From: Cellulomonas soli
Lineage (GTDB): Bacteria; Actinomycetota; Actinomycetes; Actinomycetales; Cellulomonadaceae
Length of the DNA: 64,000 nucleotides
Assembly: GCF_013409305.1 (NCBI RefSeq)
Contig: NZ_JACBZJ010000001.1
Coordinates: 2,046,001-2,110,000 of the forward strand
Direction: 5' to 3'
This document shows positions 1 to 64,000 of this stretch, piece after piece (positions within the stretch are counted from its first letter, which is position 1; each line of letters opens with the position of its first letter). The position numbers and the translations under genes are program-made. The notes under the pieces were generated by a model. It saw only the letters and a program-made list of their open reading frames with translations. It had not been told where the DNA came from and ran no database searches.

Positions 1-168
1 CGATACCTGACCGTCGACCACATCCACGCCCCGGACCCGAACACATCCGCCGCACAGGTCGCCATCGACCGATGGATCTGGCGCGCCGCGTACGTCGCCG
101 TCGCGGGCGGCGGCCTGATCGCCCTCGTCGCCCTGGTCGCCCGCATCGCCACCGCAACCGCCCACTGA
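1..168 (+). CDS. C-terminal fragment of a small membrane protein
   Basis: An open frame enters from the left edge and stops at TGA 166-168, giving 55 codons. A hydrophilic stretch with a WIWRAAY segment is followed by one hydrophobic helix (GGGLIALVALVARIA) and a short tail, so the visible part is a single-pass membrane C-terminus. It precedes another tiny membrane protein gene by 18 bp, so the two are probably co-transcribed. The family is not recognised. The start lies outside the window. Confidence 0.5.
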   Translation, partial: RYLTVDHIHAPDPNTSAAQVAIDRWIWRAAYVAVAGGGLIALVALVARIATATAH

Positions 169-186
169 CACGAAGGAGCGTCACTG

Positions 187-345
187 ATGAACAGCACCAC
201 GACCTTGACCACCGACACCGACACGCAGTGGGCCGGGTCGGCCTTCCGCAGCGAGGCCGAGCTCGCCGGCTTCACCCTCACCGCCGCAGGCATGGGCATC
301 ATCGCCGCGCTCGGGATGATCGTCTTCTACGCAATCGCCAGGTGA
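187..345 (+). CDS. Small single-pass membrane protein, unknown function
   Basis: This gene encodes 52 residues, too short for most ORF callers. ATG 187 is preceded by an AAGGAG Shine-Dalgarno (about 9 bp away), and the reading frame ends at TGA 343-345. The first ~28 residues are Thr/Asp/Ser-rich and hydrophilic; residues ~29-50 form one hydrophobic helix rich in Gly, Met and Ile. It lies 18 bp after the preceding membrane-protein fragment, suggesting a small operon of membrane peptides, possibly element transfer or maintenance functions (inference only). No family recognised. Confidence 0.5.
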   Translation: MNSTTTLTTDTDTQWAGSAFRSEAELAGFTLTAAGMGIIAALGMIVFYAIAR

Positions 346-802
346 CCCCACCGCCCGGGGAACGGTCACTTCCCCGGGCGTGGCGGACGCCCTCGCCTCG
401 CTCTGACCAGCCCGCGACCCGAGCCTCCACGGCAGTGAACAGGGTGTTCCCGCCGTGGTGCCCCCACCCCCCACCCAGCCCTCGCCACGACCCGCACTGG
501 AAGCCACGGAACGGGCGGGTGCCGGGCTGAGCGGGTGGGGTGGCGTCAGGCCCGGAGACAGGCACGTACGAAGCACCGGAAGGGCGCCTGACCTGGGGTG
601 ACGCAGGCGGCATGACCGATGCAGGGGCCGGGTCTTGTGGGTAGAACACAGCCCGGGAGCGCTTCCTTCGCGTGCCGCTGGGGAAGCGCTCCCGGGCTGG
701 AGCCAAGGACCTCTCGCAGCAAGGTGCACCGGTGGCGTCCTTGCAGGGATCCTCTGCAGTTCCTGCGCAAGGCAAGCAAAGAGGCTTGCCGACTCTGGCG
801 AA
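346..802. other. Intergenic region between convergent genes
   Basis: There is no convincing gene in this stretch: overlapping frames on both strands are Arg/Pro/Gly-rich shadows without ribosome binding sites. It separates a rightward operon (ending 345) from a leftward one (ending 803). Its one clear structure is the long hairpin at 649-699. Confidence 0.5.
649..699. terminator. 18-bp perfect inverted repeat, probable bidirectional terminator
   Basis: The arms at 649-666 and 682-699 are exact reverse complements (core CCCGGGAGCGCTTCC) around a 15-nt loop. It sits between two convergent transcription units, where a bidirectional terminator is expected. No T-tract follows either arm, so an alternative is a protein-binding palindrome. 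Confidence 0.45.
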
Positions 803-988
803 CTACTTGTCGTGGGCCGCTAGCGCCCGGCGCGACTCCAACAGTCGGCGGCCATGCCAACCGATGAACATCAGGCCAACGATGACCATCGCGACTGACG
901 GTGGCACCTTGCCGTTGGCCGCGCCAAGTAGGCCGAGGATCACGAACGCTAGGCCGACGCCGGCACCAGCGATGTTCTTGCCGCTCAT
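803..988 (-). CDS. Small two-helix membrane protein, partner of the upstream secreted protein
   Basis: The ATG at 988 overlaps the stop of the upstream secreted-protein gene as ATGA, so I chose it over an Arg-rich N-terminal extension that would read through that gene. The product has 61 residues with two predicted hydrophobic helices (about residues 8-24 and 31-46) and a basic C-terminus (GRRLLESRR). Translational coupling to a secreted Cys-rich protein points to a dedicated partner such as an immunity, anchoring or secretion helper. That role is inferred from arrangement only; the family is not recognised. Confidence 0.6.
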   Translation of the reverse strand: MSGKNIAGAGVGLAFVILGLLGAANGKVPPSVAMVIVGLMFIGWHGRRLLESRRALAAHDK

Positions 989-1395
989 CCGCACCCCCAG
1001 ATGGACACCGCGGCGCCGAGGATCGCGACGCCTAGCGGACCAGTGTAGAGCCCGATGATCGAGACCCCGAGTCCAGCCGCGCACTTATGGGCGCTGACGT
1101 TGTTCACGGCCTCGAGTCCGCTTCCGATCCACCGGTAGTTCTTACCGTCAATGGTGACGCAGCCGACCGACGGGCTGCAGTAGCCCGTGACGGGGCTCCA
1201 CTTGCCGTTGACGCATGATGCCTTGGTTGGTGGGCAGTACTGCGACTCCGGGATGATCACGCACTTCTTGGGTGCGCAGATCTGAACGTATCCATCGGGG
1301 AGATACACGACAGCTGACGCCGGTGATGCGAGTCCACCGACGACGAGCGCGCAGACCGCCACGACGATGGCAAGACATCGTCTGGATCTAGTCAC
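985..1395 (-). CDS. Secreted cysteine-rich protein with hydrophobic Gly-rich tail
   Basis: This gene encodes 136 residues from GTG 1395. An AGAGAGGA Shine-Dalgarno directly abuts an ATG at 1401 but is 6 bp from the GTG, so GTG is preferred. An Arg-rich n-region and hydrophobic core lead to a signal peptidase site at ASPASA. The mature part has at least seven Cys residues in the motifs CAPKKC, CPPTKASC and CSPSVGC, suggesting disulphides, and then a hydrophobic Gly-rich end finishing IWGCG. With its translationally coupled 61-residue membrane partner it resembles a secreted effector plus immunity or anchor arrangement; a bacteriocin-like role is a guess. No named family recognised. Confidence 0.6.
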   Translation of the reverse strand: MTRSRRCLAIVVAVCALVVGGLASPASAVVYLPDGYVQICAPKKCVIIPESQYCPPTKASCVNGKWSPVTGYCSPSVGCVTIDGKNYRWIGSGLEAVNNVSAHKCAAGLGVSIIGLYTGPLGVAILGAAVSIWGCG

Positions 1396-1822
1396 AAACA
1401 TTCCTCTCTTTGGGAAGGTTCGCTGCAACATAGTGCTCAGAGACATCACCGCGCAGGCGTTCTGTGCGTCGTTGACTCCAGTCACTCGAACGAGTGATGG
1501 CGGCGGAGGCTCCAGCAGTCCAGTCCGGTGCGAACTCGTGCCCCGGCACCGCGATGGCTGGCCCGAGGTCAGCGAGCTACTCGACTCGTCTTGACGAAGA
1601 CCCGGTCGGTCCGCTCATCAGGCACCGCAAAGCCGGCTTCCTGCGCCCCCGGTGCCGACCGGCTGAGCCCCACCCCCACAGCGGTCCGCCTCGCGGCTCT
1701 CTGAGCCCCCCCGAATCGCCCCGCCGCGCTCGCGGGCGTCGGCGCCACGCTGGCTCCTCACACGGGCACCACGCGCCCCCACCGGACGGTCCTCGTGGGT
1801 GGTCGCCGGTCGGATGCGGGGC
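1396..1822. other. Divergent promoter region
   Basis: This region lies between the leftward secreted-protein operon and the rightward gene at 1823. Apart from the palindrome at 1482-1497 and a Shine-Dalgarno for the leftward gene at 1402-1410, I see nothing I can assign. The frames covering 1494-1886 lack coding character. Confidence 0.4.
1482..1497. promoter_or_regulatory. 16-bp perfect palindrome, probable operator
   Basis: TCACTCGAACGAGTGA is fully palindromic. It lies about 90 bp upstream of the start of the secreted Cys-rich protein gene, in the divergent intergenic region, where a dimeric repressor could control one or both directions. Several small HTH genes on the element are candidate binders. 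The binding protein is unknown. Confidence 0.4.
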
Positions 1823-2305
1823 ATGGAACCCCACCTCGACATCGCCCCTGACGGCACCCGTCTGCCGCTCCGCCATGTTCACCTGACCGTCACCGAAGCC
1901 GAGGGCACTGCACTCGCCGGGCTGCTCGAGCGGGCCGTTCGTGACGCCGACCCCGACGACGACGCTGGGGTGGTGGACGCGGTCGAGGGGGCCGGGCGGT
2001 TGCTCGACGTACTCGACGCGCAGGTTCGGGCGCCCGTGCAGATCGGGTTGCCCGAGCACGACGTCGTCCGGCTGCCGCGCACTGGGGTGACCCTCTGCGG
2101 GCCCGGGGTGCAGACAGCGGTGGCCATCCACGGGGCGCTCATCGCCGACGGGCGGAGCGAACAGGAGGCATGGGAGGCCGCTGGGCGGGAGGTTGGATCC
2201 GAGCTCGCCCAGGCCGTGCTCGCGGGGGTGCGGGGAGTCACCTGCAGGCCCCTGGCGCGGGTGTACCGGGCCGTGCTGCGGGAGGCGGCTGCGCACCGCG
2301 ACTGA
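1823..2305 (+). CDS. Hypothetical protein, 160 residues
   Basis: I chose the ATG at 1823 (MEPHLDIAPDG), with a GCGGGG stretch just upstream; two further in-frame ATGs exist at 1799 and 1814. The protein is acidic, with an N-terminal strand-like segment (TRLPLRHVHLTVTE) and a helical second half (DGRSEQEAWEAAGREVGSELAQ is only partly quoted here as EQEAWEAAGREV). No membrane helix or signal peptide is visible. Codon use is like the neighbours. Function not recognised; it stands alone between the divergent region and the iterons. Confidence 0.5.
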   Translation: MEPHLDIAPDGTRLPLRHVHLTVTEAEGTALAGLLERAVRDADPDDDAGVVDAVEGAGRLLDVLDAQVRAPVQIGLPEHDVVRLPRTGVTLCGPGVQTAVAIHGALIADGRSEQEAWEAAGREVGSELAQAVLAGVRGVTCRPLARVYRAVLREAAAHRD

Positions 2306-2378
2306 CACCGACGCCCCTGCGTGACCGACGCGCAGCGGGGCCCCGCTGCGTGTTGGGCCGGGTCGGGTGGTAGCCCCT

Positions 2379-2398
2379 ATGTATTGCCAGCAATACAT
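2379..2398. promoter_or_regulatory. 20-bp palindrome sharing the iteron core
   Basis: ATGTATTGC and GCAATACAT face each other across a CA dinucleotide. The right arm plus flanks (AGCAATACATTG) recurs exactly at 2661-2672 at the end of the iteron array, so one protein probably binds both places, for example the initiator or the small HTH protein encoded downstream. Confidence 0.5.
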
Positions 2399-2597
2399 TG
2401 CCGAGCGGTTCGACTTCATGCAGTTGTGTGCGCTGGTCCTGGTCCTGACCCTCTCGAGTGCTGAAAAGCGCAGCGACGGCAGTGGTGTCCTAGCGATCAG
2501 ATCTTCGTCGATGCCCGTCGAGCGAAGCGCGGACGGAACTACTAGCCTCTCCCTGAACTCTCTCTTAACTACTACTGCACTTACGGGTATTGCCACC

Positions 2598-2672
2598 AAT
2601 ACATCTATGTAGTCCTAGCAATACATCAATGTAGTTCTAGCAGTACATCTATGTAGTGCTAGCAATACATTG
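2598..2672. repeat. 22-bp iterons, three full copies and one partial
   Basis: Units at 2598-2619, 2620-2641 and 2642-2663 follow the pattern ARTACATCWATGTAGTNCTAGC, with a partial fourth unit to 2672. Each unit contains the near-palindrome TACATCTATGTA, and a period of 22 bp puts all copies on the same DNA face. Tandem direct repeats of this size beside an initiator-like gene are typical of iteron replication origins; an operator array is the alternative. Confidence 0.65.
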
Positions 2673-2876
2673 TCGCAAGAGGGGGCACTCGCTCCTCGGG
2701 GCGCGTGACCTCGACGGCGTCCGCCTCGGCGACCGCAGGGCCGGCCCCGGCGCCTCGGTGCATGTCGGCAACCTGGTCGAGAAGCAGGACAAATCGTTGC
2801 TTTCAACCCCTCAAGAAACTGTATGGGCGTCGATCTATGCTGTAGAGAGAGTCGAACACCTGTACGGGAGGATGTC

Positions 2877-3119
2877 ATGAGGATCCACGAGGTCACCGCC
2901 GAGCACGCGTCTGTGCTGTCCACGCTCGCCGCTGAGCGCGCAGCCGCCGAGGCTGCCCTGGATGCCGCTCGACGTGCTCAGAGGGAGGCGATCGAGGACA
3001 TCTACACGCACGGCGGCTACACGCTCCATGCAATCGCGCCGCATGCCGGCCTCGGCTACCAGACGATCCACGCAATCGTGCGTGACGTGCGGGCGCGACG
3101 CGAGGCTGCCGCCGCCTGA
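2877..3119 (+). CDS. Small HTH DNA-binding protein
   Basis: 80 residues from ATG 2877, chosen because GGGAGGA lies 5-7 bp upstream. The N-terminal half is a long Ala/Glu/Arg helix (EAALDAARRAQREAIEDIYT). The C-terminal half has a helix-turn-helix pattern in which AIAPHAGLGYQTIHAIVRDV forms the turn and recognition helix. It lies between the iterons and the initiator-like gene, so it may regulate that gene or bind the repeats. A transcript from here would cross the hairpin at 3129-3168 before entering the next gene. Confidence 0.55.
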   Translation: MRIHEVTAEHASVLSTLAAERAAAEAALDAARRAQREAIEDIYTHGGYTLHAIAPHAGLGYQTIHAIVRDVRARREAAAA

Positions 3120-3128
3120 AAGACGAAA

Positions 3129-3168
3129 GCGCCGCCCCGGTCACTGACCAAAGATCCCGGGACGGCGC
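3129..3168 (+). terminator. GC-rich hairpin between two element genes
   Basis: The arms GCGCCGCCCCGG (3129-3140) and CCGGGACGGCGC (3157-3168) pair with one mismatch around a 16-nt loop. It begins 10 bp after the HTH gene and ends 31 bp before the next start, so it could terminate or attenuate read-through into the initiator-like gene. There is no strong T-tract. Confidence 0.45.
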
Positions 3169-3199
3169 CAACAACTTCGCTCACTAGAAAGGTAGCACG

Positions 3200-4453
3200 A
3201 TGGGACTGCACCTACGCCGGTTCGTCCGCGAGAACCGGGCGCTGTACTACGGCGAGCTTGATCGTCCGACCATGCGGCTCCTCGAGGAACTCGCTGACCG
3301 CGTCCGGGAGTTCTCGAAGCCCTGGTCTGGATCCACCACGGACCCGTCAGCCACATCGGTGTGGGAGATCGCGGCGTCGCGGTGGACGATCGAGGCGCCC
3401 GTCGAGGACCTCGCCGATTGCCTCGGCGTCACGCGTGACCGCGTGCAGGTTGGGATGCGGAGGCTGCGGGCCGCCGGGCACATCGAGAGCGCAGTTCCCC
3501 ACACCTACGGCCGGACGACGACCCGCATCGTCTTCCACCCTCGTGCCCGTCAGCAGTTCCTGGCCACGCGCCGGACAGCGATCCTGCATGTCCACGCCCG
3601 TGTCGATGTCGAGGGCATGTCCACTACGGCCGCCGCGATCGTCGATGGTCTGATCGACGCGTGGCGCGAGACGCACGTGCCGACGGTTCGTGGGCGTGAG
3701 CTCGTCGGAGCGCGGATCCCCGACGACACCGTCGCGGACGCATTGCCGGGCGTGGTCGCTGGGCACCTCGGGGACACCGCGGCGCAGTTCGAGGTCACGT
3801 CGGTCGCACCCGAACTGCCCGCTGGGATGACGGAGGAGCTGTGGGGCGATCCCGCGGCGCCGGAACCGACGACCGACGCCGTGGCGGACGCGGCGATCGC
3901 GGCCCTGACCGCCTACTGGCAGGGGCGCGAGCTCGTCCACCCCCGCGTCGTCGCACAGAAGATCGCGGGGGTGCTCACCAAGGCTGGCATGACGCACAGC
4001 GAGCTCGCCGAGGCAGTCATCGCCGGCGCGTTCGACGGCGTTGAGATCTGCCGACCGTCGGACGTCACCGTCGCGGCGCTGGAACCGGTCCTGGACCCCG
4101 AGCGCGCGGCCGAGGCGCGCCGGGCCGCCGTGGCACGTGAGCGCCGAGAGGCCCGCGCTCGCGAGGCCGCGGCTTGGGACGCCGTCGGTGACGCGTACGC
4201 GACCGGCGACCAGGAGCGCATCGACGCTGCGCTCGAGGCCGTAGACGCCGCGACCGCCATCGAAATCGCGACGGCGGTGCCCGCCGAGCGCCCCGCAGGC
4301 CATGATCGGGCTGTTCGGATGGCCGCGGCTCCTGCGCTGCTGCCCGACCACGCCGCGGACGCAGTGGCCGCCGAGCCCGTGGTCGAGGACCCTCCCGCGT
4401 GGAGCGAGGTAGAGCCTCCGACTGTCGTCGCGCCGGTGCGTGCCGCCGCCTGA
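3200..4453 (+). CDS. Putative replication initiator-like winged-helix protein
   Basis: 417 residues. ATG 3200 follows an AAAGG ribosome site. Residues ~1-125 look like a winged-helix DNA-binding domain: two helical segments, then the recognition-helix pattern VEDLADCLGVTRDRVQVGMRRLRAAG and a basic wing (TTTRIVFHP). The middle is mixed alpha/beta, and residues ~290-350 are a long charged Ala/Arg/Glu helix, probably coiled coil. The C-terminus is Ala/Pro/Val-rich and probably disordered. Position beside iterons is the main reason to suspect an initiator of episomal replication, as in some actinobacterial integrative elements; no Rep catalytic motif is visible, so a transcription regulator is a fair alternative. 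Confidence 0.45.
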   Translation: MGLHLRRFVRENRALYYGELDRPTMRLLEELADRVREFSKPWSGSTTDPSATSVWEIAASRWTIEAPVEDLADCLGVTRDRVQVGMRRLRAAGHIESAVPHTYGRTTTRIVFHPRARQQFLATRRTAILHVHARVDVEGMSTTAAAIVDGLIDAWRETHVPTVRGRELVGARIPDDTVADALPGVVAGHLGDTAAQFEVTSVAPELPAGMTEELWGDPAAPEPTTDAVADAAIAALTAYWQGRELVHPRVVAQKIAGVLTKAGMTHSELAEAVIAGAFDGVEICRPSDVTVAALEPVLDPERAAEARRAAVARERREARAREAAAWDAVGDAYATGDQERIDAALEAVDAATAIEIATAVPAERPAGHDRAVRMAAAPALLPDHAADAVAAEPVVEDPPAWSEVEPPTVVAPVRAAA

Positions 4454-4460
4454 CCCCCCG

Positions 4461-4503
4461 CCCACCCACCCCTCCCGCCTTCCACGACGGGGGTGGGTTG
4501 GGG
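4461..4503. terminator. C-rich/G-rich stem after the initiator-like gene
   Basis: CCCACCCACCCC (4461-4472) can pair with GGGGTGGGTTGGGG (4490-4503) with a small bulge. It lies just after the stop at 4453 and before the convergent gene ending at 4583, a suitable place for a bidirectional terminator. Confidence 0.45.
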
Positions 4504-4582
4504 GCGTCTCGGTGCGGGGTAGCCGTGGCCCACGGGGGTAACGGGCTCCTACCCGGCGGGGTCATGCGACGGACCAGTCCGG

Positions 4583-5581
4583 CTACCCCGTGACGTCGGG
4601 CTCGTCCTCGGTGATGTCGGTGGGTGGGTCGATCTGTTCGATGGATCGCAGGGTCCGGCGCACGGTCGCGTCGTCGTCCCCGTCCCGCACGCTCTCGTCC
4701 ACCTCGATGCGCACCCACTGACCAAAGGACGCGGAAGAAGCACCGAGGAGTGAACGCGGCACAGTCCCCGTGATGCGGGCGTGAGCGGCGGTCAGCAGGT
4801 CGAAGGTGGTGCGTACGTGGCTCGCAGTGACCCACTCGCCCTCGTAGGCCACGACCTCCACGTCGAGCTCTAGGGAGCGGACGATCTTCCGGAGGTACGC
4901 CGAATCCGCCGGCGTGAGCTCGACCGGCGCGCGAGTGCCAGTGCGGTCGTCGATCGTGACTGTGGAGCCGAGGTCGATGCAGCGGGCCGCGAACCGGTCG
5001 AGCTGGCGGGTCGCAGGGACACCGATCGACGTGAGCCGGTCCGCGAGGCCACCGGTGCCACCCTCTCCGTGCTGCGCCTCACGAAGCGATGCGACGACCT
5101 CGTCGACTGCTCTCATGCTGATCGTCTCGACGGCATCTGTACCGGCGAGGGTCAACTGGACGTGCTCGTCGTCTCGGAGTTCAGGGTCGTGTGCATTCGA
5201 GGGCTGACACACGAGATCGATGACGATGGACCCTGCACCAACCGGCACGAGCCACATGCCGAGTCTGTCGCGGGCCCGGTCATCGACCTTGGAGAACGGT
5301 CGCAGCAGGTGGCGGTTCGCGGCTGCCACCACGGCATCGTTGAGCGCCTGGGCCGCCCGCAGCATGGAGTGTGCGGGACCCGCGTGTCCGATCACGTCTC
5401 CGTGCGCGAAGTGAGCACGGAGACCCTTCTGGCGTGCCACCCATGCGTCGCGCGCCTCCGCGTGCAAGGCGCGCAGGCTCGCGCGGTTCGCGCTGCTCGC
5501 CCAGTCATCGGAACGGTCTGCCGTGGCAATGGAGTGTTCGGTCGCTCGCAGAAACGCGGCAAGTTCACGGAGGTCGCTCAC
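4583..5581 (-). CDS. Unknown protein coupled to a nucleotidyltransferase-like gene
   Basis: 332 residues from GTG 5581, which overlaps the upstream stop as GTGA and has a GGAGGT site about 9 bp before it. The longer frame from 5644 would start inside the upstream gene. The N-terminal third is helical (SDLRELAAFLRATEHSI onward). Central strands (GMWLVPVGAGSIVIDLV) lead into a C-terminal region with PADSAYLRKIVRSLELDVEV. No membrane segment, signal peptide or familiar catalytic motif is seen. Translational coupling to the DUF6932-like gene suggests that the two proteins act together, perhaps as toxin and antitoxin or as a defence pair carried by the element. Confidence 0.6.
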   Translation of the reverse strand: MSDLRELAAFLRATEHSIATADRSDDWASSANRASLRALHAEARDAWVARQKGLRAHFAHGDVIGHAGPAHSMLRAAQALNDAVVAAANRHLLRPFSKVDDRARDRLGMWLVPVGAGSIVIDLVCQPSNAHDPELRDDEHVQLTLAGTDAVETISMRAVDEVVASLREAQHGEGGTGGLADRLTSIGVPATRQLDRFAARCIDLGSTVTIDDRTGTRAPVELTPADSAYLRKIVRSLELDVEVVAYEGEWVTASHVRTTFDLLTAAHARITGTVPRSLLGASSASFGQWVRIEVDESVRDGDDDATVRRTLRSIEQIDPPTDITEDEPDVTG

Positions 5582-6111
5582 GAGAGCACCACCTCCACGT
5601 AGCCCTTGGCGAGCGTCTCTCCTGTGGCGCGTGACCGCTGCCACCAGTCATCCCAGTGTCCGCGCAAAGCGGCGTACGTGCCATGGCCGGGGTGAGCGTC
5701 GGGCACCTTGACGATGCCGTAGATGTCCAAGTTGAGTGTCCGGCCGATCCCTGGAACGGGCTCGTGCTTCCACCTGTTCCGGGGAGCGATCCACATGTCG
5801 TTCAGGTCAGCGGTGATCGATGGGTCGGGTGCGGACCGGGCTGCATCGATCACGGGTGAGCAGTCGATGTCACCGGGTGTCACCTTGCCCGAGATGAAGC
5901 TCCCGTCGAGCCAGACGCTGTCGAGCGCGAGGCCGAGCCGGTCGAGCAGTTCGATGTATCTCTCGAGGTCGTCCATCAGTTGTCCTCGCCACGCTCCGTC
6001 GGACCGTGCTACGACGAAGTTGTCACGGACGTCCGACATGGTGACGGTGTATCGACCGCGTGGCAGTACCGGGTAGCCGTCAGCGCCCGGAACGAGCGTT
6101 GGCAAACTCAC
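5578..6111 (-). CDS. Nucleotidyltransferase-like protein (DUF6932 type)
   Basis: 177 residues. GTG 6111 is preferred because GAGGA precedes it by 6 bp; the upstream extension to 6225 is Arg-rich and non-coding in character. The order of motifs matches my memory of DUF6932: an LPRGRY start, a helix YIELLDRLGLAL, then a strand with LDGSFISG and an acidic pair GDIDC. GSF-x-n-D-x-D is the nucleotidyltransferase-fold signature for metal and NTP binding. The C-terminal part contains RTLNLDIYGIVKVPD. The enzyme may transfer a nucleotide to a target. Coupled by GTGA overlap to the 332-residue partner downstream. Confidence 0.6.
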   Translation of the reverse strand: MSLPTLVPGADGYPVLPRGRYTVTMSDVRDNFVVARSDGAWRGQLMDDLERYIELLDRLGLALDSVWLDGSFISGKVTPGDIDCSPVIDAARSAPDPSITADLNDMWIAPRNRWKHEPVPGIGRTLNLDIYGIVKVPDAHPGHGTYAALRGHWDDWWQRSRATGETLAKGYVEVVLS

Positions 6112-6255
6112 GACCGGTCCTCGTGCCGATGCGCGCTCGCGCTCTCGCGCGTAGCCGTCTCGCAGTTCACAGTGCCCCCCTTGTATGCCGACTCGATGTC
6201 GATCGGCACTCCTGCGATGTGGCATGAGCCTATGGGGCGAGGTGAGTCCGATGGC

Positions 6256-6471
6256 TCAGTTCGGCTCGTGGATGATCTGCGAGATCCGGGCCCGGCTGAG
6301 GCCCGTGGCCCGCGCGAGGAGCACGGGTCGGGCGCCGGCGGCGTGGAGCTCACGGACCGCGGCCTTCCACCCGGAGGGGTCGGCGGTGCGTGCGGCGGCT
6401 GCTGCGGCGGCCTGACGCGTCCAGACGATCTGCTGCTCGAGGTCCGCGACGGCGGGGGTCGTGGTGGTCAT
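6256..6471 (-). CDS. Small HTH protein, probable element regulator
   Basis: 71 residues from ATG 6471, with GAGAGG about 8 bp upstream. The first half is an Ala-rich helix containing QQIVWTRQAA. The second half is a helix-turn-helix of the type LLARATGLSRARISQIIHEP, as found at the C-termini of small phage and element regulators. It is divergently placed relative to the HNH gene across a region with inverted repeats, so autoregulation and control of the HNH gene are likely. Confidence 0.55.
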   Translation of the reverse strand: MTTTTPAVADLEQQIVWTRQAAAAAAARTADPSGWKAAVRELHAAGARPVLLARATGLSRARISQIIHEPN

Positions 6472-6523
6472 GGTGCGGGCCTCTCGGTCGGGGGGCGTCC
6501 GTGCGTGTGCCTGATCGACTGGC

Positions 6524-6575
6524 TTGACGATTCCGTTAGGAGTCTATGGAACTCGTCATACGTTAAGCCTAACGG
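6524..6575. promoter_or_regulatory. Divergent control region with inverted repeat
   Basis: CCGTTAGG (6533-6540) is inverted as CCTAACGG (6568-6575). A TTGACG -35-like hexamer (6524-6529) lies on the plus strand. On the minus strand a TTAACA and a TATGAC hexamer are 18 bp apart, giving a plausible promoter for the HTH gene. The AT-rich patch stands out from its GC-rich surroundings. The neighbouring HTH protein is the obvious candidate binder. Confidence 0.4.
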
Positions 6576-6643
6576 TTTTGTTAAGGCGGACGAACAGGGA
6601 GGCAGAGGGCACCCAGCAGTGGGGCCCACGGAGGGAGCCAGCC

Positions 6644-7141
6644 ATGACCGCCACCGCCTCACCGACCATCACCCCGGCCCACGAGTCCACCGCATGCCGG
6701 TCCGCCGGATGCCCCGGGCGCCCCAGCGCGAGCCGCGACGGGTGGTGCCAGCGTCACCACGGCCTGGTCCGAGCCACGGGGGTGGAAGCGTGGACCGGCG
6801 CGGTCCCGCGCCCACCACGGACCGCCGCCGTCGCCGAGCGCCTCGCGGCGTACACGGTTGTCAGCCCGGCCGGCTGCTACCTCTGGACTGGCGGCGTCAC
6901 GTCCGCCGGCTATGGCATCGTCGCGGCGCCCGAGTTCGGACTCCGCTGGGTGCTCGTCCATCGACTGGCGTACGAGCTCGCCAGGGGGCCGATCCCCGAG
7001 GGACTCGTCATCGACCACCTGTGCCGCCAGACGACGTGCCTCCGCGTGGAGCACCTCGAGCCCGTGACCGTGGGCGAGAACACCCGGCGCGGGGTCGCTG
7101 CGCGCCGTGCCGAGCGCGAGGCCATCGCGGTGGCCGCCTGA
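6644..7141 (+). CDS. HNH endonuclease, zinc-binding type
   Basis: 165 residues from ATG 6644, with GGAGGG 7 bp upstream. The N-terminal CRSAGCPGR plus WCQRHH looks like a zinc site. Residues ~110-150 carry the HNH core: VHRLAYELARGPIPEG, then VIDHLCR and CLRVEHLEPVT with the catalytic His-Asn/His arrangement, ending GENTRRG. This layout is common in phage and mobile-element HNH proteins, which nick or cut double-stranded DNA during homing or packaging. No terminase is nearby, so a homing or accessory nuclease is likelier here. Confidence 0.7.
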   Translation: MTATASPTITPAHESTACRSAGCPGRPSASRDGWCQRHHGLVRATGVEAWTGAVPRPPRTAAVAERLAAYTVVSPAGCYLWTGGVTSAGYGIVAAPEFGLRWVLVHRLAYELARGPIPEGLVIDHLCRQTTCLRVEHLEPVTVGENTRRGVAARRAEREAIAVAA

Positions 7142-8050
7142 CCCATCGATCTCGGCAGGCTCGCCGTGGGGGATCGCACCGGCGGGCCTGCCGTTTCCAT
7201 GCGTGACGTCAGTACGGCATGACGGCGTGCCGTATCGCCGTCACCCGCCCTACGACGGGCGCCCGTCGCCCCGCCCCGACATCCATCCGCCGTGCCGTAG
7301 ATGCACACGGGCGTGCACAGTGCCATGCACACCCACTACTGCGTGCCTGTGTGCACCCCAAACACCCCAACACCGGGGGGTTGAGCGATCGCTTCGCGGT
7401 GCCAACCCCCACAGACATTTTGGCTTGTTCTGCAATGGGGCTGCACCCGTGGTCGGGCTGGTCTGTCGTGGCTGGGTCCGCCGCTGCGCACCTGCGTGGT
7501 CGCCCACGCTGCGGCCCTGGACGGGCCTTGCTGCGCCCGCGCCGGTGCTGGCGGCTCGTCGGTGGTCGGGGTGGCCCATGGTCGGGTTGGTCTGTCCGGC
7601 TGGGTCCGCGGCGTCGCCTGCGCGTGCCGCCCCACGCGTCGGTCGCTGTCGCTCCCTCGCTGGCGGCTCGCTCCGGCTGGCCGCTCGCACGGGTCTGGGC
7701 CCGGCGGGTGGTTCGAACAGCATCGGTCCGCACTTGCCGGGGCGGTTCGGGTGGTGACCAGCCCGGACCGTGAGGTGGTCGGGTGGGGTGCGGCTCCCTG
7801 GGGCTCCCCGGCGCGCGGCGGGAAGGGAGAGCGGGGAGGGGGTGGGCAGCGGGGGTGCTGCCGTCGCGACGGAGAGACGGGCCTACGGTGCGACGGCGAT
7901 ACGGCACGCCGTCGAGCCAGCACGACGGGCCGGTGGATGAGCCACGGACCACGGGCCTACTGAGCCGGGGTCACGTCAACACGGACCAGGCCGGTGGGCC
8001 CATGGCTCAGGGACAGCGAGCCGACCGATCGAGCCGAGCCGGGAGGTGGC
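7142..8050. other. ~900-bp gene-free region with palindromes and an imperfect direct repeat
   Basis: Every frame on both strands is Arg/Pro/Gly-rich with no plausible start or conserved character, so I call no gene. Structures seen are: TACGGCA (7213-7219) inverted as TGCCGTA (7228-7234), with TGCCGTA again near 7292 and TACGGCA near 7899; GGGGGTTG (7376-7383) and CAACCCCC (7403-7410) enclosing the 10-bp palindrome AGCGATCGCT (7384-7393); and an imperfect direct repeat of about 32 bp at 7453 and 7578 (GGTCGGGYTGGTCTGTC). A cis-acting site such as a transfer or replication origin would fit. Confidence 0.4.
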
Positions 8051-8356
8051 TCAGGACTCGGGCTGAGCCGACGGCTCCGCCAACTCGGGCACCTCTCGTC
8101 TCGGACGCCCGGGGGCGCGCCTGGGCGTGTCCTCGATGCCCACGAGCGTCGCTGATCGCCAGACCGCGCCGCCGTTGATCCTCCCGTCGGGTCGGGGTAG
8201 CCACGCCGCACCGACGTGCAGGGCCTGGCGGATCGCGGCGGTGCTGAGGCCGAGGCGGTCAGCGAGCTGCTGGACCGTCACGAGCTGCGTGAGGGGGTCG
8301 GGGCATGGCTCACCGGGGGGTGGGATCTGCGGCTCGTACGGGGTGTCGATGCTCAT
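8051..8356 (-). CDS. Helix-turn-helix protein, excisionase/AlpA-like
   Basis: 101 residues from ATG 8356. After a Pro-rich N-terminus, residues ~25-50 form an HTH (LVTVQQLADRLGLSTAAIRQAL), followed by a basic wing (WLPRPDGRINGGAVW) where a MerR-type or excisionase-type protein would contact DNA. The tail is Pro/Arg/Glu-rich. It is divergent from the 8446 gene across a short promoter region with repeats, so it probably regulates that small operon or acts as a directionality factor. Confidence 0.5.
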   Translation of the reverse strand: MSIDTPYEPQIPPPGEPCPDPLTQLVTVQQLADRLGLSTAAIRQALHVGAAWLPRPDGRINGGAVWRSATLVGIEDTPRRAPGRPRREVPELAEPSAQPES

Positions 8357-8374
8357 GGGCCAACCCTACCTTGC

Positions 8375-8417
8375 ATCTCTAACGACTCTGTCAGAGTTAT
8401 CAGGTAGTATCTCTAAC
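8375..8417. promoter_or_regulatory. Divergent promoter with direct repeats and a palindrome
   Basis: ATCTCTAAC occurs at 8375-8383 and again at 8409-8417, 34 bp apart, about three helical turns. Between them ACTCTGTCAGAGT (8385-8397) is palindromic around a 3-bp centre. A TAGTAT -10-like hexamer (8405-8410) faces the 8446 gene. The site is well placed for the divergently encoded HTH protein. Confidence 0.45.
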
Positions 8418-8445
8418 AGAAGTGTTCGAGATAGGAGAAGGTGTG

Positions 8446-8676
8446 ATGGACACGTACGTGGGACGCAGGACGACCGAGGGCCAGTGGGTCGCTCTCGGCG
8501 CCCACGCCGAGTTGATGGCGCACCACGAGGAGCAGGATGTCGTGGAGGTCTACACGCCATCGCGCCAGGTCGCGCGGGTGACGATCTCTCGCGTGGGCAG
8601 GCCGTTCACCAGGGCGGGTGTAGTCCTCGGGTACGGCTACCTCACCGATGCGGCGGACGCGGAGGGCGCCGCGTGA
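8446..8676 (+). CDS. Small unknown protein, 76 residues
   Basis: ATG 8446 has GGAGAAGG just upstream; the in-frame ATG at 8422 has no site. The product is strand-rich: TYVGRRTTEGQWVALG, DVVEVYTPS and QVARVTISRVG suggest a small beta barrel or sheet. There is no membrane segment. Its stop overlaps the next start as GTGA, so it is translationally coupled to the DUF2637-type membrane protein. Confidence 0.5.
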   Translation: MDTYVGRRTTEGQWVALGAHAELMAHHEEQDVVEVYTPSRQVARVTISRVGRPFTRAGVVLGYGYLTDAADAEGAA

Positions 8677-9428
8677 GCACCACCACGCGCCGGCCGGCCA
8701 CGACCCGGGCGCACCGTGCGCGCATCGCCGCCGACGCCATGCCAGTGCTGGTCGTGCAGACGCTTGTACTCGGGGGCGTCTGGGCGTCGGCGATCGTCGT
8801 GAGTTTCACGGGCCTGGTCGCCGCCGCCGGCTGGGCAAACATCAACGGCGGCCAGCGCTTCGGCGTGCCGGTGTTCATCGACGGCATCTTGGTCGGGGCG
8901 TCGATTGCCTACCTCGTGGCCCGTGAGCGCCACGACCGTGCGAGCGCTGTGATCGCCCTCGGCGCCATGGCAGGGTTCGCGGGCCTGAGCATCATGGGCA
9001 ACGCCACCCATGCCCTCGCCGGCACCGCGACGGGTGTCCAGCGGATCACGGGGGTGGCCCTCGCTGTCGCCGCACCCCTCGCGGTCCTCGTGACCACGGA
9101 GCTCCTCGCGCGGACCGTGATCGCCCCGCCGCCCCCGCCGAAGGTCGCACCTGCCCCGGCTGTGGCCCGTGCTGCGGCTGAGGCCACCGCCGTCACGATC
9201 CCCACCCCCGCAGCGGCCGAGGCAATCAGCCGGCCCGCCCGGCGAGTCACCACGCCACGTCCCACCCCCGCTCTGGGTGCCGACCGCGACGCACAGCGCG
9301 CCGAGGTCACCAGGCTCGTCGCCGAGGGGCTCAGTCGCTCAGCGATCGCCGATGCCGTCGGTGTGCCGCTGAGCACCGTGAAGCGCTGGGCCACGGCCGC
9401 TCCGGCTTCTGAGGTCGTCGCCGTCTAG
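8673..9428 (+). CDS. DUF2637-type membrane protein with C-terminal HTH
   Basis: 251 residues from GTG 8673 (GTGA overlap). Four hydrophobic segments span about residues 20-145. The first contains VVQTLVLGGVWASAIVVSF and the second FIDGILVGASIAYLV, the pattern seen in the actinobacterial DUF2637 family common on integrative elements and plasmids. A Pro/Ala linker (residues ~150-205) leads to a cytoplasmic HTH (EVTRLVAEGLSRSAIADAVG, then STVKRW). The membrane-plus-HTH design suggests that it tethers or positions element DNA at the membrane. In related families it accompanies spread and transfer genes; here that role is inferred. Confidence 0.65.
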   Translation: MSTTTRRPATTRAHRARIAADAMPVLVVQTLVLGGVWASAIVVSFTGLVAAAGWANINGGQRFGVPVFIDGILVGASIAYLVARERHDRASAVIALGAMAGFAGLSIMGNATHALAGTATGVQRITGVALAVAAPLAVLVTTELLARTVIAPPPPPKVAPAPAVARAAAEATAVTIPTPAAAEAISRPARRVTTPRPTPALGADRDAQRAEVTRLVAEGLSRSAIADAVGVPLSTVKRWATAAPASEVVAV

Positions 9429-9567
9429 CCCGCGAGGCCCCATCACCCCCCGTCCCTACTAGCGCAGCACCCCGCTCATCAGGCGCCCCTCTGGGCGGGC
9501 TCCCGCGCCGGCTATCCCGATCGGTGCGTCGGCCTACCGTCGAACACGAGCCCCTGAGGAGCGCCTG

Positions 9568-12201
9568 ATGAGCACGCCACCAGCCCCACCCGCAGCCCTA
9601 CCCGCGACCCCATCCCTATACCCGACCCGCGCCGGGGCGTGCCGTGCACGGTTCGCTGCGTGGCGTGCACGAACCGCCCGGGACGACGGGGGCTTCGGGC
9701 TCGCCGAGCTGGTCGTTGTCTGCGCCCTGGTCGGCGTCCTCGTGGCCATCGGCGGCGCCCTGATGCACCGCGTGAACGGACAGCAGCACGAGGCCCAGGA
9801 GAGGGTCGAGGTCACGACGGGCATCGACGATGCGTCCGGCCAGCTCCTGCGCGACGTCAACGACGCGATCAGCATTCGGCAGGCGACCGCACAGTCCCTC
9901 ACGCTCGCGGTCGTCCGCGACGGGTCGTGCAACATCAGGGCCTACACGGCCGACAGCACGGCGCAGACGTTGACGGTCGTGACCACGTTCTACGAGGGCG
10001 CGGCATGCTCGGGTGCCAGCGAAGACCGTGAGCAGGTGCTCCTGCAGCGCTACACCGCGCCGGCCACCTTCACCTACTGGGGCGAGTCCGACGAGATTCC
10101 GATCCCCGCCCCGGTCGAGGACGTCCGGAACATCACGAGGGTGCAGTGGGGCTTGGCGGCAGCGCCCTACGCGGACCGCACTGCCCCGGACGTCACGCTC
10201 ATGTCGAGCGCTTTCTTCGACGGCCGCGGCGAGAGCTCGGGCAGCGGGACACCGGAGCTCCAGGCCAAGCGCCCGCTCCTGACCGTCACCACCGTGGTCC
10301 CAGGTCGTGACGCCCCCACGATCACGTGGACTGACCCCAGCCCGACGCTCACTGCTGGGTGGGTGGTCACCCGCGCACGCGAACCCGAAGGCTCGAAGCC
10401 GGGCACATTCCTGGCGATCGCATGGCCGGCGAAGTCGACGCTCAACTTCACCGACACCTCGCTGCAGCCTGGCGAACGCGCCAGTTTCGTGATTTACGCG
10501 ATCCTCACCGACGGCAGCTCCGGCCCGAGCTCGAACTCCGTCGACACCGGGCTCCGACCCCCGCCCGTCACAGGGGTTACCGCGACCGGGCAGGCGACGT
10601 CCATCAAGGTCGACTGGGCCGCCAGTTCAGGCGCGACAGGGTACGACGTTTACCGCGACGGCTTCCTGATCGCGAACGTCGGCGCAGTCACCAGCTACAC
10701 CGACGCCCTCACCTTCGGGCACTCGCATGACTACGTCTTGGTGCCCACCAACCGGTGGGAGCAGCAGCTCACGACCGGGACCGAGAGTGGACGCGTGCCG
10801 CTCGGTGACGCGATCACGAAGGCGTACACGGGTGGGGTGCGCCTGGCGTCAGCGGTCACTGCGGCAGCAGGTGCGTTCACTGCGCCGGCAGCCCCGACGA
10901 TCACGGCAACCCCGAACGCCGACTGGACGAACACCGTCACACGCACGTACGCACCGTGGGTGGGTACCGGTCCGACCAGCAAGGCCGGGGCACGTGACCG
11001 CGGATGGGAAACCCAGGTCGCAACTCTGACGGGTGCGTTCACTGACTTGTGGGCCGAAGCGACCGCTGCTTCACAGACACAGAGCGCACGCCCAGCAGGT
11101 GCCACGACCCGCTACCAGGCCCGGACCTGCAACGCGGTCGGCTGCGGCCCGTACAGCACTCCAGTCAGTGCCCTCCAGCGCCCTCCGGCGCCCGGGTCGT
11201 GCACCACTGCAGGTGCGTCCACGCGGGGAATGCAGGTGACCGTGAACCCGGCGGTCATGGAATCGGCAGCCACGGGGTACAGGGTGGCGGGTGGTATCGG
11301 CACCCCTGTCGGTGGCGCCGCCCAGTCGGGCACGGTGTTCAACATCGACCAGCTCACCCACAGCAGCCTCCACACGTTCACAGCGTCGACGCAGAACGGC
11401 AGCCCGGCGGGCGGCGGGTGGTCGGACACCACGGCATGCCAGGGCACCACCGCGGTCCTCGGTGTGGCGATCACGGGGGTGTCCTCGACGACGCGCTCCG
11501 TGTCGGCCTCGATGTCCGTCACGAACGGCAACGCGTCGAGCCTCACGCTCGAGGGCGTCCGGACCGACCAGAACGTCGGGAGCGCCTCGTGGGACCCTCT
11601 GGCCGACGGGAGCGACTTCACTGTCACCGCCCGCAACACGGACGGGTGGAACAACGTGCTCGACCAGCGGGCGATCAGCACACAGGTGCTGGCGGCGCCC
11701 TCGGCGCCTACCTGCACAGTGACCGTCGTCGATGCAGATGCCCCCGGCTCAATCACCGTCAGCGGTGGCGACCAGGTGCGGCTCGGCAGCGGAGGAGGCG
11801 TGCTCAGCAGCCCGCACACCTACGGGTCGCTCGACGCCGGCACGTTCGTCGGGTATGCACGCCGCGTGACCTCGGACGGCTACAACTCGGCCAACTCGGC
11901 CTGGGACGGTTGCCCGACCGTAACGATCAGCGACCCGTACCCCACACCGTGGGGTGAGCGCGCGGGATGCCCTGCCATCGGGGTGCCGATCTACTCGACG
12001 AGCCCTCGCTCCTGGCAGGTGCGGCGCGCATCCGCGACGCTGTGCCAACTCCGCTGGGTCGTCACCGACGCCGGAGAGACCTACGAGTTCCCGCCAGGGA
12101 CCGTGGTCGGCACCGGCACGTACACGATCGGATCGGGAGCATCCGTGTACACCAGGACTAGCGGCGACACCGCCCTCGCGATGGGGCCGACGGTCGCGTA
12201 G
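9568..12201 (+). CDS. Giant type IV pilin-like protein with Fn3-type ectodomain
   Basis: 877 residues. ATG 9568 follows GAGGAG. After a 42-residue basic leader comes a class III (prepilin) cleavage motif: Gly42 then FGLAE, with Glu at +5 of the mature protein, followed by a ~20-residue hydrophobic helix (VVVCALVGVLVAIGGAL). This is the prepilin peptidase signature. Residues ~75-230 resemble the long-pilin/PulJ type of head. The rest is beta-rich with at least two fibronectin III-like stretches (about 245-410, e.g. SIKVDWAASSGATGYDVYRD) and scattered Cys pairs. Typical pseudopilins have 150-300 residues, so this is unusually large. No pilus ATPase, platform protein or prepilin peptidase is nearby, so host machinery would have to process and assemble it. 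An adhesin at a pilus tip is a reasonable guess. Confidence 0.65.
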   Translation: MSTPPAPPAALPATPSLYPTRAGACRARFAAWRARTARDDGGFGLAELVVVCALVGVLVAIGGALMHRVNGQQHEAQERVEVTTGIDDASGQLLRDVNDAISIRQATAQSLTLAVVRDGSCNIRAYTADSTAQTLTVVTTFYEGAACSGASEDREQVLLQRYTAPATFTYWGESDEIPIPAPVEDVRNITRVQWGLAAAPYADRTAPDVTLMSSAFFDGRGESSGSGTPELQAKRPLLTVTTVVPGRDAPTITWTDPSPTLTAGWVVTRAREPEGSKPGTFLAIAWPAKSTLNFTDTSLQPGERASFVIYAILTDGSSGPSSNSVDTGLRPPPVTGVTATGQATSIKVDWAASSGATGYDVYRDGFLIANVGAVTSYTDALTFGHSHDYVLVPTNRWEQQLTTGTESGRVPLGDAITKAYTGGVRLASAVTAAAGAFTAPAAPTITATPNADWTNTVTRTYAPWVGTGPTSKAGARDRGWETQVATLTGAFTDLWAEATAASQTQSARPAGATTRYQARTCNAVGCGPYSTPVSALQRPPAPGSCTTAGASTRGMQVTVNPAVMESAATGYRVAGGIGTPVGGAAQSGTVFNIDQLTHSSLHTFTASTQNGSPAGGGWSDTTACQGTTAVLGVAITGVSSTTRSVSASMSVTNGNASSLTLEGVRTDQNVGSASWDPLADGSDFTVTARNTDGWNNVLDQRAISTQVLAAPSAPTCTVTVVDADAPGSITVSGGDQVRLGSGGGVLSSPHTYGSLDAGTFVGYARRVTSDGYNSANSAWDGCPTVTISDPYPTPWGERAGCPAIGVPIYSTSPRSWQVRRASATLCQLRWVVTDAGETYEFPPGTVVGTGTYTIGSGASVYTRTSGDTALAMGPTVA

Positions 12202-12210
12202 CGGGAAGCA

Positions 12211-12246
12211 GAAGAGGCCCCACGAATCCATCCGTGGGGCCTCTTC
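12211..12246. terminator. Strong bidirectional terminator
   Basis: A perfect 14-bp stem, GAAGAGGCCCCACG (12211-12224) and CGTGGGGCCTCTTC (12233-12246), encloses an 8-nt loop. It lies exactly between the convergent pilin-like and lipoprotein genes, 10 bp and 9 bp from their stops. Confidence 0.85.
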
Positions 12247-12254
12247 TCTCCAGC

Positions 12255-12812
12255 TCAATCGACCGCGAGCAGGTACTCCGCTCGGTCAAGCGCCCGACCG
12301 TCGACTGTGAACGGACCGGCAGCGGCCTCCTCGCGGGTGGGAATCGTCGACGCTCCGTAGCCGAAGTTGCTCAGCTCGCGGAAGCTCCCGTACTTGCTGA
12401 GTCCGAAGACCTTCCACTGGTAGCCGCCAGAGGACGCGGTCGAGACGTAGACGAGGTACTTCCCCGACGCCTCTGCGCGGGCTGTGGATCCTTCCCGGCC
12501 GGCCGCCAGAAACTCGACCTCGTATGCAGGTGCCTGCCCGGGGGTGTCCGTGCCGATGCGGACCGGCGCCGTCTCCGTGCCCTGGTACAGGACGCCGTTG
12601 ATCACCTGCGAGTACGCGTCGGCGACTGGTGCGGTCGTTGCGTCCGGGGCGGGCGTGTCGTCCGCGACTGGGGCGGTGGTTGCTGCCGGTGCGGCCCTCG
12701 AGGACACGGGGGCAGGGGTGGCGTCAGACGCCGAGGAGCAGCCAGCGAGGAGGCCGACCGCGAGCGCGAGCGCGGTGAGGGCCGGTAGGGCGGTGCGTCC
12801 TGCGGTGTCCAT
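12255..12812 (-). CDS. Secreted lipoprotein of unknown function
   Basis: 185 residues. ATG 12812 has AGGA 5 bp upstream, and the longer frame from 12932 is Arg-rich and lies in the promoter region. A hydrophobic signal segment ends in the lipobox LLAGC with Cys at about residue 25. A ~45-residue Ala/Pro/Thr linker follows, repeating ATTAPVAD. The C-terminal domain (about residues 65-185) has YEVEFLAAG and SGGYQWKVFGLSKYG and looks like a small beta-sheet domain. It is anchored outside the membrane. It is convergent with the pilin-like gene, so both encode surface proteins of the element. Confidence 0.65.
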   Translation of the reverse strand: MDTAGRTALPALTALALAVGLLAGCSSASDATPAPVSSRAAPAATTAPVADDTPAPDATTAPVADAYSQVINGVLYQGTETAPVRIGTDTPGQAPAYEVEFLAAGREGSTARAEASGKYLVYVSTASSGGYQWKVFGLSKYGSFRELSNFGYGASTIPTREEAAAGPFTVDGRALDRAEYLLAVD

Positions 12813-12838
12813 GGCTTCCTGCCTCCGACGTCGTTCGT

Positions 12839-12854
12839 ACAACCGTTCGGTTGT
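12839..12854. promoter_or_regulatory. 16-bp perfect palindrome upstream of the lipoprotein gene
   Basis: ACAACCG and CGGTTGT flank a TT centre. The ACCGNNCGGT core is typical of TetR-family operators. It lies 27 bp upstream of the lipoprotein start and could also affect the divergent gene at 13011. No TetR gene is in view. Confidence 0.45.
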
Positions 12855-13010
12855 TTGTTTACTGTACCTCCAGCACCCGACGGAACCTAGGGTTCCCCCG
12901 TCGCGGGCCCTGTTTGGACGAGCCAACCCCACGCACAGGGAACCGGGAGTTCCGTCGGAGCCTCCACGTAGGCTTGCCCTCAGCAGGCTAACGACGAGTG
13001 GAGGCAGATC

Positions 13011-13568
13011 ATGGGCGTTCCCGCAGGTGGCTGGTGGTGGTCAGAGGACGAGGGCTACACCGCGCCCGAACGCACGGTCACCGCGAGCGCGGAGGCGGTC
13101 CTCGATGCCTTGTATCGGCAGGCGGTCGGGGTGGCTGAACCCCGCGCCCGCGCCCGTGAGCTGGCGTCGCTCGAGCGCCTGTTGGCTGACCCCGCCGTGG
13201 GCATGCTCCGCCGCATCCGTGAAGCACGCACGGCGACGATCCGCGAGCGTGTCCAGGCAGGCGAGGACACCGCCACGATCGCCCGGTCGGAAGGCGTGAC
13301 GACGCGCAGGATCCGCCAGCTCGCGGTGGAACGCCCCACGGTGACGCCTGCGCAGGCTCGTGCGGCGCATCGTGCGGCGATGGCTGCCCGCAAGCGGCAC
13401 ACCGCGGAGGCCCGGGCCGCGCGGATCGCCGAGGCACAGGGGTGGCAGGCGCGGATCGACTCGGGCGCCACGAACCGTGCCGAGCTCGCCGCCGAGCTGG
13501 GGATGACCCGCAGGGCGCTCGCGGACCGGCTCCGCGCCGCCAGGGCTGCCACGGAGGGTGCAGCGTGA
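13011..13568 (+). CDS. HTH-containing protein, 185 residues
   Basis: ATG 13011 has GGAGG 7 bp upstream. Two HTH-like segments are visible: TIARSEGVTTRRIRQLAVE (about residues 88-106) and NRAELAAELGMTRRALADRL (about 158-177). They are separated by a very basic Ala/Arg helix, so the protein could bind DNA at two points. It starts a rightward run of small, tightly packed genes. Codon use matches the neighbours. An element regulator or partition-like protein is plausible; no family is assigned. Confidence 0.5.
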   Translation: MGVPAGGWWWSEDEGYTAPERTVTASAEAVLDALYRQAVGVAEPRARARELASLERLLADPAVGMLRRIREARTATIRERVQAGEDTATIARSEGVTTRRIRQLAVERPTVTPAQARAAHRAAMAARKRHTAEARAARIAEAQGWQARIDSGATNRAELAAELGMTRRALADRLRAARAATEGAA

Positions 13569-13709
13569 GCGCCGTCGAGGCGGGGGTCCCGCCGTCCCGT
13601 TCGAGCCGATCGTTTCGTCGACGACCTGACGGAGGACGGGGGCATCGTGGGGGCGATCGTTGTCCGCCCTGAGGACCAGGTCGAGCCCACGACTACGGTC
13701 GAGGAGTAG
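13565..13709 (+). pseudogene. Possible frameshifted small gene
   Basis: A GTG overlaps the previous stop as GTGA and opens VSAVEAG, but that frame soon turns Arg-rich and ends at 13672. In the +1 frame, 13608-13709 reads as good coding sequence (RFVDDLTEDGGIVGAIVV, then RPEDQVEP) and stops 1 bp before the next gene's start. Removing one G from the five-G run at 13582-13586 would join them into one 47-residue protein. Either a real frameshift, a sequencing slip, or chance. Confidence 0.3.
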
Positions 13710-13710
13710 C

Positions 13711-14232
13711 GTGCCGGCCGGCCGAACGGGTGAACCTAACGGTCCGATGGAAGTCCCAGTTCCCCCGTCGTGGGAGGAACCGGACGGCGAGCGCGTTCCA
13801 GCATGGGTGGGCCCGGCTACACCGGTGGACATGGACACGACACACCTCACCGCCGACCGCCTCGCCCGCGCCCTCGCGCTGACCACCGGGGGGATCGACG
13901 GGCTCGCGAACGACGCCGGGATCTGCGACCTGCGGCGGGCCATCGCCTACGCCGCAGACCTCCTCGCGGACGGCAGTGCGCTCACGGTCGCGCCGACAGG
14001 CGGTTGGTTCATGGACCTCGCGCTGGCCCTCGGACGCGCCCCGTCCGTCCTTGAGGTCGAGGCTCGCTGCGGGGGCGCCTGGTGGACGATCCTTGGCCAC
14101 GCTTACGAGATCGAGGGGCGCGCCGGCCTGCTCACATGGGGGGTTCCCGACGACCTGCTGCGCAGCGTCGAAGCCGAGCTCCTCGAGGACCGTCTCGGCC
14201 TCACGCTGGATGACGCGACGGTGGGCGCGTGA
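13711..14232 (+). CDS. Hypothetical protein, 173 residues
   Basis: I chose GTG 13711, which has GAGGAG 4 bp upstream; ATG 13747 is a weaker alternative. The N-terminal ~35 residues are Pro/Glu-rich and probably flexible. The rest is helical with repeated Ala/Leu/Asp patterns (TADRLARALALTTGGIDGL; DLRRAIAYAADLLADG; DDLLRSVEAELLEDRLGL). No motif or family recognised. Its stop overlaps the next start. Confidence 0.5.
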   Translation: MPAGRTGEPNGPMEVPVPPSWEEPDGERVPAWVGPATPVDMDTTHLTADRLARALALTTGGIDGLANDAGICDLRRAIAYAADLLADGSALTVAPTGGWFMDLALALGRAPSVLEVEARCGGAWWTILGHAYEIEGRAGLLTWGVPDDLLRSVEAELLEDRLGLTLDDATVGA

Positions 14233-14540
14233 CCATCTACCCGGCCGCGGTGGCCGACGCCGCTGCGCTCGCGGTTGCCCTCCGCGCCCGGGTGGGCGTG
14301 CTCTACGACCGCGCCCCGACGGACGACACCTGGGAGCAGGTGACCGCTGACGCTCTCGCCGCCGTCACCACCCTGGCCGGCGCCGTGCCGTCGCTGCGGA
14401 CCGTCTTCCACTGGACGGACATCGAGGCGCAGAACCCCGAGGAACGCCCGGAGCTCCGGGCGCTCGCCGCGGTCCGCAGTCTGGAGGTCAGGCTCCGTCA
14501 CGCTCGCGGTCAGCGCGTGATGTCGCTCAGCCGTCCCTGA
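14229..14540 (+). CDS. Hypothetical small protein, 103 residues
   Basis: GTG 14229 overlaps the upstream stop as GTGA, indicating translational coupling. The product is mostly helical (AAVADAAALAVALRARVGVL; VTADALAAVTTLAGAV) with a basic C-terminal helix. No membrane segment, catalytic motif or family is recognised. It is the last gene of the 13011-14540 run. Confidence 0.5.
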   Translation: MTIYPAAVADAAALAVALRARVGVLYDRAPTDDTWEQVTADALAAVTTLAGAVPSLRTVFHWTDIEAQNPEERPELRALAAVRSLEVRLRHARGQRVMSLSRP

Positions 14541-14659
14541 CCCGCGCGTCGAACCGCCACGACCCGCTGCGGCCCGTCGGTGAGCACCGGATGTGCCGCA
14601 ACGCCGTGCGGTGCCAGGATTGCTGGAGCGAGCCCACCTCACGACCACGGAGGACAGCG

Positions 14660-14917
14660 ATGCGCCTGACCAAGCAGATCCGTCAGCAACTCCTCGTCCA
14701 AAATGAGGGATTCGAGACTGTTACGCGTTCCCGCGAGAAGAACTTCACCGAGAACCGCCAGTACCGTATCGAAGGCGGCCAACTGCACGTTCGAGCCACT
14801 GGCCAGACATCCTGGGCAGACAGCCGCTTCGACGACCGATTCATCGCTGACGACGCGCAGACCCACCGATTCCTGTACGAGAACCTCGGGCGGCTGAACA
14901 CCGAGGGCCTCGACTGA
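14660..14917 (+). CDS. Hypothetical small protein, 85 residues
   Basis: ATG 14660 is preceded by GGAGGA at 7 bp, a strong site; the extension to 14591 is non-coding in character. The protein is charged and polar with strand-like segments (QYRIEGGQLHVRATGQ) and a C-terminal helix (THRFLYENLGRL). It is markedly less Ala-rich and less GC-rich than its neighbours, which suggests separate acquisition. No family recognised. Confidence 0.5.
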   Translation: MRLTKQIRQQLLVQNEGFETVTRSREKNFTENRQYRIEGGQLHVRATGQTSWADSRFDDRFIADDAQTHRFLYENLGRLNTEGLD

Positions 14918-14988
14918 CCCACCAGGCGACAACACAGCACTGCTCCTTTCGCGGTGCAGGACTCGGCGCCTGCGCCACGGGTTGGCGG

Positions 14989-15975
14989 TCAGTCCTCGCG
15001 CCAAGATTCCTCGACGCATTCGGCGTCCTCATCCTCTATCTCACGGGCGTTGATCCGCTCGTAGGCGCCCTCAAGCTCACTACGAACGACATTCTCATCG
15101 CCGAGACGAGCGACGTGATAGCTGAAGAAGTCTCTCGTGGAGTGGATGAAGATGGGACTCACAACCTCACCGAGGACTGGGATCCCCGGACGCTGCTGAT
15201 CTGTGGCTAGGTCCAGGATGACCGAGACCCAGCGGACCTTACGGAAGAGACGCAGCATCACGCTCACGGACGGTTCGTAGAACGTGACGTCAAGGTCATC
15301 GAGCGCCGCTCCGGCGGCGCACTCAAGGCCATCACTGATGAGTTCTGACTCAATCGCGCGCGACACAGCCCACCTGAGCGAGAGCAGGTCGCGCACGTCG
15401 TCAGACACCTCGAGGCCCCTCGCGAGGGCGCTCCACTCAGTGAAGGTGCTGACCTCAGCGTCGTCGTTCCAGAGAGAGTCGAGGTGTTCGTATCGGCCCG
15501 CGCCGTTAGCGAACCTCTCGATCATGCTGGTAAGTCCGGGATCGAGGTCATCGATCGGTCGGGCGAGGAACGCCGACTTGCGCGCGGAGGCACCCGACTC
15601 CGGTATCGAAAGAGTCTCGACGGCGTCGAGCAGACCGCCGATCTTGTGCGAGTAGCCCCGCAGTCTGGGGAACTGCCCCGTGGTCCCGTGTCCATGGCAG
15701 GCGATCGCGAGTTTACATAGACGCTCGAGGCCCGACGCGTAGGAGTACATCCCGACGTGGAGCGCGTAGTTGAGGTCATCGCTACCCCACGCGTCCGCTG
15801 CCTGCCCTGCGGGTACGGAGCACAGCCTCCTGAGCCCCGTCAGGGCGAGTTCGGTGGCGAACTGGGTCTCTGCGACAAGGCTATGCCAGACGTGAGGGGC
15901 CATCCAGCCATTCAAGCCAAAGAGGATCCTCGACGTGGGTGGTTCCGGTAGCAATTGCGACCCATTCCCGGTCAC
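14989..15975 (-). CDS. Unknown protein, 328 residues
   Basis: GTG 15975 overlaps the upstream stop as GTGA, with GGAGGAG immediately before it; spacing is tight, so a slightly later start cannot be excluded. The protein is mixed alpha/beta and acidic, without signal peptide or membrane helices. Recognisable stretches are ALHVGMYSYASGLERLCKLA (a helix near residue 80) and a DFFSYHVARLGDEN segment near the end. Lower G+C and more Ser/Phe/Ile than neighbouring genes suggest lateral origin. Its coupling to a LRV/HEAT-like protein may indicate a two-component accessory, possibly defensive, system. Function unknown. Confidence 0.55.
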   Translation of the reverse strand: MTGNGSQLLPEPPTSRILFGLNGWMAPHVWHSLVAETQFATELALTGLRRLCSVPAGQAADAWGSDDLNYALHVGMYSYASGLERLCKLAIACHGHGTTGQFPRLRGYSHKIGGLLDAVETLSIPESGASARKSAFLARPIDDLDPGLTSMIERFANGAGRYEHLDSLWNDDAEVSTFTEWSALARGLEVSDDVRDLLSLRWAVSRAIESELISDGLECAAGAALDDLDVTFYEPSVSVMLRLFRKVRWVSVILDLATDQQRPGIPVLGEVVSPIFIHSTRDFFSYHVARLGDENVVRSELEGAYERINAREIEDEDAECVEESWRED

Positions 15976-16370
15976 CTCCTCCCGGATCGTCGCAGCGGTG
16001 GCGCCGGCGGTGGCGTGTCGGGGTGGTCGAGCCGGTGCTGGGCGGTGGCGGCGATGGTCGCGTCGGGGTCGAGGGCGAGTGCTTGGAGCGCTGGTCCGGG
16101 GGCGAGTGGGTGGGCGGCGACGCGGGCGCGGATGTCCGGGGCGGGGCTCGTGGCGAACCTTGAGACGACGCCGGCACTGACGTTCGGGTGCGCGAGGACG
16201 GCGCGGATGAGGATCGGGTCGGCGTCGCGGTCCTGGTAGCCCGGGGCGATCGCAGCGATCATCTCGGCATCCGAGGAGGGGTCCAGCGCGGTCGCGAGGA
16301 GCTCTGCGGGGTCACCGTCCTGGGCGATCTGCCAGGCGGTGCGGCGGGGAGGGAGCGGACGTCGGGGCAT
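15972..16370 (-). CDS. Leucine-rich-repeat-variant/HEAT-like helical repeat protein
   Basis: 132 residues from ATG 16370, without a clear ribosome site upstream. The sequence repeats a helix-pair pattern (ILIRAVLAHPNVSAGVVSRF; DIRARVAAHPLAPGPALQAL; DATIAATAQHRLDHPDTP) of ~24 residues, as in LRV or HEAT repeat proteins that act as binding scaffolds. It is translationally coupled to the 328-residue unknown protein by a GTGA overlap, so it probably delivers or regulates that partner. Confidence 0.5.
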   Translation of the reverse strand: MPRRPLPPRRTAWQIAQDGDPAELLATALDPSSDAEMIAAIAPGYQDRDADPILIRAVLAHPNVSAGVVSRFATSPAPDIRARVAAHPLAPGPALQALALDPDATIAATAQHRLDHPDTPPPAPPLRRSGRR

Positions 16371-16564
16371 GAGATCAGTGTGCGCGTCATCGAACGCCTG
16401 TTCGAATCAGGGCTCTCGCGGTGTGATGTCGACCACTATTGGCACGCTCGCGTGCTAGCTGGCGTCCGGCTCGTCCGGTGCCCATATCGCCATCGCATGA
16501 GACACCGGCGAACCGGACACGGCGTCGCGGTGGGTCGTCTAGACGTCCGGCTACCGTCAGTCAC

Positions 16565-16909
16565 GTGGTCGATGGATCGGTGGGTGCGGGAGCGCACCGG
16601 GGCGGCGTGCAGGGCGCCCCGGTGCTGCTCCACGCTGCCACCAGCCTGCCTGAGGTGCCGGTGCCCGGCGTCCCGGGCCTCGTGGTTCGGTCCGCGCTCA
16701 TGGACAGTGCCGGCCTGGCGGCCGTGCTCGGTATCCCACGATCGACCGTCGAGCGCATGGCTGCTGCTGGACAGGTTCCACACCTGCGGGTGGGTAAGCA
16801 CATTCGATTCACCCCCGGGCACCTCGGCGAGATCATCACCGACGCCGAACGTCGCCCGCGGGCCGGTGTTCACAGCCAGAGCCGGGGGAGCGCGCGGACC
16901 CGCCTCTAG
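16565..16909 (+). CDS. Excisionase-like helix-turn-helix protein
   Basis: The core from 16700 is a classic excisionase/AlpA-type HTH: SAGLAAVLGIPRSTVERMAA, then GQVPHLRVGKHIRFTPGHL, in which the VGKHIRF strand forms the wing. I place the start at GTG 16565 because a TACCGT -10-like box (16552-16557) lies 7 nt before it and no Shine-Dalgarno exists, consistent with a leaderless message; ATG 16700 is the minimal alternative. It converges with the integrase gene, the stops overlapping by a few bases, and probably sets the direction of recombination toward excision. Confidence 0.6.
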   Translation: MVDGSVGAGAHRGGVQGAPVLLHAATSLPEVPVPGVPGLVVRSALMDSAGLAAVLGIPRSTVERMAAAGQVPHLRVGKHIRFTPGHLGEIITDAERRPRAGVHSQSRGSARTRL

Positions 16910-18210
16910 GCAGGCTCGACCGTCACCGTTGGGCGCTTACTCGCGCGGCGGCCGGGCCGAGCCGTGACCTCGGCCTGCGTCGGGGCCTGCTCGAGGTTCG
17001 TCGGCACCGCCAGCATCTGACGGGCCATCGCGCGGGCCGCTGTCGGGTCGTGCAGGTTCACGAGACCTCCGTAAACATCCATGGTGATCTGGATGCTGCT
17101 GTGTCCCAGTGCCTCACTGATGATGTGGATCGGCGCGCCGTCGTGGAGCGCCCAGACCACGAACGTGTGGCGCAACATGTGGATGGTCGGCTGCTTTGAC
17201 AGACCTCGCGAAAGGGCGTCATCGCCAGCGAGCTTCCACCGGTTCTCGTGGAACTCCGGGTACCGCCAGGGGATGCCGCCGCGGGTCCGGAACACGTACT
17301 CGTTCGCGTCGCGCCCGGCGATCGTCGCAGCGAGAGCGGTTGCTGTCGGGCCATCCACGGCGACGAACCGGATCTTGCCGCCCTTCGGCGGGCCGAGCAC
17401 CCAAGCCCGGGTTTCGTCGGCGGCGGTGTCCACAGGGGAAGGGTCGTCCTTGGCCCGCTGCGACCAGGCACGCTGCACGTGGAGGACCATGTGCCCGCCG
17501 TCCTGCACCTGGCAGTCACCGACTCGCAGGGCGGTGACCTCACCCCAGCGCATGCCGGTCGCGAGGAGCGTGTCCACGAGGAGGTGGACGTCGTCACGGA
17601 GGCACGCGCGCAGCAACGCCCACTCCGCATGGAGGAAGAACCTGATCTGGCGTCGGCCCCGGGCGCTCGCCTCGGGCAGGTCGCTGAGCGTGCACGGGTT
17701 GTCCGTCCGGAGCTTCATGCGGCCGGCACCGTGGCTCATGATGGACGAGAGGAGCCCGTGTCGGTTCCGGACACTCTTCGGGGCAACGCCCGCATCGAGC
17801 TGGTCGTCGATCCAGTCCGCGACGTCGTCGTCGTCGATCTCGGTGAAGCCGCGGTCCAGCAGCGTCGTCATGTGCAGCTCCACCGTGCGACGGTCACGCT
17901 GCAATGTGTACGGCTTCACTTTCCCGCGGCGGACCCGTCGCTCCTGCTGGGCCCAGTGCGACTCGGCAACGGCCCGGAGCGTGGGTGGGGGAGGGGTGTC
18001 GTCCGGCGTGACGTACCCGACGCCCTTGACCCAGCCCGTGGGCCACTGCATCGAGGCGTCCTCGACGTCGAGGCAGAACCGCCGGGCGGCGCGCTCCTCC
18101 GTGAAGGACTCCGACGCCCAAGCACCAGCTCGGGTACCTCCGATGCGCCATTTCACCTGGTACGTCGTGCCGCCATCAGCACGCTCGCGGGCGATCGGGG
18201 TGGGGCTCAT
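16906..18210 (-). CDS. int: Tyrosine-recombinase integrase
   Basis: 434 residues from ATG 18210, with GGAGGA 6 bp upstream. An N-terminal arm-binding region (about 1-75) precedes a SAM-like core-binding domain (about 75-175) and the catalytic domain. Catalytic residues appear in order: Arg221 (GMRWGEVTALR), Lys in PPKGGKIRF, His344-x-x-Arg347 (HMLRHTF), His370 (LGHSS) and the nucleophile Tyr380 (TMDVYGG). It catalyses site-specific integration and excision of the element. It lies between the tRNA-Ser 3' end and the convergent excisionase-like gene, the usual arrangement for elements that insert into tRNA genes. Confidence 0.93.
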   Translation of the reverse strand: MSPTPIARERADGGTTYQVKWRIGGTRAGAWASESFTEERAARRFCLDVEDASMQWPTGWVKGVGYVTPDDTPPPPTLRAVAESHWAQQERRVRRGKVKPYTLQRDRRTVELHMTTLLDRGFTEIDDDDVADWIDDQLDAGVAPKSVRNRHGLLSSIMSHGAGRMKLRTDNPCTLSDLPEASARGRRQIRFFLHAEWALLRACLRDDVHLLVDTLLATGMRWGEVTALRVGDCQVQDGGHMVLHVQRAWSQRAKDDPSPVDTAADETRAWVLGPPKGGKIRFVAVDGPTATALAATIAGRDANEYVFRTRGGIPWRYPEFHENRWKLAGDDALSRGLSKQPTIHMLRHTFVVWALHDGAPIHIISEALGHSSIQITMDVYGGLVNLHDPTAARAMARQMLAVPTNLEQAPTQAEVTARPGRRASKRPTVTVEPA

Positions 18211-18263
18211 GGGATCCTCCTGGGTGCCCCGTGTTCCCCGGGGTGTTCCCGCAGGATAACGAA

Positions 18264-18306
18264 CGAAGGGCCGTTCCCCGCGTTTATGCAGGTGAACGGC
18301 CCTTCG
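18264..18306. terminator. Hairpin between tRNA and integrase
   Basis: A perfect 13-bp stem (CGAAGGGCCGTTC, 18264-18276, with GAACGGCCCTTCG, 18294-18306) and a 17-nt loop. It lies 7 bp after the tRNA 3' end, so it should terminate the leftward tRNA transcript and keep it from entering the integrase. Confidence 0.7.
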
Positions 18307-18312
18307 TGTCGG

Positions 18313-18397
18313 CGGAGGATGGGGGATTCGAACCCCCGAGGGCTTTCACCCAACACGCTTTCCAAGCGTGCGCCATAGGCCACTAGGCGAATCCTCC
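18313..18397 (-). tRNA. tRNA-Ser (GGA anticodon), probable integration site
   Basis: The minus strand folds as a class II tRNA: acceptor GGAGGAT pairing with ATCCTCC, a D-arm with CCTAGTGG, anticodon loop CTTGGAAAG with GGA, a long variable arm, and the T-arm GGGGGTTCGAATCCCCC. G is the discriminator base and CCA is not encoded. It reads TCC/TCT serine codons. Its 3' half faces the integrase gene, so this end is the likely crossover site, and the element must restore the intact tRNA. Confidence 0.93.
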
Positions 18398-18431
18398 CGG
18401 CCGGACGAGGATAGCCGACGCGAGCCGGGAC

Positions 18432-19064
18432 TCAGAACTCGGCAGTGCGGGTCCGCCGACGGGCGGGCCACGGTCGCCACGCCTCACCGGCGGCGGGCAG
18501 GAGCCGACGGACGCGAGCCGACTCGGTGACGTCGGCCGGGGTCGAGCCACCGCCTGCCCAGCCGTCGGGCTGCGTCAGGCTCCAGGTGATGCCGTCGTGG
18601 GTGACCGACTCGGCGAACAGTCCGTCGGCGACCCCGAGCACGAGCCGCTCGAGCCCGTCCGCCTCGCTCTCGACGGGCTCGTCGCACGCGTCGCAGCCGC
18701 AGATCGGGAAGACGGACTCATAGGCGGCACCTGCCTTGACGCCGATGCCGGGGTATCGGAGCCAGGCGAGCGTCAGCGGAGCCGCGTCGGGCATCGTCGG
18801 CGTGAGTCGCACGGCGCGCACCGCCGGGCCGACGCAGGAGAGCGTGAAGGGGGCTGAGTCGTCGCGCGTCACCTCGTACCGCTCGAGGAGGTGCGCGACC
18901 AGCGCGTCGGCCACGTCGTGCAGGGGGGCGAACCGTTCCGGGTGCGAGTCGTGGGAGTACGTCGCCTCGGGTGGGCGGTCGGACCACCGGCCGCCGTACT
19001 CGTACGACGTCCCGTCGGCGGCCGTGAAGACCTGGCGCGGGATCGGCGGGCGGACGTACGGCAC
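18432..19064 (-). CDS. Conserved hypothetical protein (DUF6226-like)
   Basis: 210 residues. I chose GTG 19064 (VPYVRPPIPRQVF), with TATGCT as a -10 box 6-7 nt upstream and no Shine-Dalgarno, consistent with a leaderless message; the extension to 19184 is Arg-rich. The opening VRPPIPRQVF and the order of later motifs (YSHDSHPERFAPLHDVADAL; a PICGCDACDE Cys cluster that may bind metal) recall the actinobacterial DUF6226 family. It is soluble and carries no known catalytic motif. It is the first gene right of the tRNA, and so ordinary chromosome. Confidence 0.6.
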   Translation of the reverse strand: MPYVRPPIPRQVFTAADGTSYEYGGRWSDRPPEATYSHDSHPERFAPLHDVADALVAHLLERYEVTRDDSAPFTLSCVGPAVRAVRLTPTMPDAAPLTLAWLRYPGIGVKAGAAYESVFPICGCDACDEPVESEADGLERLVLGVADGLFAESVTHDGITWSLTQPDGWAGGGSTPADVTESARVRRLLPAAGEAWRPWPARRRTRTAEF

Positions 19065-19165
19065 CCGGCGAGCATAGGGAACCGGTGCGCGGAGGGGTGG
19101 CCGGTGCGGGCATCCCGAACCGCGCGACGGCCGACGCCCACACGTCGTCGCCCTACGCTGACCCC

Positions 19166-19603
19166 GTGACTCCGCTGCCCCCACGGTCCGGCGGCCCGGG
19201 CCAGGTGCCCGCAGGTCCGTCCGACGACGCCCTGCTCGCCGCGCTCGCCTCCCACCTGGGGGTCGCGCTGGCCCCGCGCACGTTCACCGTCCGCGGGGAC
19301 GTGCGGGTCAGCGTCGACGGCACGGACGGTGGGGCGGATGCGCCGCCTCGGTTCCTCGTCGTCGTCAACGGCGGGGCGGGGCAGCTCAAGAGCCTGCAGC
19401 GCAACAAGGTGATCGCCGACGCGTTCAAGCTCGACTGGTTGCGCGGGGTGCTCGCGCCGGGGGCGCGGGCGGTGCTGGTGGTGTCGGAGCCGTACGCGCG
19501 GCTGTTCGCGTCCGGGGCGTGGCTTCCGGTGGCGGTGCGCGAGCGGGGCATCGAGGTCGCGGTGGTCGACTCCGCAGGTCACGTGCGTCTCCTGGCGGTC
19601 TGA
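19166..19603 (+). CDS. Hypothetical protein, 145 residues
   Basis: GTG 19166 sits a few bases after a TACGCT -10-like box, suggesting a leaderless message; the earlier frame start at 19085 is implausible. After a Pro/Gly-rich N-terminus the core alternates strands and helices: RFLVVVNGGAGQLKSLQRNK, then IADAFKLDWLRGVL and ARAVLVVSEPYARLF. This could be a small Rossmann- or nuclease-like fold, but I cannot name it. It is divergent from the DUF6226-like gene. Confidence 0.5.
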   Translation: MTPLPPRSGGPGQVPAGPSDDALLAALASHLGVALAPRTFTVRGDVRVSVDGTDGGADAPPRFLVVVNGGAGQLKSLQRNKVIADAFKLDWLRGVLAPGARAVLVVSEPYARLFASGAWLPVAVRERGIEVAVVDSAGHVRLLAV

Positions 19604-19618
19604 TCTCGACTTCGAGAT
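19603..19618. terminator. Short palindrome after the hypothetical gene
   Basis: ATCTCGA and TCGAGAT flank a CT centre, starting at the stop codon of the preceding gene. It is either a weak terminator or an operator for the operon starting at 19765; the 7-bp arms are short for a terminator. Confidence 0.3.
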
Positions 19619-19764
19619 GTAACGCACGTGTGCGACTGCACGTAACACGCCGTGGATAACGTCGTCCCTGTCAACGATCCCCGCGGGCCGTCGACCGTGT
19701 AGCTTCCGCCCGCTCTCCATGCGATCTGCGGCCTCTTTCGGGCTGCAGAGAGAAGGGAGGGCCC

Positions 19765-20325
19765 ATGGGCCTGCCACACCCGGAACCCGATGCGCAGGGC
19801 GCGACCGTCGTCCTCGTCGGCAATCCCCGCCCCGCGTCCCGCACCGCCACCGCCGCGCTGCGCGTCGCGCAGGTGCTCGACCCGGGCACCGAGCCCACGC
19901 TGGTCGACCTGGCCACGTTCGGACCCGCGGTGCTCGACCCGGACGCCACCGAGGTGGCCGACGCGATGGCGGTCGTCGCCTCCGCCCGGCTGCTCGTCGT
20001 GGCCAGCCCGGTGTACAAGGGCGCCGCGACCGGGCTGCTCAAGGCGTTCCTCGACCGGTACGGGCCCGGCGGGCTCGCCGGCGTCGTCGCGCAGCCCGTG
20101 ATGGTCGGCGCGAGCCCCGGGCACGCGTTCGCCGTCGAGGCCACGCTGCGACCGGTCCTCGTCGAGCTCGGGGCGACCTGCCCCGTCGCCGGCCTGTACC
20201 TGCAGGAGCAGCGGCTGCCCGCGCTCGGCACCGAGGACGACCCCGTCGTCGCCTGGGCCGACGCGGCCGCCTGGCCGCTGCTCGCGGCGCTCGCCGCCCG
20301 CACCCCGGTCGTCGCCACCGTCTGA
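19765..20325 (+). CDS. NAD(P)H-dependent FMN reductase (SsuE/MsuE type)
   Basis: 186 residues; ATG 19765 has GAAGGGAGGG upstream. It has a flavodoxin-like fold: the phosphate-binding loop VGNPRPASRTATAAL near the N-terminus, and the signature ASPVYKGAATGLLKAFLDRY (residues ~73-92), which matches the SsuE family. It reduces FMN with NAD(P)H and supplies free FMNH2 to two-component monooxygenases. It leads the operon that also encodes two such monooxygenases (24153, 25909), so it is the probable electron donor for one of them. Confidence 0.8.
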   Translation: MGLPHPEPDAQGATVVLVGNPRPASRTATAALRVAQVLDPGTEPTLVDLATFGPAVLDPDATEVADAMAVVASARLLVVASPVYKGAATGLLKAFLDRYGPGGLAGVVAQPVMVGASPGHAFAVEATLRPVLVELGATCPVAGLYLQEQRLPALGTEDDPVVAWADAAAWPLLAALAARTPVVATV

Positions 20326-20451
20326 CGACCGTCCCCGCGCCGCGGCCCCGACCGGCCGCAGCCGACCGCACACCCCCACCTCGCCTCCAGGTCCCGACCC
20401 CGTCGTCGGACCTGCGACCTGGCGCACCCTCCGCGCCGCAGGAGACATCCC

Positions 20452-20979
20452 ATGACTCTGCTCGATCCCGCACCGGCGACGAGCCGGCCGACCAGCCTCC
20501 TCGAGGAGCCACGCGCGTTCCGTGACGGGCTGTCCTCGATGGTCACCTCGGTCTGCGTCATCACGACCGCCGTCGACGGCCAGCGCTTCGGCTTCACCGC
20601 GAACTCGGTGACGTCGGTGTCGATGGACCCGCCGCTGATCCTCGTCTGCCTGGCCGACACCGCCGAGTGCCACGACGCGTTCCTGGCCACCGACTGCGTC
20701 GCCGTCAACGTGCTGGCCGAGGACCAGGCGCACCTGTCGACCGTGTTCGCCACCCGCGGCGCCGACAAGTTCGCCGCCGCACCGTTCCACGACGGCCTCA
20801 CCGGGGCGCCCGTGCTCGCCGACGCGACGCTCACCCTCGAGGGCCGCGTGCACGAGAGGACCACGGCGGGCGACCACACGATGGTGCTCGTCGAGGTCAC
20901 CGCGGTGGCCCGTGGCGAGCGCACGCCGCTGACCTACCAGGGCCGGCAGTTCCGCCGGCTGCTCACCACGGAGGAGTGA
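20452..20979 (+). CDS. RutF/HpaC-like flavin reductase
   Basis: 175 residues; ATG 20452 follows AGGAGA. The split-barrel flavin reductase pattern is clear: FRDGLSSMVTSVCVITTAVD, GFTANSVTSVSMDPPLILVC, DCVAVNVLAEDQ and the FA-x-RGADKF segment. Its length and order match RutF and HpaC, which reduce FMN or FAD with NAD(P)H for a partner monooxygenase. Together with the RutA-like and RutB-like proteins downstream it completes the three core functions of pyrimidine ring opening. Five bp separate its Shine-Dalgarno-containing end from the ATPase gene. Confidence 0.82.
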   Translation: MTLLDPAPATSRPTSLLEEPRAFRDGLSSMVTSVCVITTAVDGQRFGFTANSVTSVSMDPPLILVCLADTAECHDAFLATDCVAVNVLAEDQAHLSTVFATRGADKFAAAPFHDGLTGAPVLADATLTLEGRVHERTTAGDHTMVLVEVTAVARGERTPLTYQGRQFRRLLTTEE

Positions 20980-20981
20980 CG

Positions 20982-21860
20982 ATGACGGCCACCGAGCTGC
21001 TGCCCCCGCACGTCCTGACCGACCCGGACCACATCGTCGTGCGCGGCGTGCACAAGACGTACCCCGGCGCCCCGATCCGGGTGCTCGACGACATCGACCT
21101 GGTCATCGCCCGCGGCTCGTTCGTCAGCCTCATCGGGCCCAGCGGGTGCGGCAAGTCCACGCTGCTGCGGGCGGTCGCCGGGCTGGAGCCGATCGACGGC
21201 GGCGAGCTGACGATCTTCGGCGCGACGCCGGAGGAGGCCTGCGGGTACAAGGCCGTCGGCCTGGTGCCGCAGACGCCCGCGCTGCTGCCGTGGCGCACGG
21301 TCGCGCAGAACGTGTCGCTGCCCGCCCGGGTCAACCGGCGCGCCGAGCACCGGCGGGCCGCCCGGTACGGCATGGGCGGACCCGCCCGCACCGCCGGCGG
21401 CGTCGGGACGGCCGAGCTGCTCGACCTCGTCGGCCTGGCAGACCGGGCCAAGGCGTACCCGAGCCAGCTCTCGGGCGGCATGCAGCAGCGGGTCGCGATC
21501 GCCCGGGCGTTCGGGCTCGAGCCCGACGTGCTGCTCATGGACGAGCCGTTCTCCGCGCTCGACGAGTTCACCCGGGAGGCCATGCGGCTGCACCTGCTGC
21601 ACCTGTGGCAGCGCATGCAGACCACCGTGCTGTTCGTCACCCACTCGGTGCGCGAGGCCGTCACGCTCTCGGACCGGGTCGTCGTGATGTCGGCCCGCCC
21701 CGGGCGCATCCACGAGGTGATCGACGTGGACCTGCCGCGCCCGCGGGACCGCGAGGTGCTCGCCGACGCCCGGCTGCACGAGGTCGAGGACCGCGTGCGC
21801 GACAGCCTCCAGGACGCGTGGGACTCCGGCGCCAAGCCGGCCGACCTCGTGCCCGCCTGA
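20982..21860 (+). CDS. ABC importer ATPase (SsuB/TauB/ThiZ type)
   Basis: 292 residues from ATG 20982; GAGGAG lies over the previous stop. It has Walker A GPSGCGKST, a Q-loop (GLVPQTPALLPWRTV), signature LSGGMQQR, Walker B VLLMDEPFSALD and the H-loop FVTHSVREA. The LLPWRTV after the Q-loop and the MSARPGRI segment are typical of the nitrate/sulfonate/thiamine-precursor importer ATPases. It powers uptake with the permease and lipoprotein encoded next. A ~25-residue Arg/Gly insertion before the signature is unusual. Confidence 0.9.
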   Translation: MTATELLPPHVLTDPDHIVVRGVHKTYPGAPIRVLDDIDLVIARGSFVSLIGPSGCGKSTLLRAVAGLEPIDGGELTIFGATPEEACGYKAVGLVPQTPALLPWRTVAQNVSLPARVNRRAEHRRAARYGMGGPARTAGGVGTAELLDLVGLADRAKAYPSQLSGGMQQRVAIARAFGLEPDVLLMDEPFSALDEFTREAMRLHLLHLWQRMQTTVLFVTHSVREAVTLSDRVVVMSARPGRIHEVIDVDLPRPRDREVLADARLHEVEDRVRDSLQDAWDSGAKPADLVPA

Positions 21861-21889
21861 GCCGACCGAACGACGAGAGGACACCCCTG

Positions 21890-22801
21890 ATGGTCGTCGA
21901 GACCTCCGCCGCCCCGCGCGGCCGCACCTCCGTCCGCCGCGCGCCGGCGGCCCGTGGCACCGCAGCCGCACCCCGCACGGCCGCCGCGCCCGCCCGCAGC
22001 GCCCGCAGCACCCGCACGGCCGCCGGCCGGGCCTCCGCGCTGCGACCCGCGGTGTGGCTGCCCACGCTCGTCGCGGTCGTGCTCGTCGGCGTCGGCTGGC
22101 AGGTCGTCGCCGCGGGCAACCCGTACGTGCTGCCCGACCTGCGCGACGTCGGCACCGCGCTGGTCGGCGACCCGCTGCTGTTCCTGCAGAACGCGTGGAC
22201 CACGCTGCAGATCGCGCTGCTCGGCCTGGCCTACGGGTTCGTGGCCGCGTTCGTGCTGGCCGTCCTGGTCAGCGAGTCCGCGCTGCTGCGCCGGGCGATC
22301 ATGCCGCTGGCCAGCGTGCTCAACGTGACACCCGTGGTCGCCCTCGCCCCGGGGCTGGTCGTCGCGTTCGGCTTCGGGATGACGCCCAAGGTGATCGTCA
22401 CCGCGATCATCACGTTCTTCCCCGTGCTGGCCAACGTGAGCACCGGGCTGCGGTCCGTGCCGATGCCCGTGCTCGACGTGTTCCGCACGCTGCGCGCCTC
22501 CCGCCTGGAGGTGCTGACCCGGCTGCGCGTCCCCAGCGCCATGCCGTACACGCTCGCCGCGCTGCGCGTCACCCTGCCGCTGTCGGTCGTCGGGGCGGTC
22601 GTCGCCGAGTTCGTCGCCGCCGGCTCGTCCTCCGGGCTCGGCACCCTCATCAAGACCTCCGCCGCCAACTCCCAGCTGCCGCAGATGTACGCCGCGGTCA
22701 CCTGCCTGGCGCTGCTCGGCGTCCTCATGCTCGGCGTCATCGCCGTGCTCGAACGACGCCTCCTGTTCTGGCACGAGTCCCAGCAGCGCCCCCGCAGCTG
22801 A
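21890..22801 (+). CDS. ABC importer permease
   Basis: 303 residues from ATG 21890 (GAGAGG about 9 bp upstream). A ~50-residue Arg/Ala N-terminal tail, longer than usual, precedes six hydrophobic segments. The EAA-type loop that docks on the ATPase is visible near residue 205 as LDVFRTLRASRLEVLTRLRV, and PLSVVGAVVAEFVAA completes the BPD_transp_1 signature seen in SsuC/TauC/ThiX permeases. It forms the membrane channel with the neighbouring ATPase. Confidence 0.88.
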   Translation: MVVETSAAPRGRTSVRRAPAARGTAAAPRTAAAPARSARSTRTAAGRASALRPAVWLPTLVAVVLVGVGWQVVAAGNPYVLPDLRDVGTALVGDPLLFLQNAWTTLQIALLGLAYGFVAAFVLAVLVSESALLRRAIMPLASVLNVTPVVALAPGLVVAFGFGMTPKVIVTAIITFFPVLANVSTGLRSVPMPVLDVFRTLRASRLEVLTRLRVPSAMPYTLAALRVTLPLSVVGAVVAEFVAAGSSSGLGTLIKTSAANSQLPQMYAAVTCLALLGVLMLGVIAVLERRLLFWHESQQRPRS

Positions 22802-22896
22802 GACCCGGCCCGCTGGTCCCGTCCCTGTCCCCGACCCGTTCGGCACGTCCTGCGCTTCGCGTCCCCGGCCCCACCACCCCCACCTCGGAGTCCGTC

Positions 22897-24081
22897 ATGC
22901 CTACGCACACCCCGTTCGCCACCCGCGTCTCCCGTGCCGCCGGTGCCCCCCGCACCGCCCGGTCCACCCGCACGGCCCGTCGTCTGCTCGACCCTCGCCG
23001 GTCCGTCCCGGCGGCCGCCGGGCTCGCGAGCCTGCTGCTGCTCTCGGCGTGCTCGTCCGCCTCCGAGGCGGCCGACGCCACGCAGACGGGCACCGCCTCG
23101 GGCAGCGAGATCTCCGCCGAGCGATGCGAGGCCAACCGTGCCGCCGGGACGATCACCTACATCACGGGCTACCAGTACCAGTCGTCCGCAGGCATCCTCG
23201 AGGCTGTCGCCGCCGAGAAGCTCGGCTACTTCGACGACCTGTGCCTGGACGTGCAGATCCAGCCCGGCACGGGCGACACCTCCGCGAACGCCCAGCTCGT
23301 CGCCGCCGGCACCGCGCAGGTCACCTCGCTCGGCAACGAGGCCGAGGTGCTCAAGGCCGTCGCGGGCGGCGTCGACATCACCGGCGTCCTGACCTGGGCG
23401 CACGTGCCGATCGCGACGCTCATGACCGGCACCGACATCACCGACCTCACCCAGCTCGAGGGCAAGACGCTCGGCCACAAGGGCTCGCTGCCCGCACCGC
23501 TGCGCGCGATGCTCGTCGAGGAGGGCGTGGACGTCGACGCGATCACCCAGGTCGAGGTCGGCTACGACCCCTCGGTGCTGCCGCGCGGCCAGGTGCAGGC
23601 CCTGACCGGCTACAAGTCGAACGAGCCCCTGCTGCTCGAGGACATGGGCGAGGACGTCACGCTGTGGAACCCCGAGGACTACGGGGTCGCCGGTTCGTTC
23701 GGCGCGCTGGCGGTCAACCCGACGTTCGCCGCGACGTACCCGCAGGCCGTCTCGGACTACCTGCGGGCCGTGGTGCACGCGTTCGACTACTGCACCGACA
23801 ACGGCGCCGAGTGCGTCGGGTACGCCGCCGAGCTCGGTGGCAGCGGGTACGACGTCGCGCACAACGAGAAGGTCTGGGCCACCGAGGCCGGGCTGGCCGC
23901 CTCCTCGACCCCCGAGGGCTCCCCGCTCGGCTTCCTCGACGCGGACCTGACCGCCGCCGAGGGCCAGACGCTCGTCGACTCCGGCGAGCTGACCGAGGTG
24001 CCCGCGTTCGCCGACGCGTTCGACCCGTCCTACCTCGAGGTGATCTACGACGGCGCCGAGCTGCAGTGGCCCGGTGAGTGA
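22897..24081 (+). CDS. Substrate-binding lipoprotein (NMT1/THI5-like)
   Basis: 394 residues from ATG 22897. A long Arg/Thr n-region and hydrophobic segment end in the lipobox LLSAC (Cys about residue 52). The mature protein has the NMT1/THI5 pattern: ITYITGYQYQSSAGILEAVA, then LGYFDDLCLDVQIQPG, SLGNEAEVLKAVAGG, and GYKSNEPLLLEDMG near residue 245, where family members contact ligand. Proteins of this type bind thiamine pyrimidines, riboflavin-like or sulfonate ligands. Together with the RutA-like enzyme, a pyrimidine-like ligand is my best guess. Confidence 0.82.
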   Translation: MPTHTPFATRVSRAAGAPRTARSTRTARRLLDPRRSVPAAAGLASLLLLSACSSASEAADATQTGTASGSEISAERCEANRAAGTITYITGYQYQSSAGILEAVAAEKLGYFDDLCLDVQIQPGTGDTSANAQLVAAGTAQVTSLGNEAEVLKAVAGGVDITGVLTWAHVPIATLMTGTDITDLTQLEGKTLGHKGSLPAPLRAMLVEEGVDVDAITQVEVGYDPSVLPRGQVQALTGYKSNEPLLLEDMGEDVTLWNPEDYGVAGSFGALAVNPTFAATYPQAVSDYLRAVVHAFDYCTDNGAECVGYAAELGGSGYDVAHNEKVWATEAGLAASSTPEGSPLGFLDADLTAAEGQTLVDSGELTEVPAFADAFDPSYLEVIYDGAELQWPGE

Positions 24082-24152
24082 CGGCCCCGCCGCGCACCGG
24101 CCGTGAACCCCTGACGAACCCCACGAACCCTGACGCACCCGAGGTGATGAGC

Positions 24153-25214
24153 ATGACCGAGTACGGGATCTTCCTGCCGATCGGGAACGGTGGCTGGATC
24201 ATGTCCGACACCGCACCGCACCCGCAGGCGACCTACGACTACAACAAGAAGGCGGCCGTCCTGGCCGAGCAGCACGGCTTCGACTTCATCATGTCGATGG
24301 GCAAGTTCCGCGGCTACGGCGGCACGACCGACCACTGGGGCCGGACCCTGGAGTCGATCACCCTGATGTCGGGGCTGGCCGAGGCGACCGAGCGGGTCAA
24401 GATCTGGGCGACGATCCACACCAACCTGTTCAACCCGGCCGTCGCCGCGAAGATGTACACGACGCTGCAGCAGATCAGCGGCGGTCGGGCCGGCATGAAC
24501 ATCGTCGTCGGCGCCTACGCGGACGAGTTCGCGCAGATGGGCGAGTGGGACACCAGCCGTGACCACGCGGCCCGCTACCGGTACACCGAGGAGTGGGTCA
24601 CCGCCCTCGAACGGCTGTGGACCGAGGACTCGGTGACCATGGACGGCGAGTTCGTCCACCTGACCGACTGCCAGTCGCGCCCCCACCCGGACACGATCCC
24701 CACGCTCATCTCGGCGGGCCGCTCACCGGCCGGTCTGGACTTCCAGGCGCGGCACTGCGACGGGTCGTTCCTCACCGCCGACGACCTGCCCGGGTTGCGT
24801 GCGGCGTCCGACGACGTGAAGTCCCGGGCCATCGCCGAGGGCCGCAGCATCAAGACGTACTCGATGGTCACCGTCGTGCTCGACGAGACCGACGCCAAGG
24901 CCGAGGCCCGACGCAAGGAGTACGGGCGCGGCGCGGACGTCGAGGCGATCGTCAACATGAAGACGTCGTGGGGCCTGCCGCTGGACCGCGCGCTGTCGAT
25001 GACCGCCGAGAACCCCGAGGACGAGGCGTTCCAGACGGCCGTCGTGTCCGGTTCCCCCGAGACCGTGACCGAGCGGATCAGCGAGCTGGTCGACGTCACC
25101 GGGGTCGACGGGCTCATGGTGATCTTCCCCGACTACCACGCGGACCTGCCGGTGTTCGGCGAGGCCGTCATGCCGGCCCTGCGCGCCGGCGCACCCGTGG
25201 CGGTGACGGCATGA
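24153..25214 (+). CDS. RutA-like flavin-dependent pyrimidine monooxygenase
   Basis: 353 residues. Of two nearby ATGs (24147, 24153), the second has better spacing to GAGGTG. The opening YGIFLPIGNGGWI, then DFIMSMGKFRGYGG, the LESITLMSGLAEAT helix and SGGRAGMNIVVGAYADE correspond closely to RutA in my memory of the E. coli protein, including the GNNGW-like loop and similar length. RutA is a luciferase-fold flavoenzyme that cleaves the uracil ring with O2 and FMNH2. Substrate range may differ here. It is translationally coupled to the RutB-like hydrolase by an ATGA overlap. Confidence 0.82.
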   Translation: MTEYGIFLPIGNGGWIMSDTAPHPQATYDYNKKAAVLAEQHGFDFIMSMGKFRGYGGTTDHWGRTLESITLMSGLAEATERVKIWATIHTNLFNPAVAAKMYTTLQQISGGRAGMNIVVGAYADEFAQMGEWDTSRDHAARYRYTEEWVTALERLWTEDSVTMDGEFVHLTDCQSRPHPDTIPTLISAGRSPAGLDFQARHCDGSFLTADDLPGLRAASDDVKSRAIAEGRSIKTYSMVTVVLDETDAKAEARRKEYGRGADVEAIVNMKTSWGLPLDRALSMTAENPEDEAFQTAVVSGSPETVTERISELVDVTGVDGLMVIFPDYHADLPVFGEAVMPALRAGAPVAVTA

Positions 25215-25912
25215 GCGAGCCGCTCGTGGGCCCGGGCGGGCTCGTCGCCGCGGACGGCTCCGCGTGGGCCCTGCCCGGACCGGTCGAGCAGGGTGCGGTC
25301 GTCGTCATCGACGTGCAGCGCAGCTTCGCCGACCCCGCCTTCCTTCCGTGGGTCGGTGCCGCCGGGCTCGAGGCGGTCGCCGCCGCCGTCGCCACGACCG
25401 CCCGGCTGGTCGCCGGGGCGCGCGAGCAGGGCGTGCCCGTCGTGTGGGTCGCGCTCGAGCAGGACCCGTCCGAGCCGTGGGACACGTCCCTGTGGCTGCG
25501 CAGGGTCCCCGCGGACGCGGTCTGGCCCGGTGCCGACGAGCCGTGCGTGGCCGGGACGCCTGGAGCGCAGTGGTTCGGCGTCGCACCCGAGCCCGCCGAG
25601 ACCGTCGTGCGCAAGACCCGCTACTCGGGGTTCGTCGGCACGACGCTCGCCACCGAGCTGCAGGCCGCCGGCGTGACCTGGTTCGTCGCCGCGGGCCTGA
25701 CCACCGAGTGCTGCGTCGGCTCGACCGTCTGGGACGGGTTCCAGCGCGGCTGGCGCACGGTCGTCGCCTCCGACGCGACCGCGGCCTACGACCCGGACGT
25801 GCACACCACCACGCTGCGGGTGCTCGCCGAGAACGCCGCGGTCGTCGCCACCACCGACGCGCTGCTCGACGCGTTCGCCGCCGCCCGTCACGCCGTGGCG
25901 GTGCCCGCATGA
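25211..25912 (+). CDS. RutB-like isochorismatase-family hydrolase
   Basis: 233 residues from ATG 25211 (ATGA overlap). The cysteine-hydrolase catalytic triad is recognisable: Asp in VVIDVQRSFADP, Lys in VVRKTRYSGF, and Cys in LTTECCVGSTVWDG, preceded by the usual AAGVTWFVAAGL strand. RutB, of nearly the same length, hydrolyses ureidoacrylate released by RutA. The order RutA-RutB with coupled translation supports the same sequence of steps. Other amidases of the family (nicotinamidase, N-carbamoylsarcosinase types) remain possible. Confidence 0.82.
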   Translation: MSEPLVGPGGLVAADGSAWALPGPVEQGAVVVIDVQRSFADPAFLPWVGAAGLEAVAAAVATTARLVAGAREQGVPVVWVALEQDPSEPWDTSLWLRRVPADAVWPGADEPCVAGTPGAQWFGVAPEPAETVVRKTRYSGFVGTTLATELQAAGVTWFVAAGLTTECCVGSTVWDGFQRGWRTVVASDATAAYDPDVHTTTLRVLAENAAVVATTDALLDAFAAARHAVAVPA

Positions 25913-27246
25913 GCCGCATGCGCATCGCGTTCGACCTGTCGTTCACGCACACCGAGGGCAAGTGGGCCTCGCCCGGCTCGTGGGTCGGGGCCGACTACCC
26001 GGACCTGGGGATGTTCACCGAGCTGGCCATGGCCGCCGAGCGCGGCGGCGTGGACATGCTGTTCTTCGGCGACGGCGTCGGCATCCCCGACACCTGGCAG
26101 GGCTCCATGGACGCCGCGATCGAGTACGGCATCCAGTGGCCCCGGCAGGACATGAGCCCGTTCATCGCGGCCATGGCGCAGGCCACCTCGCACATCGGTT
26201 TCGGCCTGACCTACTCCTCGACGTACATGCACCCGTTCTACGTGGCCCGGCTGCTCAACTCCCTCGACCACGTCACCGGCGGGCGCATCGCGTTCAACGT
26301 CGTCGCGTCCGGGCGAGTCTCCGACGCCGCCAACTACGGGCTCGACGCCCTGCCGGACCACGACGGCCGGTACGAGCGCATGGAGGAGTTCGTGCACGTG
26401 TGCCGGGCGCTGTGGGACTCGGTCGAGCCCGACGCGATCGTCCGTGACCGTGCCACCGGTCGGTTCGCCGACCCCGCCAAGGTGCACCGCGTCGACCACG
26501 ACGGGCCCTACTTCAAGGTCGCCGGACCGCTGCCTTCGGTGCCCAGCCCGCAGGGCCACCCGGTGCTCGTGCAGGCCGGGGCCTCACCGCGCGGCATCGC
26601 CGCGTCCGCCGCGTTCGCCGACGTCGTGTTCGGCATGGGCGGGCACCTGCCCTCCCAGGTGTCCCACCGCGAGCGCCTCGACGCGGCCCTCGTGGCCGCC
26701 GGCCGCGACCCGGCGGACGTCGGCATCCTCTGGGCGATCCAGGTGCTCGTCGCCGCGACCGAGGCCGAGGCCAAGTCCCGCAAGGACCAGATGGCGCAGA
26801 TGCTGCCGCTCGACGCGGTCGGCACCTACCTGTCGTACAACTCCGGGTTCGACTTCTCGACGCTGCCCGCCTCGTTCGCGCTCGCGGAGGTCGCCGAGGC
26901 GATCGCCGCCGCGCAGGCGACGCAGGCCGGGTTCGTGCAACGGCTCATCGCCCAGCGAGGGTCCGACGCGACGATGACCCGCGCCGAGTTCTTCGACGAG
27001 GGCTGGCGGTGGGCCACGGGCTACGAGCAGACGATCGCCGGCACCGCCGAGCAGGTCGCCGACGAGCTCGAGCAGCAGTTCGCCGCCACGGGGGAGCGCG
27101 GCGGGTTCATGATCTGCAACCCGCTGTCCATGCCCGGCACCCTGAACGACGTCATCGGCCTGCTCATGCCCGAGCTGCGCCGCCGCGGGCTGGTGCGCGA
27201 GCACTACGCCGGCACGACGCTGCGCGACAACCTGCTCGGCCGGTGA
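25909..27246 (+). CDS. Second flavin-dependent monooxygenase (NtaA/DmoA type)
   Basis: 445 residues from ATG 25909 (ATGA overlap). It belongs to the luciferase-like family but to the longer NtaA/SnaA/DszA/DmoA branch: RIAFDLSFTHTEG, DMLFFGDGVGIPDTW, YSSTYMHPFYVARLLNSLDH, GGRIAFNVVAS and PVLVQAGASPRG are typical of that branch, including its insertion relative to luciferase. These enzymes use FMNH2 from a separate reductase to attack C-N or C-S bonds. It probably acts before or after the RutA-like step on a substituted substrate, for example by removing a side chain. Confidence 0.82.
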   Translation: MSRMRIAFDLSFTHTEGKWASPGSWVGADYPDLGMFTELAMAAERGGVDMLFFGDGVGIPDTWQGSMDAAIEYGIQWPRQDMSPFIAAMAQATSHIGFGLTYSSTYMHPFYVARLLNSLDHVTGGRIAFNVVASGRVSDAANYGLDALPDHDGRYERMEEFVHVCRALWDSVEPDAIVRDRATGRFADPAKVHRVDHDGPYFKVAGPLPSVPSPQGHPVLVQAGASPRGIAASAAFADVVFGMGGHLPSQVSHRERLDAALVAAGRDPADVGILWAIQVLVAATEAEAKSRKDQMAQMLPLDAVGTYLSYNSGFDFSTLPASFALAEVAEAIAAAQATQAGFVQRLIAQRGSDATMTRAEFFDEGWRWATGYEQTIAGTAEQVADELEQQFAATGERGGFMICNPLSMPGTLNDVIGLLMPELRRRGLVREHYAGTTLRDNLLGR

Positions 27247-28553
27247 GCGCGGCCGCACCCCCCAGCACCGGCCCGGTCGGGATCCCCCTCGCCCCGACCG
27301 GGCCGGTCACCACGCCGGTCGGTCCCGCCCGGCGGGCCGACCGCGCACTGCCGCCCGGCATGCGCGAGCAGGTGCTGCTGGTCTGCGCCCTGGTGGCGAC
27401 CGCGCAGATCACCTGGGGGGCGATCGTGCCGGCCCTGCCCGACCTCGGGGCCGCGTTCGGGCTCACCTCGACGCTGCTCGGCGTGGTCGTCGCGGCGTTC
27501 GGCGTCGGCCGGCTGCTGACGAACCTGCCCGCGGGGATGCTCGCCGACCGGCGCGGTCCGCGCGGTCTCGTGCTCGGGGCGGCCGCGGCGCTCGCGCTCG
27601 TCACGGCGCTCACCGGGTCCGTCGGCTCGCTCCCGGTGCTGCTCGGCCTGCGCGTCGTCGCCGGAGCGCTCGGCGGGACGGTCGTCACCGTCGGCATGGC
27701 GATGCTCGCGGCCCGCACACCGGCCGGCGCGCGCGGGACGGTGATGGCCACCGCCCAGGCGGTGCAGCTCGCCGGTGCCGCGCTCGGACCCGCGCTCGGC
27801 GGGGCCGTCATGGGCGCGTGGGGGCTGCGGGCCGTGTTCCTCGTCGCGGCCGTGCCCGTCGCGGTGTGCGTCGTGGTCGCCGCGCTGCGGCACGACCGGG
27901 GCTACTGGGCGCGGGTGCGCCCGGCGGTCGACGCGTCGGTGGGCGGTGCGGCACCCGGCGCCCCGTCCGACCCCCGTGCGGGTGTCCGGGTCCCGCGCGC
28001 GGTGCTCGGGGCCGTCGTCGGCGCGCACGTCGTGGGGGCCGCGGTGTTCGTCGCGCGGTTCGGCGGGGAGCAGACCCTCGCACCCCTGCTCGGCCGGGCC
28101 GTCGGGCTCGACGCGGGCGGGCTCGGGATCGCGCTCGCGGTCGTCACGGTCCTCTCCCTCGCGGCGATGCCGCTGACGGCCCGGGCCTTGGACGCCGGTT
28201 GGCGACGGCGGCTCATGGTGCCGACGCTCGCCGTCGGGGCGCTCGCGCTCGCGCTCTACCCGGTGGCCGGCGACGCCGTGACGTTCGCGGTGCTCGTGGT
28301 CGTGGCGGGCACGTGCGTGAGCGCGGGCGGCATCGTGCCGGGCGTGGTGCTGGCGGACGTCGTGCCGCCCGAGCGGCAGGGCCGCATCACCGGGCTGTTC
28401 CGCTCGGTCGGCGACCTGGGGGCCGTGGCCGGCCCGCTCGCGCTGGGCGCGCTGCTCGACGCCGGCGGCCCCGCGGCGGCGAGCGCGGTGCTGGCCGGGG
28501 TCGTCGCCCTCGCAGCCGTGGCCGGGGCGCTGCTGGTGCGCGTGCCCCGCTGA
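27243..28553 (+). CDS. Major facilitator superfamily transporter
   Basis: 436 residues from GTG 27243 (GTGA overlap with the monooxygenase). About twelve hydrophobic segments follow a Pro-rich N-terminus. The MFS motif A is visible between helices 2 and 3 as GMLADRRGPR, with VPALPDLGAAFG at the first loop, a layout like drug/proton antiporters. As the last gene of the catabolic operon it could export a toxic product or import substrate alongside the ABC system. Substrate unknown. Confidence 0.82.
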   Translation: MSAAAPPSTGPVGIPLAPTGPVTTPVGPARRADRALPPGMREQVLLVCALVATAQITWGAIVPALPDLGAAFGLTSTLLGVVVAAFGVGRLLTNLPAGMLADRRGPRGLVLGAAAALALVTALTGSVGSLPVLLGLRVVAGALGGTVVTVGMAMLAARTPAGARGTVMATAQAVQLAGAALGPALGGAVMGAWGLRAVFLVAAVPVAVCVVVAALRHDRGYWARVRPAVDASVGGAAPGAPSDPRAGVRVPRAVLGAVVGAHVVGAAVFVARFGGEQTLAPLLGRAVGLDAGGLGIALAVVTVLSLAAMPLTARALDAGWRRRLMVPTLAVGALALALYPVAGDAVTFAVLVVVAGTCVSAGGIVPGVVLADVVPPERQGRITGLFRSVGDLGAVAGPLALGALLDAGGPAAASAVLAGVVALAAVAGALLVRVPR

Positions 28554-28836
28554 CTGGCCCTGCTGACGAGCCCCGTCGGTGAGCCCGAACTGGACGGTGT
28601 TCCTGGACGTCAGACCGACAACCACGGTCCACCGCGGCACCGAGCGGGTCCCCTGCGGGAGGTATCTGGCGCCGGGCGGGATCACTCTTCCGGGTGGAAG
28701 GTGGTCTGGAGCATCCTGGGTCGGACGGCAGCGAGGGCGTCGTCGCCAGGGATGCGGTCCGGCGGGCGCGTCCCGCCGACGGTGCCGTCCGACGGACGGC
28801 ACGGAGGGTCGTCGCAGGGCCCTGGGGGGTGCGGGC

Positions 28837-29916
28837 GTGCGAGAGCTTCGGGTGCAGATGCTCGGGCCGTTCAGTCTGCTGGACGGCCGGTCCGGTGAGC
28901 CCGGCGTGCCCCGGCCCCTGCTGCGCAAGGCGCAGGACCTGCTCGCGCTGATCCTGCTGTCCCCGCACGGCGTCATCCTGCGGGAGACGGCCGCCGAGGC
29001 GCTGTGGCCCGAGTCGTCGGTGGAGGCCTCCAAGAAGTCGATGCGGCAGGCCCTGTGGCAGATCCACCAGGCCACGGACGAGCCGGCGGTGCTCCCGATG
29101 CCCACCCTGGGTCGACCCTCGGGCGGGCTGCGGGTCTCGTCCGTCCCGGTGCGGCAACGGTCCGGTCACGACGGGCAGGAGGGTGCCGACGCCGGCCGGC
29201 TGGTGCTCTGCGAGGGCGAGGCGCTGCGGGTCAACCCCGTCCGGCCGCTGCAGGTGGACGTCACCGAGGTGACCGAGGCCGCGCGACGGGCCCAGCTGCT
29301 CGGGGCAGGGACGCCGGACGAGGCCACGCTCAGCGAGCTCGAACGGGCCGCCGACCTCTACCGCGGCCCCCTGCTCGCGGGCTGCTACGACGAGTGGTGC
29401 CTGGCACCCCGCGCCCGGCTGGAGGACCGTGCGCTGACGCTGCTCGACACGTTGAGCCGCGGTCACGAGGGGCGCGGCGACCTGGCGGCCGCGATCGTGT
29501 GGGCGCAGCGGCTGCTCGACGTCGAGCCGGCGCACGAGCGCACGCACCGCCGGCTCATGCGGCTGTACTACCGCACGGGCGACCGCACGCGAGCCCTCCG
29601 GCAGCTGCACCGGTGCCGCTGGGTGCTGCAGCACGAGCTGGGCGTGCGCCCGTCCGCGCAGACCGAGGAGCTGGGTGCGGCCATCGGCGCCGACCGGCTC
29701 GCCGGGTCCGTGCTGCCCGACACGGGGTCGGTCCCCGTGGTGGTCGTCGACCGGGACCAGGCGGCGCACCCGGAGGACGGCGGGGTCGCCGACGCGTTCC
29801 GGGCCGAGCTCGTCGCGCTGCGGCTCAGCGTCGAGGCGATCGGCGAACGGCTCCGCCAGCGGGGCGAGACGAGCCCGGCGGACGCACCGATGAGCGGCCC
29901 GAGGCTGCCCGGGTGA
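28837..29916 (+). CDS. SARP/BTAD-family transcriptional activator
   Basis: 359 residues. GTG 28837 (VRELRVQMLGPFSLLDG) has GGGGGG 7 bp upstream; the frame before it is Arg-rich and non-coding. The N-terminal OmpR-type winged helix spans about residues 1-110 and opens with the SARP hallmark LGPFSLLDG. It contains RKAQDLLALILLSPHG, RETAAEALWP and KKSMRQALWQIHQ. A bacterial transcriptional activation domain of TPR-like helices follows (about 140-290: ERAADLYRGPLLAGC; RAREDRAL-type helices; LRQLHRCRWVLQHELGVRPS). SARPs activate clusters by binding heptamer direct repeats with 11-bp period. Exactly such repeats lie at 34702-34741, before the contractile operon, so that operon is the likely target. 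Confidence 0.82.
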   Translation: MRELRVQMLGPFSLLDGRSGEPGVPRPLLRKAQDLLALILLSPHGVILRETAAEALWPESSVEASKKSMRQALWQIHQATDEPAVLPMPTLGRPSGGLRVSSVPVRQRSGHDGQEGADAGRLVLCEGEALRVNPVRPLQVDVTEVTEAARRAQLLGAGTPDEATLSELERAADLYRGPLLAGCYDEWCLAPRARLEDRALTLLDTLSRGHEGRGDLAAAIVWAQRLLDVEPAHERTHRRLMRLYYRTGDRTRALRQLHRCRWVLQHELGVRPSAQTEELGAAIGADRLAGSVLPDTGSVPVVVVDRDQAAHPEDGGVADAFRAELVALRLSVEAIGERLRQRGETSPADAPMSGPRLPG

Positions 29917-29995
29917 AATGTGCTCTCCCAGCAGGCGGAATCCCCATTCAGGTACCGAGATGGATGCGGGAGCCGATCAAGCAGAGGTGGAGACG

Positions 29996-30241
29996 ATGAG
30001 CGCCGAGCTCGGTCAGGTCATGGAGCGTGCCCATGCGCTCAGCCGTCTGTGGGGCGTGGCCTTCGACGTGTCGTTGGCCGAGCACGGCGACGCGGTCACG
30101 GCCCTGGACGTGGCGATCGGCGAGCTGGTGGCCGACGGCCCCGGCTTCTCCCTGCGCTACGTCGAGCTGTGGCAGCGCCTCCAGCCCGAGGTCGAGTCGC
30201 TCACCGCCATCGCCCGCCGAACCCTGGAGTGGTCCCGATGA
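29996..30241 (+). CDS. Small acidic helical protein
   Basis: 81 residues from ATG 29996, with GAGGTGGAG 6 bp upstream; ATG 29960 is in frame but poorly supported. The product is helical and amphipathic (LGQVMERAHALSRLWGVAFD; EVESLTAIARRTLEW). No membrane segment. It is the first of three genes linked by ATGA/GTGA overlaps directly after the SARP gene, so the set may modulate the regulator. Function unknown. Confidence 0.55.
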   Translation: MSAELGQVMERAHALSRLWGVAFDVSLAEHGDAVTALDVAIGELVADGPGFSLRYVELWQRLQPEVESLTAIARRTLEWSR

Positions 30242-30633
30242 TGACGACCGGCGTCGTGCTCGACCCGCGAGGAGCACGACCGGACACCGCGCGGCTGGCC
30301 GACGTGCTGCGGCAGTGCCTCAACGAGGACCTGGCCGACCAGGCGCGTGCGCACGAGCTCGAGGCCGTCTTCCGGGTGCACGCCCTCGTGCAGGTCGGCC
30401 CGGGCTGGGTCACGACCCGCGAGACGAGCGTCTGGCTGCTGTGGGGCCGGGACGAGGCGTGGAGCCTGATCCAGGAGATCACCACGGACCCCGACGGCCG
30501 GTGGGTGGAGCAGGTGCTCACCCATGAGCTGGTGAGCACCTCGGCCCGCGCGGCCGAGGTCCTCGTGGCCGTGACGTGCCTGCCCCCGTCGGACGCGGAG
30601 GACCTGCCGATGTGGGCCGGGTTCCCTCTGTGA
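30238..30633 (+). CDS. Hypothetical protein, 131 residues
   Basis: ATG 30238 overlaps the preceding stop as ATGA; a second ATG follows directly. The N-terminal third is helical (RLADVLRQCLNEDLADQ, then ARAHELEAVFRVHAL). The centre has Trp-rich strands (TSVWLLWGRDEAWSLIQEIT). The end is VAVTCLPPSDAEDLPMWAG. No known motif. Translationally coupled to genes on both sides, so the three products probably act together. Confidence 0.55.
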   Translation: MMTTGVVLDPRGARPDTARLADVLRQCLNEDLADQARAHELEAVFRVHALVQVGPGWVTTRETSVWLLWGRDEAWSLIQEITTDPDGRWVEQVLTHELVSTSARAAEVLVAVTCLPPSDAEDLPMWAGFPL

Positions 30634-31088
30634 GCGGTCCGACCCCCGACGCCGCGGACCTCCACCGTGCGTCGTGCACCGCGCTGCCCGCTCCCACCGG
30701 GGAGCTCGCGCTGAGCATGACGCCGTACCCGTTCGGCGACGCCTTGCTGCGTGAGCTCCAGGTGCTGCTCCACCCGTGGGGCGTGCAGTCGCTCGACGAC
30801 GCCGACCTGGACGCCATGACCTCGCCCGGCTCGACGTACGCGCTGGTCAGGGTCGAGGTGCTCGTCCCCACGGACGTGCGCGCGACCGTCCTCGTCGGTT
30901 GGGTGCCGCGCGGGCAGACCTGGCAGGAGGCCGTCGACGCGATCCTCGGCTGGCTGCCCGGAGCGGTCCTCGACGAGCGGGACGCCGGCGCCGTGCACTG
31001 GGGTTCACGCACCCCGGGCTGGACCCCGACTGCTCGGTGGGTCGCCGCAGCCCCCGGCGGGTACTGGCGGGAGCGCGACCAGTCCTGA
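30630..31088 (+). CDS. Hypothetical protein, 152 residues
   Basis: GTG 30630 overlaps the upstream stop as GTGA. It is mixed alpha/beta: FGDALLRELQVLLHPWGVQS, then TYALVRVEVLVPTDVRATVL and WQEAVDAILGWLPGAVLDE, ending with a Trp-rich tail (GYWRERDQS). No signal peptide, membrane helix or catalytic motif. Last member of the three-gene set after the SARP. Confidence 0.55.
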   Translation: MSGPTPDAADLHRASCTALPAPTGELALSMTPYPFGDALLRELQVLLHPWGVQSLDDADLDAMTSPGSTYALVRVEVLVPTDVRATVLVGWVPRGQTWQEAVDAILGWLPGAVLDERDAGAVHWGSRTPGWTPTARWVAAAPGGYWRERDQS

Positions 31089-31227
31089 CCAGCGCTCCAC
31101 ATCGGGAGCGACGTGGTCGATCGGCGTCGTGCGGCCCCGACCTGCAGCCTCGCCGCCCTCGCTGCCCTCGCGGTCCCGCCGGTCGTGCGCCATGATCCTG
31201 TCGGAAGCACACGACCCTGGGGGCAGC

Positions 31228-31443
31228 ATGGACGAATCACGTCAGCCGCGAAGCGCCGCACCGTGGGGACGGTGGGGCGCGATCGTCGCCCTGATCGTGT
31301 TCGTCCTCATCTTCGCGCAGGCGCAGGACGCCGGTTCGGTCACGATCGCGTCCCAGAGCGTGCCGGTGTGGGGGGTCATGCTCGTCAGCTACCTGCTGGG
31401 CGCCGTGGCGATGTGGGGTCTCGGCAAGGGCAAGAGGCAGTAG
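31228..31443 (+). CDS. Small two-helix membrane protein (LapA-like)
   Basis: 71 residues from ATG 31228, with CTGGGGG upstream. Two hydrophobic helices (GAIVALIVFVLIFAQAQ; VPVWGVMLVSYLLGAVAMW) are joined by a short polar loop with SVTIASQSVPV and end in a basic GKGKRQ. The helix-strand-helix plan recalls LapA/DUF1049 proteins, though the match is loose. It lies 4 bp before the ABC ATPase gene, so it may be part of that transporter operon. Confidence 0.5.
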   Translation: MDESRQPRSAAPWGRWGAIVALIVFVLIFAQAQDAGSVTIASQSVPVWGVMLVSYLLGAVAMWGLGKGKRQ

Positions 31444-31447
31444 TCCG

Positions 31448-32209
31448 GTGAGCGCGGTCGCTGCGAGGGGTCTGGTCAAGGACTTCGGTGGCACCCGTGC
31501 GGTCGATGGGCTGGACCTGCGTGTCCCGGTGGGCTCCTTCTACGGGATCGCCGGGCCGAACGGCGCAGGCAAGACCACGACCATCCGCATGCTGGTCGGA
31601 CTCCTCGCGCCCGATGAGGGCTCGGTCGAGGTGGATGGGATCCCGGTGTGGCCGGATCCGACCGAAGCCAAGGGTCGGCTCGGACTCGTACCGGACCATC
31701 CCGTGCTCTTCGACCGGCTCAGCGGCCTGGAGATGCTGGAGTTCGCGGGGCTGCTGCGCCGGATGGATCCGGTGGTCATCCGCTCCCGGTCCCGGGACCT
31801 GCTCCGTGTGCTGGATCTCGAGGATGCTGCGGACAGACGGATCGCCGACTACTCGCTGGGCATGACCAAACGCATCGGCCTGGCGGTCGCGGTCCTGCAC
31901 TCTCCTCGCGTGCTGGTGCTGGATGAGCCCTTCGGTGCGCTCGATCCGGTGAACACCCAGGTCATCGAGGAGATGCTGCAACGCTACCGGGCGGGTGGAG
32001 GGACGGTTGTCTTCTCCAGCCACGTGATGGATGTCATCGAACGGCTCTGCGACCGACTTGCGGTGATCGAGTCCGGGCGCGTGCGCGCCGAGGGTACGGT
32101 GCGCGAGCTGGCCGGTGGGCGCACGCTCCAGGAAGCGTTCGTCGACCTGGTCGGTGGCCGCACCCTTGCGGAGGACGACCTGTCGTGGCTCTCGTCCTCC
32201 TCCGACTGA
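31448..32209 (+). CDS. ABC exporter ATPase
   Basis: 253 residues from GTG 31448. It has Walker A GPNGAGKTTT, signature YSLGMTKRIG, Walker B VLVLDEPFGALDP and H-loop VVFSSHVMDVIE. The GAGKTTTIRML form is that of the drug/bacteriocin/antibiotic-type exporter ATPases (CcmA/NatA group). It works with the membrane protein encoded by the gene that overlaps its 3' end. Codon use is a little less extreme here than in the contractile operon. A role in exporting products or in self-protection related to the contractile locus cannot be told from sequence. Confidence 0.88.
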   Translation: MSAVAARGLVKDFGGTRAVDGLDLRVPVGSFYGIAGPNGAGKTTTIRMLVGLLAPDEGSVEVDGIPVWPDPTEAKGRLGLVPDHPVLFDRLSGLEMLEFAGLLRRMDPVVIRSRSRDLLRVLDLEDAADRRIADYSLGMTKRIGLAVAVLHSPRVLVLDEPFGALDPVNTQVIEEMLQRYRAGGGTVVFSSHVMDVIERLCDRLAVIESGRVRAEGTVRELAGGRTLQEAFVDLVGGRTLAEDDLSWLSSSSD

Positions 32210-33750
32210 AGCTCAGGCTCAGGCGCCGGGCGCTGGGGCGCACCGGCGGCATCCAGTACGTCCTGCACGTGCTCGGATGGGTCCTGGCGTGTGCTCTCGG
32301 TCTGGTGGCAGGCGCCGGGTTCCGTGCGTTGGTGGACGCGCGCGACGGCACCGGGGACTCCGCTGTCGTGGTGCTGTTGACCCTCGTGTTCCTGGTCTGG
32401 GCGCTCGCGCCGCTCGTGATGCCCGGTCTGAGCGACGAGTCCGTGGATCCCGAACGCCTCGAGCAGTTTCCCGTCCGTCCGGGCGAGCAGGTCGTGGGCC
32501 TGATGCTCGGCGCGCTGGTCTCGCCGACCGCGCTCTTCACGCTGATGCTCGTCGCGGGTGGCGCCTCGGCGAGGGGGGAGGCGACCGTGACCCGGCTCGC
32601 CGTCGGCGCGAGCGCCGCCGGTTTCACCGTTCTCTGCGTCGTCGCGTCGCGGGCGCTGACGGCGGCCATGGCGGGGGTACTCGGGTCCCGGGTGGCTCGA
32701 GAGGCGATCGTCGTAGCGGCAGGCGCGTTGGCTCTGGGTGCCTACCTGCTCGCCGGCCTGCTTCGCGGGCGCCCGTCGCTGCTGATCGATCTCGAGGCGA
32801 GCCCGGTCGTGCGCGTCCTCTCGTGGTTGCCGCCGGGGGCCGTGGGCCGTGTGGTGGTGAGCTCCCGCGACGGGCGGTGGTCTGCCGCGTCGGAGCACGG
32901 GGCAGTCGCGGTCCTCGCGGTCCTGCTGGCACTGCTGCTCTGGGTCGGGACGATCACCCGCCGGGTCAGAGGCCACTCGGGCGGCGACATCAGCAGGCGA
33001 GAGGGGCCACAGTCGGCAGGGCATGGTCTGTCGCTGATCCCGCGACCGCTGGCCCTGCTGCCGGCGTCTCCCACCACGGCCGTCGCCGCGCAACACCTTC
33101 GCTACTACTTCTTCAGGCAGCCGCGCGCCCTGCAGAGCGCGATCACGCTGCCCGTGATGGGTGTGGTGGTGCTGCAGAGCGGGACGAGCGAGGTGGGGTT
33201 GACGATCGGGATCGTCACCCTGGTCGCCATGACCTCCTTCGCGTTGGCCTCGAACCTCCTGGGTTACGACGAGCAAGGCTTCAGCTACCTGCTCGGTGCC
33301 GGCGCGCCCATGGCCGCAGTCGTGCGCGGCAAGGTCATGGCGACCCTCGGAGTCGTGGTGCCCTTCGCCGGTGCGGCCGTCCTGGCAGAAGCGGCGCTCA
33401 ACGGCCTGTGGGCCGATGCGGGTGTGGCGTTCCTCGGCGGCATCCAGGTCGCGCTCGTCTGTGTAGGGATCGGTGCCGTGCTCAGCGTTGCGGCCCCCCA
33501 GGATCGGATGCGTGCCCGTGGGCCGAGAGCGACGGCTGTCCTGTCCACCTTGGGCGGGCTGGTGCTGATGGTCGCGGCAAGCGGAGTCCTGGTGCTCGCC
33601 TGGTTGCTCCTCGAGGACAGGCTCTCTCCTGCGCTCTCCTCCCTCGCGACGCTGCCGATCGCCGTGGCGCTCGGTGCAGTGCTCGTCCGGTCGGCAGGAA
33701 CTGGCCTTGCCCGCGAACCGTGGCGCGTGGAGCGGAGGTTCAGCCGGTGA
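32185..33750 (+). CDS. ABC exporter membrane protein
   Basis: 521 residues from GTG 32185, which lies inside the last 25 bp of the ATPase gene with GGAGGA about 9 bp upstream. About twelve hydrophobic segments occur, with a hydrophilic break near residue 265 (RRVRGHSGGDISRRE), giving the two-half plan of ABC-2-like permeases paired with stand-alone ATPases. Similar proteins carry YYFFRQPRALQSAI-type loops. It forms the pore with the ATPase encoded upstream. Substrate unknown. Confidence 0.75.
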   Translation: MALVLLRLKLRLRRRALGRTGGIQYVLHVLGWVLACALGLVAGAGFRALVDARDGTGDSAVVVLLTLVFLVWALAPLVMPGLSDESVDPERLEQFPVRPGEQVVGLMLGALVSPTALFTLMLVAGGASARGEATVTRLAVGASAAGFTVLCVVASRALTAAMAGVLGSRVAREAIVVAAGALALGAYLLAGLLRGRPSLLIDLEASPVVRVLSWLPPGAVGRVVVSSRDGRWSAASEHGAVAVLAVLLALLLWVGTITRRVRGHSGGDISRREGPQSAGHGLSLIPRPLALLPASPTTAVAAQHLRYYFFRQPRALQSAITLPVMGVVVLQSGTSEVGLTIGIVTLVAMTSFALASNLLGYDEQGFSYLLGAGAPMAAVVRGKVMATLGVVVPFAGAAVLAEAALNGLWADAGVAFLGGIQVALVCVGIGAVLSVAAPQDRMRARGPRATAVLSTLGGLVLMVAASGVLVLAWLLLEDRLSPALSSLATLPIAVALGAVLVRSAGTGLAREPWRVERRFSR

Positions 33751-34616
33751 TGCACATGCGAGCGCAGGACGACGTGGTCGGCTCCGGGCGGGCCGATGAG
33801 CCTCGGCGACGGGAGCCCGCCGGGAACGGGCGTCGACTCCGGATCTCGTGGCTGATCGTGCTGGTGGTCGCCTTCCTCCTCGTGCCTCAGCTCGTCTCAC
33901 TCGTTGCCTTCGGCGTCGACGCGGTGAGCGGCGGGTATCTCTCCGTCCGCACGGCGCTGGCGAGTGAAGTGCTGCCGGATCTCGGCGGCGCCGTCATCGC
34001 GGTTGCCGCCATCGGCTGGCTGCACTGGGGTCGGGTGGTCCGACTCGAGACGCGACGGGCGCGACCCTGGGTCATGGTGGTGCCGCTCTCCCTCATCGTC
34101 CTGTCGGCGGCGATGACGGACTACGAGAACCTGCTCGAGCAGGGCCCCGCACTCGTCCTGGTGCTCGTCGCGGGGACGTTCTGCACGGGGCTCAGTGAGG
34201 AGCTCATGTTCCGGGGGCTGGCGCTGCAGGCCTTCCGCGGCGTCACCCGGGAGGGATGGGCGGCGATGTGGAGCTCACTGCTGTTCGGAGGGTTGCATCT
34301 GGTCAACGCCCTGGTGTCGGGGCCGGCGGCGATCCCTCAGGCGCTGTTCGCGTGCGTCGTCGGCTACTACCTGTACCTCACCCGCCGCGCCGCGGGAGGC
34401 ATCGTTCTCCCGATCGTCGTCCACTGGTTGTTCGACTTCTCCTCCTTCAGTGGCGAGCTGGGGCTCGAGGAACCTCGGACCTCGGACTTCGCCTTCTACG
34501 AGTTCCTGCTGATCGTCGCGCTTGGGCTGCTCCTCGTCCTCCGGCGGCGGAGGATCTCTTCGGCCGCGGTCGACGTCCCGGCGGCCGAGTCGTCAACCGG
34601 GGTGCCGGCCCCCTAG
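33747..34616 (+). CDS. CPBP-family intramembrane protease
   Basis: 289 residues. GTG 33747 overlaps the permease stop, with GGAGG 8 bp upstream; ATG 33750 is almost equivalent. Seven or eight hydrophobic segments are seen. The catalytic motifs of the CPBP (Abi, CAAX-like) family are present: SEELMFRGLALQ (E-E-x-x-F-R) near residue 150, FGGLHLVNAL and IVVHWLFDF with the zinc or catalytic His residues. Such proteases often accompany bacteriocin loci and their transporters. Coupling to the ABC exporter suggests that it processes or protects against the same cargo. Confidence 0.85.
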   Translation: MMHMRAQDDVVGSGRADEPRRREPAGNGRRLRISWLIVLVVAFLLVPQLVSLVAFGVDAVSGGYLSVRTALASEVLPDLGGAVIAVAAIGWLHWGRVVRLETRRARPWVMVVPLSLIVLSAAMTDYENLLEQGPALVLVLVAGTFCTGLSEELMFRGLALQAFRGVTREGWAAMWSSLLFGGLHLVNALVSGPAAIPQALFACVVGYYLYLTRRAAGGIVLPIVVHWLFDFSSFSGELGLEEPRTSDFAFYEFLLIVALGLLLVLRRRRISSAAVDVPAAESSTGVPAP

Positions 34617-34701
34617 CGCGCTGGCTACCTCCGGCGGTGGCGAGCGTGCGTCCCGCACGGCCGACCCTCGGAGGGCGACGCGCCGCGCAATGAGTGCTCT
34701 G

Positions 34702-34741
34702 CGAGACGCGGCGGAGACGTCGCGGAGACGTCGTCGAGACG
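34702..34741 (+). promoter_or_regulatory. Four 11-bp-spaced GAGACG heptamers, probable SARP operator
   Basis: Heptamers CGAGACG (34702-34708), GGAGACG (34713-34719), GGAGACG (34724-34730) and CGAGACG (34735-34741) start exactly 11 bp apart, separated by 4-bp spacers. SARP activators are known to bind heptameric direct repeats of TCGAG-like sequence with this same 11-bp period just upstream of the -10 box. The last copy ends 68 bp before the first gene of the contractile operon, and a SARP gene lies at 28837. A convincing -10 hexamer is not obvious; GAACCT at 34751-34756 is at the usual distance. Confidence 0.65.
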
Positions 34742-34808
34742 GGACCGCACGAACCTGACGTCCTCGGCCCCGTCGATCGGGGCGGACGCACAGGGGGGCA
34801 CCCGTGAC

Positions 34809-36218
34809 ATGGCCGACGACCCGGGGCTGGCGACCGACGCGGACGACGCGCTCGTCGCAGCGCGCTCGTTCGTCGTGCGGGCGCTCCTGGAGCGTGACGA
34901 CGGCCGGCACTGGCACGGGTTCGTCACCGACGCGGAGACCGGCGAACGTCAGGCGTGGCGGCGCAGCCGGGACCTCGTGCGGTTCATCGAGCGCCGGCTG
35001 GCCGCGGAGCGCACCGGCATGCGCACCGCGGCCGTCGGCGTGCCCGCGATCGGTGCGGGACGGGCGGCGCCCGCGCCGGCCCTCGACGCCGTCCCGGTCG
35101 CTGCGGCCGTGGCCGCCGGTCCCGCCGGTGCTGCCGCCGTCGCCGGCGTCGGTCCGGCAGGTCCACCGCCCGCGGGTGGTGCCCGTGCACCCCGGGCCCG
35201 GTTCGCGCTCGACGACGAGGTGGTCGCGGTGGCGGCCCCGACGTTGACGGCCGTGGTGGACGACATGCTCCTGCGGCTCGGCTCGCGGCTGCCGTCGCCC
35301 GTCGTCGGGGTGCCGGCGTCGAACGTGACGCTCGAACGGGTCACCGAGAAGCTGCTGGGCCTGGGCAACCATGCCGGTTCGGAGCAGACGGGCACGCTCG
35401 GGCTGCGCACGGTGCGCGGGGGGCGGCTCGGGGCGACGATCCGGTTCCAGCTGTGGTCCTCGACGTCCTCGGCGGCCGACCAGGCGATGTCGTCTCTGCA
35501 CGCGCGGCTGCTGCAGGACGCCGACGCGCTGTACGCCGAGGGGTTCCTGCGGATGACGGCCGCGGGCACCACGCTCGTCGAGCAGGTCTCGGCGGCGTCC
35601 GCGTGGCGCAAGACGACCAGCTACGAGGTGCTCTACGAGTACCGGTACGTCGACACCGACGACGCGGCCAGCCTGATCGCGCGGATCCCGGTGACCACGG
35701 ACGTCGACGAGCGCGACGGCCTCGCGCACGAGACGGGCACGGTCACCGACTCGCTGGTGCGGTGGGACGAGCACGGGGCGGAGCCGCTCGTCGTGCACGG
35801 GCCACGGGCGGTGAGCGCGCTCGCCGCGCTGGTGTTCGTGCCCGGGCCTGCGCTCGGCGGGACGGTCACGGTGGCGCGCACCTCCGGCACGGGCGCGCCC
35901 GTGCAGCACCTGCCGGACCTGGACCTGTTCTGGGCGGCGGTCGCCGGGCCGGAACCTACGCTGCTCGACGTCGACGTGGCGCTCGACCCCGCCGCCGCGT
36001 TCGCCGCCCTCGGCACGCTGACGCCCGCGACCGCGATGGGCGACTGGGACCTCGACCTGGTCACCGACGCCTACTCGGGCGTCGTGCGCCGCCTCGACCC
36101 GGCGGTCGTGCTGCCCACCGGGTCGCACCGCCTGACCGTGACGTACACCCCGCCGCCGGGTCCGGCCACGGGGCTCGACCAGACCGCTGTGGTCTACCTG
36201 CGCATGGACCCGCCGTGA
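34809..36218 (+). CDS. Contractile-system protein upstream of the sheath, possible tail cap
   Basis: 469 residues from ATG 34809. Residues ~1-60 form a charged helical domain. A ~65-residue Ala/Pro/Gly linker follows, then an alpha/beta domain from about 135 (PTLTAVVDDMLLRLGSRLPS; SNVTLERVTEKLLGL; GATIRFQLWSSTSSAADQAM) and a C-terminal beta-rich part. First gene after the putative SARP operator and 64 bp before the sheath gene, the place where tail-terminator (cap) proteins often sit. I do not recognise a named family, so the cap role is positional inference. Confidence 0.6.
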   Translation: MADDPGLATDADDALVAARSFVVRALLERDDGRHWHGFVTDAETGERQAWRRSRDLVRFIERRLAAERTGMRTAAVGVPAIGAGRAAPAPALDAVPVAAAVAAGPAGAAAVAGVGPAGPPPAGGARAPRARFALDDEVVAVAAPTLTAVVDDMLLRLGSRLPSPVVGVPASNVTLERVTEKLLGLGNHAGSEQTGTLGLRTVRGGRLGATIRFQLWSSTSSAADQAMSSLHARLLQDADALYAEGFLRMTAAGTTLVEQVSAASAWRKTTSYEVLYEYRYVDTDDAASLIARIPVTTDVDERDGLAHETGTVTDSLVRWDEHGAEPLVVHGPRAVSALAALVFVPGPALGGTVTVARTSGTGAPVQHLPDLDLFWAAVAGPEPTLLDVDVALDPAAAFAALGTLTPATAMGDWDLDLVTDAYSGVVRRLDPAVVLPTGSHRLTVTYTPPPGPATGLDQTAVVYLRMDPP

Positions 36219-36282
36219 ACCGGGCCGCCCCGGTCACGGGCCGTGCGTGCACCCGGACCCGCCTGTCGGAGGAGAGGAAGAG

Positions 36283-37929
36283 ATGACCGAACAAGTCCTG
36301 CCCGGCGTGCTCATCGAGGTACGTCCGGAGGCGCTCATCGTCCCCGGTGCCATCACCGTGGGGAACCTCGGTGTCGTGGGCACCGCGGCCAAGGGTCCCG
36401 TCGGGACGCCACGGCTGCTCGGCAGCTACGCGGACGCCGTCAGCACGTTCGGCACGTACGACCGCTGGGTCGACGGGGCGTCGGGCGAGCTCACGCTCGT
36501 GCGCGCGCTCGAGCAGGCCTACCGGTTCGGCGCGACGACCGTGTGGGCTGTGCGCATCGCCGACGGCAACGCGGCCCCCGCGGCCGTCGACCTGGCGAGC
36601 GCGGGTGGCCCGTGCGTCACGGTCGAGGCCCTGACCCCCGGCACGAGCGGCAACCAGCTGACCGTCGCGGTCTCCACGGCCGACGCGAACGCCCTGGTCC
36701 GCGGCGAGCCCGTCGCCGCCGGCGTGCTCGCGCACTTCCCGGTCGTGCCCAGTGCCGTGAACCGGATCGTGGTCCGGCCCTCGGGCGGTGGTGCGGACCT
36801 GGTGCCCGGCATCGTGTACGACGCGGCGCCCGGGCCGACGCAGGTCGGCATCACCACCGCGGACGGCACGCTCACGTTCGGCACCGCACCCGGCGGCACG
36901 GACGACGTGCTGGCCACCTACACGGTCGCGAAGTCCGCCGCCGTGAAGGTCACGGTCAAGCAGGGTGTGGCCGCCGAGGAGACGTACTCGGTGGTGTCCG
37001 GCGACGACCTGGTGGCCGACCTGGCCGCCGGCTCGGCGCTCGTGCGGGGCCTCGCGCTGGCCAACGCCGCCCAGGTCCCCTCGGCGCCCCTCCCGACGAC
37101 CCCGCTCACCGGCGGGGACAACGGCGCCGCGGGCGCCGGCTACGAGACCGGGCTGGAGGCGCTGCTCGAGGTCGACGCGCACATCGTCGTCGCCGCCGGG
37201 CAGGACCAGTCGTTCGGCGACGAGCTGGCCGCGCACGCCGCGGTCGCCTCGGGCGACGCGAACAAGCGCGAACGCATCGCCCTGGTCGGCACGGCCGCCG
37301 CCGCGAACCGACCCGCGTTCGTGACCGCGGCCTCCGCTCACACGCTCGCCTCCGACCGGCTCGTGCTCGTCGGCCCCGGCATCAAGGCCGCCGACCGCTC
37401 GCAGCAGCCGCCGGCCGACGTCGTGCTCCCCGGTGCGTACGCCGCCGCGGCGGTCGCCGGGCTGCTCTCCTCGCAGGACCCGCACATCAGCCTGACGAAC
37501 AAGGTGCTGCCCGTCGCCGGGCTCGAGCACGACTTCAGCAACGCCGAGCTCGCGCAGCTCGTGCTCAGCCGGCTGCTCGTGCTGGAGAACCGGCAGGGCT
37601 TCCGCATCGTCAAGGGCATCACGACCTCGACGAACACGGCCTGGACGCAGATCACCACGCGCCGGATCGTCGACTACACGAAGTACGGCGTGCGCAGCGC
37701 CGCGACGCCCTACATCGGCCTGCTCAACAACGAGCGGGTGCGCTCGGCACTGCGCGCCACCATCAACGGCTTCCTCACCACGATGGTGCTCGACGAGATG
37801 CTCGTCAGCTACGAGCTCGACGTCCACGCGTCCCGCCAGGACGAGATCGCCGGGCGCGCCCTGGTCGACCTGGTCATCCGGCCGACGTTCTCCATCGACT
37901 TCATCAAGGTGACGATGTTCCTCGAGTAA
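36283..37929 (+). CDS. Contractile tail sheath protein
   Basis: 548 residues. ATG 36283 follows a GGAGGAGAGG site. The opening LPGVLIEVRPEALIVPGAI, then GVVGTAAKGPVGTPRLLGSY and FGTYD, is the classic sheath N-terminus. The insertion domain carries LTPGTSGNQLTVAVS. The C-terminal domain has IVDYTKYGVRSAATPYIGLL and a final RPTFSIDFIKVTMFLE, the conserved sheath strand exchange region. Polymerised around the tube, it contracts to drive the tube through a membrane. Only one sheath gene is present, as in phage tails; many eCIS have two or three. This is the surest marker of the system. Confidence 0.92.
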   Translation: MTEQVLPGVLIEVRPEALIVPGAITVGNLGVVGTAAKGPVGTPRLLGSYADAVSTFGTYDRWVDGASGELTLVRALEQAYRFGATTVWAVRIADGNAAPAAVDLASAGGPCVTVEALTPGTSGNQLTVAVSTADANALVRGEPVAAGVLAHFPVVPSAVNRIVVRPSGGGADLVPGIVYDAAPGPTQVGITTADGTLTFGTAPGGTDDVLATYTVAKSAAVKVTVKQGVAAEETYSVVSGDDLVADLAAGSALVRGLALANAAQVPSAPLPTTPLTGGDNGAAGAGYETGLEALLEVDAHIVVAAGQDQSFGDELAAHAAVASGDANKRERIALVGTAAAANRPAFVTAASAHTLASDRLVLVGPGIKAADRSQQPPADVVLPGAYAAAAVAGLLSSQDPHISLTNKVLPVAGLEHDFSNAELAQLVLSRLLVLENRQGFRIVKGITTSTNTAWTQITTRRIVDYTKYGVRSAATPYIGLLNNERVRSALRATINGFLTTMVLDEMLVSYELDVHASRQDEIAGRALVDLVIRPTFSIDFIKVTMFLE

Positions 37930-37941
37930 GGACGCCCGCTC

Positions 37942-38466
37942 ATGGCACTCACAGAAGTCTTCACCGGCAAGCACGGCACCTTGACCCTCGCGGCCGAGGA
38001 CACCCCCGAGGGGGCCGCCGCGAAGGCCGTCGTGGACGCGTACGGCGTCCAGGTGGTGGGGCGGCTGACCGACGTGAAGGTCACCGTCGACACCGCGCTC
38101 AAGGAGTTCTACGAGGTCGGGCGGCGCCACCCGGTGTCGCTCAGCCCCGGGGACATCGCGATCAGCGGCACGGTCGGGCGCGCCTACGTCAACGGCGCGC
38201 TGCTGCTCCTGCTGCAGGGGCAGGGCTCGCAGCCCACCGCGGTCGCCGAGCCGTACGTGCAGCCCACGTTCGGCATCACGGTCCTGTTCCTCGAACCGGC
38301 GCGACCCGACGACGTGGTGGCGCTCGAGATCGGCGGCGTGAAGTTCCAGAACTGGCGCTTCTCGTTGCCCGAGGACGACTTCGTGCTCGAGGACCTGTGC
38401 TTCAAGGCCCTGACCGTCCGGGTGCTCGACACCGTCTCGGTGACGTTCCCCGGCGCCGGGGCCTGA
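37942..38466 (+). CDS. Contractile system inner tube protein
   Basis: 174 residues, 12 bp after the sheath gene. The strand-rich order fits gp19/Hcp-fold tube subunits: EVFTGKHGTLTLAAED, VVGRLTDVKVTVDTALKEFY, GDIAISGTVGRAYVNGALL, YVQPTFGITVLFLEPARPDD and VALEIGGVKFQNWRFSLPED. The sheath-tube order is universal in contractile tails. It forms the rigid tube that is expelled on contraction. Only one tube gene is present. Confidence 0.82.
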   Translation: MALTEVFTGKHGTLTLAAEDTPEGAAAKAVVDAYGVQVVGRLTDVKVTVDTALKEFYEVGRRHPVSLSPGDIAISGTVGRAYVNGALLLLLQGQGSQPTAVAEPYVQPTFGITVLFLEPARPDDVVALEIGGVKFQNWRFSLPEDDFVLEDLCFKALTVRVLDTVSVTFPGAGA

Positions 38467-38502
38467 CCTGTCGACGGACGAGCGGGCCGGAGGGGGTGGA
38501 CC

Positions 38503-39003
38503 ATGGCGCTGACCGCGGAGGACCTGCTGGCCGGCAGCACGCTGACGCACGACGTCACCGTGCCGGCCGGGCTGGTCGGAGGTGCCGGCGGGACCGGTGG
38601 CGACGGCACCGACGCCACGGGTGCCGGGGTGCCCGGGACCGTGCGGGTCCGGCCGCTGACCGTGCGGGACGTGCAGCTCGTCGCGCACGCCGCCAAGGAC
38701 GACCGTGAGCTGGCCGCCGGGCTCATGATCGCCCGCGCGCTCGTCGAGCCCGCGCTCACCCCCGACCAGGCCGGACGCCTGCCCGCGGGGCTGGCCCGGT
38801 TCCTCGTCGACACGATCAACGAGCTGTCCGGCATCGACACCCCGCGCGACCGGCTCGCCGAGCTCGTGCAGGCGCCGCTGGCCAAGGCGTGCTTCGTGCT
38901 GGCCGACGAGTTCGGCTGGACGCCCGAGGACGTCACCGGCATGACGATCGGCCAGATCCTCATGTACCTGGAGATGGCCGGACGGGCGGCCGAGGTCGCA
39001 TGA
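38503..39003 (+). CDS. Probable tail assembly chaperone-like protein
   Basis: 166 residues from ATG 38503, with GGAGGGGG upstream. A flexible Gly/Thr/Ala stretch (about residues 25-50) separates a short N-terminal segment from a helical domain: LTVRDVQLVAHAAKDDRELA, then LMIARALVEPALTP and FVLADEFGWTPEDVTGM. In contractile phages the gene after sheath and tube is usually the assembly chaperone that loads tape measure and tube. Position and helical character support that role; sequence family is not certain. Confidence 0.5.
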   Translation: MALTAEDLLAGSTLTHDVTVPAGLVGGAGGTGGDGTDATGAGVPGTVRVRPLTVRDVQLVAHAAKDDRELAAGLMIARALVEPALTPDQAGRLPAGLARFLVDTINELSGIDTPRDRLAELVQAPLAKACFVLADEFGWTPEDVTGMTIGQILMYLEMAGRAAEVA

Positions 39004-40259
39004 GCACCGGCCGGACCGTGCTGCCGCTGGACGCCGCGGGCGCCCCGGCGGCGTGGTGCGCCGCGAGCGTGCGGGCCACCCGCGCGCTGCACGACGTGCC
39101 CGACGCGGTCCGTGCGGTGTGCGCCGCGGCGCCCCGGACCCCGCACGTGCTGCGTGGCCCGCTGCTCGGCACCTGCCTGACCGACGTGCTGGACCGTGCA
39201 CCCGCGGACCCGCCCGACGAACCGGCCGCCGGGTCCCGCCCGCCACGTCGGTCGTCGTCGGGAGGGCCGGTCGGCGCGGGCGTCGGACGTCCCGCTCCCG
39301 GAGGGGCCCGGGTGGCCGACCGGTTTCCGGCACCGGGACCCCGTCCCGAGACCGTGCCGCCCGTCCGCCGCACCCGGGCGGGCGGCACGACGGGTGCGCC
39401 TCGACCCGGCAGGGCACCGGGAGGCAGCGGTGCCGCCGTGGCCGTGGTGCCCGAGCACCGGCTGCGGGCGCTGGCCGGACCGGTCGGGCGAGCGGCCGCG
39501 CACCCGACCGGACGGCGTGCGGCCCGGCCCGGCACGGGGTCGGCACCGGCACGCGGCTCGGGACGCGAGACGCTCCCCGGGGCCGAGGATCTCGCCGCCC
39601 GCCTCGCGCGCCGACTCGTGCAGCGCGTGGCCGGGCTCGCCGGGGGCCCTCGGGCGAGCGACGGCGGTGACGCCCTCGGACAGCTGGCCCGCGGTGCTCT
39701 GCGCCCCGTCGGTACCCCCGCCGGCCCGGAGCTGGCCGGGCTGCTCGCCCGGCTCGTGGCCGCTGTGCCCGCGGGTCCCGCAGCGCCCGTGGGCGAGGGC
39801 GGCGCGGGCAGCGGGCGTGGGGTCGCGGACGTCACGCCGCCGGTACCGGGCCGTGCGCGCCGCGGCCGCCGCGGTGCGCCGGTGACCGACGAGACCGCGG
39901 GCCCCGGCCCGGAACCGTCCGGTGCCGCCCGGGCCGGTCGCGGCCCCGCAGTCACCCCGCGTCCGCCGTCGGTCGCGGACGACCGGACCGGCCCCACCCG
40001 CCTGTGGCCGCCGGCCGGCTCGGACGAGCGCCGTCCGCACCCCGAAGGGCCGCTCGACGAACGGCCGGGCACGCCCGACCGACTGCGCGACGGCGACACC
40101 GCCCCGGCGGGGCGCGGCGAGACGTGGACCGGCGTGCGTCCGGTGACCGCCGACACCCGCGCGTCCGCTGCCGTCGTCGGGCTGGCCGAACCGGACCTCG
40201 AGCAGCTGCTCACCCAGGTGCTCACCGACGCCGCGCGACGGCACGGGATCGAGGTGTGA
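39000..40259 (+). CDS. Pro/Arg/Gly-rich disordered protein in the contractile operon
   Basis: 419 residues from ATG 39000 (ATGA overlap). An N-terminal ~70-residue ordered part (VRATRALHDVPDAVRAVCAA) and a short C-terminal helix (LEQLLTQVLTDAARRHGIEV) flank about 320 residues dominated by Pro, Arg, Gly and Ala, with one amphipathic helix near residue 200 (DLAARLARRLVQRVAGLAG). It could be a linker, a scaffold, a tape-measure substitute or a cargo protein. The gene order (after the putative chaperone, before baseplate genes) is where tape-measure genes usually lie. Frame, overlaps and codon bias leave no doubt that it is a gene. Confidence 0.6.
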   Translation: MSTGRTVLPLDAAGAPAAWCAASVRATRALHDVPDAVRAVCAAAPRTPHVLRGPLLGTCLTDVLDRAPADPPDEPAAGSRPPRRSSSGGPVGAGVGRPAPGGARVADRFPAPGPRPETVPPVRRTRAGGTTGAPRPGRAPGGSGAAVAVVPEHRLRALAGPVGRAAAHPTGRRAARPGTGSAPARGSGRETLPGAEDLAARLARRLVQRVAGLAGGPRASDGGDALGQLARGALRPVGTPAGPELAGLLARLVAAVPAGPAAPVGEGGAGSGRGVADVTPPVPGRARRGRRGAPVTDETAGPGPEPSGAARAGRGPAVTPRPPSVADDRTGPTRLWPPAGSDERRPHPEGPLDERPGTPDRLRDGDTAPAGRGETWTGVRPVTADTRASAAVVGLAEPDLEQLLTQVLTDAARRHGIEV

Positions 40260-40260
40260 C

Positions 40261-40806
40261 GTGCGCCCGATGCTCGCCGGCGAGGAGCTGCCGCAGGTCC
40301 AGGACCTGACGACGGTCGACCGTCGCGCGCTCGCCGAGCACAAGGCGCCCGGCAAGGACGGCAGCATGCTGCAGAACCTCGGCCGCGCCCCCACCGGCAT
40401 CACGCTCTCCGGGGTCGCGTCGGGCCCGTCCGCGCTCGACGTCGTCGAACGCCTCAAGGCCGACATGCGCACCGGGCAGCCGGTCGCGTTCGTCGCCGAC
40501 ATCACGGCCGACACCGACGTCGAGCAGGTGCTCGTCGACGACGTGCAGGTCCGGCAGCTCGCCGGCAGCCCCGACCGGTACGCGTACGTCGTGACGCTGC
40601 ACGAGTTCACCGAACCCGTCGAGCCGGCCGCGACCGACGCCCTCGACGCCGACGTCCTGGGCGACGCCGAGGACCAGCTGGGCGACGTGCTCGACGGCCT
40701 CGACCTGGCCGTCCCGTTCGAGACCGGCCTCGACCGGTTCGTCGCGCCGCTGTCCGACCTGCTCGACCGCCTGGTCGCGCTGCGCCAGGCCTCCGGCGGA
40801 CCCTGA
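40261..40806 (+). CDS. Baseplate-associated protein with DNA-circularisation-like domain (short paralogue)
   Basis: 181 residues from GTG 40261, with GAGGTG upstream over the previous stop. The first ~120 residues align well with the N-terminus of the 41377 product: RPML, a QVQ-TT strand, LQNLGRAPTGITLSGV and the GQPVAFVADITADTDVEQV segment all have counterparts. The pattern resembles the N-terminal domain of phage DNA-circularisation/baseplate proteins that sit between tube and hub. The C-terminal 60 residues are acidic Leu-rich helices. Likely a structural ring component at the tube base. Confidence 0.55.
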   Translation: MRPMLAGEELPQVQDLTTVDRRALAEHKAPGKDGSMLQNLGRAPTGITLSGVASGPSALDVVERLKADMRTGQPVAFVADITADTDVEQVLVDDVQVRQLAGSPDRYAYVVTLHEFTEPVEPAATDALDADVLGDAEDQLGDVLDGLDLAVPFETGLDRFVAPLSDLLDRLVALRQASGGP

Positions 40807-40885
40807 CCGGCCGCCACTCGCCCGGGCTCCGTCCGGGCGCACACCCACCCCGTGCCTCCGGGTACCGGCCCGACAGGAGAGACCG

Positions 40886-41302
40886 ATGGCCGACGCGAAC
40901 CTGTTCGAACAGCTCAAGTCGGTGCTCACCGACTTCAAGTCGTTCCTCGACGACAACGTCGCGACGATCAAGCCCGCCGTGCAGGCGATCGCCGCGCTCG
41001 TCCCGCAGATCAACGAGCTGCTCGACCAGCTCGTCGGGCTGCTCGACAAGCTGCGCACCGAGATCACCAACCTCGACGTCGGGGCGATCCCCGGGCTCGG
41101 CGAGGTCGCCCAGCTGACCGGGATGATCCCCGCGCTGCTCGACGCGGCCAAGAAGCTGCTGCCCGACGAGACCTCGAGCATCGACGCGATCGCGGACGTG
41201 GCCGACGTGGTCACGGGCCTGCCGTCGGTCGACGCCGTCAAGACCGAGCTGCTCGACCTCATCACCGCGATCAGCGCCCACCTCACCTCGCTCAAGGCCT
41301 GA
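40886..41302 (+). CDS. All-helical protein, 138 residues
   Basis: ATG 40886 follows AGGAGAGA. The whole chain is amphipathic helix: LFEQLKSVLTDFKSFLDDN, then IAALVPQINELLDQLVGLLD and VVTGLPSVDAVKTELLDLI. Leu/Ile/Val heptads suggest coiled coil. It lies between the two paralogous baseplate genes. A tape measure of this length would span only ~20 nm by the usual 1.5 Angstrom per residue, so it is either a very short ruler or a plug or chaperone. No family assigned. Confidence 0.6.
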   Translation: MADANLFEQLKSVLTDFKSFLDDNVATIKPAVQAIAALVPQINELLDQLVGLLDKLRTEITNLDVGAIPGLGEVAQLTGMIPALLDAAKKLLPDETSSIDAIADVADVVTGLPSVDAVKTELLDLITAISAHLTSLKA

Positions 41303-41338
41303 GCCGAGCCTGAGCCGAGCCTGAGCCGAGCCTGAGCC
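41298..41338. repeat. 11-bp tandem repeat over a stop codon
   Basis: CCTGAGCCGAG occurs three times (41298-41308, 41309-41319, 41320-41330), then CCTGAGCC. Each unit contains TGA in the preceding gene's frame or its neighbours, so it may be a simple replication-slippage array without function. Confidence 0.6.
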
Positions 41339-41376
41339 AGTCCGACCGGAACCCGACGGAGGAGAGGGGGTGCGCA

Positions 41377-44300
41377 GTGGTCCGTCCCATGCTCGGCGAC
41401 CTCGAGCTGGAGCAGGTCCAGGTCGTCACGACCGACGAGGACCAGGTCGTCGTGCGCCACCCCGTCCCTGCGCTCGAGGGCGACTTCCTGCAGGACCTCG
41501 GCCGGCGCGGCGCACGGCTGACGCTCACGGGCGTGCTCACCCGGCCCGACGTGCACACCGGTCTGGCCGCGCTGCGCGAGCAGTTCCACGCGGGCGACCC
41601 CGTGCCGTTCGTGTCGGACATCTCCACCGCGACGCTCGTCGACCAGGTCGTCGTCGAACGCATGGACGTGCGCGAGGTCGCCGGGCGGCCCAGCGCCTAC
41701 GAGTACGCGCTCACGCTGCGCGAGCTGACGGAGGCCGAGCCGGTCACGGTCGAGCCGGTGATCATCCCGCCGCCCCCGCCGCCGCCCGTGGAGCAGGCGC
41801 AGCTGTCCGTGACCGTCGTCGTCGAGGGCGACCCGGCGTTCGACATGGACCGGGTGCACGTCTCGGTGCGCGGCACCCAGGACGAGGACGCGCTGCCGCT
41901 GGACCGCGTGCTGACGAACCGGATCCGCCCCGACACGTGGTTCGAGGACCCGTTCCCGGCCGGCAGCTACACGGCCGAGGCGCTCGTCGACGACACCGCG
42001 ACCCCGACCGGCCAGCGCGAGGTGCTCAGCGGGTCGGCGCCCGTGCGCGTCGTCGACGGCGCGGTCACGTCCGTGACGATCGTGCTGCGCCGCGGCGCGA
42101 AGGTCGGCACGGTGCTCGTCATCACGTTCCACTTCGACAAGGCGTTCGTGGAGCCGTGCGAAAGGCACGTGCTGGCCCGCGTCGTCGAACGGGCCCGTGC
42201 GCACGCCGACGAGCGGCTGCTGATCGTCGGGCACACCGACAAGGTCGGCTCGGACGCCTACAACCAGGCGCTGTCCGAGCGCCGCGGCCGGGCCACCTAC
42301 GCGATGCTCACCTTCGGTTCCGACCCGGCACGCTCCGTGGCCGAGTGGGACGAGCTGCGCCGCACCCGGCCCACCGGCACGACCGACACCGTCAAGGACA
42401 GCTGGGGCACGCGCGAGGTGCAGCACATGCTGCAGGACCTGGGCCGGTTCCGCGGCAACGTCGGCAAGGACCTCGCCGACACCGACGCGGCCGTGCGGCA
42501 GTTCCAGCGCGACCACGGGCTCGTCGACGACGGCGTCGTGGGCGACGCGACCTGGCCGGTGCTCATCGAGGAGTACCTCGCGCACGACGCGCTCGACCTG
42601 CCCGTCGACCGGCTGATGCGCAACGCCGACGCAGCCGGCTGCGACAACGGGCCGCTGCGCTGGCTCGGCTGCGGCGAGGACGACCCGGTGCTCAACGTGC
42701 TGACCGCGTGGCGGCCCAACCGGCGCACCGAGCTGCTGTTCGTGCACGAGCAGACGATGCCCGTGGCCGTGCCCGCGCCGGTCACGCTCGCGCAGGTCCC
42801 GGCGGGCGCGGGCGGCGGCGGGTGGTGCCTCGACGACGGCACCGCGACCACGCGCGACGGGTTCGTCGTGCCGTGGGACCAGCCGTGCCCGTCGAACGCC
42901 CCGGGCACCACCGGGCCGGCACCCGCCTCGCAGCCGTGGTGCCGGACCCCCGCCGAGCCCGGCTCGTTCGTCGTGGCCGGGACGATCACCTTCGAGGACG
43001 GCAGCCCGTACGCGTCCGGGCCGTACGTGCTCATGGCCGCCGACGGGGAGTACCTGGACGGCGAGGTGCCCGCCACGGCGGCCGGTGTGCACGCGGGCGA
43101 GCCGGTCGCGGGGCGCACGCAGCCCGACGGGTCGTTCACGTACCCGCAGCAGAAGGGCCCGGGCGTCTACGTGCTCGCGGTCGACGGCCCGTTCCTCGCC
43201 CGCACCCGCACGCAGACGCTCGCCGACGTCCGCGGGAACGCCGTGTGCCTGCGCCTGGACGGGTCCGCGCCGGTGGACGTCGTGATCGTGGACCGCGCGG
43301 TCGCCTCCGTGCAGCCGTCGATCACGGGTCCGGAGGTGGTCGTGGTGAAGAAGCCGCACACCAACCCGGCGCGACGGCCGGTCGTGCTGCGCGCGTCCAC
43401 GGCGTTCACCGGCAGCGGCACGCTGACCCGGTCGTCGGACGTCGTGCGGCTGTTCGACGCGGCCGCGGGCGGCACCGAGCTGACGTTCGACGGGGTCGAC
43501 AACGTGTTCACCGCCGCGCAGCTGACCGCCGGGGTCACGCTGTTCACCGAGGGCCGGGCGGCGTCCGCCGCCGTCGGTGACGTCACCCTCACGCTGCGGC
43601 TCACGGTCGGTGCCACCCCGGGCCTGTCCGCCACCCACACGCTGACCTGCGTCGCCCTGACGCTCGACCTGCACGCGAGCCGGACCGCGGTCGGTGTCGA
43701 CCCGGTGCCGCTGAGCGAGGCCGCGAAGATCACGCCCGGCCGGTTCGTCCAGGTGCAGGACGCGGGGACGCACGCCGGGCGCGCCCTGCTCACGGTGCGG
43801 GCCGCGCAGCCCGCCGCCTTCACCGGCACGCTCCGGCTCGCCGCGCTCGACGCTCGCACCCGGCTGTTCGCCGCGGCCGACGAGGTCGCCGCCCCCGGGC
43901 AGGCCGTCGTGCCGTTCCCGGTGCTGACGCCCAACGCCGCCGTGCCCGCCGACGGGCTGCGGTTCTGGGTCGAGGGCGCGGCCGTCAGCGGGGCCCTGCG
44001 TGACGCCACGCTGCAGCTCGGCATCGACACCGTGGAGGCCGACGGCGACCACGTGCAGCTCACCGTCGTCGAGCTGCGCGACCTGACGATGACGATCCCC
44101 GGCACCGCGCCGCGCACCGCCCGGCTCGGCAACGGACCCGTCCCGCCGCACGTGGTCCCGGCCGCGCCGGCCGCACCCGTGCCCGCCGACCTCGACACGA
44201 ACCCGCGCGTCAACCCGCCCGTGCCGCTGCTGGAGGGGTCGGTCGTCGTCGCCGACCCGATCGCGCTGCGCGTCACCGTGCGTCCCGTCGGCGCACCCGT

Positions 44301-45417
44301 GCGGTGGAGCGTCCTGCGGGCCGCCGGCATCCCCGCGGCGGACGGCGGGGACGACGCGCCCGCGATCGTCGCGCTGCACGCCGCACCGGCCCCCACGCTC
44401 GTGGAGGACGCCGCCGACGCGCTGCGCGCCACGCTGCTCACCGACGGCACCGGGACCTACCACGTGCGGGCGTTCCTCGACGGCAACGGCAACGGGCGCT
44501 ACGACCAGGGCGTCGACCGGGAGCCGGCGATCGTGCGCAACGTCGTGCTGGGCCGGGCCACGCTGTTCCTCGACTCGACCGTGGCGTCCTCGGCGAACTT
44601 CGTCGTGACGCCGCTCGCGGGCAACGGGTTCGACGTGCGCTCCGGGCAGTTCGACATCGCGAACCCCGGCACGGCGGCCGTGCACCTCAACGCGCAGGTC
44701 GACCTGGTCACGGGCGGGACCGACGGGCGGCGGTCCGCCGACCGGTACTTCGGCTCGTGGACCAACGACCTGCTCTCGCCGACCACGTTCTCCCCGACGT
44801 TCACCGACCCGACCACCGCACCGCCGACCGTGCACCCCGCACCGTTCGTCTTCGCGTCGAACCGTGCGGCGGCGACCGGCCCGGGCGGTGAGTTCATCCC
44901 CGGTGACCCGGCCCCCGCGCTCGTCGTGCCACCCGTGCTCGACACCGGTCGACCCGGCGGCGGCTCGGGCGGCGAGACGTCCTCGCTGACCCGCAGCCGG
45001 ATCCGCAGCCGCACCCCGCTGCCGATCGGCCAGCGCTGGATCGTCGAGGCCGTCGACAGCCCCGGGGTCGGCATCACGAACCCGCACCCCGCGGTCGCCG
45101 CGGCCCGGCTCACCGCCTTCACTCTGCGCATCCGGTTCGACGCGACCCTGACCCTCTGGACGAACGCCACCGCGGTCGCCGGGGCCACGGGCGACCCGGC
45201 CGACCGGCTGTACGGCGCGCTCGAACGCGTCGACTGGCAGCTCGACGGGCGGTGGACGATCGACCCCGGCACCGGGGCCATCGCCGTGGTCTCCGCACCC
45301 GCGAGCGCCGTGACCGCACGCGTGCCGTCCACGCCCGCGGTCACCGCGACGGCCTCGGGCGTCGAGGTGCGCCCGCCGACCGGGCTCAACACGCTCGTGC
45401 AGGACGCGCGCGCATGA
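41377..45417 (+). CDS. Giant baseplate-associated protein with OmpA-like and peptidoglycan-binding domains
   Basis: 1346 residues. GTG 41377 lies 7 bp after GGAGGAGAGGGGG. Residues ~1-120 are paralogous to the 40261 product (DNA-circularisation/baseplate-like). After a Pro-rich linker (PPPPPPP at ~131) and a beta domain, residues ~245-315 form an OmpA-like domain (ITFHFDKAFVEP, then LLIVGHTDKVGSDAYNQALS with the HTD-x-x-G core). Residues ~345-402 form a PG-binding-1 domain (REVQHMLQDLGRF; DAAVRQFQRDHGLVDDGVVG). The remaining ~940 residues are beta-rich Ig-like repeats. It probably links the particle to peptidoglycan or acts in puncturing the cell wall. Such a fusion in a tail-base gene is unusual. 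Confidence 0.7.
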   Translation: MVRPMLGDLELEQVQVVTTDEDQVVVRHPVPALEGDFLQDLGRRGARLTLTGVLTRPDVHTGLAALREQFHAGDPVPFVSDISTATLVDQVVVERMDVREVAGRPSAYEYALTLRELTEAEPVTVEPVIIPPPPPPPVEQAQLSVTVVVEGDPAFDMDRVHVSVRGTQDEDALPLDRVLTNRIRPDTWFEDPFPAGSYTAEALVDDTATPTGQREVLSGSAPVRVVDGAVTSVTIVLRRGAKVGTVLVITFHFDKAFVEPCERHVLARVVERARAHADERLLIVGHTDKVGSDAYNQALSERRGRATYAMLTFGSDPARSVAEWDELRRTRPTGTTDTVKDSWGTREVQHMLQDLGRFRGNVGKDLADTDAAVRQFQRDHGLVDDGVVGDATWPVLIEEYLAHDALDLPVDRLMRNADAAGCDNGPLRWLGCGEDDPVLNVLTAWRPNRRTELLFVHEQTMPVAVPAPVTLAQVPAGAGGGGWCLDDGTATTRDGFVVPWDQPCPSNAPGTTGPAPASQPWCRTPAEPGSFVVAGTITFEDGSPYASGPYVLMAADGEYLDGEVPATAAGVHAGEPVAGRTQPDGSFTYPQQKGPGVYVLAVDGPFLARTRTQTLADVRGNAVCLRLDGSAPVDVVIVDRAVASVQPSITGPEVVVVKKPHTNPARRPVVLRASTAFTGSGTLTRSSDVVRLFDAAAGGTELTFDGVDNVFTAAQLTAGVTLFTEGRAASAAVGDVTLTLRLTVGATPGLSATHTLTCVALTLDLHASRTAVGVDPVPLSEAAKITPGRFVQVQDAGTHAGRALLTVRAAQPAAFTGTLRLAALDARTRLFAAADEVAAPGQAVVPFPVLTPNAAVPADGLRFWVEGAAVSGALRDATLQLGIDTVEADGDHVQLTVVELRDLTMTIPGTAPRTARLGNGPVPPHVVPAAPAAPVPADLDTNPRVNPPVPLLEGSVVVADPIALRVTVRPVGAPVRWSVLRAAGIPAADGGDDAPAIVALHAAPAPTLVEDAADALRATLLTDGTGTYHVRAFLDGNGNGRYDQGVDREPAIVRNVVLGRATLFLDSTVASSANFVVTPLAGNGFDVRSGQFDIANPGTAAVHLNAQVDLVTGGTDGRRSADRYFGSWTNDLLSPTTFSPTFTDPTTAPPTVHPAPFVFASNRAAATGPGGEFIPGDPAPALVVPPVLDTGRPGGGSGGETSSLTRSRIRSRTPLPIGQRWIVEAVDSPGVGITNPHPAVAAARLTAFTLRIRFDATLTLWTNATAVAGATGDPADRLYGALERVDWQLDGRWTIDPGTGAIAVVSAPASAVTARVPSTPAVTATASGVEVRPPTGLNTLVQDARA

Positions 45418-46349
45418 ACGCCGTCGTCTCCGAGCTCCTCGCCGCGGCCGTGGTGGTCGCGGTGGACGTCTGTGCGGTGGATCTCGCCCCTGGCGCCGGA
45501 GGCGTGCCCGGCTCCGCTCCGGGCCTGGCCGTCGGGACCGGCACGATCGAGGTCGAGCTCGTCGAGGTCGTCAAGGGCCGCGTGCACGCGGCGCCCGGCG
45601 AGCACGTGCGCGTGCCGGTGAGCGTCACCTCGAACGCCGACCTGTGGGCCTCGGTGCACGTCGGCGACCGCCTCGTCGCGTTCACCGGCGGCGGGTCGAC
45701 CGACCTGGCCGTGCTGCTCACCCCGGAGCACTGCACGTCGCTGCGCCCGGCCGGCGCAGGTTCCGCGGGTGAGGACCCCCCGGGGGTGCTCGCGGACGTG
45801 CGGCTCGCCCGGGCGGTGCAGCGGCGCAGCCCGACGGTCGACCGCCTGCTCGCCGAGGCGCACCGGCGGCGCGGCGAGGGCGGGGCGGTGTTCGCCCGGT
45901 ACGTGTGGGTGGCCGTGCGGGACGCGGTGCGCGCCGACGCAGCCCGGTTCGACATGCTCATGGGCACCGCCGAGGATCCGGGCACGCGTCTGGACGCGCA
46001 GCAGGTCTACCTGGTCGCGGCCTTCGAGGACATGACGTTCGGCGCCGACTTCCCGGCCGACCGGCGGGCGCGGCTGGTGCGGGCGATGCTGCGGGTCGCG
46101 CTCGACCCGCGGGTGGGCGAGTGGCGGGCCGCGCTCCTGGGCACCTACGTGCCCGCCCTGGTGCGGGCCCCGCTGCCCACAGCGCTCGTCGCGTCGGACG
46201 TGTTCTCGCCCGCGACCGCCGACCTGCGCGACGCGGTGCGCACCGAGCTGGGCGACCCGCGCGACCCCGCGACGGACAGCTCGACCGTGCTCGCGTGGCT
46301 CGACGCCGACGCATCCGCGGGCCGGGCCGGCTCGGGCGGGGGTGGGTGA
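45414..46349 (+). CDS. Contractile-operon protein of unknown function
   Basis: 311 residues from ATG 45414 (ATGA overlap). The N-terminal ~125 residues are beta-rich (IEVELVEVVKGRVHAAPGEH; ADLWASVHVGDRLVAFTGG) and look like a small barrel. The C-terminal ~185 residues are helical (VFARYVWVAVRDAVRADAAR; RARLVRAMLRVALDPRVGEW). There is no signal peptide or membrane helix. It sits between the giant OmpA/PG protein and the hub. Could be an assembly factor or accessory structural part. No family recognised. Confidence 0.55.
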   Translation: MNAVVSELLAAAVVVAVDVCAVDLAPGAGGVPGSAPGLAVGTGTIEVELVEVVKGRVHAAPGEHVRVPVSVTSNADLWASVHVGDRLVAFTGGGSTDLAVLLTPEHCTSLRPAGAGSAGEDPPGVLADVRLARAVQRRSPTVDRLLAEAHRRRGEGGAVFARYVWVAVRDAVRADAARFDMLMGTAEDPGTRLDAQQVYLVAAFEDMTFGADFPADRRARLVRAMLRVALDPRVGEWRAALLGTYVPALVRAPLPTALVASDVFSPATADLRDAVRTELGDPRDPATDSSTVLAWLDADASAGRAGSGGGG

Positions 46350-47403
46350 CGTGCTGCGCCCCGCGTACCGCGTGACCGTCGGCGACCGGGTGGTCGACAC
46401 GACGGCCGAGCCGCGCGCCTCCACGCTCGTCGAGCTCACGGTCCGGCTCGACATGGACACCCCCGCCGACGAGGTGACCTACGTGCAGGGCCAGGTCGGC
46501 GGTCTGCGGGCCGTACCGGGCGACGACCTCACGGTCGAGCTCGGCTACGCCGACGAGGACGGCGACCTGCGCCGGGTGCTCACCGGCACGGTCCACACGG
46601 TCGAGCCGGGGCTGCGCACCGAACGCGTCGTCGGGCTCTCCCGGGCGGACGCGCTGCTGCGCACCTACGTCGACCGCACGTTCGAGGACGGCACCGCGGG
46701 CGACGTGGTCCGCTCGCTCGCGCAGACCGCGGGCGTCGACGTCGCACGCGTCGAGGACGGCCCCGCGCTGTCCGCCTACGTCGTCGACGGACGCCGCTCG
46801 GCCTCCCGGCACATCCGCGACCTGGCCTGGCTCGCCGGGTTCGACACGTACCTGGACCCCGACGGCGCCGTGGTCTTCGAGGCGTTCACCGGCAGCCGCT
46901 CGGTGCACGTGCTCAAGCACGGCGAGCACGTGCTGGCCGCCGAGCAGTGGCGCTCCCGCCCGCGCGCCGGCGCCGTGCAGGTCGTCGGCGACAGCCCGGG
47001 CTCGTCCCGCGGCGACGAGTCGTGGGCATGGCTGACCAAGGACGTCGGGCCCCGGCACGGCACCGCGGGCCAGGGCACCCCGACGCTGCTCGTCGAACGG
47101 TGGGTGCTGCGCACCGCACGGGTCGCCCAGGCCACGGCCACGGCGCTCGCGGACGCGTTCACGGCCGCCTCGCTGGGCGTGCGGGTGCGCATCCAGGGCC
47201 GCCCGCAGGTGCTGCTGGGCGACCTCGTGCGGCTCGAACGGTTCCCCGAGCGCTCCGGCGTCGACCGGCTCGACGGGAACTACCAGGTGCGGGCCGTCAC
47301 GCACCGGCTCAGCAAGGCCGACGGCCTGCTCACCGACCTCGTGCTGCGCTCCCTCGCGGGGGCCGCGGCCGCCGCCGTCCCGACCCCCGGAGGTGCCCCG
47401 TGA
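46342..47403 (+). CDS. Baseplate hub protein (gpD/gp27-like)
   Basis: 353 residues from GTG 46342 (GTG 46351 is an alternative). The order is that of phage late-control D/VgrG N-terminal proteins: PAYRVTVGDRVVDTTAEPRA, VELTVRLDMDTPADEVTY, DDLTVELGYADEDGDLRRVL and TGTVHTVEPGL, then the domain with VRSLAQTAGVDV, RHIRDLAWLAGFDTYLDPDG and a late GNYQVRAVTHRLSK. It forms the trimeric hub on which the tube nucleates and into which the spike fits. Coupled to the spike gene by GTGA. Confidence 0.82.
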   Translation: MGDVLRPAYRVTVGDRVVDTTAEPRASTLVELTVRLDMDTPADEVTYVQGQVGGLRAVPGDDLTVELGYADEDGDLRRVLTGTVHTVEPGLRTERVVGLSRADALLRTYVDRTFEDGTAGDVVRSLAQTAGVDVARVEDGPALSAYVVDGRRSASRHIRDLAWLAGFDTYLDPDGAVVFEAFTGSRSVHVLKHGEHVLAAEQWRSRPRAGAVQVVGDSPGSSRGDESWAWLTKDVGPRHGTAGQGTPTLLVERWVLRTARVAQATATALADAFTAASLGVRVRIQGRPQVLLGDLVRLERFPERSGVDRLDGNYQVRAVTHRLSKADGLLTDLVLRSLAGAAAAAVPTPGGAP

Positions 47404-48212
47404 CGCTCGTCGACACCATCGCCGCGATCGTCCGGCACGAGCTGGCCGCGGTGCGCGTGACCGAGCTGGCCGTCGTCGAGGACGTGCACCCGCACGCCGA
47501 GGAGTCCGACGACGACAACTACGCGGTCGACCTGGTGCTGCGCGGCTCGGGCCTGGCGCTGCGTCGGGTGCCCGTCGCGACCGACCGGATCGGCACGGTC
47601 GCGATCCCGAACGTGGGCGACCTCGTGCTCGTCGCGTTCCTGCAGGGCGACGTCAACGCCCCGCTCGTCATCGGCCGGGTGTACGACGACGAGGACCGTC
47701 CGCCGACGTCGACGACCGACGAGGTGGTCTTCCGGCTGCCGCTCGCGGCCGACGACGACGCGAGCGTGCTCGCCTCGATCCGCAACCACGCCGACGACGC
47801 GGCCGCCGACCCGGCACGCGAGCTCGTCATCCGGATGCCGCCCAAGATCACCGTGCGGATCGTCGACGGCACGGTCACCGCGACCGCCGGGGCCAGCGAG
47901 CTGCGCCTCGACCAGTCGGGCAGCAGCGGAGGCACCGTCCGGGTCAGCTCGGGCTCGACGACCGTGGTCATGGACCAGGACGGCGACGTCACCGTCGAGT
48001 CGTCCGGCTCGGTGCAGCTGACGGCCTCGCGCGACCTGACCCTCGAGGCGGGCGGGTCGCTCACCCTCAAGGCCGGCACGAGCATCACGGCCGACGCGGG
48101 CACGACCGCGACCGTCAAGGGCGCCGTCACCGCCGAGCTGCAGGGCTCGGCCGGCGCGACCGTGCAAGGGGCGTTCGTGACCGTGAAGGGCCAGACGTCG
48201 TTCTCGCCCTGA
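47400..48212 (+). CDS. Baseplate spike protein (gpV/gp5-like)
   Basis: 270 residues from GTG 47400, with GGAGGTG upstream. An N-terminal helix is followed by the OB-fold segment (VPVATDRIGTVAIPNVGDLV, then LVAFLQGDVNAPLVIGRVYD), the hallmark of gpV/gp5 spikes. Residues ~145-265 are Thr/Ser/Gly repeats of alternating strands (SGSTTVVMDQDGDVTVESSG; LTLEAGGSLTLKAGTSITAD) that should form a triple-stranded beta-helix needle. With hub and PAAR-like tip it makes the central puncturing device. The hub and spike are separate genes, phage-like, rather than one VgrG. Confidence 0.85.
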   Translation: MTLVDTIAAIVRHELAAVRVTELAVVEDVHPHAEESDDDNYAVDLVLRGSGLALRRVPVATDRIGTVAIPNVGDLVLVAFLQGDVNAPLVIGRVYDDEDRPPTSTTDEVVFRLPLAADDDASVLASIRNHADDAAADPARELVIRMPPKITVRIVDGTVTATAGASELRLDQSGSSGGTVRVSSGSTTVVMDQDGDVTVESSGSVQLTASRDLTLEAGGSLTLKAGTSITADAGTTATVKGAVTAELQGSAGATVQGAFVTVKGQTSFSP

Positions 48213-48267
48213 GGGGCGCACGCACCGTCAGCAGGACCCGCCCGCTGGAGGAGGAAGGAGGACCACC

Positions 48268-48600
48268 GTGCCAGGACCACCCGTCGCCGTCGGCTGCGTC
48301 GTCGTGGTCACCCCCGGTGCCGCCGGGGCGCCCGACACCGGCACGCTCCTGGTCGTCCTGCCGCCGTGGGTCACCGCGAACGGCATGCCGCTGGCCACCA
48401 CCGGCTCGATCTGCACGATGGTCAACTCCGTGACCGGCGTGCCGTACCCGCTGGTCATCGGCCCGCTCGGCTCGTCCGGGGTGAGCGTCGGCGGCCGGGG
48501 TCTGGTGCGGATGGGCGACATGATCCCCTCGCCGCCCGGGGTGCTGCAGATCGTGGGGCCGCCCGCGACGACCTCCGTGAGCGACGGGTGGCCGCCATGA
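48268..48600 (+). CDS. PAAR-like spike tip protein
   Basis: 110 residues from GTG 48268, preceded by a long GGAGGAGGAAGGAGGA site. Hydrophobic, Gly/Pro-rich strand-turn repeats (VVVVTPGAAGAPDTGTLLVV; CTMVNSVTGVPYPLVIGPLG; GVSVGGRGLVRMGDMIPSPP) correspond to PAAR-like tip folds. One Cys (SICTMV) and few His are seen, so metal binding is uncertain. The order spike-tip-gp25-gpJ matches other contractile systems. Confidence 0.72.
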   Translation: MPGPPVAVGCVVVVTPGAAGAPDTGTLLVVLPPWVTANGMPLATTGSICTMVNSVTGVPYPLVIGPLGSSGVSVGGRGLVRMGDMIPSPPGVLQIVGPPATTSVSDGWPP

Positions 48601-48679
48601 CACGGCACCCGCGGCAGAACCCGCACGCGCGGCCCGGCCCGCATCCCCTGAACCGCACCCGCTCGACGAGGAGCACCCG

Positions 48680-49219
48680 ATGAGCACCCCGACCGTCGGC
48701 ACCGGCACCGGCACCGGCACCGGCACCGCGCCGCCCCGGGCCGCGCACTTCGGGACCGACCTGCGCCTGCTCGGCGACCTGCTCACCGCCGAGCAGCGCG
48801 AGCGCGGCTCCGACCTGTTCGTCGCCCCCCGCCCGCAGACGGCCCTGCCCGGCGCACCCGCCTCGTCCCCGCAGGACCTGCAGCGCGTCGAGGGCGTCGA
48901 GGACCTGCAGCAGGCGCTCGTCCTGCGGTTCCTCACCCAGGTCGGCGAGCTCGCGCACCTGGGCCACCCCACGTACGGCAGCCGGCTGCACGAGCTGATC
49001 GGCGAGCCCAACACGGTCACCACCCGCAACCGGGCCCGGCTGTTCGCCCTGCAGGCCCTGCTCGACGAGCCGCGGGTCGCCGCGGTCCGGTCGATCACCG
49101 TCGAGACGGACCGCCGCCGACCCACCTGGGTCGACGTGCGGGCCTCGGTCGTCGCGATCGACCAGGTGACCGAGCTCAACCTCGTGTTCCCTGTCCCGCT
49201 GGAGGGGGGTGCGCCGTGA
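48680..49219 (+). CDS. Baseplate wedge protein, gp25 family
   Basis: 179 residues from ATG 48680. A slippery GT repeat near the N-terminus (GTGTGTGTGT, from six-base ACCGGC units at about 48695-48729) precedes the gp25/GPW fold: HFGTDLRLLGDL, LQQALVLRFLTQVGELAHLG, then HPTYGSRLHELIGEPNT, the family's most conserved motif, and VRSITVETDRRRPTWVDVRA. It starts sheath assembly at the baseplate. The hexamer repeat could vary in length between strains. Confidence 0.88.
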   Translation: MSTPTVGTGTGTGTGTAPPRAAHFGTDLRLLGDLLTAEQRERGSDLFVAPRPQTALPGAPASSPQDLQRVEGVEDLQQALVLRFLTQVGELAHLGHPTYGSRLHELIGEPNTVTTRNRARLFALQALLDEPRVAAVRSITVETDRRRPTWVDVRASVVAIDQVTELNLVFPVPLEGGAP

Positions 49220-50817
49220 ACGGCGACACCGAGACCCTGGTGCACCGGCCGTTCGGCGACCTGGTGGACGACATCCTGACGTCGGTCGTCGGGGGCGTCG
49301 TCAACGAGCCCGTGCTGTTCGACCTCAAGGTGCTGGCCTACCCGCTCGCCGAACCGTCCACCGGGGTGCGCGGCATCACCGGCACGGCCGCCGGGGCGCC
49401 GCGCACGTTCCTCGTGCGGATCGACTTCGCGTTCGAGCCGGCGACCAACACCGTGCTGTGGCTCGAGGACGGCACGCTGCCCGACGACGACTCGACGTTC
49501 TACGTCGACTACTTCCGCGTCGACTCGCGCTCACCGTTGTCGGACATCAACGTCGGCTCCGTGACGCGCACGCTCACCGAGGCGGTCGGGCGCGAGATCG
49601 CCACGGTGTACGAGCAGATCAACCTCGCGTACCTGTCGGCGTTCGTCGACACCGCGACCGGCCGTTCGCTCGACCACGTCGTGGCGATCCTCGACGTCAC
49701 GCGCCGGACCGCGGAGTTCGCCGAGGGTCTCGTGACGTTCTTCCGCGCCGCGGGCGGCGACGGCAACATCACGATCCCCGCGGGCACGCGACTGACCACG
49801 ACCGACGGCACCGTGGTGTTCGCCGCGTCCCAGCTGCGCACGCTGCAGCGTGGCCAGGTGCGCATCGACGTGCCCGTGCGTGCCGACCGGGGTTTCGCCG
49901 GTGACGCGGGTCTCGTGCCGGCCGGTGCCATCACCGGCATGTCCCAGCCGGTCGGCGGCATCGAGCGGGTCAGCAACCTCGACCCGACCCAGCGGGCCGC
50001 CGCCGACGAGACCGACGACGAGCTGCGCGAACGGGCCAAGGCGGTGCTGCGCGGGCTGGGCAAGGCGACGATCGCCGCGCTCGACCTCGCCGTCCGCGAG
50101 GGTCGGGGCACGCCCGTCGAGCTCTTCGACCCCAACGGCCCGCTCGACCACCGCAGCGAGCCGGGGGCCGTGACCGTCGTCGTCGACGCCGAGCCCGAAC
50201 GTCTGCCCAGCCTGGTCGACGCCGTGCACGCCACGCGCGCGGCCGGGGTGCTGGCCACGCTGGTCGCCCGGTACGTCTTCGTCACGCCGCGCGTGCGCGC
50301 CACGATCACCCCGGGCCTGCCCAACTTGGGACGCGAGCAGGTGCGGTCCGACATCGTGGCCGCGCTGGCGGCGTACGTCGACGGCCTGACCCGCGGCGAC
50401 CCGGCGGACGGTGCCGCGATGCTGAAGGCGGTCCGCGCGGTGGCGGACGTCTCGGAGGCGACCGTGGTCGACGTGGTCGTCGCGCGCGCCGACCTGGCCG
50501 GGCCGGACGGCGACGGCGGGCTGGTGGACGCGCTCGTGCAGGCCGTCGCGCTCGCCCCGGCCGGGGACGCCGCCGCGCTGCGGGCCGCGCTCGCCGACGC
50601 CGTCACGCACGCCGGGTCGCACGCGCCGTCCGAGGCCCGGGTGCCCGACCGGTCTCTGCTGCGCTCGGCTGCGACGCCGGCCACCCCGGCCACCGACGAG
50701 GAGATCGAGGCCGGCACGTTCACCGTGCTCGCCACGGTCGACGGCGAGCCGTGGTGGATCGCGCTCGACATGGGTCCCGCCGACGTCAGCGTGGAGGACG
50801 GCGATGCCCAAGGCTGA
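49216..50817 (+). CDS. Baseplate J-like protein (gp6-like)
   Basis: 533 residues from GTG 49216 (GTGA overlap). Baseplate_J landmarks are clear: a pore-proximal segment SLDHVVAILDVTRRTAEFAE, the strand pair ITIPAGTRLTTTDGTVVFAA, the domain DRGFAGDAGLVPAGAITGM, then ETDDELRERAKAVLRGLGKA and AALDLAVREGRG, and late REQVRSDIVAALAAYVDGL. It forms the inner wedge ring with gp25 and the gpI-like protein. Somewhat longer than typical gpJ because of insertions in the C-terminal third. Confidence 0.87.
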   Translation: MNGDTETLVHRPFGDLVDDILTSVVGGVVNEPVLFDLKVLAYPLAEPSTGVRGITGTAAGAPRTFLVRIDFAFEPATNTVLWLEDGTLPDDDSTFYVDYFRVDSRSPLSDINVGSVTRTLTEAVGREIATVYEQINLAYLSAFVDTATGRSLDHVVAILDVTRRTAEFAEGLVTFFRAAGGDGNITIPAGTRLTTTDGTVVFAASQLRTLQRGQVRIDVPVRADRGFAGDAGLVPAGAITGMSQPVGGIERVSNLDPTQRAAADETDDELRERAKAVLRGLGKATIAALDLAVREGRGTPVELFDPNGPLDHRSEPGAVTVVVDAEPERLPSLVDAVHATRAAGVLATLVARYVFVTPRVRATITPGLPNLGREQVRSDIVAALAAYVDGLTRGDPADGAAMLKAVRAVADVSEATVVDVVVARADLAGPDGDGGLVDALVQAVALAPAGDAAALRAALADAVTHAGSHAPSEARVPDRSLLRSAATPATPATDEEIEAGTFTVLATVDGEPWWIALDMGPADVSVEDGDAQG

Positions 50818-53800
50818 CCGGATCCTCGCCGCCCTCCCGCCCACGTTCCGGCTGCGAGGGGACCCCTCCGCGCTGCGCGCCCTGGTCGACGCGTACGGCG
50901 GGGAGCTGCAGAGCGCGGAGAACTCGCTGGTCGCGGTCATGCGCGCGCACTGGGTGCCGTTCGCCGACACCGGCGGGCGCGAGGTGCACGACCTCGCGCT
51001 GATCGCGGCGCTCTACGGGCTCGCGCCCCGGCCCGACGAGTCCGTCGAGGAGTTCCGCGACCACCTCCTGCGGTACGTGCGCAGCAGGCTCGACTCGACG
51101 GTGACGGTCCAGGGCATCCTGCGGACCGCGGCCGAGGCCCTGGGCCTGCACCTCGAGGACGAGGCGCTCGACACCTGGTGGACCCGGCCGGACCCGGTGC
51201 TCGTCACGTCGCTGCCCGACGGCCGTGACGCCGCGGTCCGGGTGCTCGGCGTGCCGGCCGTCGACCGGCGGGGGGCGGACGCGCAGGCGGCCGAGCTGGT
51301 CGGCGACGTCGACCTGTCCGCCGGGGTCGACCTGCGCGGGCCGCACCTGCTGTCCGTGGCGCTGGACGGCGGGGGAGAGGTGCCCGTCGACCTCACGGTC
51401 GCCGCCGCCGACCCGACGCACGCGCACGTGACCGCCGCCGAGGTCGCGCAGGCCGTGGTCGCCGAGCTCGGGGCCGGGGTCCGGGCATGGGTCGCCGACG
51501 GGCGGCTGCACCTGGCCTCCGCGACCGTCGGCACCACGTCCGCGGTGCACGTGGCCGACCGGCCCGACGACGCGGCCACGCTCGTGCTCGGCCTGCCCCC
51601 GCGCACCTACGACGGCGCGGCTGCGACCCGCGCGCGTGTGGTCGGCACCGCCGACCTGAGCACCGCGCTCGACCTGACCGACGCCCGGTACCTGCGGGTG
51701 CTCGTCGACGGCACGCACCTGGTCGAGGTCGACTGCGCCGCCGGGTCGGTCGACCCGGCGCACGTCGACCTGTCCGACGTGACCGCCGCCATCAACGCCG
51801 CGCTCGCCGCCGTGCACCCCGGTCTGGTGGTCGCCGCGGACGACGGACGCACCTTGACGCTCACGTCCCCGACCGTCGGCCCGGCCGGCTCCGTGGTGCT
51901 GCTCGACCCCGCGGCGCAGCCGGCCACGGCACGGCTCCTGGGGGACGCGCCGCGCAGCGCGGTCGGGCTGCCGGACCGTCGCGGCACGCTCGTCTCCCAC
52001 CGGGCCATCGGCACCGGCGTCGACCTGAGCACGGCCTCGGTGCTGCGCGTCGCGGTCGACGACGAGGACCCGGTCGACGTCGACGTCGCCGGGCTCGACC
52101 CGGCCGCGACCCTGCCCGGCGAGATCGTCAGCTCGCTCAACGAGGGCCTCGGTGCGCAGGTCGCGACGCACGACGGCGACCGGATCACGCTGGCCTCGCC
52201 GGTCGCGGGCGCCGCGGGCAGCGTGCGCGTCGAGGAGGTCGACGGCGATGCCGCCCCGCGCGTGCTCGGCCTGCGCCCCCGCTCGGCGACGGGTGCCGCG
52301 CCGGTGACGGCCGCGTTCACCGGGACCGTCGGCCTGACCGCGGGCGCGAAGCTGTCCGCCGCGCACGTGCTGCGGCTGCGCGTGGACGACGAGGATCCCG
52401 TCGACGTCGACCTGCGCGCCGGCGCCGCGCACCCCGACCGCGTCACGCGCGACGAGCTCGTCGACGCGGTCAACACGGCGCTGCACCGCCCCGACGACAG
52501 CCCGGTCGCCTCCGACGACGGCACGCACCTCGTGCTCGTCTCGCCGACCGACGGCGCGGGCGGTCGGCTGGTCGTCGAGCCGTTGCGGGTCACCGCGCGC
52601 CGCCGGTTCGTCACCCGCGCCCGGGTGACCGACGACGCCGCGACCACGGTCCTCGGCTTCACCGCCGGTGCCGCGGTCGGCACGCCGGAGACGTCCGCAC
52701 GGCTGGCCGGGAGCACGAACCTCACCGGTGGCGTCGACCTGCGCGACGCGCGGTGGCTGCGCGTGCGGGTGGGGGACCGCGCGCCGGTCGAGGTCGACTG
52801 CGCGGACCCGGACCGGCCGCGCGCCACCACGGTGGCCACCGTCGCCGCGTCGATCAACGCAGCGATCGACACGTCGACGGGTGTGGCCCCCGGCGGGGCG
52901 GCCGGTCCGCCGGTCGCCCTCACCGACGGGCGCACCCTGGTGCTCGTCGACCCGACGCCGGGCGCCGGGTCACGGGTCGAGGTCGAGCCGACCCGTGCCG
53001 TGGACGCGCTGACCGCCGTGCTCGGTGCTGGTGCTGGTGCGGCAGACAGCGGCGGCGTGGACGTCCGGGGCGCAGGTGCCGGCGGCGTCCGGTTCACCGG
53101 CACGGTCGACCTCTCGGCCGGTGTCACCGTGCCCGCCGACGCGGCCCTGCGTCTCGGCGTGGATGCCGCGGCCCCGGTCGACGTGCCGCTCGGCGACGGC
53201 GCGGGCCCGTCCACGCTCGCGCTCAGCCGGCTGGTCGCCCTGGTGAACCTCACGCTCGGGGCGTCGGTCGCGGCGCACGACGGCACGCACCTGCTGCTCA
53301 CGTCCCCGACGACCGGCGCGGGCAGCGCGCTGCACGTCGAGGTGCCGACGACCGGCACCGACGTGACGGCGGCCCTGCTGGGCATCGACGCCCCGCGCAC
53401 GTACGCCGGGCGAGCAGCCGTGCCCGCTCAGGTCACCGGCACGGCCGACCTGACCGCCGGGATCGACCTGCGGGTCGCCCACCTGCTGTCCGTGACGGTC
53501 GACCAGGGCGAGGCGGTGACGGTCGACCTGACCGCAGGCCTGCCCGACGGCGCCCGGGCCGCCGTGACCGCCGCGCAGGTGGCCGCCGCGATCAACGCCC
53601 GCACGACGGCGACCGCGAGCACCGCCGTCGTGCCCGGCGGCCTGTCCGTGCGGGTCATGTCCCCGACGAGCGGGCCGTCGAGCAGGCTGCGCCTGGGCTT
53701 CACGCACACGGGCGACGCCGCCGCGCTGCTGCTCGGTCCCGGCGCGCGGGTCGCCACCGGTCAGGCTGCCGGTCCCGCCGTCCTGGACGGCACGGTCGAC

Positions 53801-55309
53801 CTGCTCGGGCCGGTCGACCTGTCGGGGCGTGCGCTGCTGCGCCTCGCGGTCGACGGTGGCGAGCCGGTCGACGTCGACCTCGCCGGCGTCGTCCCGTCCC
53901 GCACATCCGGCCCGGAGGTCGTCGCGGCGATCACGGCCGCGCAGGTCGGCGCCGGGGTCCTCGGAGGGCAGACCACACCGACCGGCTCCGGCTCGACCGC
54001 CTCCTCGCCAGGCCTGTCGGCGGCGCTGACGGCCGAGCAGCGGCTGCGGCTCACGTCGTCCACCACGGGCCCGTCCAGCCGCGTCGAGGTCGTCCCCGTG
54101 CGGCACCTCGACCTCGAGGAGTACCCGCCCGTCCCCGCGACGCTCACCGCACCCGTCCGGCACGGCGCGACGATCCGCCTGACCAGCACGGGCGCCTCCG
54201 ACGTCCCGGCCCGCGTCGAGGTCCGCACGCCCGCCGGGGTGTCCGGTCCGCGACTGGCCGCGCCCGACGCGGGCTGGTCGGTGCGGGTGGACGACGGCAT
54301 CGGCGCGGGCGGCAGCCTGGCGCTCGAGGTCGTCCCGGGCGCCCCGGGCGTGGTCCGCGCGACGATCGTCGAGGACGGCGTCGCCCGCGTCGTGCCGCCC
54401 GCGCTCGTGCAGGTGAGCGCCGACCCGTCGGGCGCCGCCCCGCTGACCGTGCGGCGCGGCCGCCAGACGTGGAGCTGGACGGAGTGCCGGGCGGCCCGGT
54501 TCGACGAGGCGTCGTTCGACGAGGACAGGTTCGCCGGCGGCCCATGCACCGAGGAGGCCGTGCTCGACCTCAGCCGCTTCGCCGCTGCGGGTGCTCCGGG
54601 TGCAGTGGGCGATGCGGGCACGACGGCCACCGTCGGTGCCGTCCTGGCCGGGACCGGCGAGCGCCGCACCACCGCGCACGTCACCCTCACGTGGGACTCC
54701 CACCAGGCGGGCGCGTTCGTCGTGCACCTGCCGGCCGACCTGGACCCGCGCTTCGGTGCCACGTTCGGCGAGGCACGGTTCGGCACGGCCGACCCCCACG
54801 TGCTCGAGGGCGTGGTCACCGAGCCCGAGCTCGACGACGCCCACCTGGTCACGCGGGTCAACAAGGACCCCGCGCACGTGCTCGTCGCCGCGCTGGTCGG
54901 CCGCGTGCCGATCGGCTGGTCGCCGGTCGCGGTCCCGTTCCGCACGTCGGTGCCGCTGACCGGGGGCACGCGCGACGACCCGGCCCGCCTGTACGTGTCC
55001 GACCCGGGGTTCGGGGGACGGTTCGCCGTGCTGTCCGCGCCCGAGCCGGGCACGTGGGGCGACGGGCTGCGGGTGGCGCTGCGGCGCAGCACCCCCGGCT
55101 TCTACGACCTCGAGGTGCACGTGCCCGGCACGCCGTTCGAGCTCGCCCGGGCCACGGTCCTCGGCCCGGCGCCACCGTCCCTTGCCTCCGCGCTCCTCGC
55201 ACCCTCCCCGGCCGGGGTGGCGACCGCCAAGGCCGCCGGGGTGCGCGCGGCGGTCGGTCGCGATCGCGTCGAGCCCGTCGAGATCACAGATGACGGAGCG
55301 GCACCCTGA
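50804..55309 (+). CDS. gpI-like wedge protein fused to eight beta repeats
   Basis: 1501 residues from ATG 50804, overlapping the J-like gene by 14 bp. Residues ~1-150 resemble the tail protein I family (ILAALPPTFRLRG; LIAALYGLAPRPDESVEEFR; YVRSRLDSTVTVQGILRTAA). Then come eight imperfect repeats of 90-130 residues, starting near 165, 280, 402, 507, 636, 766, 879 and 996. Each opens G-T-x-D-L-S/T and continues LRV-x-VD-x-x-x-PVDVDL, VVAAINAAL and LTSPTTGPSS. The repeat resembles flagellin-hook-IN type beta motifs. The C-terminal ~370 residues include TWGDGLRVALRRSTPGFYDL, similar to the sheath insertion domain. Probably an enlarged wedge reaching outward to fibres. Confidence 0.7.
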   Translation: MPKADRILAALPPTFRLRGDPSALRALVDAYGGELQSAENSLVAVMRAHWVPFADTGGREVHDLALIAALYGLAPRPDESVEEFRDHLLRYVRSRLDSTVTVQGILRTAAEALGLHLEDEALDTWWTRPDPVLVTSLPDGRDAAVRVLGVPAVDRRGADAQAAELVGDVDLSAGVDLRGPHLLSVALDGGGEVPVDLTVAAADPTHAHVTAAEVAQAVVAELGAGVRAWVADGRLHLASATVGTTSAVHVADRPDDAATLVLGLPPRTYDGAAATRARVVGTADLSTALDLTDARYLRVLVDGTHLVEVDCAAGSVDPAHVDLSDVTAAINAALAAVHPGLVVAADDGRTLTLTSPTVGPAGSVVLLDPAAQPATARLLGDAPRSAVGLPDRRGTLVSHRAIGTGVDLSTASVLRVAVDDEDPVDVDVAGLDPAATLPGEIVSSLNEGLGAQVATHDGDRITLASPVAGAAGSVRVEEVDGDAAPRVLGLRPRSATGAAPVTAAFTGTVGLTAGAKLSAAHVLRLRVDDEDPVDVDLRAGAAHPDRVTRDELVDAVNTALHRPDDSPVASDDGTHLVLVSPTDGAGGRLVVEPLRVTARRRFVTRARVTDDAATTVLGFTAGAAVGTPETSARLAGSTNLTGGVDLRDARWLRVRVGDRAPVEVDCADPDRPRATTVATVAASINAAIDTSTGVAPGGAAGPPVALTDGRTLVLVDPTPGAGSRVEVEPTRAVDALTAVLGAGAGAADSGGVDVRGAGAGGVRFTGTVDLSAGVTVPADAALRLGVDAAAPVDVPLGDGAGPSTLALSRLVALVNLTLGASVAAHDGTHLLLTSPTTGAGSALHVEVPTTGTDVTAALLGIDAPRTYAGRAAVPAQVTGTADLTAGIDLRVAHLLSVTVDQGEAVTVDLTAGLPDGARAAVTAAQVAAAINARTTATASTAVVPGGLSVRVMSPTSGPSSRLRLGFTHTGDAAALLLGPGARVATGQAAGPAVLDGTVDLLGPVDLSGRALLRLAVDGGEPVDVDLAGVVPSRTSGPEVVAAITAAQVGAGVLGGQTTPTGSGSTASSPGLSAALTAEQRLRLTSSTTGPSSRVEVVPVRHLDLEEYPPVPATLTAPVRHGATIRLTSTGASDVPARVEVRTPAGVSGPRLAAPDAGWSVRVDDGIGAGGSLALEVVPGAPGVVRATIVEDGVARVVPPALVQVSADPSGAAPLTVRRGRQTWSWTECRAARFDEASFDEDRFAGGPCTEEAVLDLSRFAAAGAPGAVGDAGTTATVGAVLAGTGERRTTAHVTLTWDSHQAGAFVVHLPADLDPRFGATFGEARFGTADPHVLEGVVTEPELDDAHLVTRVNKDPAHVLVAALVGRVPIGWSPVAVPFRTSVPLTGGTRDDPARLYVSDPGFGGRFAVLSAPEPGTWGDGLRVALRRSTPGFYDLEVHVPGTPFELARATVLGPAPPSLASALLAPSPAGVATAKAAGVRAAVGRDRVEPVEITDDGAAP

Positions 55310-55409
55310 CGGCCGCACCCGACCAGACCCCACCCCGGGCCCCACCCCGGACCAGACCCCAGCCGCAATCCAGCCCGAGCCAGCACCACCAGCACCAGGA
55401 GGGACCACC

Positions 55410-56387
55410 ATGAGCGAGACCAGCACCCGCTACGTCGACCGGGCACCCGGCGACCTGCTCACCGCCGAGGACTGGAACACGCTGCAGGACAAGATCCACG
55501 ACGACATCCGCAGCACCGCCCAGACCGCGGCCGACGCCGTCACGCACGTGCACAGCGCCGACGACTCCACGCACCTGGAGGGCAAGGGCCTCGACGCGCT
55601 CACCGAGGAGATCACCAAGCGCGTGCTCGACGAGGTCCGTGGCCGCACGGGCTACCAGCAGCTGTTCCTCGTCCTGAAGAACGACGAGCCGCAGGTCGTC
55701 GAGCACGGCCTGGGCACCCCGCCGCTGGTCGACCTGTACCGGCTGGAGTACTTCGAGGTCGTCTCCCGCGAGGACGACGAGACGCGCGACGCGTGGGCGA
55801 CGTTCTACCTGCACCACTCCGAGGAGCGGCGCATCCGGGTCACGGGCGAGAACAACGAGCGCAGGTCGGTCGACATCCAGCCACCCGACGGGCCCGAGAT
55901 GGGCATCCCTTTCGCCGACATGCTCACGCGCTACGGCGTGGAGTACACGGACACCTCGACGCTCGACGACCTGGAGACGGAGTTCTGGAAGGCGTTCTTC
56001 CGGGCCCCGAACGAGCAGTTCAACGACGACCAGTACACGCACTCGCCCTGGTTCGAGCGGTGCTGCAAGGAGCAGCAGACGGTCCGCAAGCTCAAGGCGA
56101 ACGGCGACTGGAACGACATCGTGTTCCAGGTCCGCCCCCGCAAGTCGGTGAACTTCGAGACCTCGACCGTCCTGGCGGGCGGCGGCAAGGACGGCGGCGA
56201 CGCGACGATCACGCTGCACCCGCACCCGACGAGCGTGTTCGTGCAGCACCTCGACAACAACCGGCTGGCCCTCTGGTACCTCGGCGTCACGCCGGCGGAC
56301 ACGGCGGACGAGATCGCGGCCCGCGACTACATCGGCGGCACCCGCTACGACCGCGAGCAGAAGCTCATGGTGCTGCTCAAGGTCTGA
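55410..56387 (+). CDS. Contractile-operon protein, possible fibre or collar component
   Basis: 325 residues; ATG 55410 follows AGGAGGGA. The N-terminal ~85 residues are helical (LTAEDWNTLQDKIHDDIRST; LDALTEEITKRVLDEVRG) with an HVHSADDSTHLEG segment that recalls tail-fibre hinge regions. The rest is a mixed domain rich in aromatic and charged residues (FYLHHSEERRIRVTGENN; SPWFERCCKEQQTV). Less Ala-rich and lower in G+C than neighbouring proteins, suggesting constraint or exchange, as expected of a fibre part. No family named. Confidence 0.55.
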   Translation: MSETSTRYVDRAPGDLLTAEDWNTLQDKIHDDIRSTAQTAADAVTHVHSADDSTHLEGKGLDALTEEITKRVLDEVRGRTGYQQLFLVLKNDEPQVVEHGLGTPPLVDLYRLEYFEVVSREDDETRDAWATFYLHHSEERRIRVTGENNERRSVDIQPPDGPEMGIPFADMLTRYGVEYTDTSTLDDLETEFWKAFFRAPNEQFNDDQYTHSPWFERCCKEQQTVRKLKANGDWNDIVFQVRPRKSVNFETSTVLAGGGKDGGDATITLHPHPTSVFVQHLDNNRLALWYLGVTPADTADEIAARDYIGGTRYDREQKLMVLLKV

Positions 56388-56450
56388 CCCACCGCTCCAC
56401 CCACGGCCCGGGCGGCACGCCGCGCCGCCGCATCGCACGAGGAGGTCCCG

Positions 56451-59400
56451 ATGCGCATCCGCACCACCCACCGCGGGCGGGCGCTGCCGTTCGAGCGCGA
56501 CCGGCGCCTCGTGCTGCGCCGGCTGCCGGTCGGTGCCGTGGTGCGGCGGGCGGTTCTCACGCTCACCCCGGTGAGCACGGACACGGGGTCGCGGTTCCTC
56601 GAGTCGCTCGCGCTCGTCGACGGCCTGGGGGACTGGGGGGCGGTCAAGGCGCGCACGAGCGGCACCCCGGGCGCGGTCGAGGTCGACCTGCACGCCCGCC
56701 GCCGGCTCGCGGCCTGGTCGGGCACGGGTGTGGGCGCGGGAACCCTGCTGGTCGACCTCGGCGGCGGCTTCATGGCGGTGGACGCCGCGGGGGGCATCGG
56801 TGACGGTGCCGCCCTCGCGCTGCAGGACGCGATGACCCTGCCCGGTCTGACGGTGACCGGCCTGCGTGTGGCCGGGACCGCGGCGGGTGCGGACCTGGCC
56901 CGGCTCACGGTGGCCTCGCCGCCGAGCGGCGTAACGGTCGCGCTCGAGGGCGGTCCGGTGTTCTTCGCGCGGTCCGGTGACCTCGTCGAGCCCGTGACCA
57001 CACCCGACTTCGCGGACCTGCTCATGGGCATGCTCACGCGGTTCGAGGTGGTCGACGGCTGCCACGTCGTGCCGTTCGTCGTGCACTCCGACTCGATCGC
57101 CCGCCTGGACGTCGACCTGGAGATCGAGCACGAGCTGGCCGTCCCCGCGACCCCGGACGGCGTGGCGAGCGTGCAGGCGGCCTACGCCTACGACGGCACC
57201 CCGGTCGGTGGGCAGGGGAGGCTGCTGGTGCCGGTCCCGGCGGGCATGGTCGCGGTGACCGGCGGCACCGCCGGGCGGGCGCAGGGCGGCTTCGCGGCCG
57301 ACCGGGTCGTGTTCGGCCCGCTCACCACGGGCGCCGACGACGAGCTGGTGCCGGTGACGTCGGGCCAGTCGCTCGCGCAGGCGTTCGTGCTGCCGGCCAC
57401 GCAGGTGGTCACGTCGGTCGACGTCCGGCTGACCGCGGTGACCGCGTCCGTCGGCCTCGCGCTCGACCTGGTCGACGACCTCGACGGCAAGCCCGGTCGC
57501 AGGTCCGCCCTGACCCGCCCCGCGACGCTGACCCTCACCCGGGACGCGGCCGGCAGGCCCACCTGGGTGTCCGTCCCGCTGCCGGGCGAGGTCGAGGTCG
57601 CCGCAGGCCAGCGCAGGTGGGTCGTCCTGCAGGTCACCGAGGGGTCCGCGGCCTGGAGCGCGTCGAGCGACGACGGACGCGGGGGAGCCGGGCCGGACGC
57701 CCCGACCGGCAACCCGGCGCTGCTGCCCGGCCCCGGCCTGCAGCACACCCGCGACGGCGGGCTGTCCTGGCGCGCAGCCACCCCGGAGGGGGACGCGACG
57801 GCCGGATCGAGCGGGCTGCGTGCGGAGCTGCGCCTGCGGCACACGACCCCCGGCTTCCACATGCCCCTCGAGCTGCGGGCGAGCGCCGGCGGGCCCGAGG
57901 TCGCCGTCTCGCTGCAACGGTTCGCGGCCGCCGGCACGGTCGACGTCGACCTGGGCTTCGACGACGTCGCGCACGCCGTGAACACCGCGCTCGCGGACGT
58001 CGGCGCGGGTGCCCCCGCAGGGGGTGGCGAGCGGGTCGCGAACGGTGACTTCGTCGACTGGTTCCGCGTCGGCACGGCGGTCGGCCGCCCGACCCCGCTG
58101 CGCCCCACGAACCCCGCGGCCCAGCTCGGTGTCGGCGCGTTCGGCCCCGACAGCGCCACCGCCTACACCGCGGTGCAGGTCGACGGCGTCGCGCACCTGC
58201 TGGCCTTCGACGTGTTCTCCGGCGCGCAGGAGGTCGACGGCGCGATCGGCGACGGCACCCCGTCTGCCCTCGCGCTCGACCCGACCGGGGCGACCGCGGT
58301 CGTCGCGCTCGACCGTGCGGTCGTCGACGAGCTCGGCACGGGCGATGCCCAGGGCACGCTCGTGCTCGTCGACACCGCGACCGGCCGACCGGTCGGCCAG
58401 GCGATCGTGTTCCCGGACGCCGTCGCCCGCCTCGTGCCGGCCCAGGACGGGCTCGGCGTCTACGTGCTGGCCTGGCCCGACCGCGCGCAGCTCTCCGCAC
58501 GCAGCGCGCTGCGGCACGTGCCCTGGTCCGACCTGCGGGCCGCGGCCGCGGGCACGGTCGTCGACTGGGCGGGCCTGCCGACCGCGCGCCTGGCCGGCTT
58601 CCCGCGCGACCTGGCCTCCGGACCGGGCGGGCGGGTCGTCGCGCTGCTGGAGCAGGAGGGCGCTGCGGGTGCCGTGGGCAACGCCACGGTCGGGCGGCTC
58701 GTCACGTTCGCCGACCGGGGTGCGCTCGCGGGCGGTGTCGGCGTGCAGGTCGACGCGGTCGCCGACGCGCGGGCCGTGGCGGTCGCCCCGACGGTCGCAG
58801 GGTCACCCACCGGGGCCTCGTCGACCGCTGTGCCCGCTGTGCCCGCTGCGCCCGCCGCCGAGGTGCTCACGCTGGCCGACGACCGGGTGCGCTTCTCCCG
58901 GGTGCGTGACCTGTCCACGGTCGTCGACGTCCCGCTCGAGGCGGTGGATGCCGGACGCGCGCAGGCCCTGGCCGTCGACGCGTCGGGGACCGTCGCACTG
59001 GCCGTGCGGTCCGACGCGGTCGCCGCGCTCGACGTGCCCGGCCGTCGTCTCGTGCAGGACGGGCGCCTGGGCACCGCGGCGCCGGACGGTGCGAGCGTGG
59101 CGATCAGCGCCGCCGGGACGCATGCGCTGCTGGCCGCCGTCGAGGCGACCGCGGCCGACCTCGTGCCGCTCGGCGACGCCCTGCCCGTCGAGTGGGAGCT
59201 CACCGCCGGCACGGTCCGCCCCTACGCCGTGCGCACCACCGGCGAGCTGTTCGCCCTGCTCGGCGACGCCCGCGCCCGCCGGGTGCGCACCAAGGACGCC
59301 CCGGAGACCGTCACGTCCGCGCTGTCCCAGGTGGTTCCCGCGGTCGGCGGCGCCCGCTACCGCTTCGCCTTCGACGGCCTGACGACCGTCGAGGGTGCGG

Positions 59401-60794
59401 TCGCCCAGGTCCGCTGGGCCGCCGGTGCGTGCACGGCCGAGCGGGTCGACCGCGTCCCCGTCACGGTCTTCGACCCCGAGGAGGAGTCCGCCCTGGCGCA
59501 CGTGCCGCACCACGAGGTGGTCCTCGTGGCACCCGCGGGCGCCGTGCAGGCCGAGGTGCGCATCCTCTCGCCCGAGGGGTTCACGCTCGTCGACAAGGTC
59601 AGCCTGCTCGGCACGGCCGACCTGGCCACGGCCACGTGGAGCGCCGACGCCCCCACGACGACCGTGACCACGGTGACCTCGCCGCTGCGCGGTGGCGCAC
59701 CGGGCACGCCATCGACGGGCGGGGCCGACGTCCCCGGGCGACCCGTCGCCGTGACCTTCACCAACGGCGGCGCCGCGCCGTCGACCGTCACCCAGATCGC
59801 CCCCGCCCGACCCGGCGACCGCTGGGACCTGCGGGTATCCGCGCACGTCGACGGCCCCCCGGGCGCACACCTCGACCTCGTGCCGGCCGATGACACCGGG
59901 ACGCCCGTCGGCGAGACCGTGACGCTCCCGCTCGACAGCCTCGACTTCGACGCGCGCTCGGCCGGTGGCACGGTGCCCGCGGGCGCCGCCGAGGTCCAGC
60001 TGCGCCTGGTGCTGCCCCCGGGCGCGGTCGTCGACGTGGACGACCTGGCGCTCGCGGTCGGTCCGGTCGCCCAGGTCGAGGTGTACTTCGCATCCGACGC
60101 CCCCGGTGAGCTGCGCGTCTCCGACGTGACGGTCCGTCTCGACGACGGCGTGCCGACACCCCCTCCGGTGCCCGAGGGGGGTCTGTGCCCGCCGACCCCG
60201 ACCGGCGAGGACGGCGAGTGCGACGACTGCTGCTACTGCCAGTCCTGCGGGACGCACGCACCGACGGGCGACCGTCGTACCCGACCGGCAGCGGACGCCG
60301 TGGTCGCCTCGCCCTCTCCGGTCCGTCCCGTCGCGGGCGCCCGGCCGACCGCGCAGGTGCGCGCGGCCACGACCCCGGCGGGCCGGCCGGCGGCCGTCAG
60401 TGCGTGCCCGACGTGCGGTGCCGACCGCGTCCGGCTGGGCGGTCAGGTCGTCGCCGGTGCCCGCACGCTCGCGCTCCCGCGGTTCCGTGCCGTCGACCGG
60501 GTGCTGGTCCGCGCCGACGGCCCGGCCCGCGCGGCGGCGGCCCTGCGTTCCGGGGTGCCCGCCATCGTCGCCCGCACGCAGGTCGACGCCGCCCTGAGCG
60601 ACATCGACGGGATCGCCGACACCCGGGCAACGGCGCTGACCCGTGCCGGGATCACGGATGTCGTCGCGCTCGCCCGGGCCGATGTCGCCGAGGTCGCGGC
60701 GCTGCCGGGGGTGTCGGACCGGATGGCCGAGACGTTCGTCGCCGAGGCCGCCGCCCTGGTCCGTGCCCGGGGCCGCCGCACGCTCGTCGACTGA
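56451..60794 (+). CDS. Giant putative tail-fibre protein with propeller, Cys cluster and helix-hairpin-helix
   Basis: 1447 residues; ATG 56451 follows GAGGAGG. Residues ~1-550 are beta-rich, with a carbohydrate-binding-like region (SGQSLAQAFVLPATQVVTSV). About 570-935 repeat strand-turn units ending in phrases such as ALALDPTGATAVVALD, ALAVDASGTVALAVRS and VAISAAGTHALLAAVE, pointing to a beta-propeller. Further beta domains follow to ~1245. Then comes a Cys cluster (CDDCCYCQSCG at ~1257), a Pro/Ala linker, CPTCGADRV (~1323), and a C-terminal helix-hairpin-helix region (DIDGIADTRATALTRAGITD; EVAALPGVSDRMAETFVAE). Last gene of the operon, the usual place for receptor-binding fibres. The zinc-like and HhH tail is unexpected. 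Confidence 0.65.
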   Translation: MRIRTTHRGRALPFERDRRLVLRRLPVGAVVRRAVLTLTPVSTDTGSRFLESLALVDGLGDWGAVKARTSGTPGAVEVDLHARRRLAAWSGTGVGAGTLLVDLGGGFMAVDAAGGIGDGAALALQDAMTLPGLTVTGLRVAGTAAGADLARLTVASPPSGVTVALEGGPVFFARSGDLVEPVTTPDFADLLMGMLTRFEVVDGCHVVPFVVHSDSIARLDVDLEIEHELAVPATPDGVASVQAAYAYDGTPVGGQGRLLVPVPAGMVAVTGGTAGRAQGGFAADRVVFGPLTTGADDELVPVTSGQSLAQAFVLPATQVVTSVDVRLTAVTASVGLALDLVDDLDGKPGRRSALTRPATLTLTRDAAGRPTWVSVPLPGEVEVAAGQRRWVVLQVTEGSAAWSASSDDGRGGAGPDAPTGNPALLPGPGLQHTRDGGLSWRAATPEGDATAGSSGLRAELRLRHTTPGFHMPLELRASAGGPEVAVSLQRFAAAGTVDVDLGFDDVAHAVNTALADVGAGAPAGGGERVANGDFVDWFRVGTAVGRPTPLRPTNPAAQLGVGAFGPDSATAYTAVQVDGVAHLLAFDVFSGAQEVDGAIGDGTPSALALDPTGATAVVALDRAVVDELGTGDAQGTLVLVDTATGRPVGQAIVFPDAVARLVPAQDGLGVYVLAWPDRAQLSARSALRHVPWSDLRAAAAGTVVDWAGLPTARLAGFPRDLASGPGGRVVALLEQEGAAGAVGNATVGRLVTFADRGALAGGVGVQVDAVADARAVAVAPTVAGSPTGASSTAVPAVPAAPAAEVLTLADDRVRFSRVRDLSTVVDVPLEAVDAGRAQALAVDASGTVALAVRSDAVAALDVPGRRLVQDGRLGTAAPDGASVAISAAGTHALLAAVEATAADLVPLGDALPVEWELTAGTVRPYAVRTTGELFALLGDARARRVRTKDAPETVTSALSQVVPAVGGARYRFAFDGLTTVEGAVAQVRWAAGACTAERVDRVPVTVFDPEEESALAHVPHHEVVLVAPAGAVQAEVRILSPEGFTLVDKVSLLGTADLATATWSADAPTTTVTTVTSPLRGGAPGTPSTGGADVPGRPVAVTFTNGGAAPSTVTQIAPARPGDRWDLRVSAHVDGPPGAHLDLVPADDTGTPVGETVTLPLDSLDFDARSAGGTVPAGAAEVQLRLVLPPGAVVDVDDLALAVGPVAQVEVYFASDAPGELRVSDVTVRLDDGVPTPPPVPEGGLCPPTPTGEDGECDDCCYCQSCGTHAPTGDRRTRPAADAVVASPSPVRPVAGARPTAQVRAATTPAGRPAAVSACPTCGADRVRLGGQVVAGARTLALPRFRAVDRVLVRADGPARAAAALRSGVPAIVARTQVDAALSDIDGIADTRATALTRAGITDVVALARADVAEVAALPGVSDRMAETFVAEAAALVRARGRRTLVD

Positions 60795-60848
60795 GTCGTC
60801 CACACCGGGGCGTCCGGACGGTCCCGTGGCTGCGTTAGGCTGGTGGCA

Positions 60849-60936
60849 GACCCCTCGTGCGGCGTCATCTCGCTGAACCCCCCCAGGGCCGGAAGGCAGC
60901 AAGGGCAGGTGAGCTCTGGCGGGTGTGCGGGGGGTC
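60849..60936 (+). ncRNA. ffs: Signal recognition particle RNA (4.5S type)
   Basis: The apical motif GGGCCGGAAGGCAGCAAGGG (60886-60905) is the conserved SRP domain IV loop that binds Ffh. Flanks pair as a long rod: GACCCC (60849-60854) with GGGGTC (60931-60936) and AACCCCCC with segments after the loop. TAGGCT (60836-60841) is a -10 box about 8 bp upstream. It guides membrane-protein targeting. The ends are estimated from the outer stem. Confidence 0.9.
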
Positions 60937-60955
60937 CTTGCATGCCCGGGGAGGT

Positions 60956-61354
60956 TCAGCCCTCGCGCGGTGCGGACTCCCACTGCCCGGTCCGCACGTC
61001 GGCACCCGTCCGCCGTACCCGTGCGACCAAGTCGTCGACAAGGTCCCTGATCAGCGACGCGACCCGGACCCCGTCCTTGCCCTGCGTGACGGTCAGGCTC
61101 GTCGTGCAGCCCGTGCCGTCCGCCGTCGGGGTCACGGTGGCCAGGACGACCACCGGTGCCGGCAACGTCTGGGCCGTCAGGTTCCACCACTGGACCCGGC
61201 GCGCCTGCAGCGTCGTCCCGTCTCGCTCCGAGACGGCGAACCGGCGGGCGCTCAGCGCGGCGACCGCAGCCGCTCGGACCACGTCGGCCGAGGCGTCGGA
61301 GGTCACGGTGAGCGACGGCCGCTGCACCGACGGGCCCCAGCCAGGCACGGTCAT
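60956..61354 (-). CDS. Conserved-looking hypothetical protein, 132 residues
   Basis: ATG 61354. Strands and helices alternate: SLTVTSDASADVVRAAAVAA, SARRFAVSERDGTTLQARRV, PAPVVVLATVTPTADGTGCT and VASLIRDLVDDLVARVRR. The pattern (a strand, a helix, then several strands and a final helix) suggests a small START- or polyketide-cyclase-like or DUF fold. Soluble; no known motif. It ends 20 bp from the SRP RNA and points toward it. Confidence 0.5.
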   Translation of the reverse strand: MTVPGWGPSVQRPSLTVTSDASADVVRAAAVAALSARRFAVSERDGTTLQARRVQWWNLTAQTLPAPVVVLATVTPTADGTGCTTSLTVTQGKDGVRVASLIRDLVDDLVARVRRTGADVRTGQWESAPREG

Positions 61355-61511
61355 GCGCCGTCACCGCCCCTCGACCCCGGGCGGCGAGCTCCGCGGCACA
61401 GGGTGACGAGATCGACGTCGACGACGCTCACGGTGGTGTCCTCTCGCGTGACGCCAGGACGCCAGCAGCCGCTCGGTGCGTCGCCCACCTGGTCGTCCGG
61501 GTCGGACGGGG

Positions 61512-62333
61512 TCAGACCGGGTTGGACCACCGGTGCACGCGGCCGTCCGCGAGCACGATGACCCCGGACGTTCCGTGCAGCGTCTGCACCCACTCGACGG
61601 CCTGCTCGCCGCGCGCCACGACGGCCGTCGCGAGCACGTCCGCCCACACGATCGAGGGGCCGATGACGGTGGCGGAGAGGATCCCGGTGACGGCCTCGCC
61701 GCTGAACGGGTCGATGATGTGCGCGCCGCGGGCGGCCGGCCCGGAGGTGGCCACGGCGCCGTCGGTCACGTCGACCCAGGCGAGCACCTGGGTGCGGTCG
61801 CGCGGGTCCTCGATGCCGACCCGCCACGGCGCGTCGGCCGCCGACCGGACGAGCACGTCGCCACCGGCGTCGATCGCGACGTCGCCCTCGACGTCCTCCA
61901 GCAGGGTCGCCGCGCGGGCGATCGCCCAGCCCTTGACCAGGCCCGTCGGGTCGAACCCGTCGCTCCACCGCCACGCGTCGAACCAGCCGTCGGTCCGCTC
62001 CCGGGCCTGCCGGCACAGCATGTGCACCTCGAGGACCTCGGGCGGGCAGTCCGCCAGCCGGATCTCACCGCGCCGCACCCGGGAGATGACGGAGTCCTCG
62101 CGGTACGTGCTGAACACCGAGTCGATGCGCCGCAGCTCGGTGAACGCGTCGGCGACGGCCCGCGCGGTGAGCGGGGCCTCGGCCATCGGGCCGCGCACGT
62201 GGATGCTGATCGGCATCCCCATGATCTGCTCGACCCACGCACGGCGCGGGACCTCCGCGGCGGCGGGGACGGACGGCACGGGCTCGGTCGGCGGGAGCTC
62301 GACCGGGCGACGTTCGGTGGTGGAGAGGGTCAT
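61512..62333 (-). CDS. apbE: FAD:protein FMN transferase (ApbE)
   Basis: 273 residues; ATG 62333 has AGGA 5 bp upstream (a GTG three bases earlier is too close). ApbE landmarks: QIMGMPISIHVRGPM, FTELRRIDSVFSTYREDSVI, GFDPTGLVKGWAIARA, then the metal and FAD site VAIDAGGDVLVRS and GAHIIDPFSG. It moves FMN from FAD onto a Thr of flavoprotein targets, probably the FMN-binding protein encoded just upstream. No signal peptide is visible, so it may act inside the cell or its N-terminus may be unusual. Confidence 0.92.
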   Translation of the reverse strand: MTLSTTERRPVELPPTEPVPSVPAAAEVPRRAWVEQIMGMPISIHVRGPMAEAPLTARAVADAFTELRRIDSVFSTYREDSVISRVRRGEIRLADCPPEVLEVHMLCRQARERTDGWFDAWRWSDGFDPTGLVKGWAIARAATLLEDVEGDVAIDAGGDVLVRSAADAPWRVGIEDPRDRTQVLAWVDVTDGAVATSGPAARGAHIIDPFSGEAVTGILSATVIGPSIVWADVLATAVVARGEQAVEWVQTLHGTSGVIVLADGRVHRWSNPV

Positions 62334-62429
62334 CACGGTCCTCGTCGTCGTGACGCGGCGGCTGGTGCGGTGGTGCTCATGGTCCCCCGCGATTGTGAGA
62401 GGACCATGAGAACCGGACAGAACGGACTG

Positions 62430-62993
62430 TCAGGCTAGCGCCTGATCGATGGCGTCCTGCAGCGATTGGACGTACCCGTTGCTGGTGTAGGTGGCACCGG
62501 AGACCAGGTCGATCGACGCGCTCTGCGCCGAGAGGGCCTCGTCGTTCAGGGTGGGGACCGCGTAGGCGTTGATCTGCTTGGACTTCCCGTCCCTGGTCGG
62601 GTACGCGATCGCGTCCGAGGACGTGATGGCGCCGCCCGAGACCGTGATCTGCACCTGCACGTCGCCGAAGCGGGTCGACACGGTCGTACCCGTGTACGTG
62701 CCGTCGGCCATGCCGGACGAGCTCGTCGTGCCCTGGTCCGCGGAGGAGGTGCTCCCCGAGGAGTCGGTGCTGGTGCCCGCGTCGGTCGTCGGGGCCGACG
62801 TCGTCCCGCTGTCCGTGGCGCTGTCCGTCGTGCTGTCCGCGGTGCCGTCCGTGGTGCTGGACGACGAGGAGCTCGCCGAGCCCGTCGAGGTCGTGTCCGC
62901 GGTGTCGACGGTCTTGTTGGTGCTGGTCGGGTAGGAGAAGAGGAGGACGAGCCCGCTGAGCGTGCCCATGAAGGCGATGACGATGCGACGCAT
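62430..62993 (-). CDS. Membrane-anchored FMN-binding protein
   Basis: 187 residues from ATG 62993. An N-terminal hydrophobic anchor (IVIAFMGTLSGLVLLF) is followed by a ~65-residue Ser/Thr/Asp linker. The C-terminal FMN-binding domain has YTGTTVSTRFGDVQVQITV and the covalent flavin motif LVSGATYTSNGYVQSLQDAI, in which the Thr of SGAT receives FMN from ApbE. It is exposed outside the membrane and passes electrons. It lies between the reductase gene (6 bp upstream) and apbE, forming one module. Confidence 0.85.
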   Translation of the reverse strand: MRRIVIAFMGTLSGLVLLFSYPTSTNKTVDTADTTSTGSASSSSSSTTDGTADSTTDSATDSGTTSAPTTDAGTSTDSSGSTSSADQGTTSSSGMADGTYTGTTVSTRFGDVQVQITVSGGAITSSDAIAYPTRDGKSKQINAYAVPTLNDEALSAQSASIDLVSGATYTSNGYVQSLQDAIDQALA

Positions 62994-62999
62994 GATGAC

Positions 63000-64000
63000 C
63001 TACCAGGTGTAGCGCTCGAGGTGGATGGCGGATTCCGGGACGCCCGCGGCGCGCACGTCGGCGACCACCGCATCGGCCCAGCCGTCGGGCCCGCAGACGA
63101 ACACGTCGTGCTCGTCGAGGTCCGGGACGAGGAGCCGCACGGCCTGCGGGCCGGCGACGTGGCCGTACTCCTCGGGGAGCCAGGACGTCCCGGTGCGGGA
63201 GCGGCGTCCGACGAGGGTCACGTGCCGCATGCCGAACTGGTCGGCGAGCCAGGCGGCGTCCTGCAGGAGGGTGCCGTCCTGGTCGTCGCTGAGCCGCTGC
63301 ACGAGCGTGTCGGCGCCCGTGGTCCGGCTCTTCGCGGCGTTGTCGTGCAGCAGGGCCATGACGGGTGCGACACCCGTGCCCGCGGCGAACGCCGCGATCC
63401 GCCGACGCGTGCGGGCGCTGGTCACCATCCGCCCGTAGGGGCCCTCGACGAGCACCCGGGTGCCCGGTCGGAGCGAGGCGATGCGCTCGCCGTCGTCGCC
63501 GTCGATGCCGATGGTGACGCGCAGGCCCGCGGTGGAGGGTGCGGCCGACAGGGACAGCGGGTGCCCGCGGGTCCAGCCGGGCCCGGTGAGGAAGCGCCAC
63601 ACGAAGTACTGGCCCGCCTCGGCGCGCAGGGCCTCCAGGTGGCGCCCGGTGACGTGCACCGTGACGGTGCCCCGACCGGCAGGGACGACGGAGGCGACCT
63701 CGAACCGGTGGCGGGCGGACAGGGCGAGCGGGACGCCGACGCGGTACACGAGGACCAGCACCAGCACGGCGCCGTACAGACCCCACCAGTAGGCGGCGGC
63801 CCAGGGCTGCGCGGTCAGGTCGGTGCCGGTCCACAGCTGGTGCGGCAGCGCGATGCCCACGCCGAGGTAGGCGTACAGGTGCAGCAGGTGCCACGACTCG
63901 TAGCGCATCCGGCGGCGTGCGGCGCGCATCGAGAGCACCACGACCATCGTGATCATCAGCGTGCCGGCCCAGGCGAGGAGCATCCCCGGGTACGTCAGCG
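63000..64000 (-). CDS. Ferric-reductase-like membrane oxidoreductase (partial)
   Basis: The frame runs off the right edge, so the N-terminus and start are missing; 332 residues are visible. It begins in membrane helices (MLLAWAGTLMITMVVVLSM; ESWHLLHLYAYLGVGIALPH with His residues placed to bind haem), the ferric-reductase transmembrane plan. Then come the flavin domain (FVWRFLTGPGWTRGHPLSLS) and the NAD(P) domain (FAAGTGVAPVMALLHDN; DVFVCGPDGWADAV). It would carry electrons from NAD(P)H across the membrane, very likely to the FMN-binding protein encoded next. Confidence 0.87.
   Translation of the reverse strand, partial: LTYPGMLLAWAGTLMITMVVVLSMRAARRRMRYESWHLLHLYAYLGVGIALPHQLWTGTDLTAQPWAAAYWWGLYGAVLVLVLVYRVGVPLALSARHRFEVASVVPAGRGTVTVHVTGRHLEALRAEAGQYFVWRFLTGPGWTRGHPLSLSAAPSTAGLRVTIGIDGDDGERIASLRPGTRVLVEGPYGRMVTSARTRRRIAAFAAGTGVAPVMALLHDNAAKSRTTGADTLVQRLSDDQDGTLLQDAAWLADQFGMRHVTLVGRRSRTGTSWLPEEYGHVAGPQAVRLLVPDLDEHDVFVCGPDGWADAVVADVRAAGVPESAIHLERYTW

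Follow-up and report, generated by a model that had tools for sequence, protein, structure and literature searches.

A headless contractile injection locus in Cellulomonas soli that may represent an unrecognised lineage and carry a swappable effector module

What kind of contractile injection system (CIS) does the sheath operon of Cellulomonas soli encode, and how may it be armed? In the window, which is the whole 64-kb stretch analysed here, 17 genes lie between positions 34,809 and 60,794 on the forward strand, all open and in one direction. Together with profile matches of their products, namely a terminator, sheath, tube, split hub and spike, PAAR-like tip, gp25, gpJ, gpI-like arm protein and fibre-like proteins, they bear out the co-directional operon of ~26 kb with sheath, tube, hub, spike, tip, gp25, gpJ and gpI-like genes that was read here in a preliminary description. 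That description's three proteins of more than 1,300 residues are also present (1,345, 1,501 and 1,447 aa), whereas its "many" 4-bp overlaps was generous: they occur at 4/16 junctions with the start codons chosen in this analysis, and others overlap by 14 and 20 bp. From these sequences we consider that the locus probably encodes a contractile injection particle that has no head and belongs to a CIS lineage so far unrecognised, and in which the 1,345-residue subunit carries a swappable effector module.

The first gene (34809..36218, +), left unnamed in the preliminary description, encodes a 469-aa phage-type tail terminator with extra domains and was found in 16/16 of the relatives described below. 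Its structure model (pLDDT 73.5) matched the cyanophage A-1(L) terminator, lambda gpU and the pyocin R2 collar in Foldseek; the rank 1 match has a probability of 1.00 and an E-value of 3.9e-4, yet TM-scores of 0.20/0.33. Then come the contractile sheath (548 aa; 36283..37929, +; PF17482 2.3e-12, PF04984 1.8e-11, phrog_279 1.5e-45), the inner tube (174 aa; 37942..38466, +; PF18906 0.0056, below cut-off; 16/16 relatives) and, in the tail-chaperone position, a conserved 166-aa protein (38503..39003, +; 16/16 relatives) with no family match in Pfam, NCBIfam or PHROGs. A low-complexity 419-aa protein (39000..40259, +) has a C-terminal ARRHGIEV-type motif, seen in 12/16 relatives; the remaining four have no gene call at that place, and phmmer gave a match in 1/16. 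The hub-like baseplate subunit (178 aa; 40270..40806, +) matches the phrog_184 baseplate hub at 8e-6 and DNA_circ_N at 8.1e-4, below cut-off. Next to it, a helical 138-aa protein (40886..41302, +; 15/16 relatives) occupies the slot of a protein of ~1,130-1,216 aa in sister clades, and its profile matches to large tape-measure-like proteins of those clades are weak (34.7% and 9.5%, hhalign). A Pfam match of this protein to baculovirus families was dismissed as coiled-coil chance. No protein of the operon was recognisable as a tape measure; candidates for that role are the 138-aa and 419-aa ones.

Downstream of the 1,345-residue giant and the gene that follows it, VgrG is split into a hub (46351..47403, +; phrog_196 1.1e-11; VgrG-related model NF033848 1.6e-11, below its cut-off) and a gpV-like spike (47400..48212, +; PF04717 8.6e-8; NF033848 7.6e-12, again below its cut-off), which are separate genes in 16/16 relatives. 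These are followed by the PAAR-like tip (48268..48600, +; PF05488 5.7e-4, below cut-off; 15/16 relatives), the gp25-like sheath initiator (48680..49219, +; phrog_975 5.3e-17; Pfam 1.2e-4, below cut-off) and the gpJ-like baseplate wedge (49216..50817, +; PF04865, Baseplate_J, 7.8e-15; PHROGs 2.9e-35). Pfam cut-offs were thus passed by the sheath, the gpV OB domain and Baseplate_J, and not by the tube, PAAR or gp25. The 1,501-aa protein (50804..55309, +) is read as gpI-like solely from ~75 N-terminal columns matching a sister-system gpI at 94.9% (hhalign). Its long arm has about eight units of ~115 aa, with landmarks 109-129 aa apart by motif; self-BLAST at 1e-3 found no repeats in it. A fibre-like protein (55290..56387, +; 325-365 aa by start codon) is present in 15/16 relatives, the contig ending earlier in the 16th, and has no match in Pfam, NCBIfam, PHROGs or PDB. 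The operon closes with a giant fibre-like protein (1,447 aa; 56451..60794, +; HHH_5 8.3e-7, choice-of-anchor R 1.1e-7; 14/16 relatives), whose C-terminus has CxxC pairs and a helix-hairpin-helix domain. The hub, the fibre-like alignment, the terminator alignment and the C-terminal module of the 1,345-residue giant gave no match when searched by sequence against PDB.

The sheath sets this locus apart. As a single sequence, its best PDB match was 9ezm (2e-5); as a profile, phage 812 (4.1e-11). At E <= 0.01, the PDB matches of a profile of 31 sheaths were limited to phage 812, 9ezm and two Streptomyces sheaths, the pyocin sheath not being reached at 0.01, whereas a Streptomyces-type sheath query gave 21 PDB matches including Pvc2, Afp2, AlgoCIS, All3325, pyocin and T4. 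The sheath phylogeny that the preliminary description had proposed as a check separated the window type from the eCIS/pyocin/T4 set by a long branch with support 100 and left phage 812 as the nearest known sheath. Because the phage 812 sheath, itself on a very long branch, falls on the window-type side, the window-type sheath is phage-like. In the same tree, locus L035 groups with L038 and L041; the eCIS sheath tests included no known representative of families IIb or IIc.

Comparison of gene content led to the same separation. The preliminary description had held that the AAA+ ATPase, sheath and tube paralogues and a fused VgrG are missing, and this was upheld. ATPases of two canonical loci, used as phmmer queries for an Afp15-like ATPase, matched no gene inside the window-type loci, there is no Walker A motif in the 17 genes of the window, and the operon has one sheath gene, one tube gene and no fused VgrG; two canonical actinobacterial CIS loci, examined as a control, have an ATPase, two tube-like genes and a fused VgrG of ~620-635 aa. 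Canonical CIS terminators used as queries had no match in the window-type loci either. In Phormidesmis, a relative of the CIS ATPase gene, of the AAA+ type (1.7e-23), was found outside the locus, on the opposite strand and ~10 kb upstream. Profile searches in Pfam and PHROGs supported the sheath, gpV, gp25, gpJ and hub, and no T6SS model of NCBIfam scored above its cut-off with the 17 operon proteins. A crude hydropathy scan found no membrane complex in the operon and no clear transmembrane segment in 16/17 of its proteins. Pfam and PHROGs showed no lysis cassette in the operon, peptidoglycan-binding domains being the sole lysis-related families.

Four known classes were rejected on these grounds: eCIS (dbeCIS families Ia-IId) for the lack of the Afp15-like ATPase, a sheath outside the eCIS cluster, the single tube and the split VgrG; T6SS (types i-iii) for the lack of TssJLM or ClpV among the 17 proteins by NCBIfam and hydropathy; R-type tailocin for the lack of a lysis cassette and the missed pyocin sheath; and prophage, in agreement with the preliminary description, for the lack of head genes. 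For the last, TerL (PF03354) and portal (PF04860) had no match genome-wide in the organism's own genome, a search made up of these two families, and no head genes were among the island proteins scanned with Pfam. Judged by sequence, the locus is a headless CIS class distinct from the characterised CIS.

Known systems resemble the locus in part. The Streptomyces CIS (eCIS family IId; PDB 8bky) shares the broad sheath fold family, a VgrG-type hub/spike, gp25 and occurrence in Actinomycetota. However, its VgrG is fused, its terminator is a different one, and it also has an AAA+ ATPase and two tube genes; whereas 13 of its operon proteins match a canonical locus of the same order, only the sheath (weakly), the VgrG halves and gp25 match the window type. 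The haloarchaeal T6SS-like CIS (clade IIa) is the source of 9ezm and, in the accessible text of its description, is reported to be without a tape measure (PMC11566945). Its sheath, however, is of the Streptomyces type (7.7e-118 from the Streptomyces-type query), and the same text gives it an ATPase and a putative membrane anchor, neither of which was found in the window operon. Phage 812 (Herelleviridae) matches the window gp25 and gpJ with its sheath initiator (97.2%) and wedge (95.3%) in hhalign, but it is a complete phage with a capsid, a long tape measure and receptor-binding proteins. The giants, terminator, tube and fibre-like proteins found no match in it by hhalign, and the 17 families aligned with single phage 812 and P2 proteins matched for the sheath, gp25, gpJ and hub (62.4%) only.

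The "distinct actinobacterial class" of the preliminary description held as to distinctness, the sheath standing apart, but not as to taxonomy. The class is evidently not confined to Actinomycetota: the same operon was found in Acidobacteriota, Cyanobacteriota, Chloroflexota, Pseudomonadota and Vulcanimicrobiota, several of these being MAGs, so that relatives fall in six phyla, and a strong sheath match (E <= 1e-60) was found in only 2/396 sampled genomes of its own phylum, its own genome counted. Of the operon's genes, 15 were called in 14-16 of the 16 relatives from the six phyla. Gene order was the same in 15/16, so the operon is more than a chance arrangement. These counts exclude Marinifilum, Herpetosiphon and Desulfosediminicola because they belong to sister groups. 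The sheath was not found in plasmids or in the viral contigs scanned. A literature search found no description of the locus type, most subscription papers, including the dbeCIS paper, being outside its reach.

The acquired unit exceeds the operon. By blastn against two same-genus genomes (G006, G011; loci L204/L205), which have 47 unaligned bp at the same place, it is a genomic island of 32.3 kb (28542..60829), between whose edges no shared word of 9-14 bases, direct or inverted, was found. An ApbE synteny comparison was uninformative. Also within the island are a BTAD-domain transcriptional regulator (28852..29916, +; PF03704 2.5e-23), an ABC transporter ATPase (31448-32209, +; PF00005 9.7e-26), a permease-like membrane protein without a Pfam match (32185-33750, +) and a CPBP/Rce1-like intramembrane protease with a provisional start (33750..34616, +; PF02517 2.5e-15). 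The BTAD protein probably regulates the injection system. Members of its cluster occur in 8/20 stretches, on the opposite strand in three (G060, G066, G076) and downstream in G066. An integrase and a tRNA-Ser gene lie ~16 kb to the left, the integrase outside the island.

What may arm the particle is the 1,345-aa giant (41380..45417, +). One of the "oversized baseplate" proteins of the preliminary description, it has the size stated but fits a modular effector carrier better. Its ~620 conserved N-terminal residues comprise a paralogue of the neighbouring hub-like subunit (hhalign 99.9%, 1.6e-34), then OmpA and PG_binding_1, and a variable C-terminus follows; its DNA_circ_N and NTP_transf_3 Pfam matches were never relied on alone. 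In the OmpA domain, D/N/L/R stand spaced as in the DAP site of TagL and do not vary in 16/16 aligned rows. Residues 1-620 have 409 homologues at E <= 1e-20, and C-termini were classed in the 120 that were among the matches listed: 43 are of the window type, 40 and 8 belong to two classes with HExxH in 48/48, four are PAD, three PETase-like, 11 short, three truncated-like, five singletons (one PLD) and three too short to class. The kinds across relatives are thus HExxH metallopeptidase-like, arginine deiminase, PLD and hydrolase, with an all-beta one in the window. In five pairs of giants the N-termini are 94.2, 92.2, 91.8, 91.7 and 91.7% identical, while the last 300 residues match by BLAST no better than E 0.006, and the giants of three Rhodobacterales have three different C-termini. 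Linkage to a CIS locus was seen only for the two HExxH classes of giants (Roseobacter, Yoonia) and, in Phormidesmis, for a PLD-like gene that is a separate one; to judge from their N-termini, the PAD-, PETase- and PLD-bearing giants would also sit in CIS loci. Neither Pfam nor fold comparison showed an enzyme in the window's own module (44137..45414, +). It is predicted to be all-beta without a clear fold match, its best rows being Ig-like and phage-tail, and no family stood out in the VIA-align list, where a missing match carries little weight. The gene that occupies the slot behind the giant (311 aa; 45414..46349, +; no Pfam match) is a candidate adaptor or immunity gene. Its family was called in 4/16 relatives and found in a fifth and a sixth actinobacterial locus by a stop-to-stop scan, with other families or none called elsewhere; because the slot-gene family tracks lineage and module alike, the two being confounded, its role as an immunity gene stays a candidate one.

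The ends of toxins are often swapped between strains, and we propose that the giant is a polymorphic effector built into the particle. The particle would assemble in the cytoplasm, be freed by lysis or envelope damage, find its target through arms and fibres and then contract. The giant would dock through its hub-paralogue domain, its OmpA and PG_binding domains would bind DAP-type peptidoglycan, and its C-terminal module would be carried to the target much as in an evolved VgrG, where a structural part bears a fused effector. The modules of several alleles look catalytic, and HExxH alleles may be metallopeptidases like the fused zinc metallopeptidase domain of VgrG2b, as described in the accessible part of PMC6899460. 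Here, however, the carrier is a hub paralogue with OmpA and PG-binding domains rather than VgrG, and the system is no T6SS. The window allele, all-beta and without a recognised enzyme, may act by binding or perturbing a surface and not by catalysis.

It is possible, though doubtful, that the giant of the same particle is instead an anchor and adhesin, with OmpA and PG_binding tying the baseplate to the cell wall of producer or target and the C-termini recognising different surfaces. The intact DAP-type site and the all-beta module with its Ig-like and phage-tail rows would fit this, and ends of adhesins vary too. TagL and the specialised TssL of T6SS have an OmpA-type peptidoglycan-binding domain with the same DAP-site residues (accessible text of PMC8253398), but TagL is a membrane protein of an anchoring complex, whereas the giant's domain sits in a soluble-looking particle protein, and the operon shows neither a membrane complex nor, in 16/17 proteins, a clear transmembrane segment by the crude scan. 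HExxH in 48 of the 120 listed relatives and the PAD, PETase-like and PLD ends of others fit effectors better.

Nor does it seem likely that the particle is a cytoplasmic one acting on its own producer, as the Streptomyces CIS does in triggering death of the producing cell under stress (PMC10066040, in the part accessible). The BTAD regulator in the island and the failure to recognise a membrane part or lysis cassette in the operon agree with such a role, but kinship with the Streptomyces system is limited to the parts named above, and the polymorphic C-termini suggest conflict with others. Least probable, and very much so, is a decayed prophage or tail remnant. Its phage-like terminator, sheath, gp25 and gpJ, with phage 812 nearest, and the integrase and tRNA-Ser gene to the left speak for it; against it, all 17 genes are open, their order is kept across six phyla, the TerL and portal families searched gave no match, the integrase lies outside the island, and the sheath occurs in just 4/50,697 phage records at 19% coverage.

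CIS surveys start from known systems, and two of them would probably filter out a lineage of this kind. In the accessible text, one requires an Afp12, 13, 14 or 16 homologue (PMC8213781), and the other, whose families are derived from eight known CIS, discards clusters that contain Cis13 and Cis14 but lack Cis15 (PMC12210884). The chances are about even that this is a major CIS lineage beside T6SS and eCIS, spread by transfer over at least seven phyla, without a loading ATPase or recognisable tape measure, and armed by a polymorphic, peptidoglycan-binding hub-paralogue effector and not by tube cargo. If particles are made, CIS diversity would gain a branch whose sequence kinship with the canonical actinobacterial type is limited to sheath, VgrG-type hub/spike and gp25, and the natural C-terminal modules of the giant provide a ready set for testing.

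The window, positions 2,046,001-2,110,000, comes from a complete genome of 4.26 Mb, and at 34,809-60,794 it contains 17 genes in one direction, each with an open reading frame, in agreement with the co-directional operon proposed in the preliminary description. In order, they encode a terminator (469 aa, with a phage-type fold match), the sheath (36283-37929), the tube, a 166-aa protein, a low-complexity 419-aa protein (39000-40259), a hub-like subunit, a 138-aa helical protein, a 1,345-aa protein with OmpA and PG_binding_1 domains (41380-45417, forward strand; hereafter the giant), a 311-aa protein (45414-46349, same strand), the hub, the gpV spike, a PAAR-like tip, gp25, gpJ, a gpI-like protein of 1,501 aa, a fibre-like protein and a second giant of 1,447 aa with a terminal helix-hairpin-helix. 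Three proteins do exceed 1,300 residues, as had been noted. The tube, PAAR-like tip and gp25 lie under the Pfam cut-offs and were assigned by PHROGs, position or conservation. As the separate hub and spike genes both correspond to part of a single VgrG-related model, VgrG is split here, and the claim that a VgrG-type fused hub is lacking holds.

The terminator was modelled with AlphaFold from 17 sequences (pLDDT 73.5). In Foldseek, the terminator of cyanophage A-1(L) ranked first (prob 1.00, E 3.9e-4) and a phage baseplate second, with lambda gpU and the pyocin R2 collar at lower ranks. TM-scores were low, which is expected because the matched region is one domain of a longer protein. Phage tail terminators are among the best fold matches of this model, and the first gene is predicted to encode one.

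With the sheath protein as query, 8,000 candidates were scored and 1,242 homologues obtained; the top 120 have 56-100% identity at 99-100% query coverage. Among named organisms, Pengzhenrongella and Cellulomonas have the closest sheaths. One homologue (P0065), with 60% identity to the window sheath, is labelled Methanothrix, an archaeal MAG, and may be contamination. A scan across named genome contigs yielded 71 loci, and the whole operon was fetched for 16 of them in the near group: 7 Actinomycetota, 4 Pseudomonadota, 2 Cyanobacteriota, 1 Acidobacteriota, 1 Chloroflexota and 1 Vulcanimicrobiota. For 15 of the 17 genes, a counterpart was called in 14-16 of these relatives. The 311-aa gene was called in 4/16, and the low-complexity gene in 1/16 by phmmer and in 12/16 by its C-terminal motif; the latter protein is conserved only at an N-terminal stretch and at this ARRHGIEV-type motif. 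Gene order is the same in 15/16, the exception being an Eremiobacterota MAG in which the operon halves are divergent. Two genes are split (gpJ in C. massiliensis and the giant in the Acidobacteria MAG), and the Frankia contig stops within gpI. In a sample of 396 Actinomycetota genomes, a strong sheath match was found in two, one of them the genome studied here, and any PF17482 match in 35. Some sheath match occurred in 12 of 58 near relatives; it was strong in the own genome only (others E >= 1.5e-17).

Against the PDB, a profile of 31 sheaths reached 4 sequences at E <= 0.01: phage 812 (4.1e-11), a haloarchaeal contractile injection system (CIS; 3.7e-9) and two Streptomyces sheaths (7.1e-4 and 3.2e-3). 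A single Streptomyces-type sheath reached 21 sequences at 1e-5, including Pvc2, Afp2, AlgoCIS, All3325, pyocin and T4. A tree of 97 sheaths separated 26 canonical actinobacterial sheaths and phage P2 from 69 rows of the window kind and phage 812 (support 100, branches 4.83 and 3.18), the placement of both phages, on very long branches, being unsure. The proposed distinct actinobacterial class stands as distinct from characterised CIS; it is not actinobacterial, because the same operon is read in six phyla. Thirty-one near-group sheath rows, including the window, form one clade (support 91, below the 95 mark). Actinomycetota appear at two places within it, which is consistent with horizontal transfer.

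As a control, two canonical actinobacterial CIS loci were read. In both, the VgrG is fused, there are two tube-like genes and the ATPase is present. Thirteen queried proteins from one have matches in the other, whereas in loci of the window kind canonical queries match only the sheath (weakly), VgrG and gp25. The canonical ATPases matched no gene within the window-kind loci, in line with the described lack of the AAA+ ATPase of extracellular CIS (eCIS); one response-regulator-like and one AAA+ protein were matched outside those loci. In Phormidesmis, a CIS-ATPase-related AAA+ gene lies on the opposite strand about 10 kb upstream of the operon (G067, its genome stretch, 16374-18191). The Rhodobacterales operon is flanked in 3/3 loci by its own sigma-54 factor and sigma-54 activator (e.g. 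L019:7364-8689 and L116:11912-13282); the activator is an AAA+ protein, but a regulator. In the literature consulted (PMC11566945, PMC13277306, PMC8894135, PMC10066040, PMC8253398, PMC10598620 and PMC6899460), eCIS are classified into six families, Ia-IId. Two CIS surveys each used a filter (PMC8213781, PMC12210884), and both filters would probably exclude loci of the window kind.

The island that carries the operon was delimited by two same-genus genomes (L204 and L205, of seven loci compared). They share 19,223-28,541 with the window at about 82% identity and then, after 47 unaligned bases, continue directly with the SRP RNA (60,830), without the island. This empty site, with an MFS transporter gene on one side and the SRP RNA on the other, defines a 32.3-kb island (28542-60829) with a BTAD regulator, small genes, an ABC transporter, a CPBP protease and the operon. 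Its GC content is 75.1% (flank, 74.2%), and no terminal repeat was found at its edges. The ABC transporter and CPBP/Rce1-like protease are at 31448-34616, and nothing comparable was recognised upstream of the operon in the relatives. Such pairs can give bacteriocin self-immunity. A phage-type integrase gene beside tRNA-Ser(GGA) (16906-18397) is not within the island, and a separate integrated element seems to lie to its left.

The N-terminal domain of the giant aligns with the hub-like subunit encoded two genes upstream (hhalign 99.9%, 1.6e-34), and by sequence the two are paralogous. In its OmpA domain, Asp, Asn, Leu and Arg occur at +8, +11, +15 spacing, the same as in the DAP site of TagL, and the giant is predicted to have such a site. 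The four residues are invariant in 16/16 aligned rows (the window plus 15 of the 16 relatives; the Acidobacteria MAG, in which the gene is split, was excluded). With residues 1-620 as query, 409 proteins were found at E <= 1e-20, and the last 250 residues of the best 120 were clustered. Among these 120, 43 have the window-type C-terminus, and two classes of 40 and 8 contain HExxH in 48/48; Pfam matches neither of these two, and the label "metallopeptidase-like" is taken from the motif. The others are 11 short, 4 PAD, 3 PETase-like, 3 truncated-like and 5 singletons, one of which is PLD; three were too short for classing. Pfam matches, one example each, were 1.7e-93 (PAD), 3.1e-10 (PETase-like) and 8.7e-10 (PLD), and we infer that the genes for these fusions lie in CIS loci. 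Phormidesmis encodes a PLD-like module separately, in a gene adjoining the giant. Of three Rhodobacterales giants, that of Roseobacter is in the first HExxH class and that of Yoonia in the second; the Shimia giant belongs to neither. Near-identical N-termini are joined to unrelated C-termini: in five pairs checked, N-terminal identity was 94.2, 92.2, 91.8, 91.7 and 91.7%, and the best C-terminal BLAST E-values were 0.067, 0.006, 2.4, 1.6 and 2.7, respectively. At the sequence level, the giant follows the pattern of polymorphic effectors. The giant proteins P0213/P0223, P0203/P0225 and P0185/P0236 have longest contigs of the same size within each pair (958,104, 66,657 and 12,619), a hint that one locus can encode two giants that differ in their C-termini.

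The sheath, tube, 166-aa-like gene and hub-like subunit also occur together in eight loci with more distant sheaths (L066, L062, L070, L059, L040, L037, L030 and L046), which are in Pseudomonadota, Cyanobacteriota and Chloroflexota, and likewise in Herpetosiphon, Marinifilum and Desulfosediminicola. In seven of the eight and in Herpetosiphon, a protein of 1,130-1,216 aa follows the hub-like subunit, whereas the near group has the 138-aa protein at this position. Inspection by eye noticed no head genes in the sister loci. Apparently, these sister clades are further headless systems.

The particle parts, their order and their conservation are read from the genes themselves. A crude hydropathy scan gave no transmembrane segment in 16 of the 17 operon proteins and a marginal one in the 311-aa protein, which suggests that the particle would be assembled in the cytoplasm. 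It would then be released, meet its target and contract, and the giant may be the built-in effector that is delivered.
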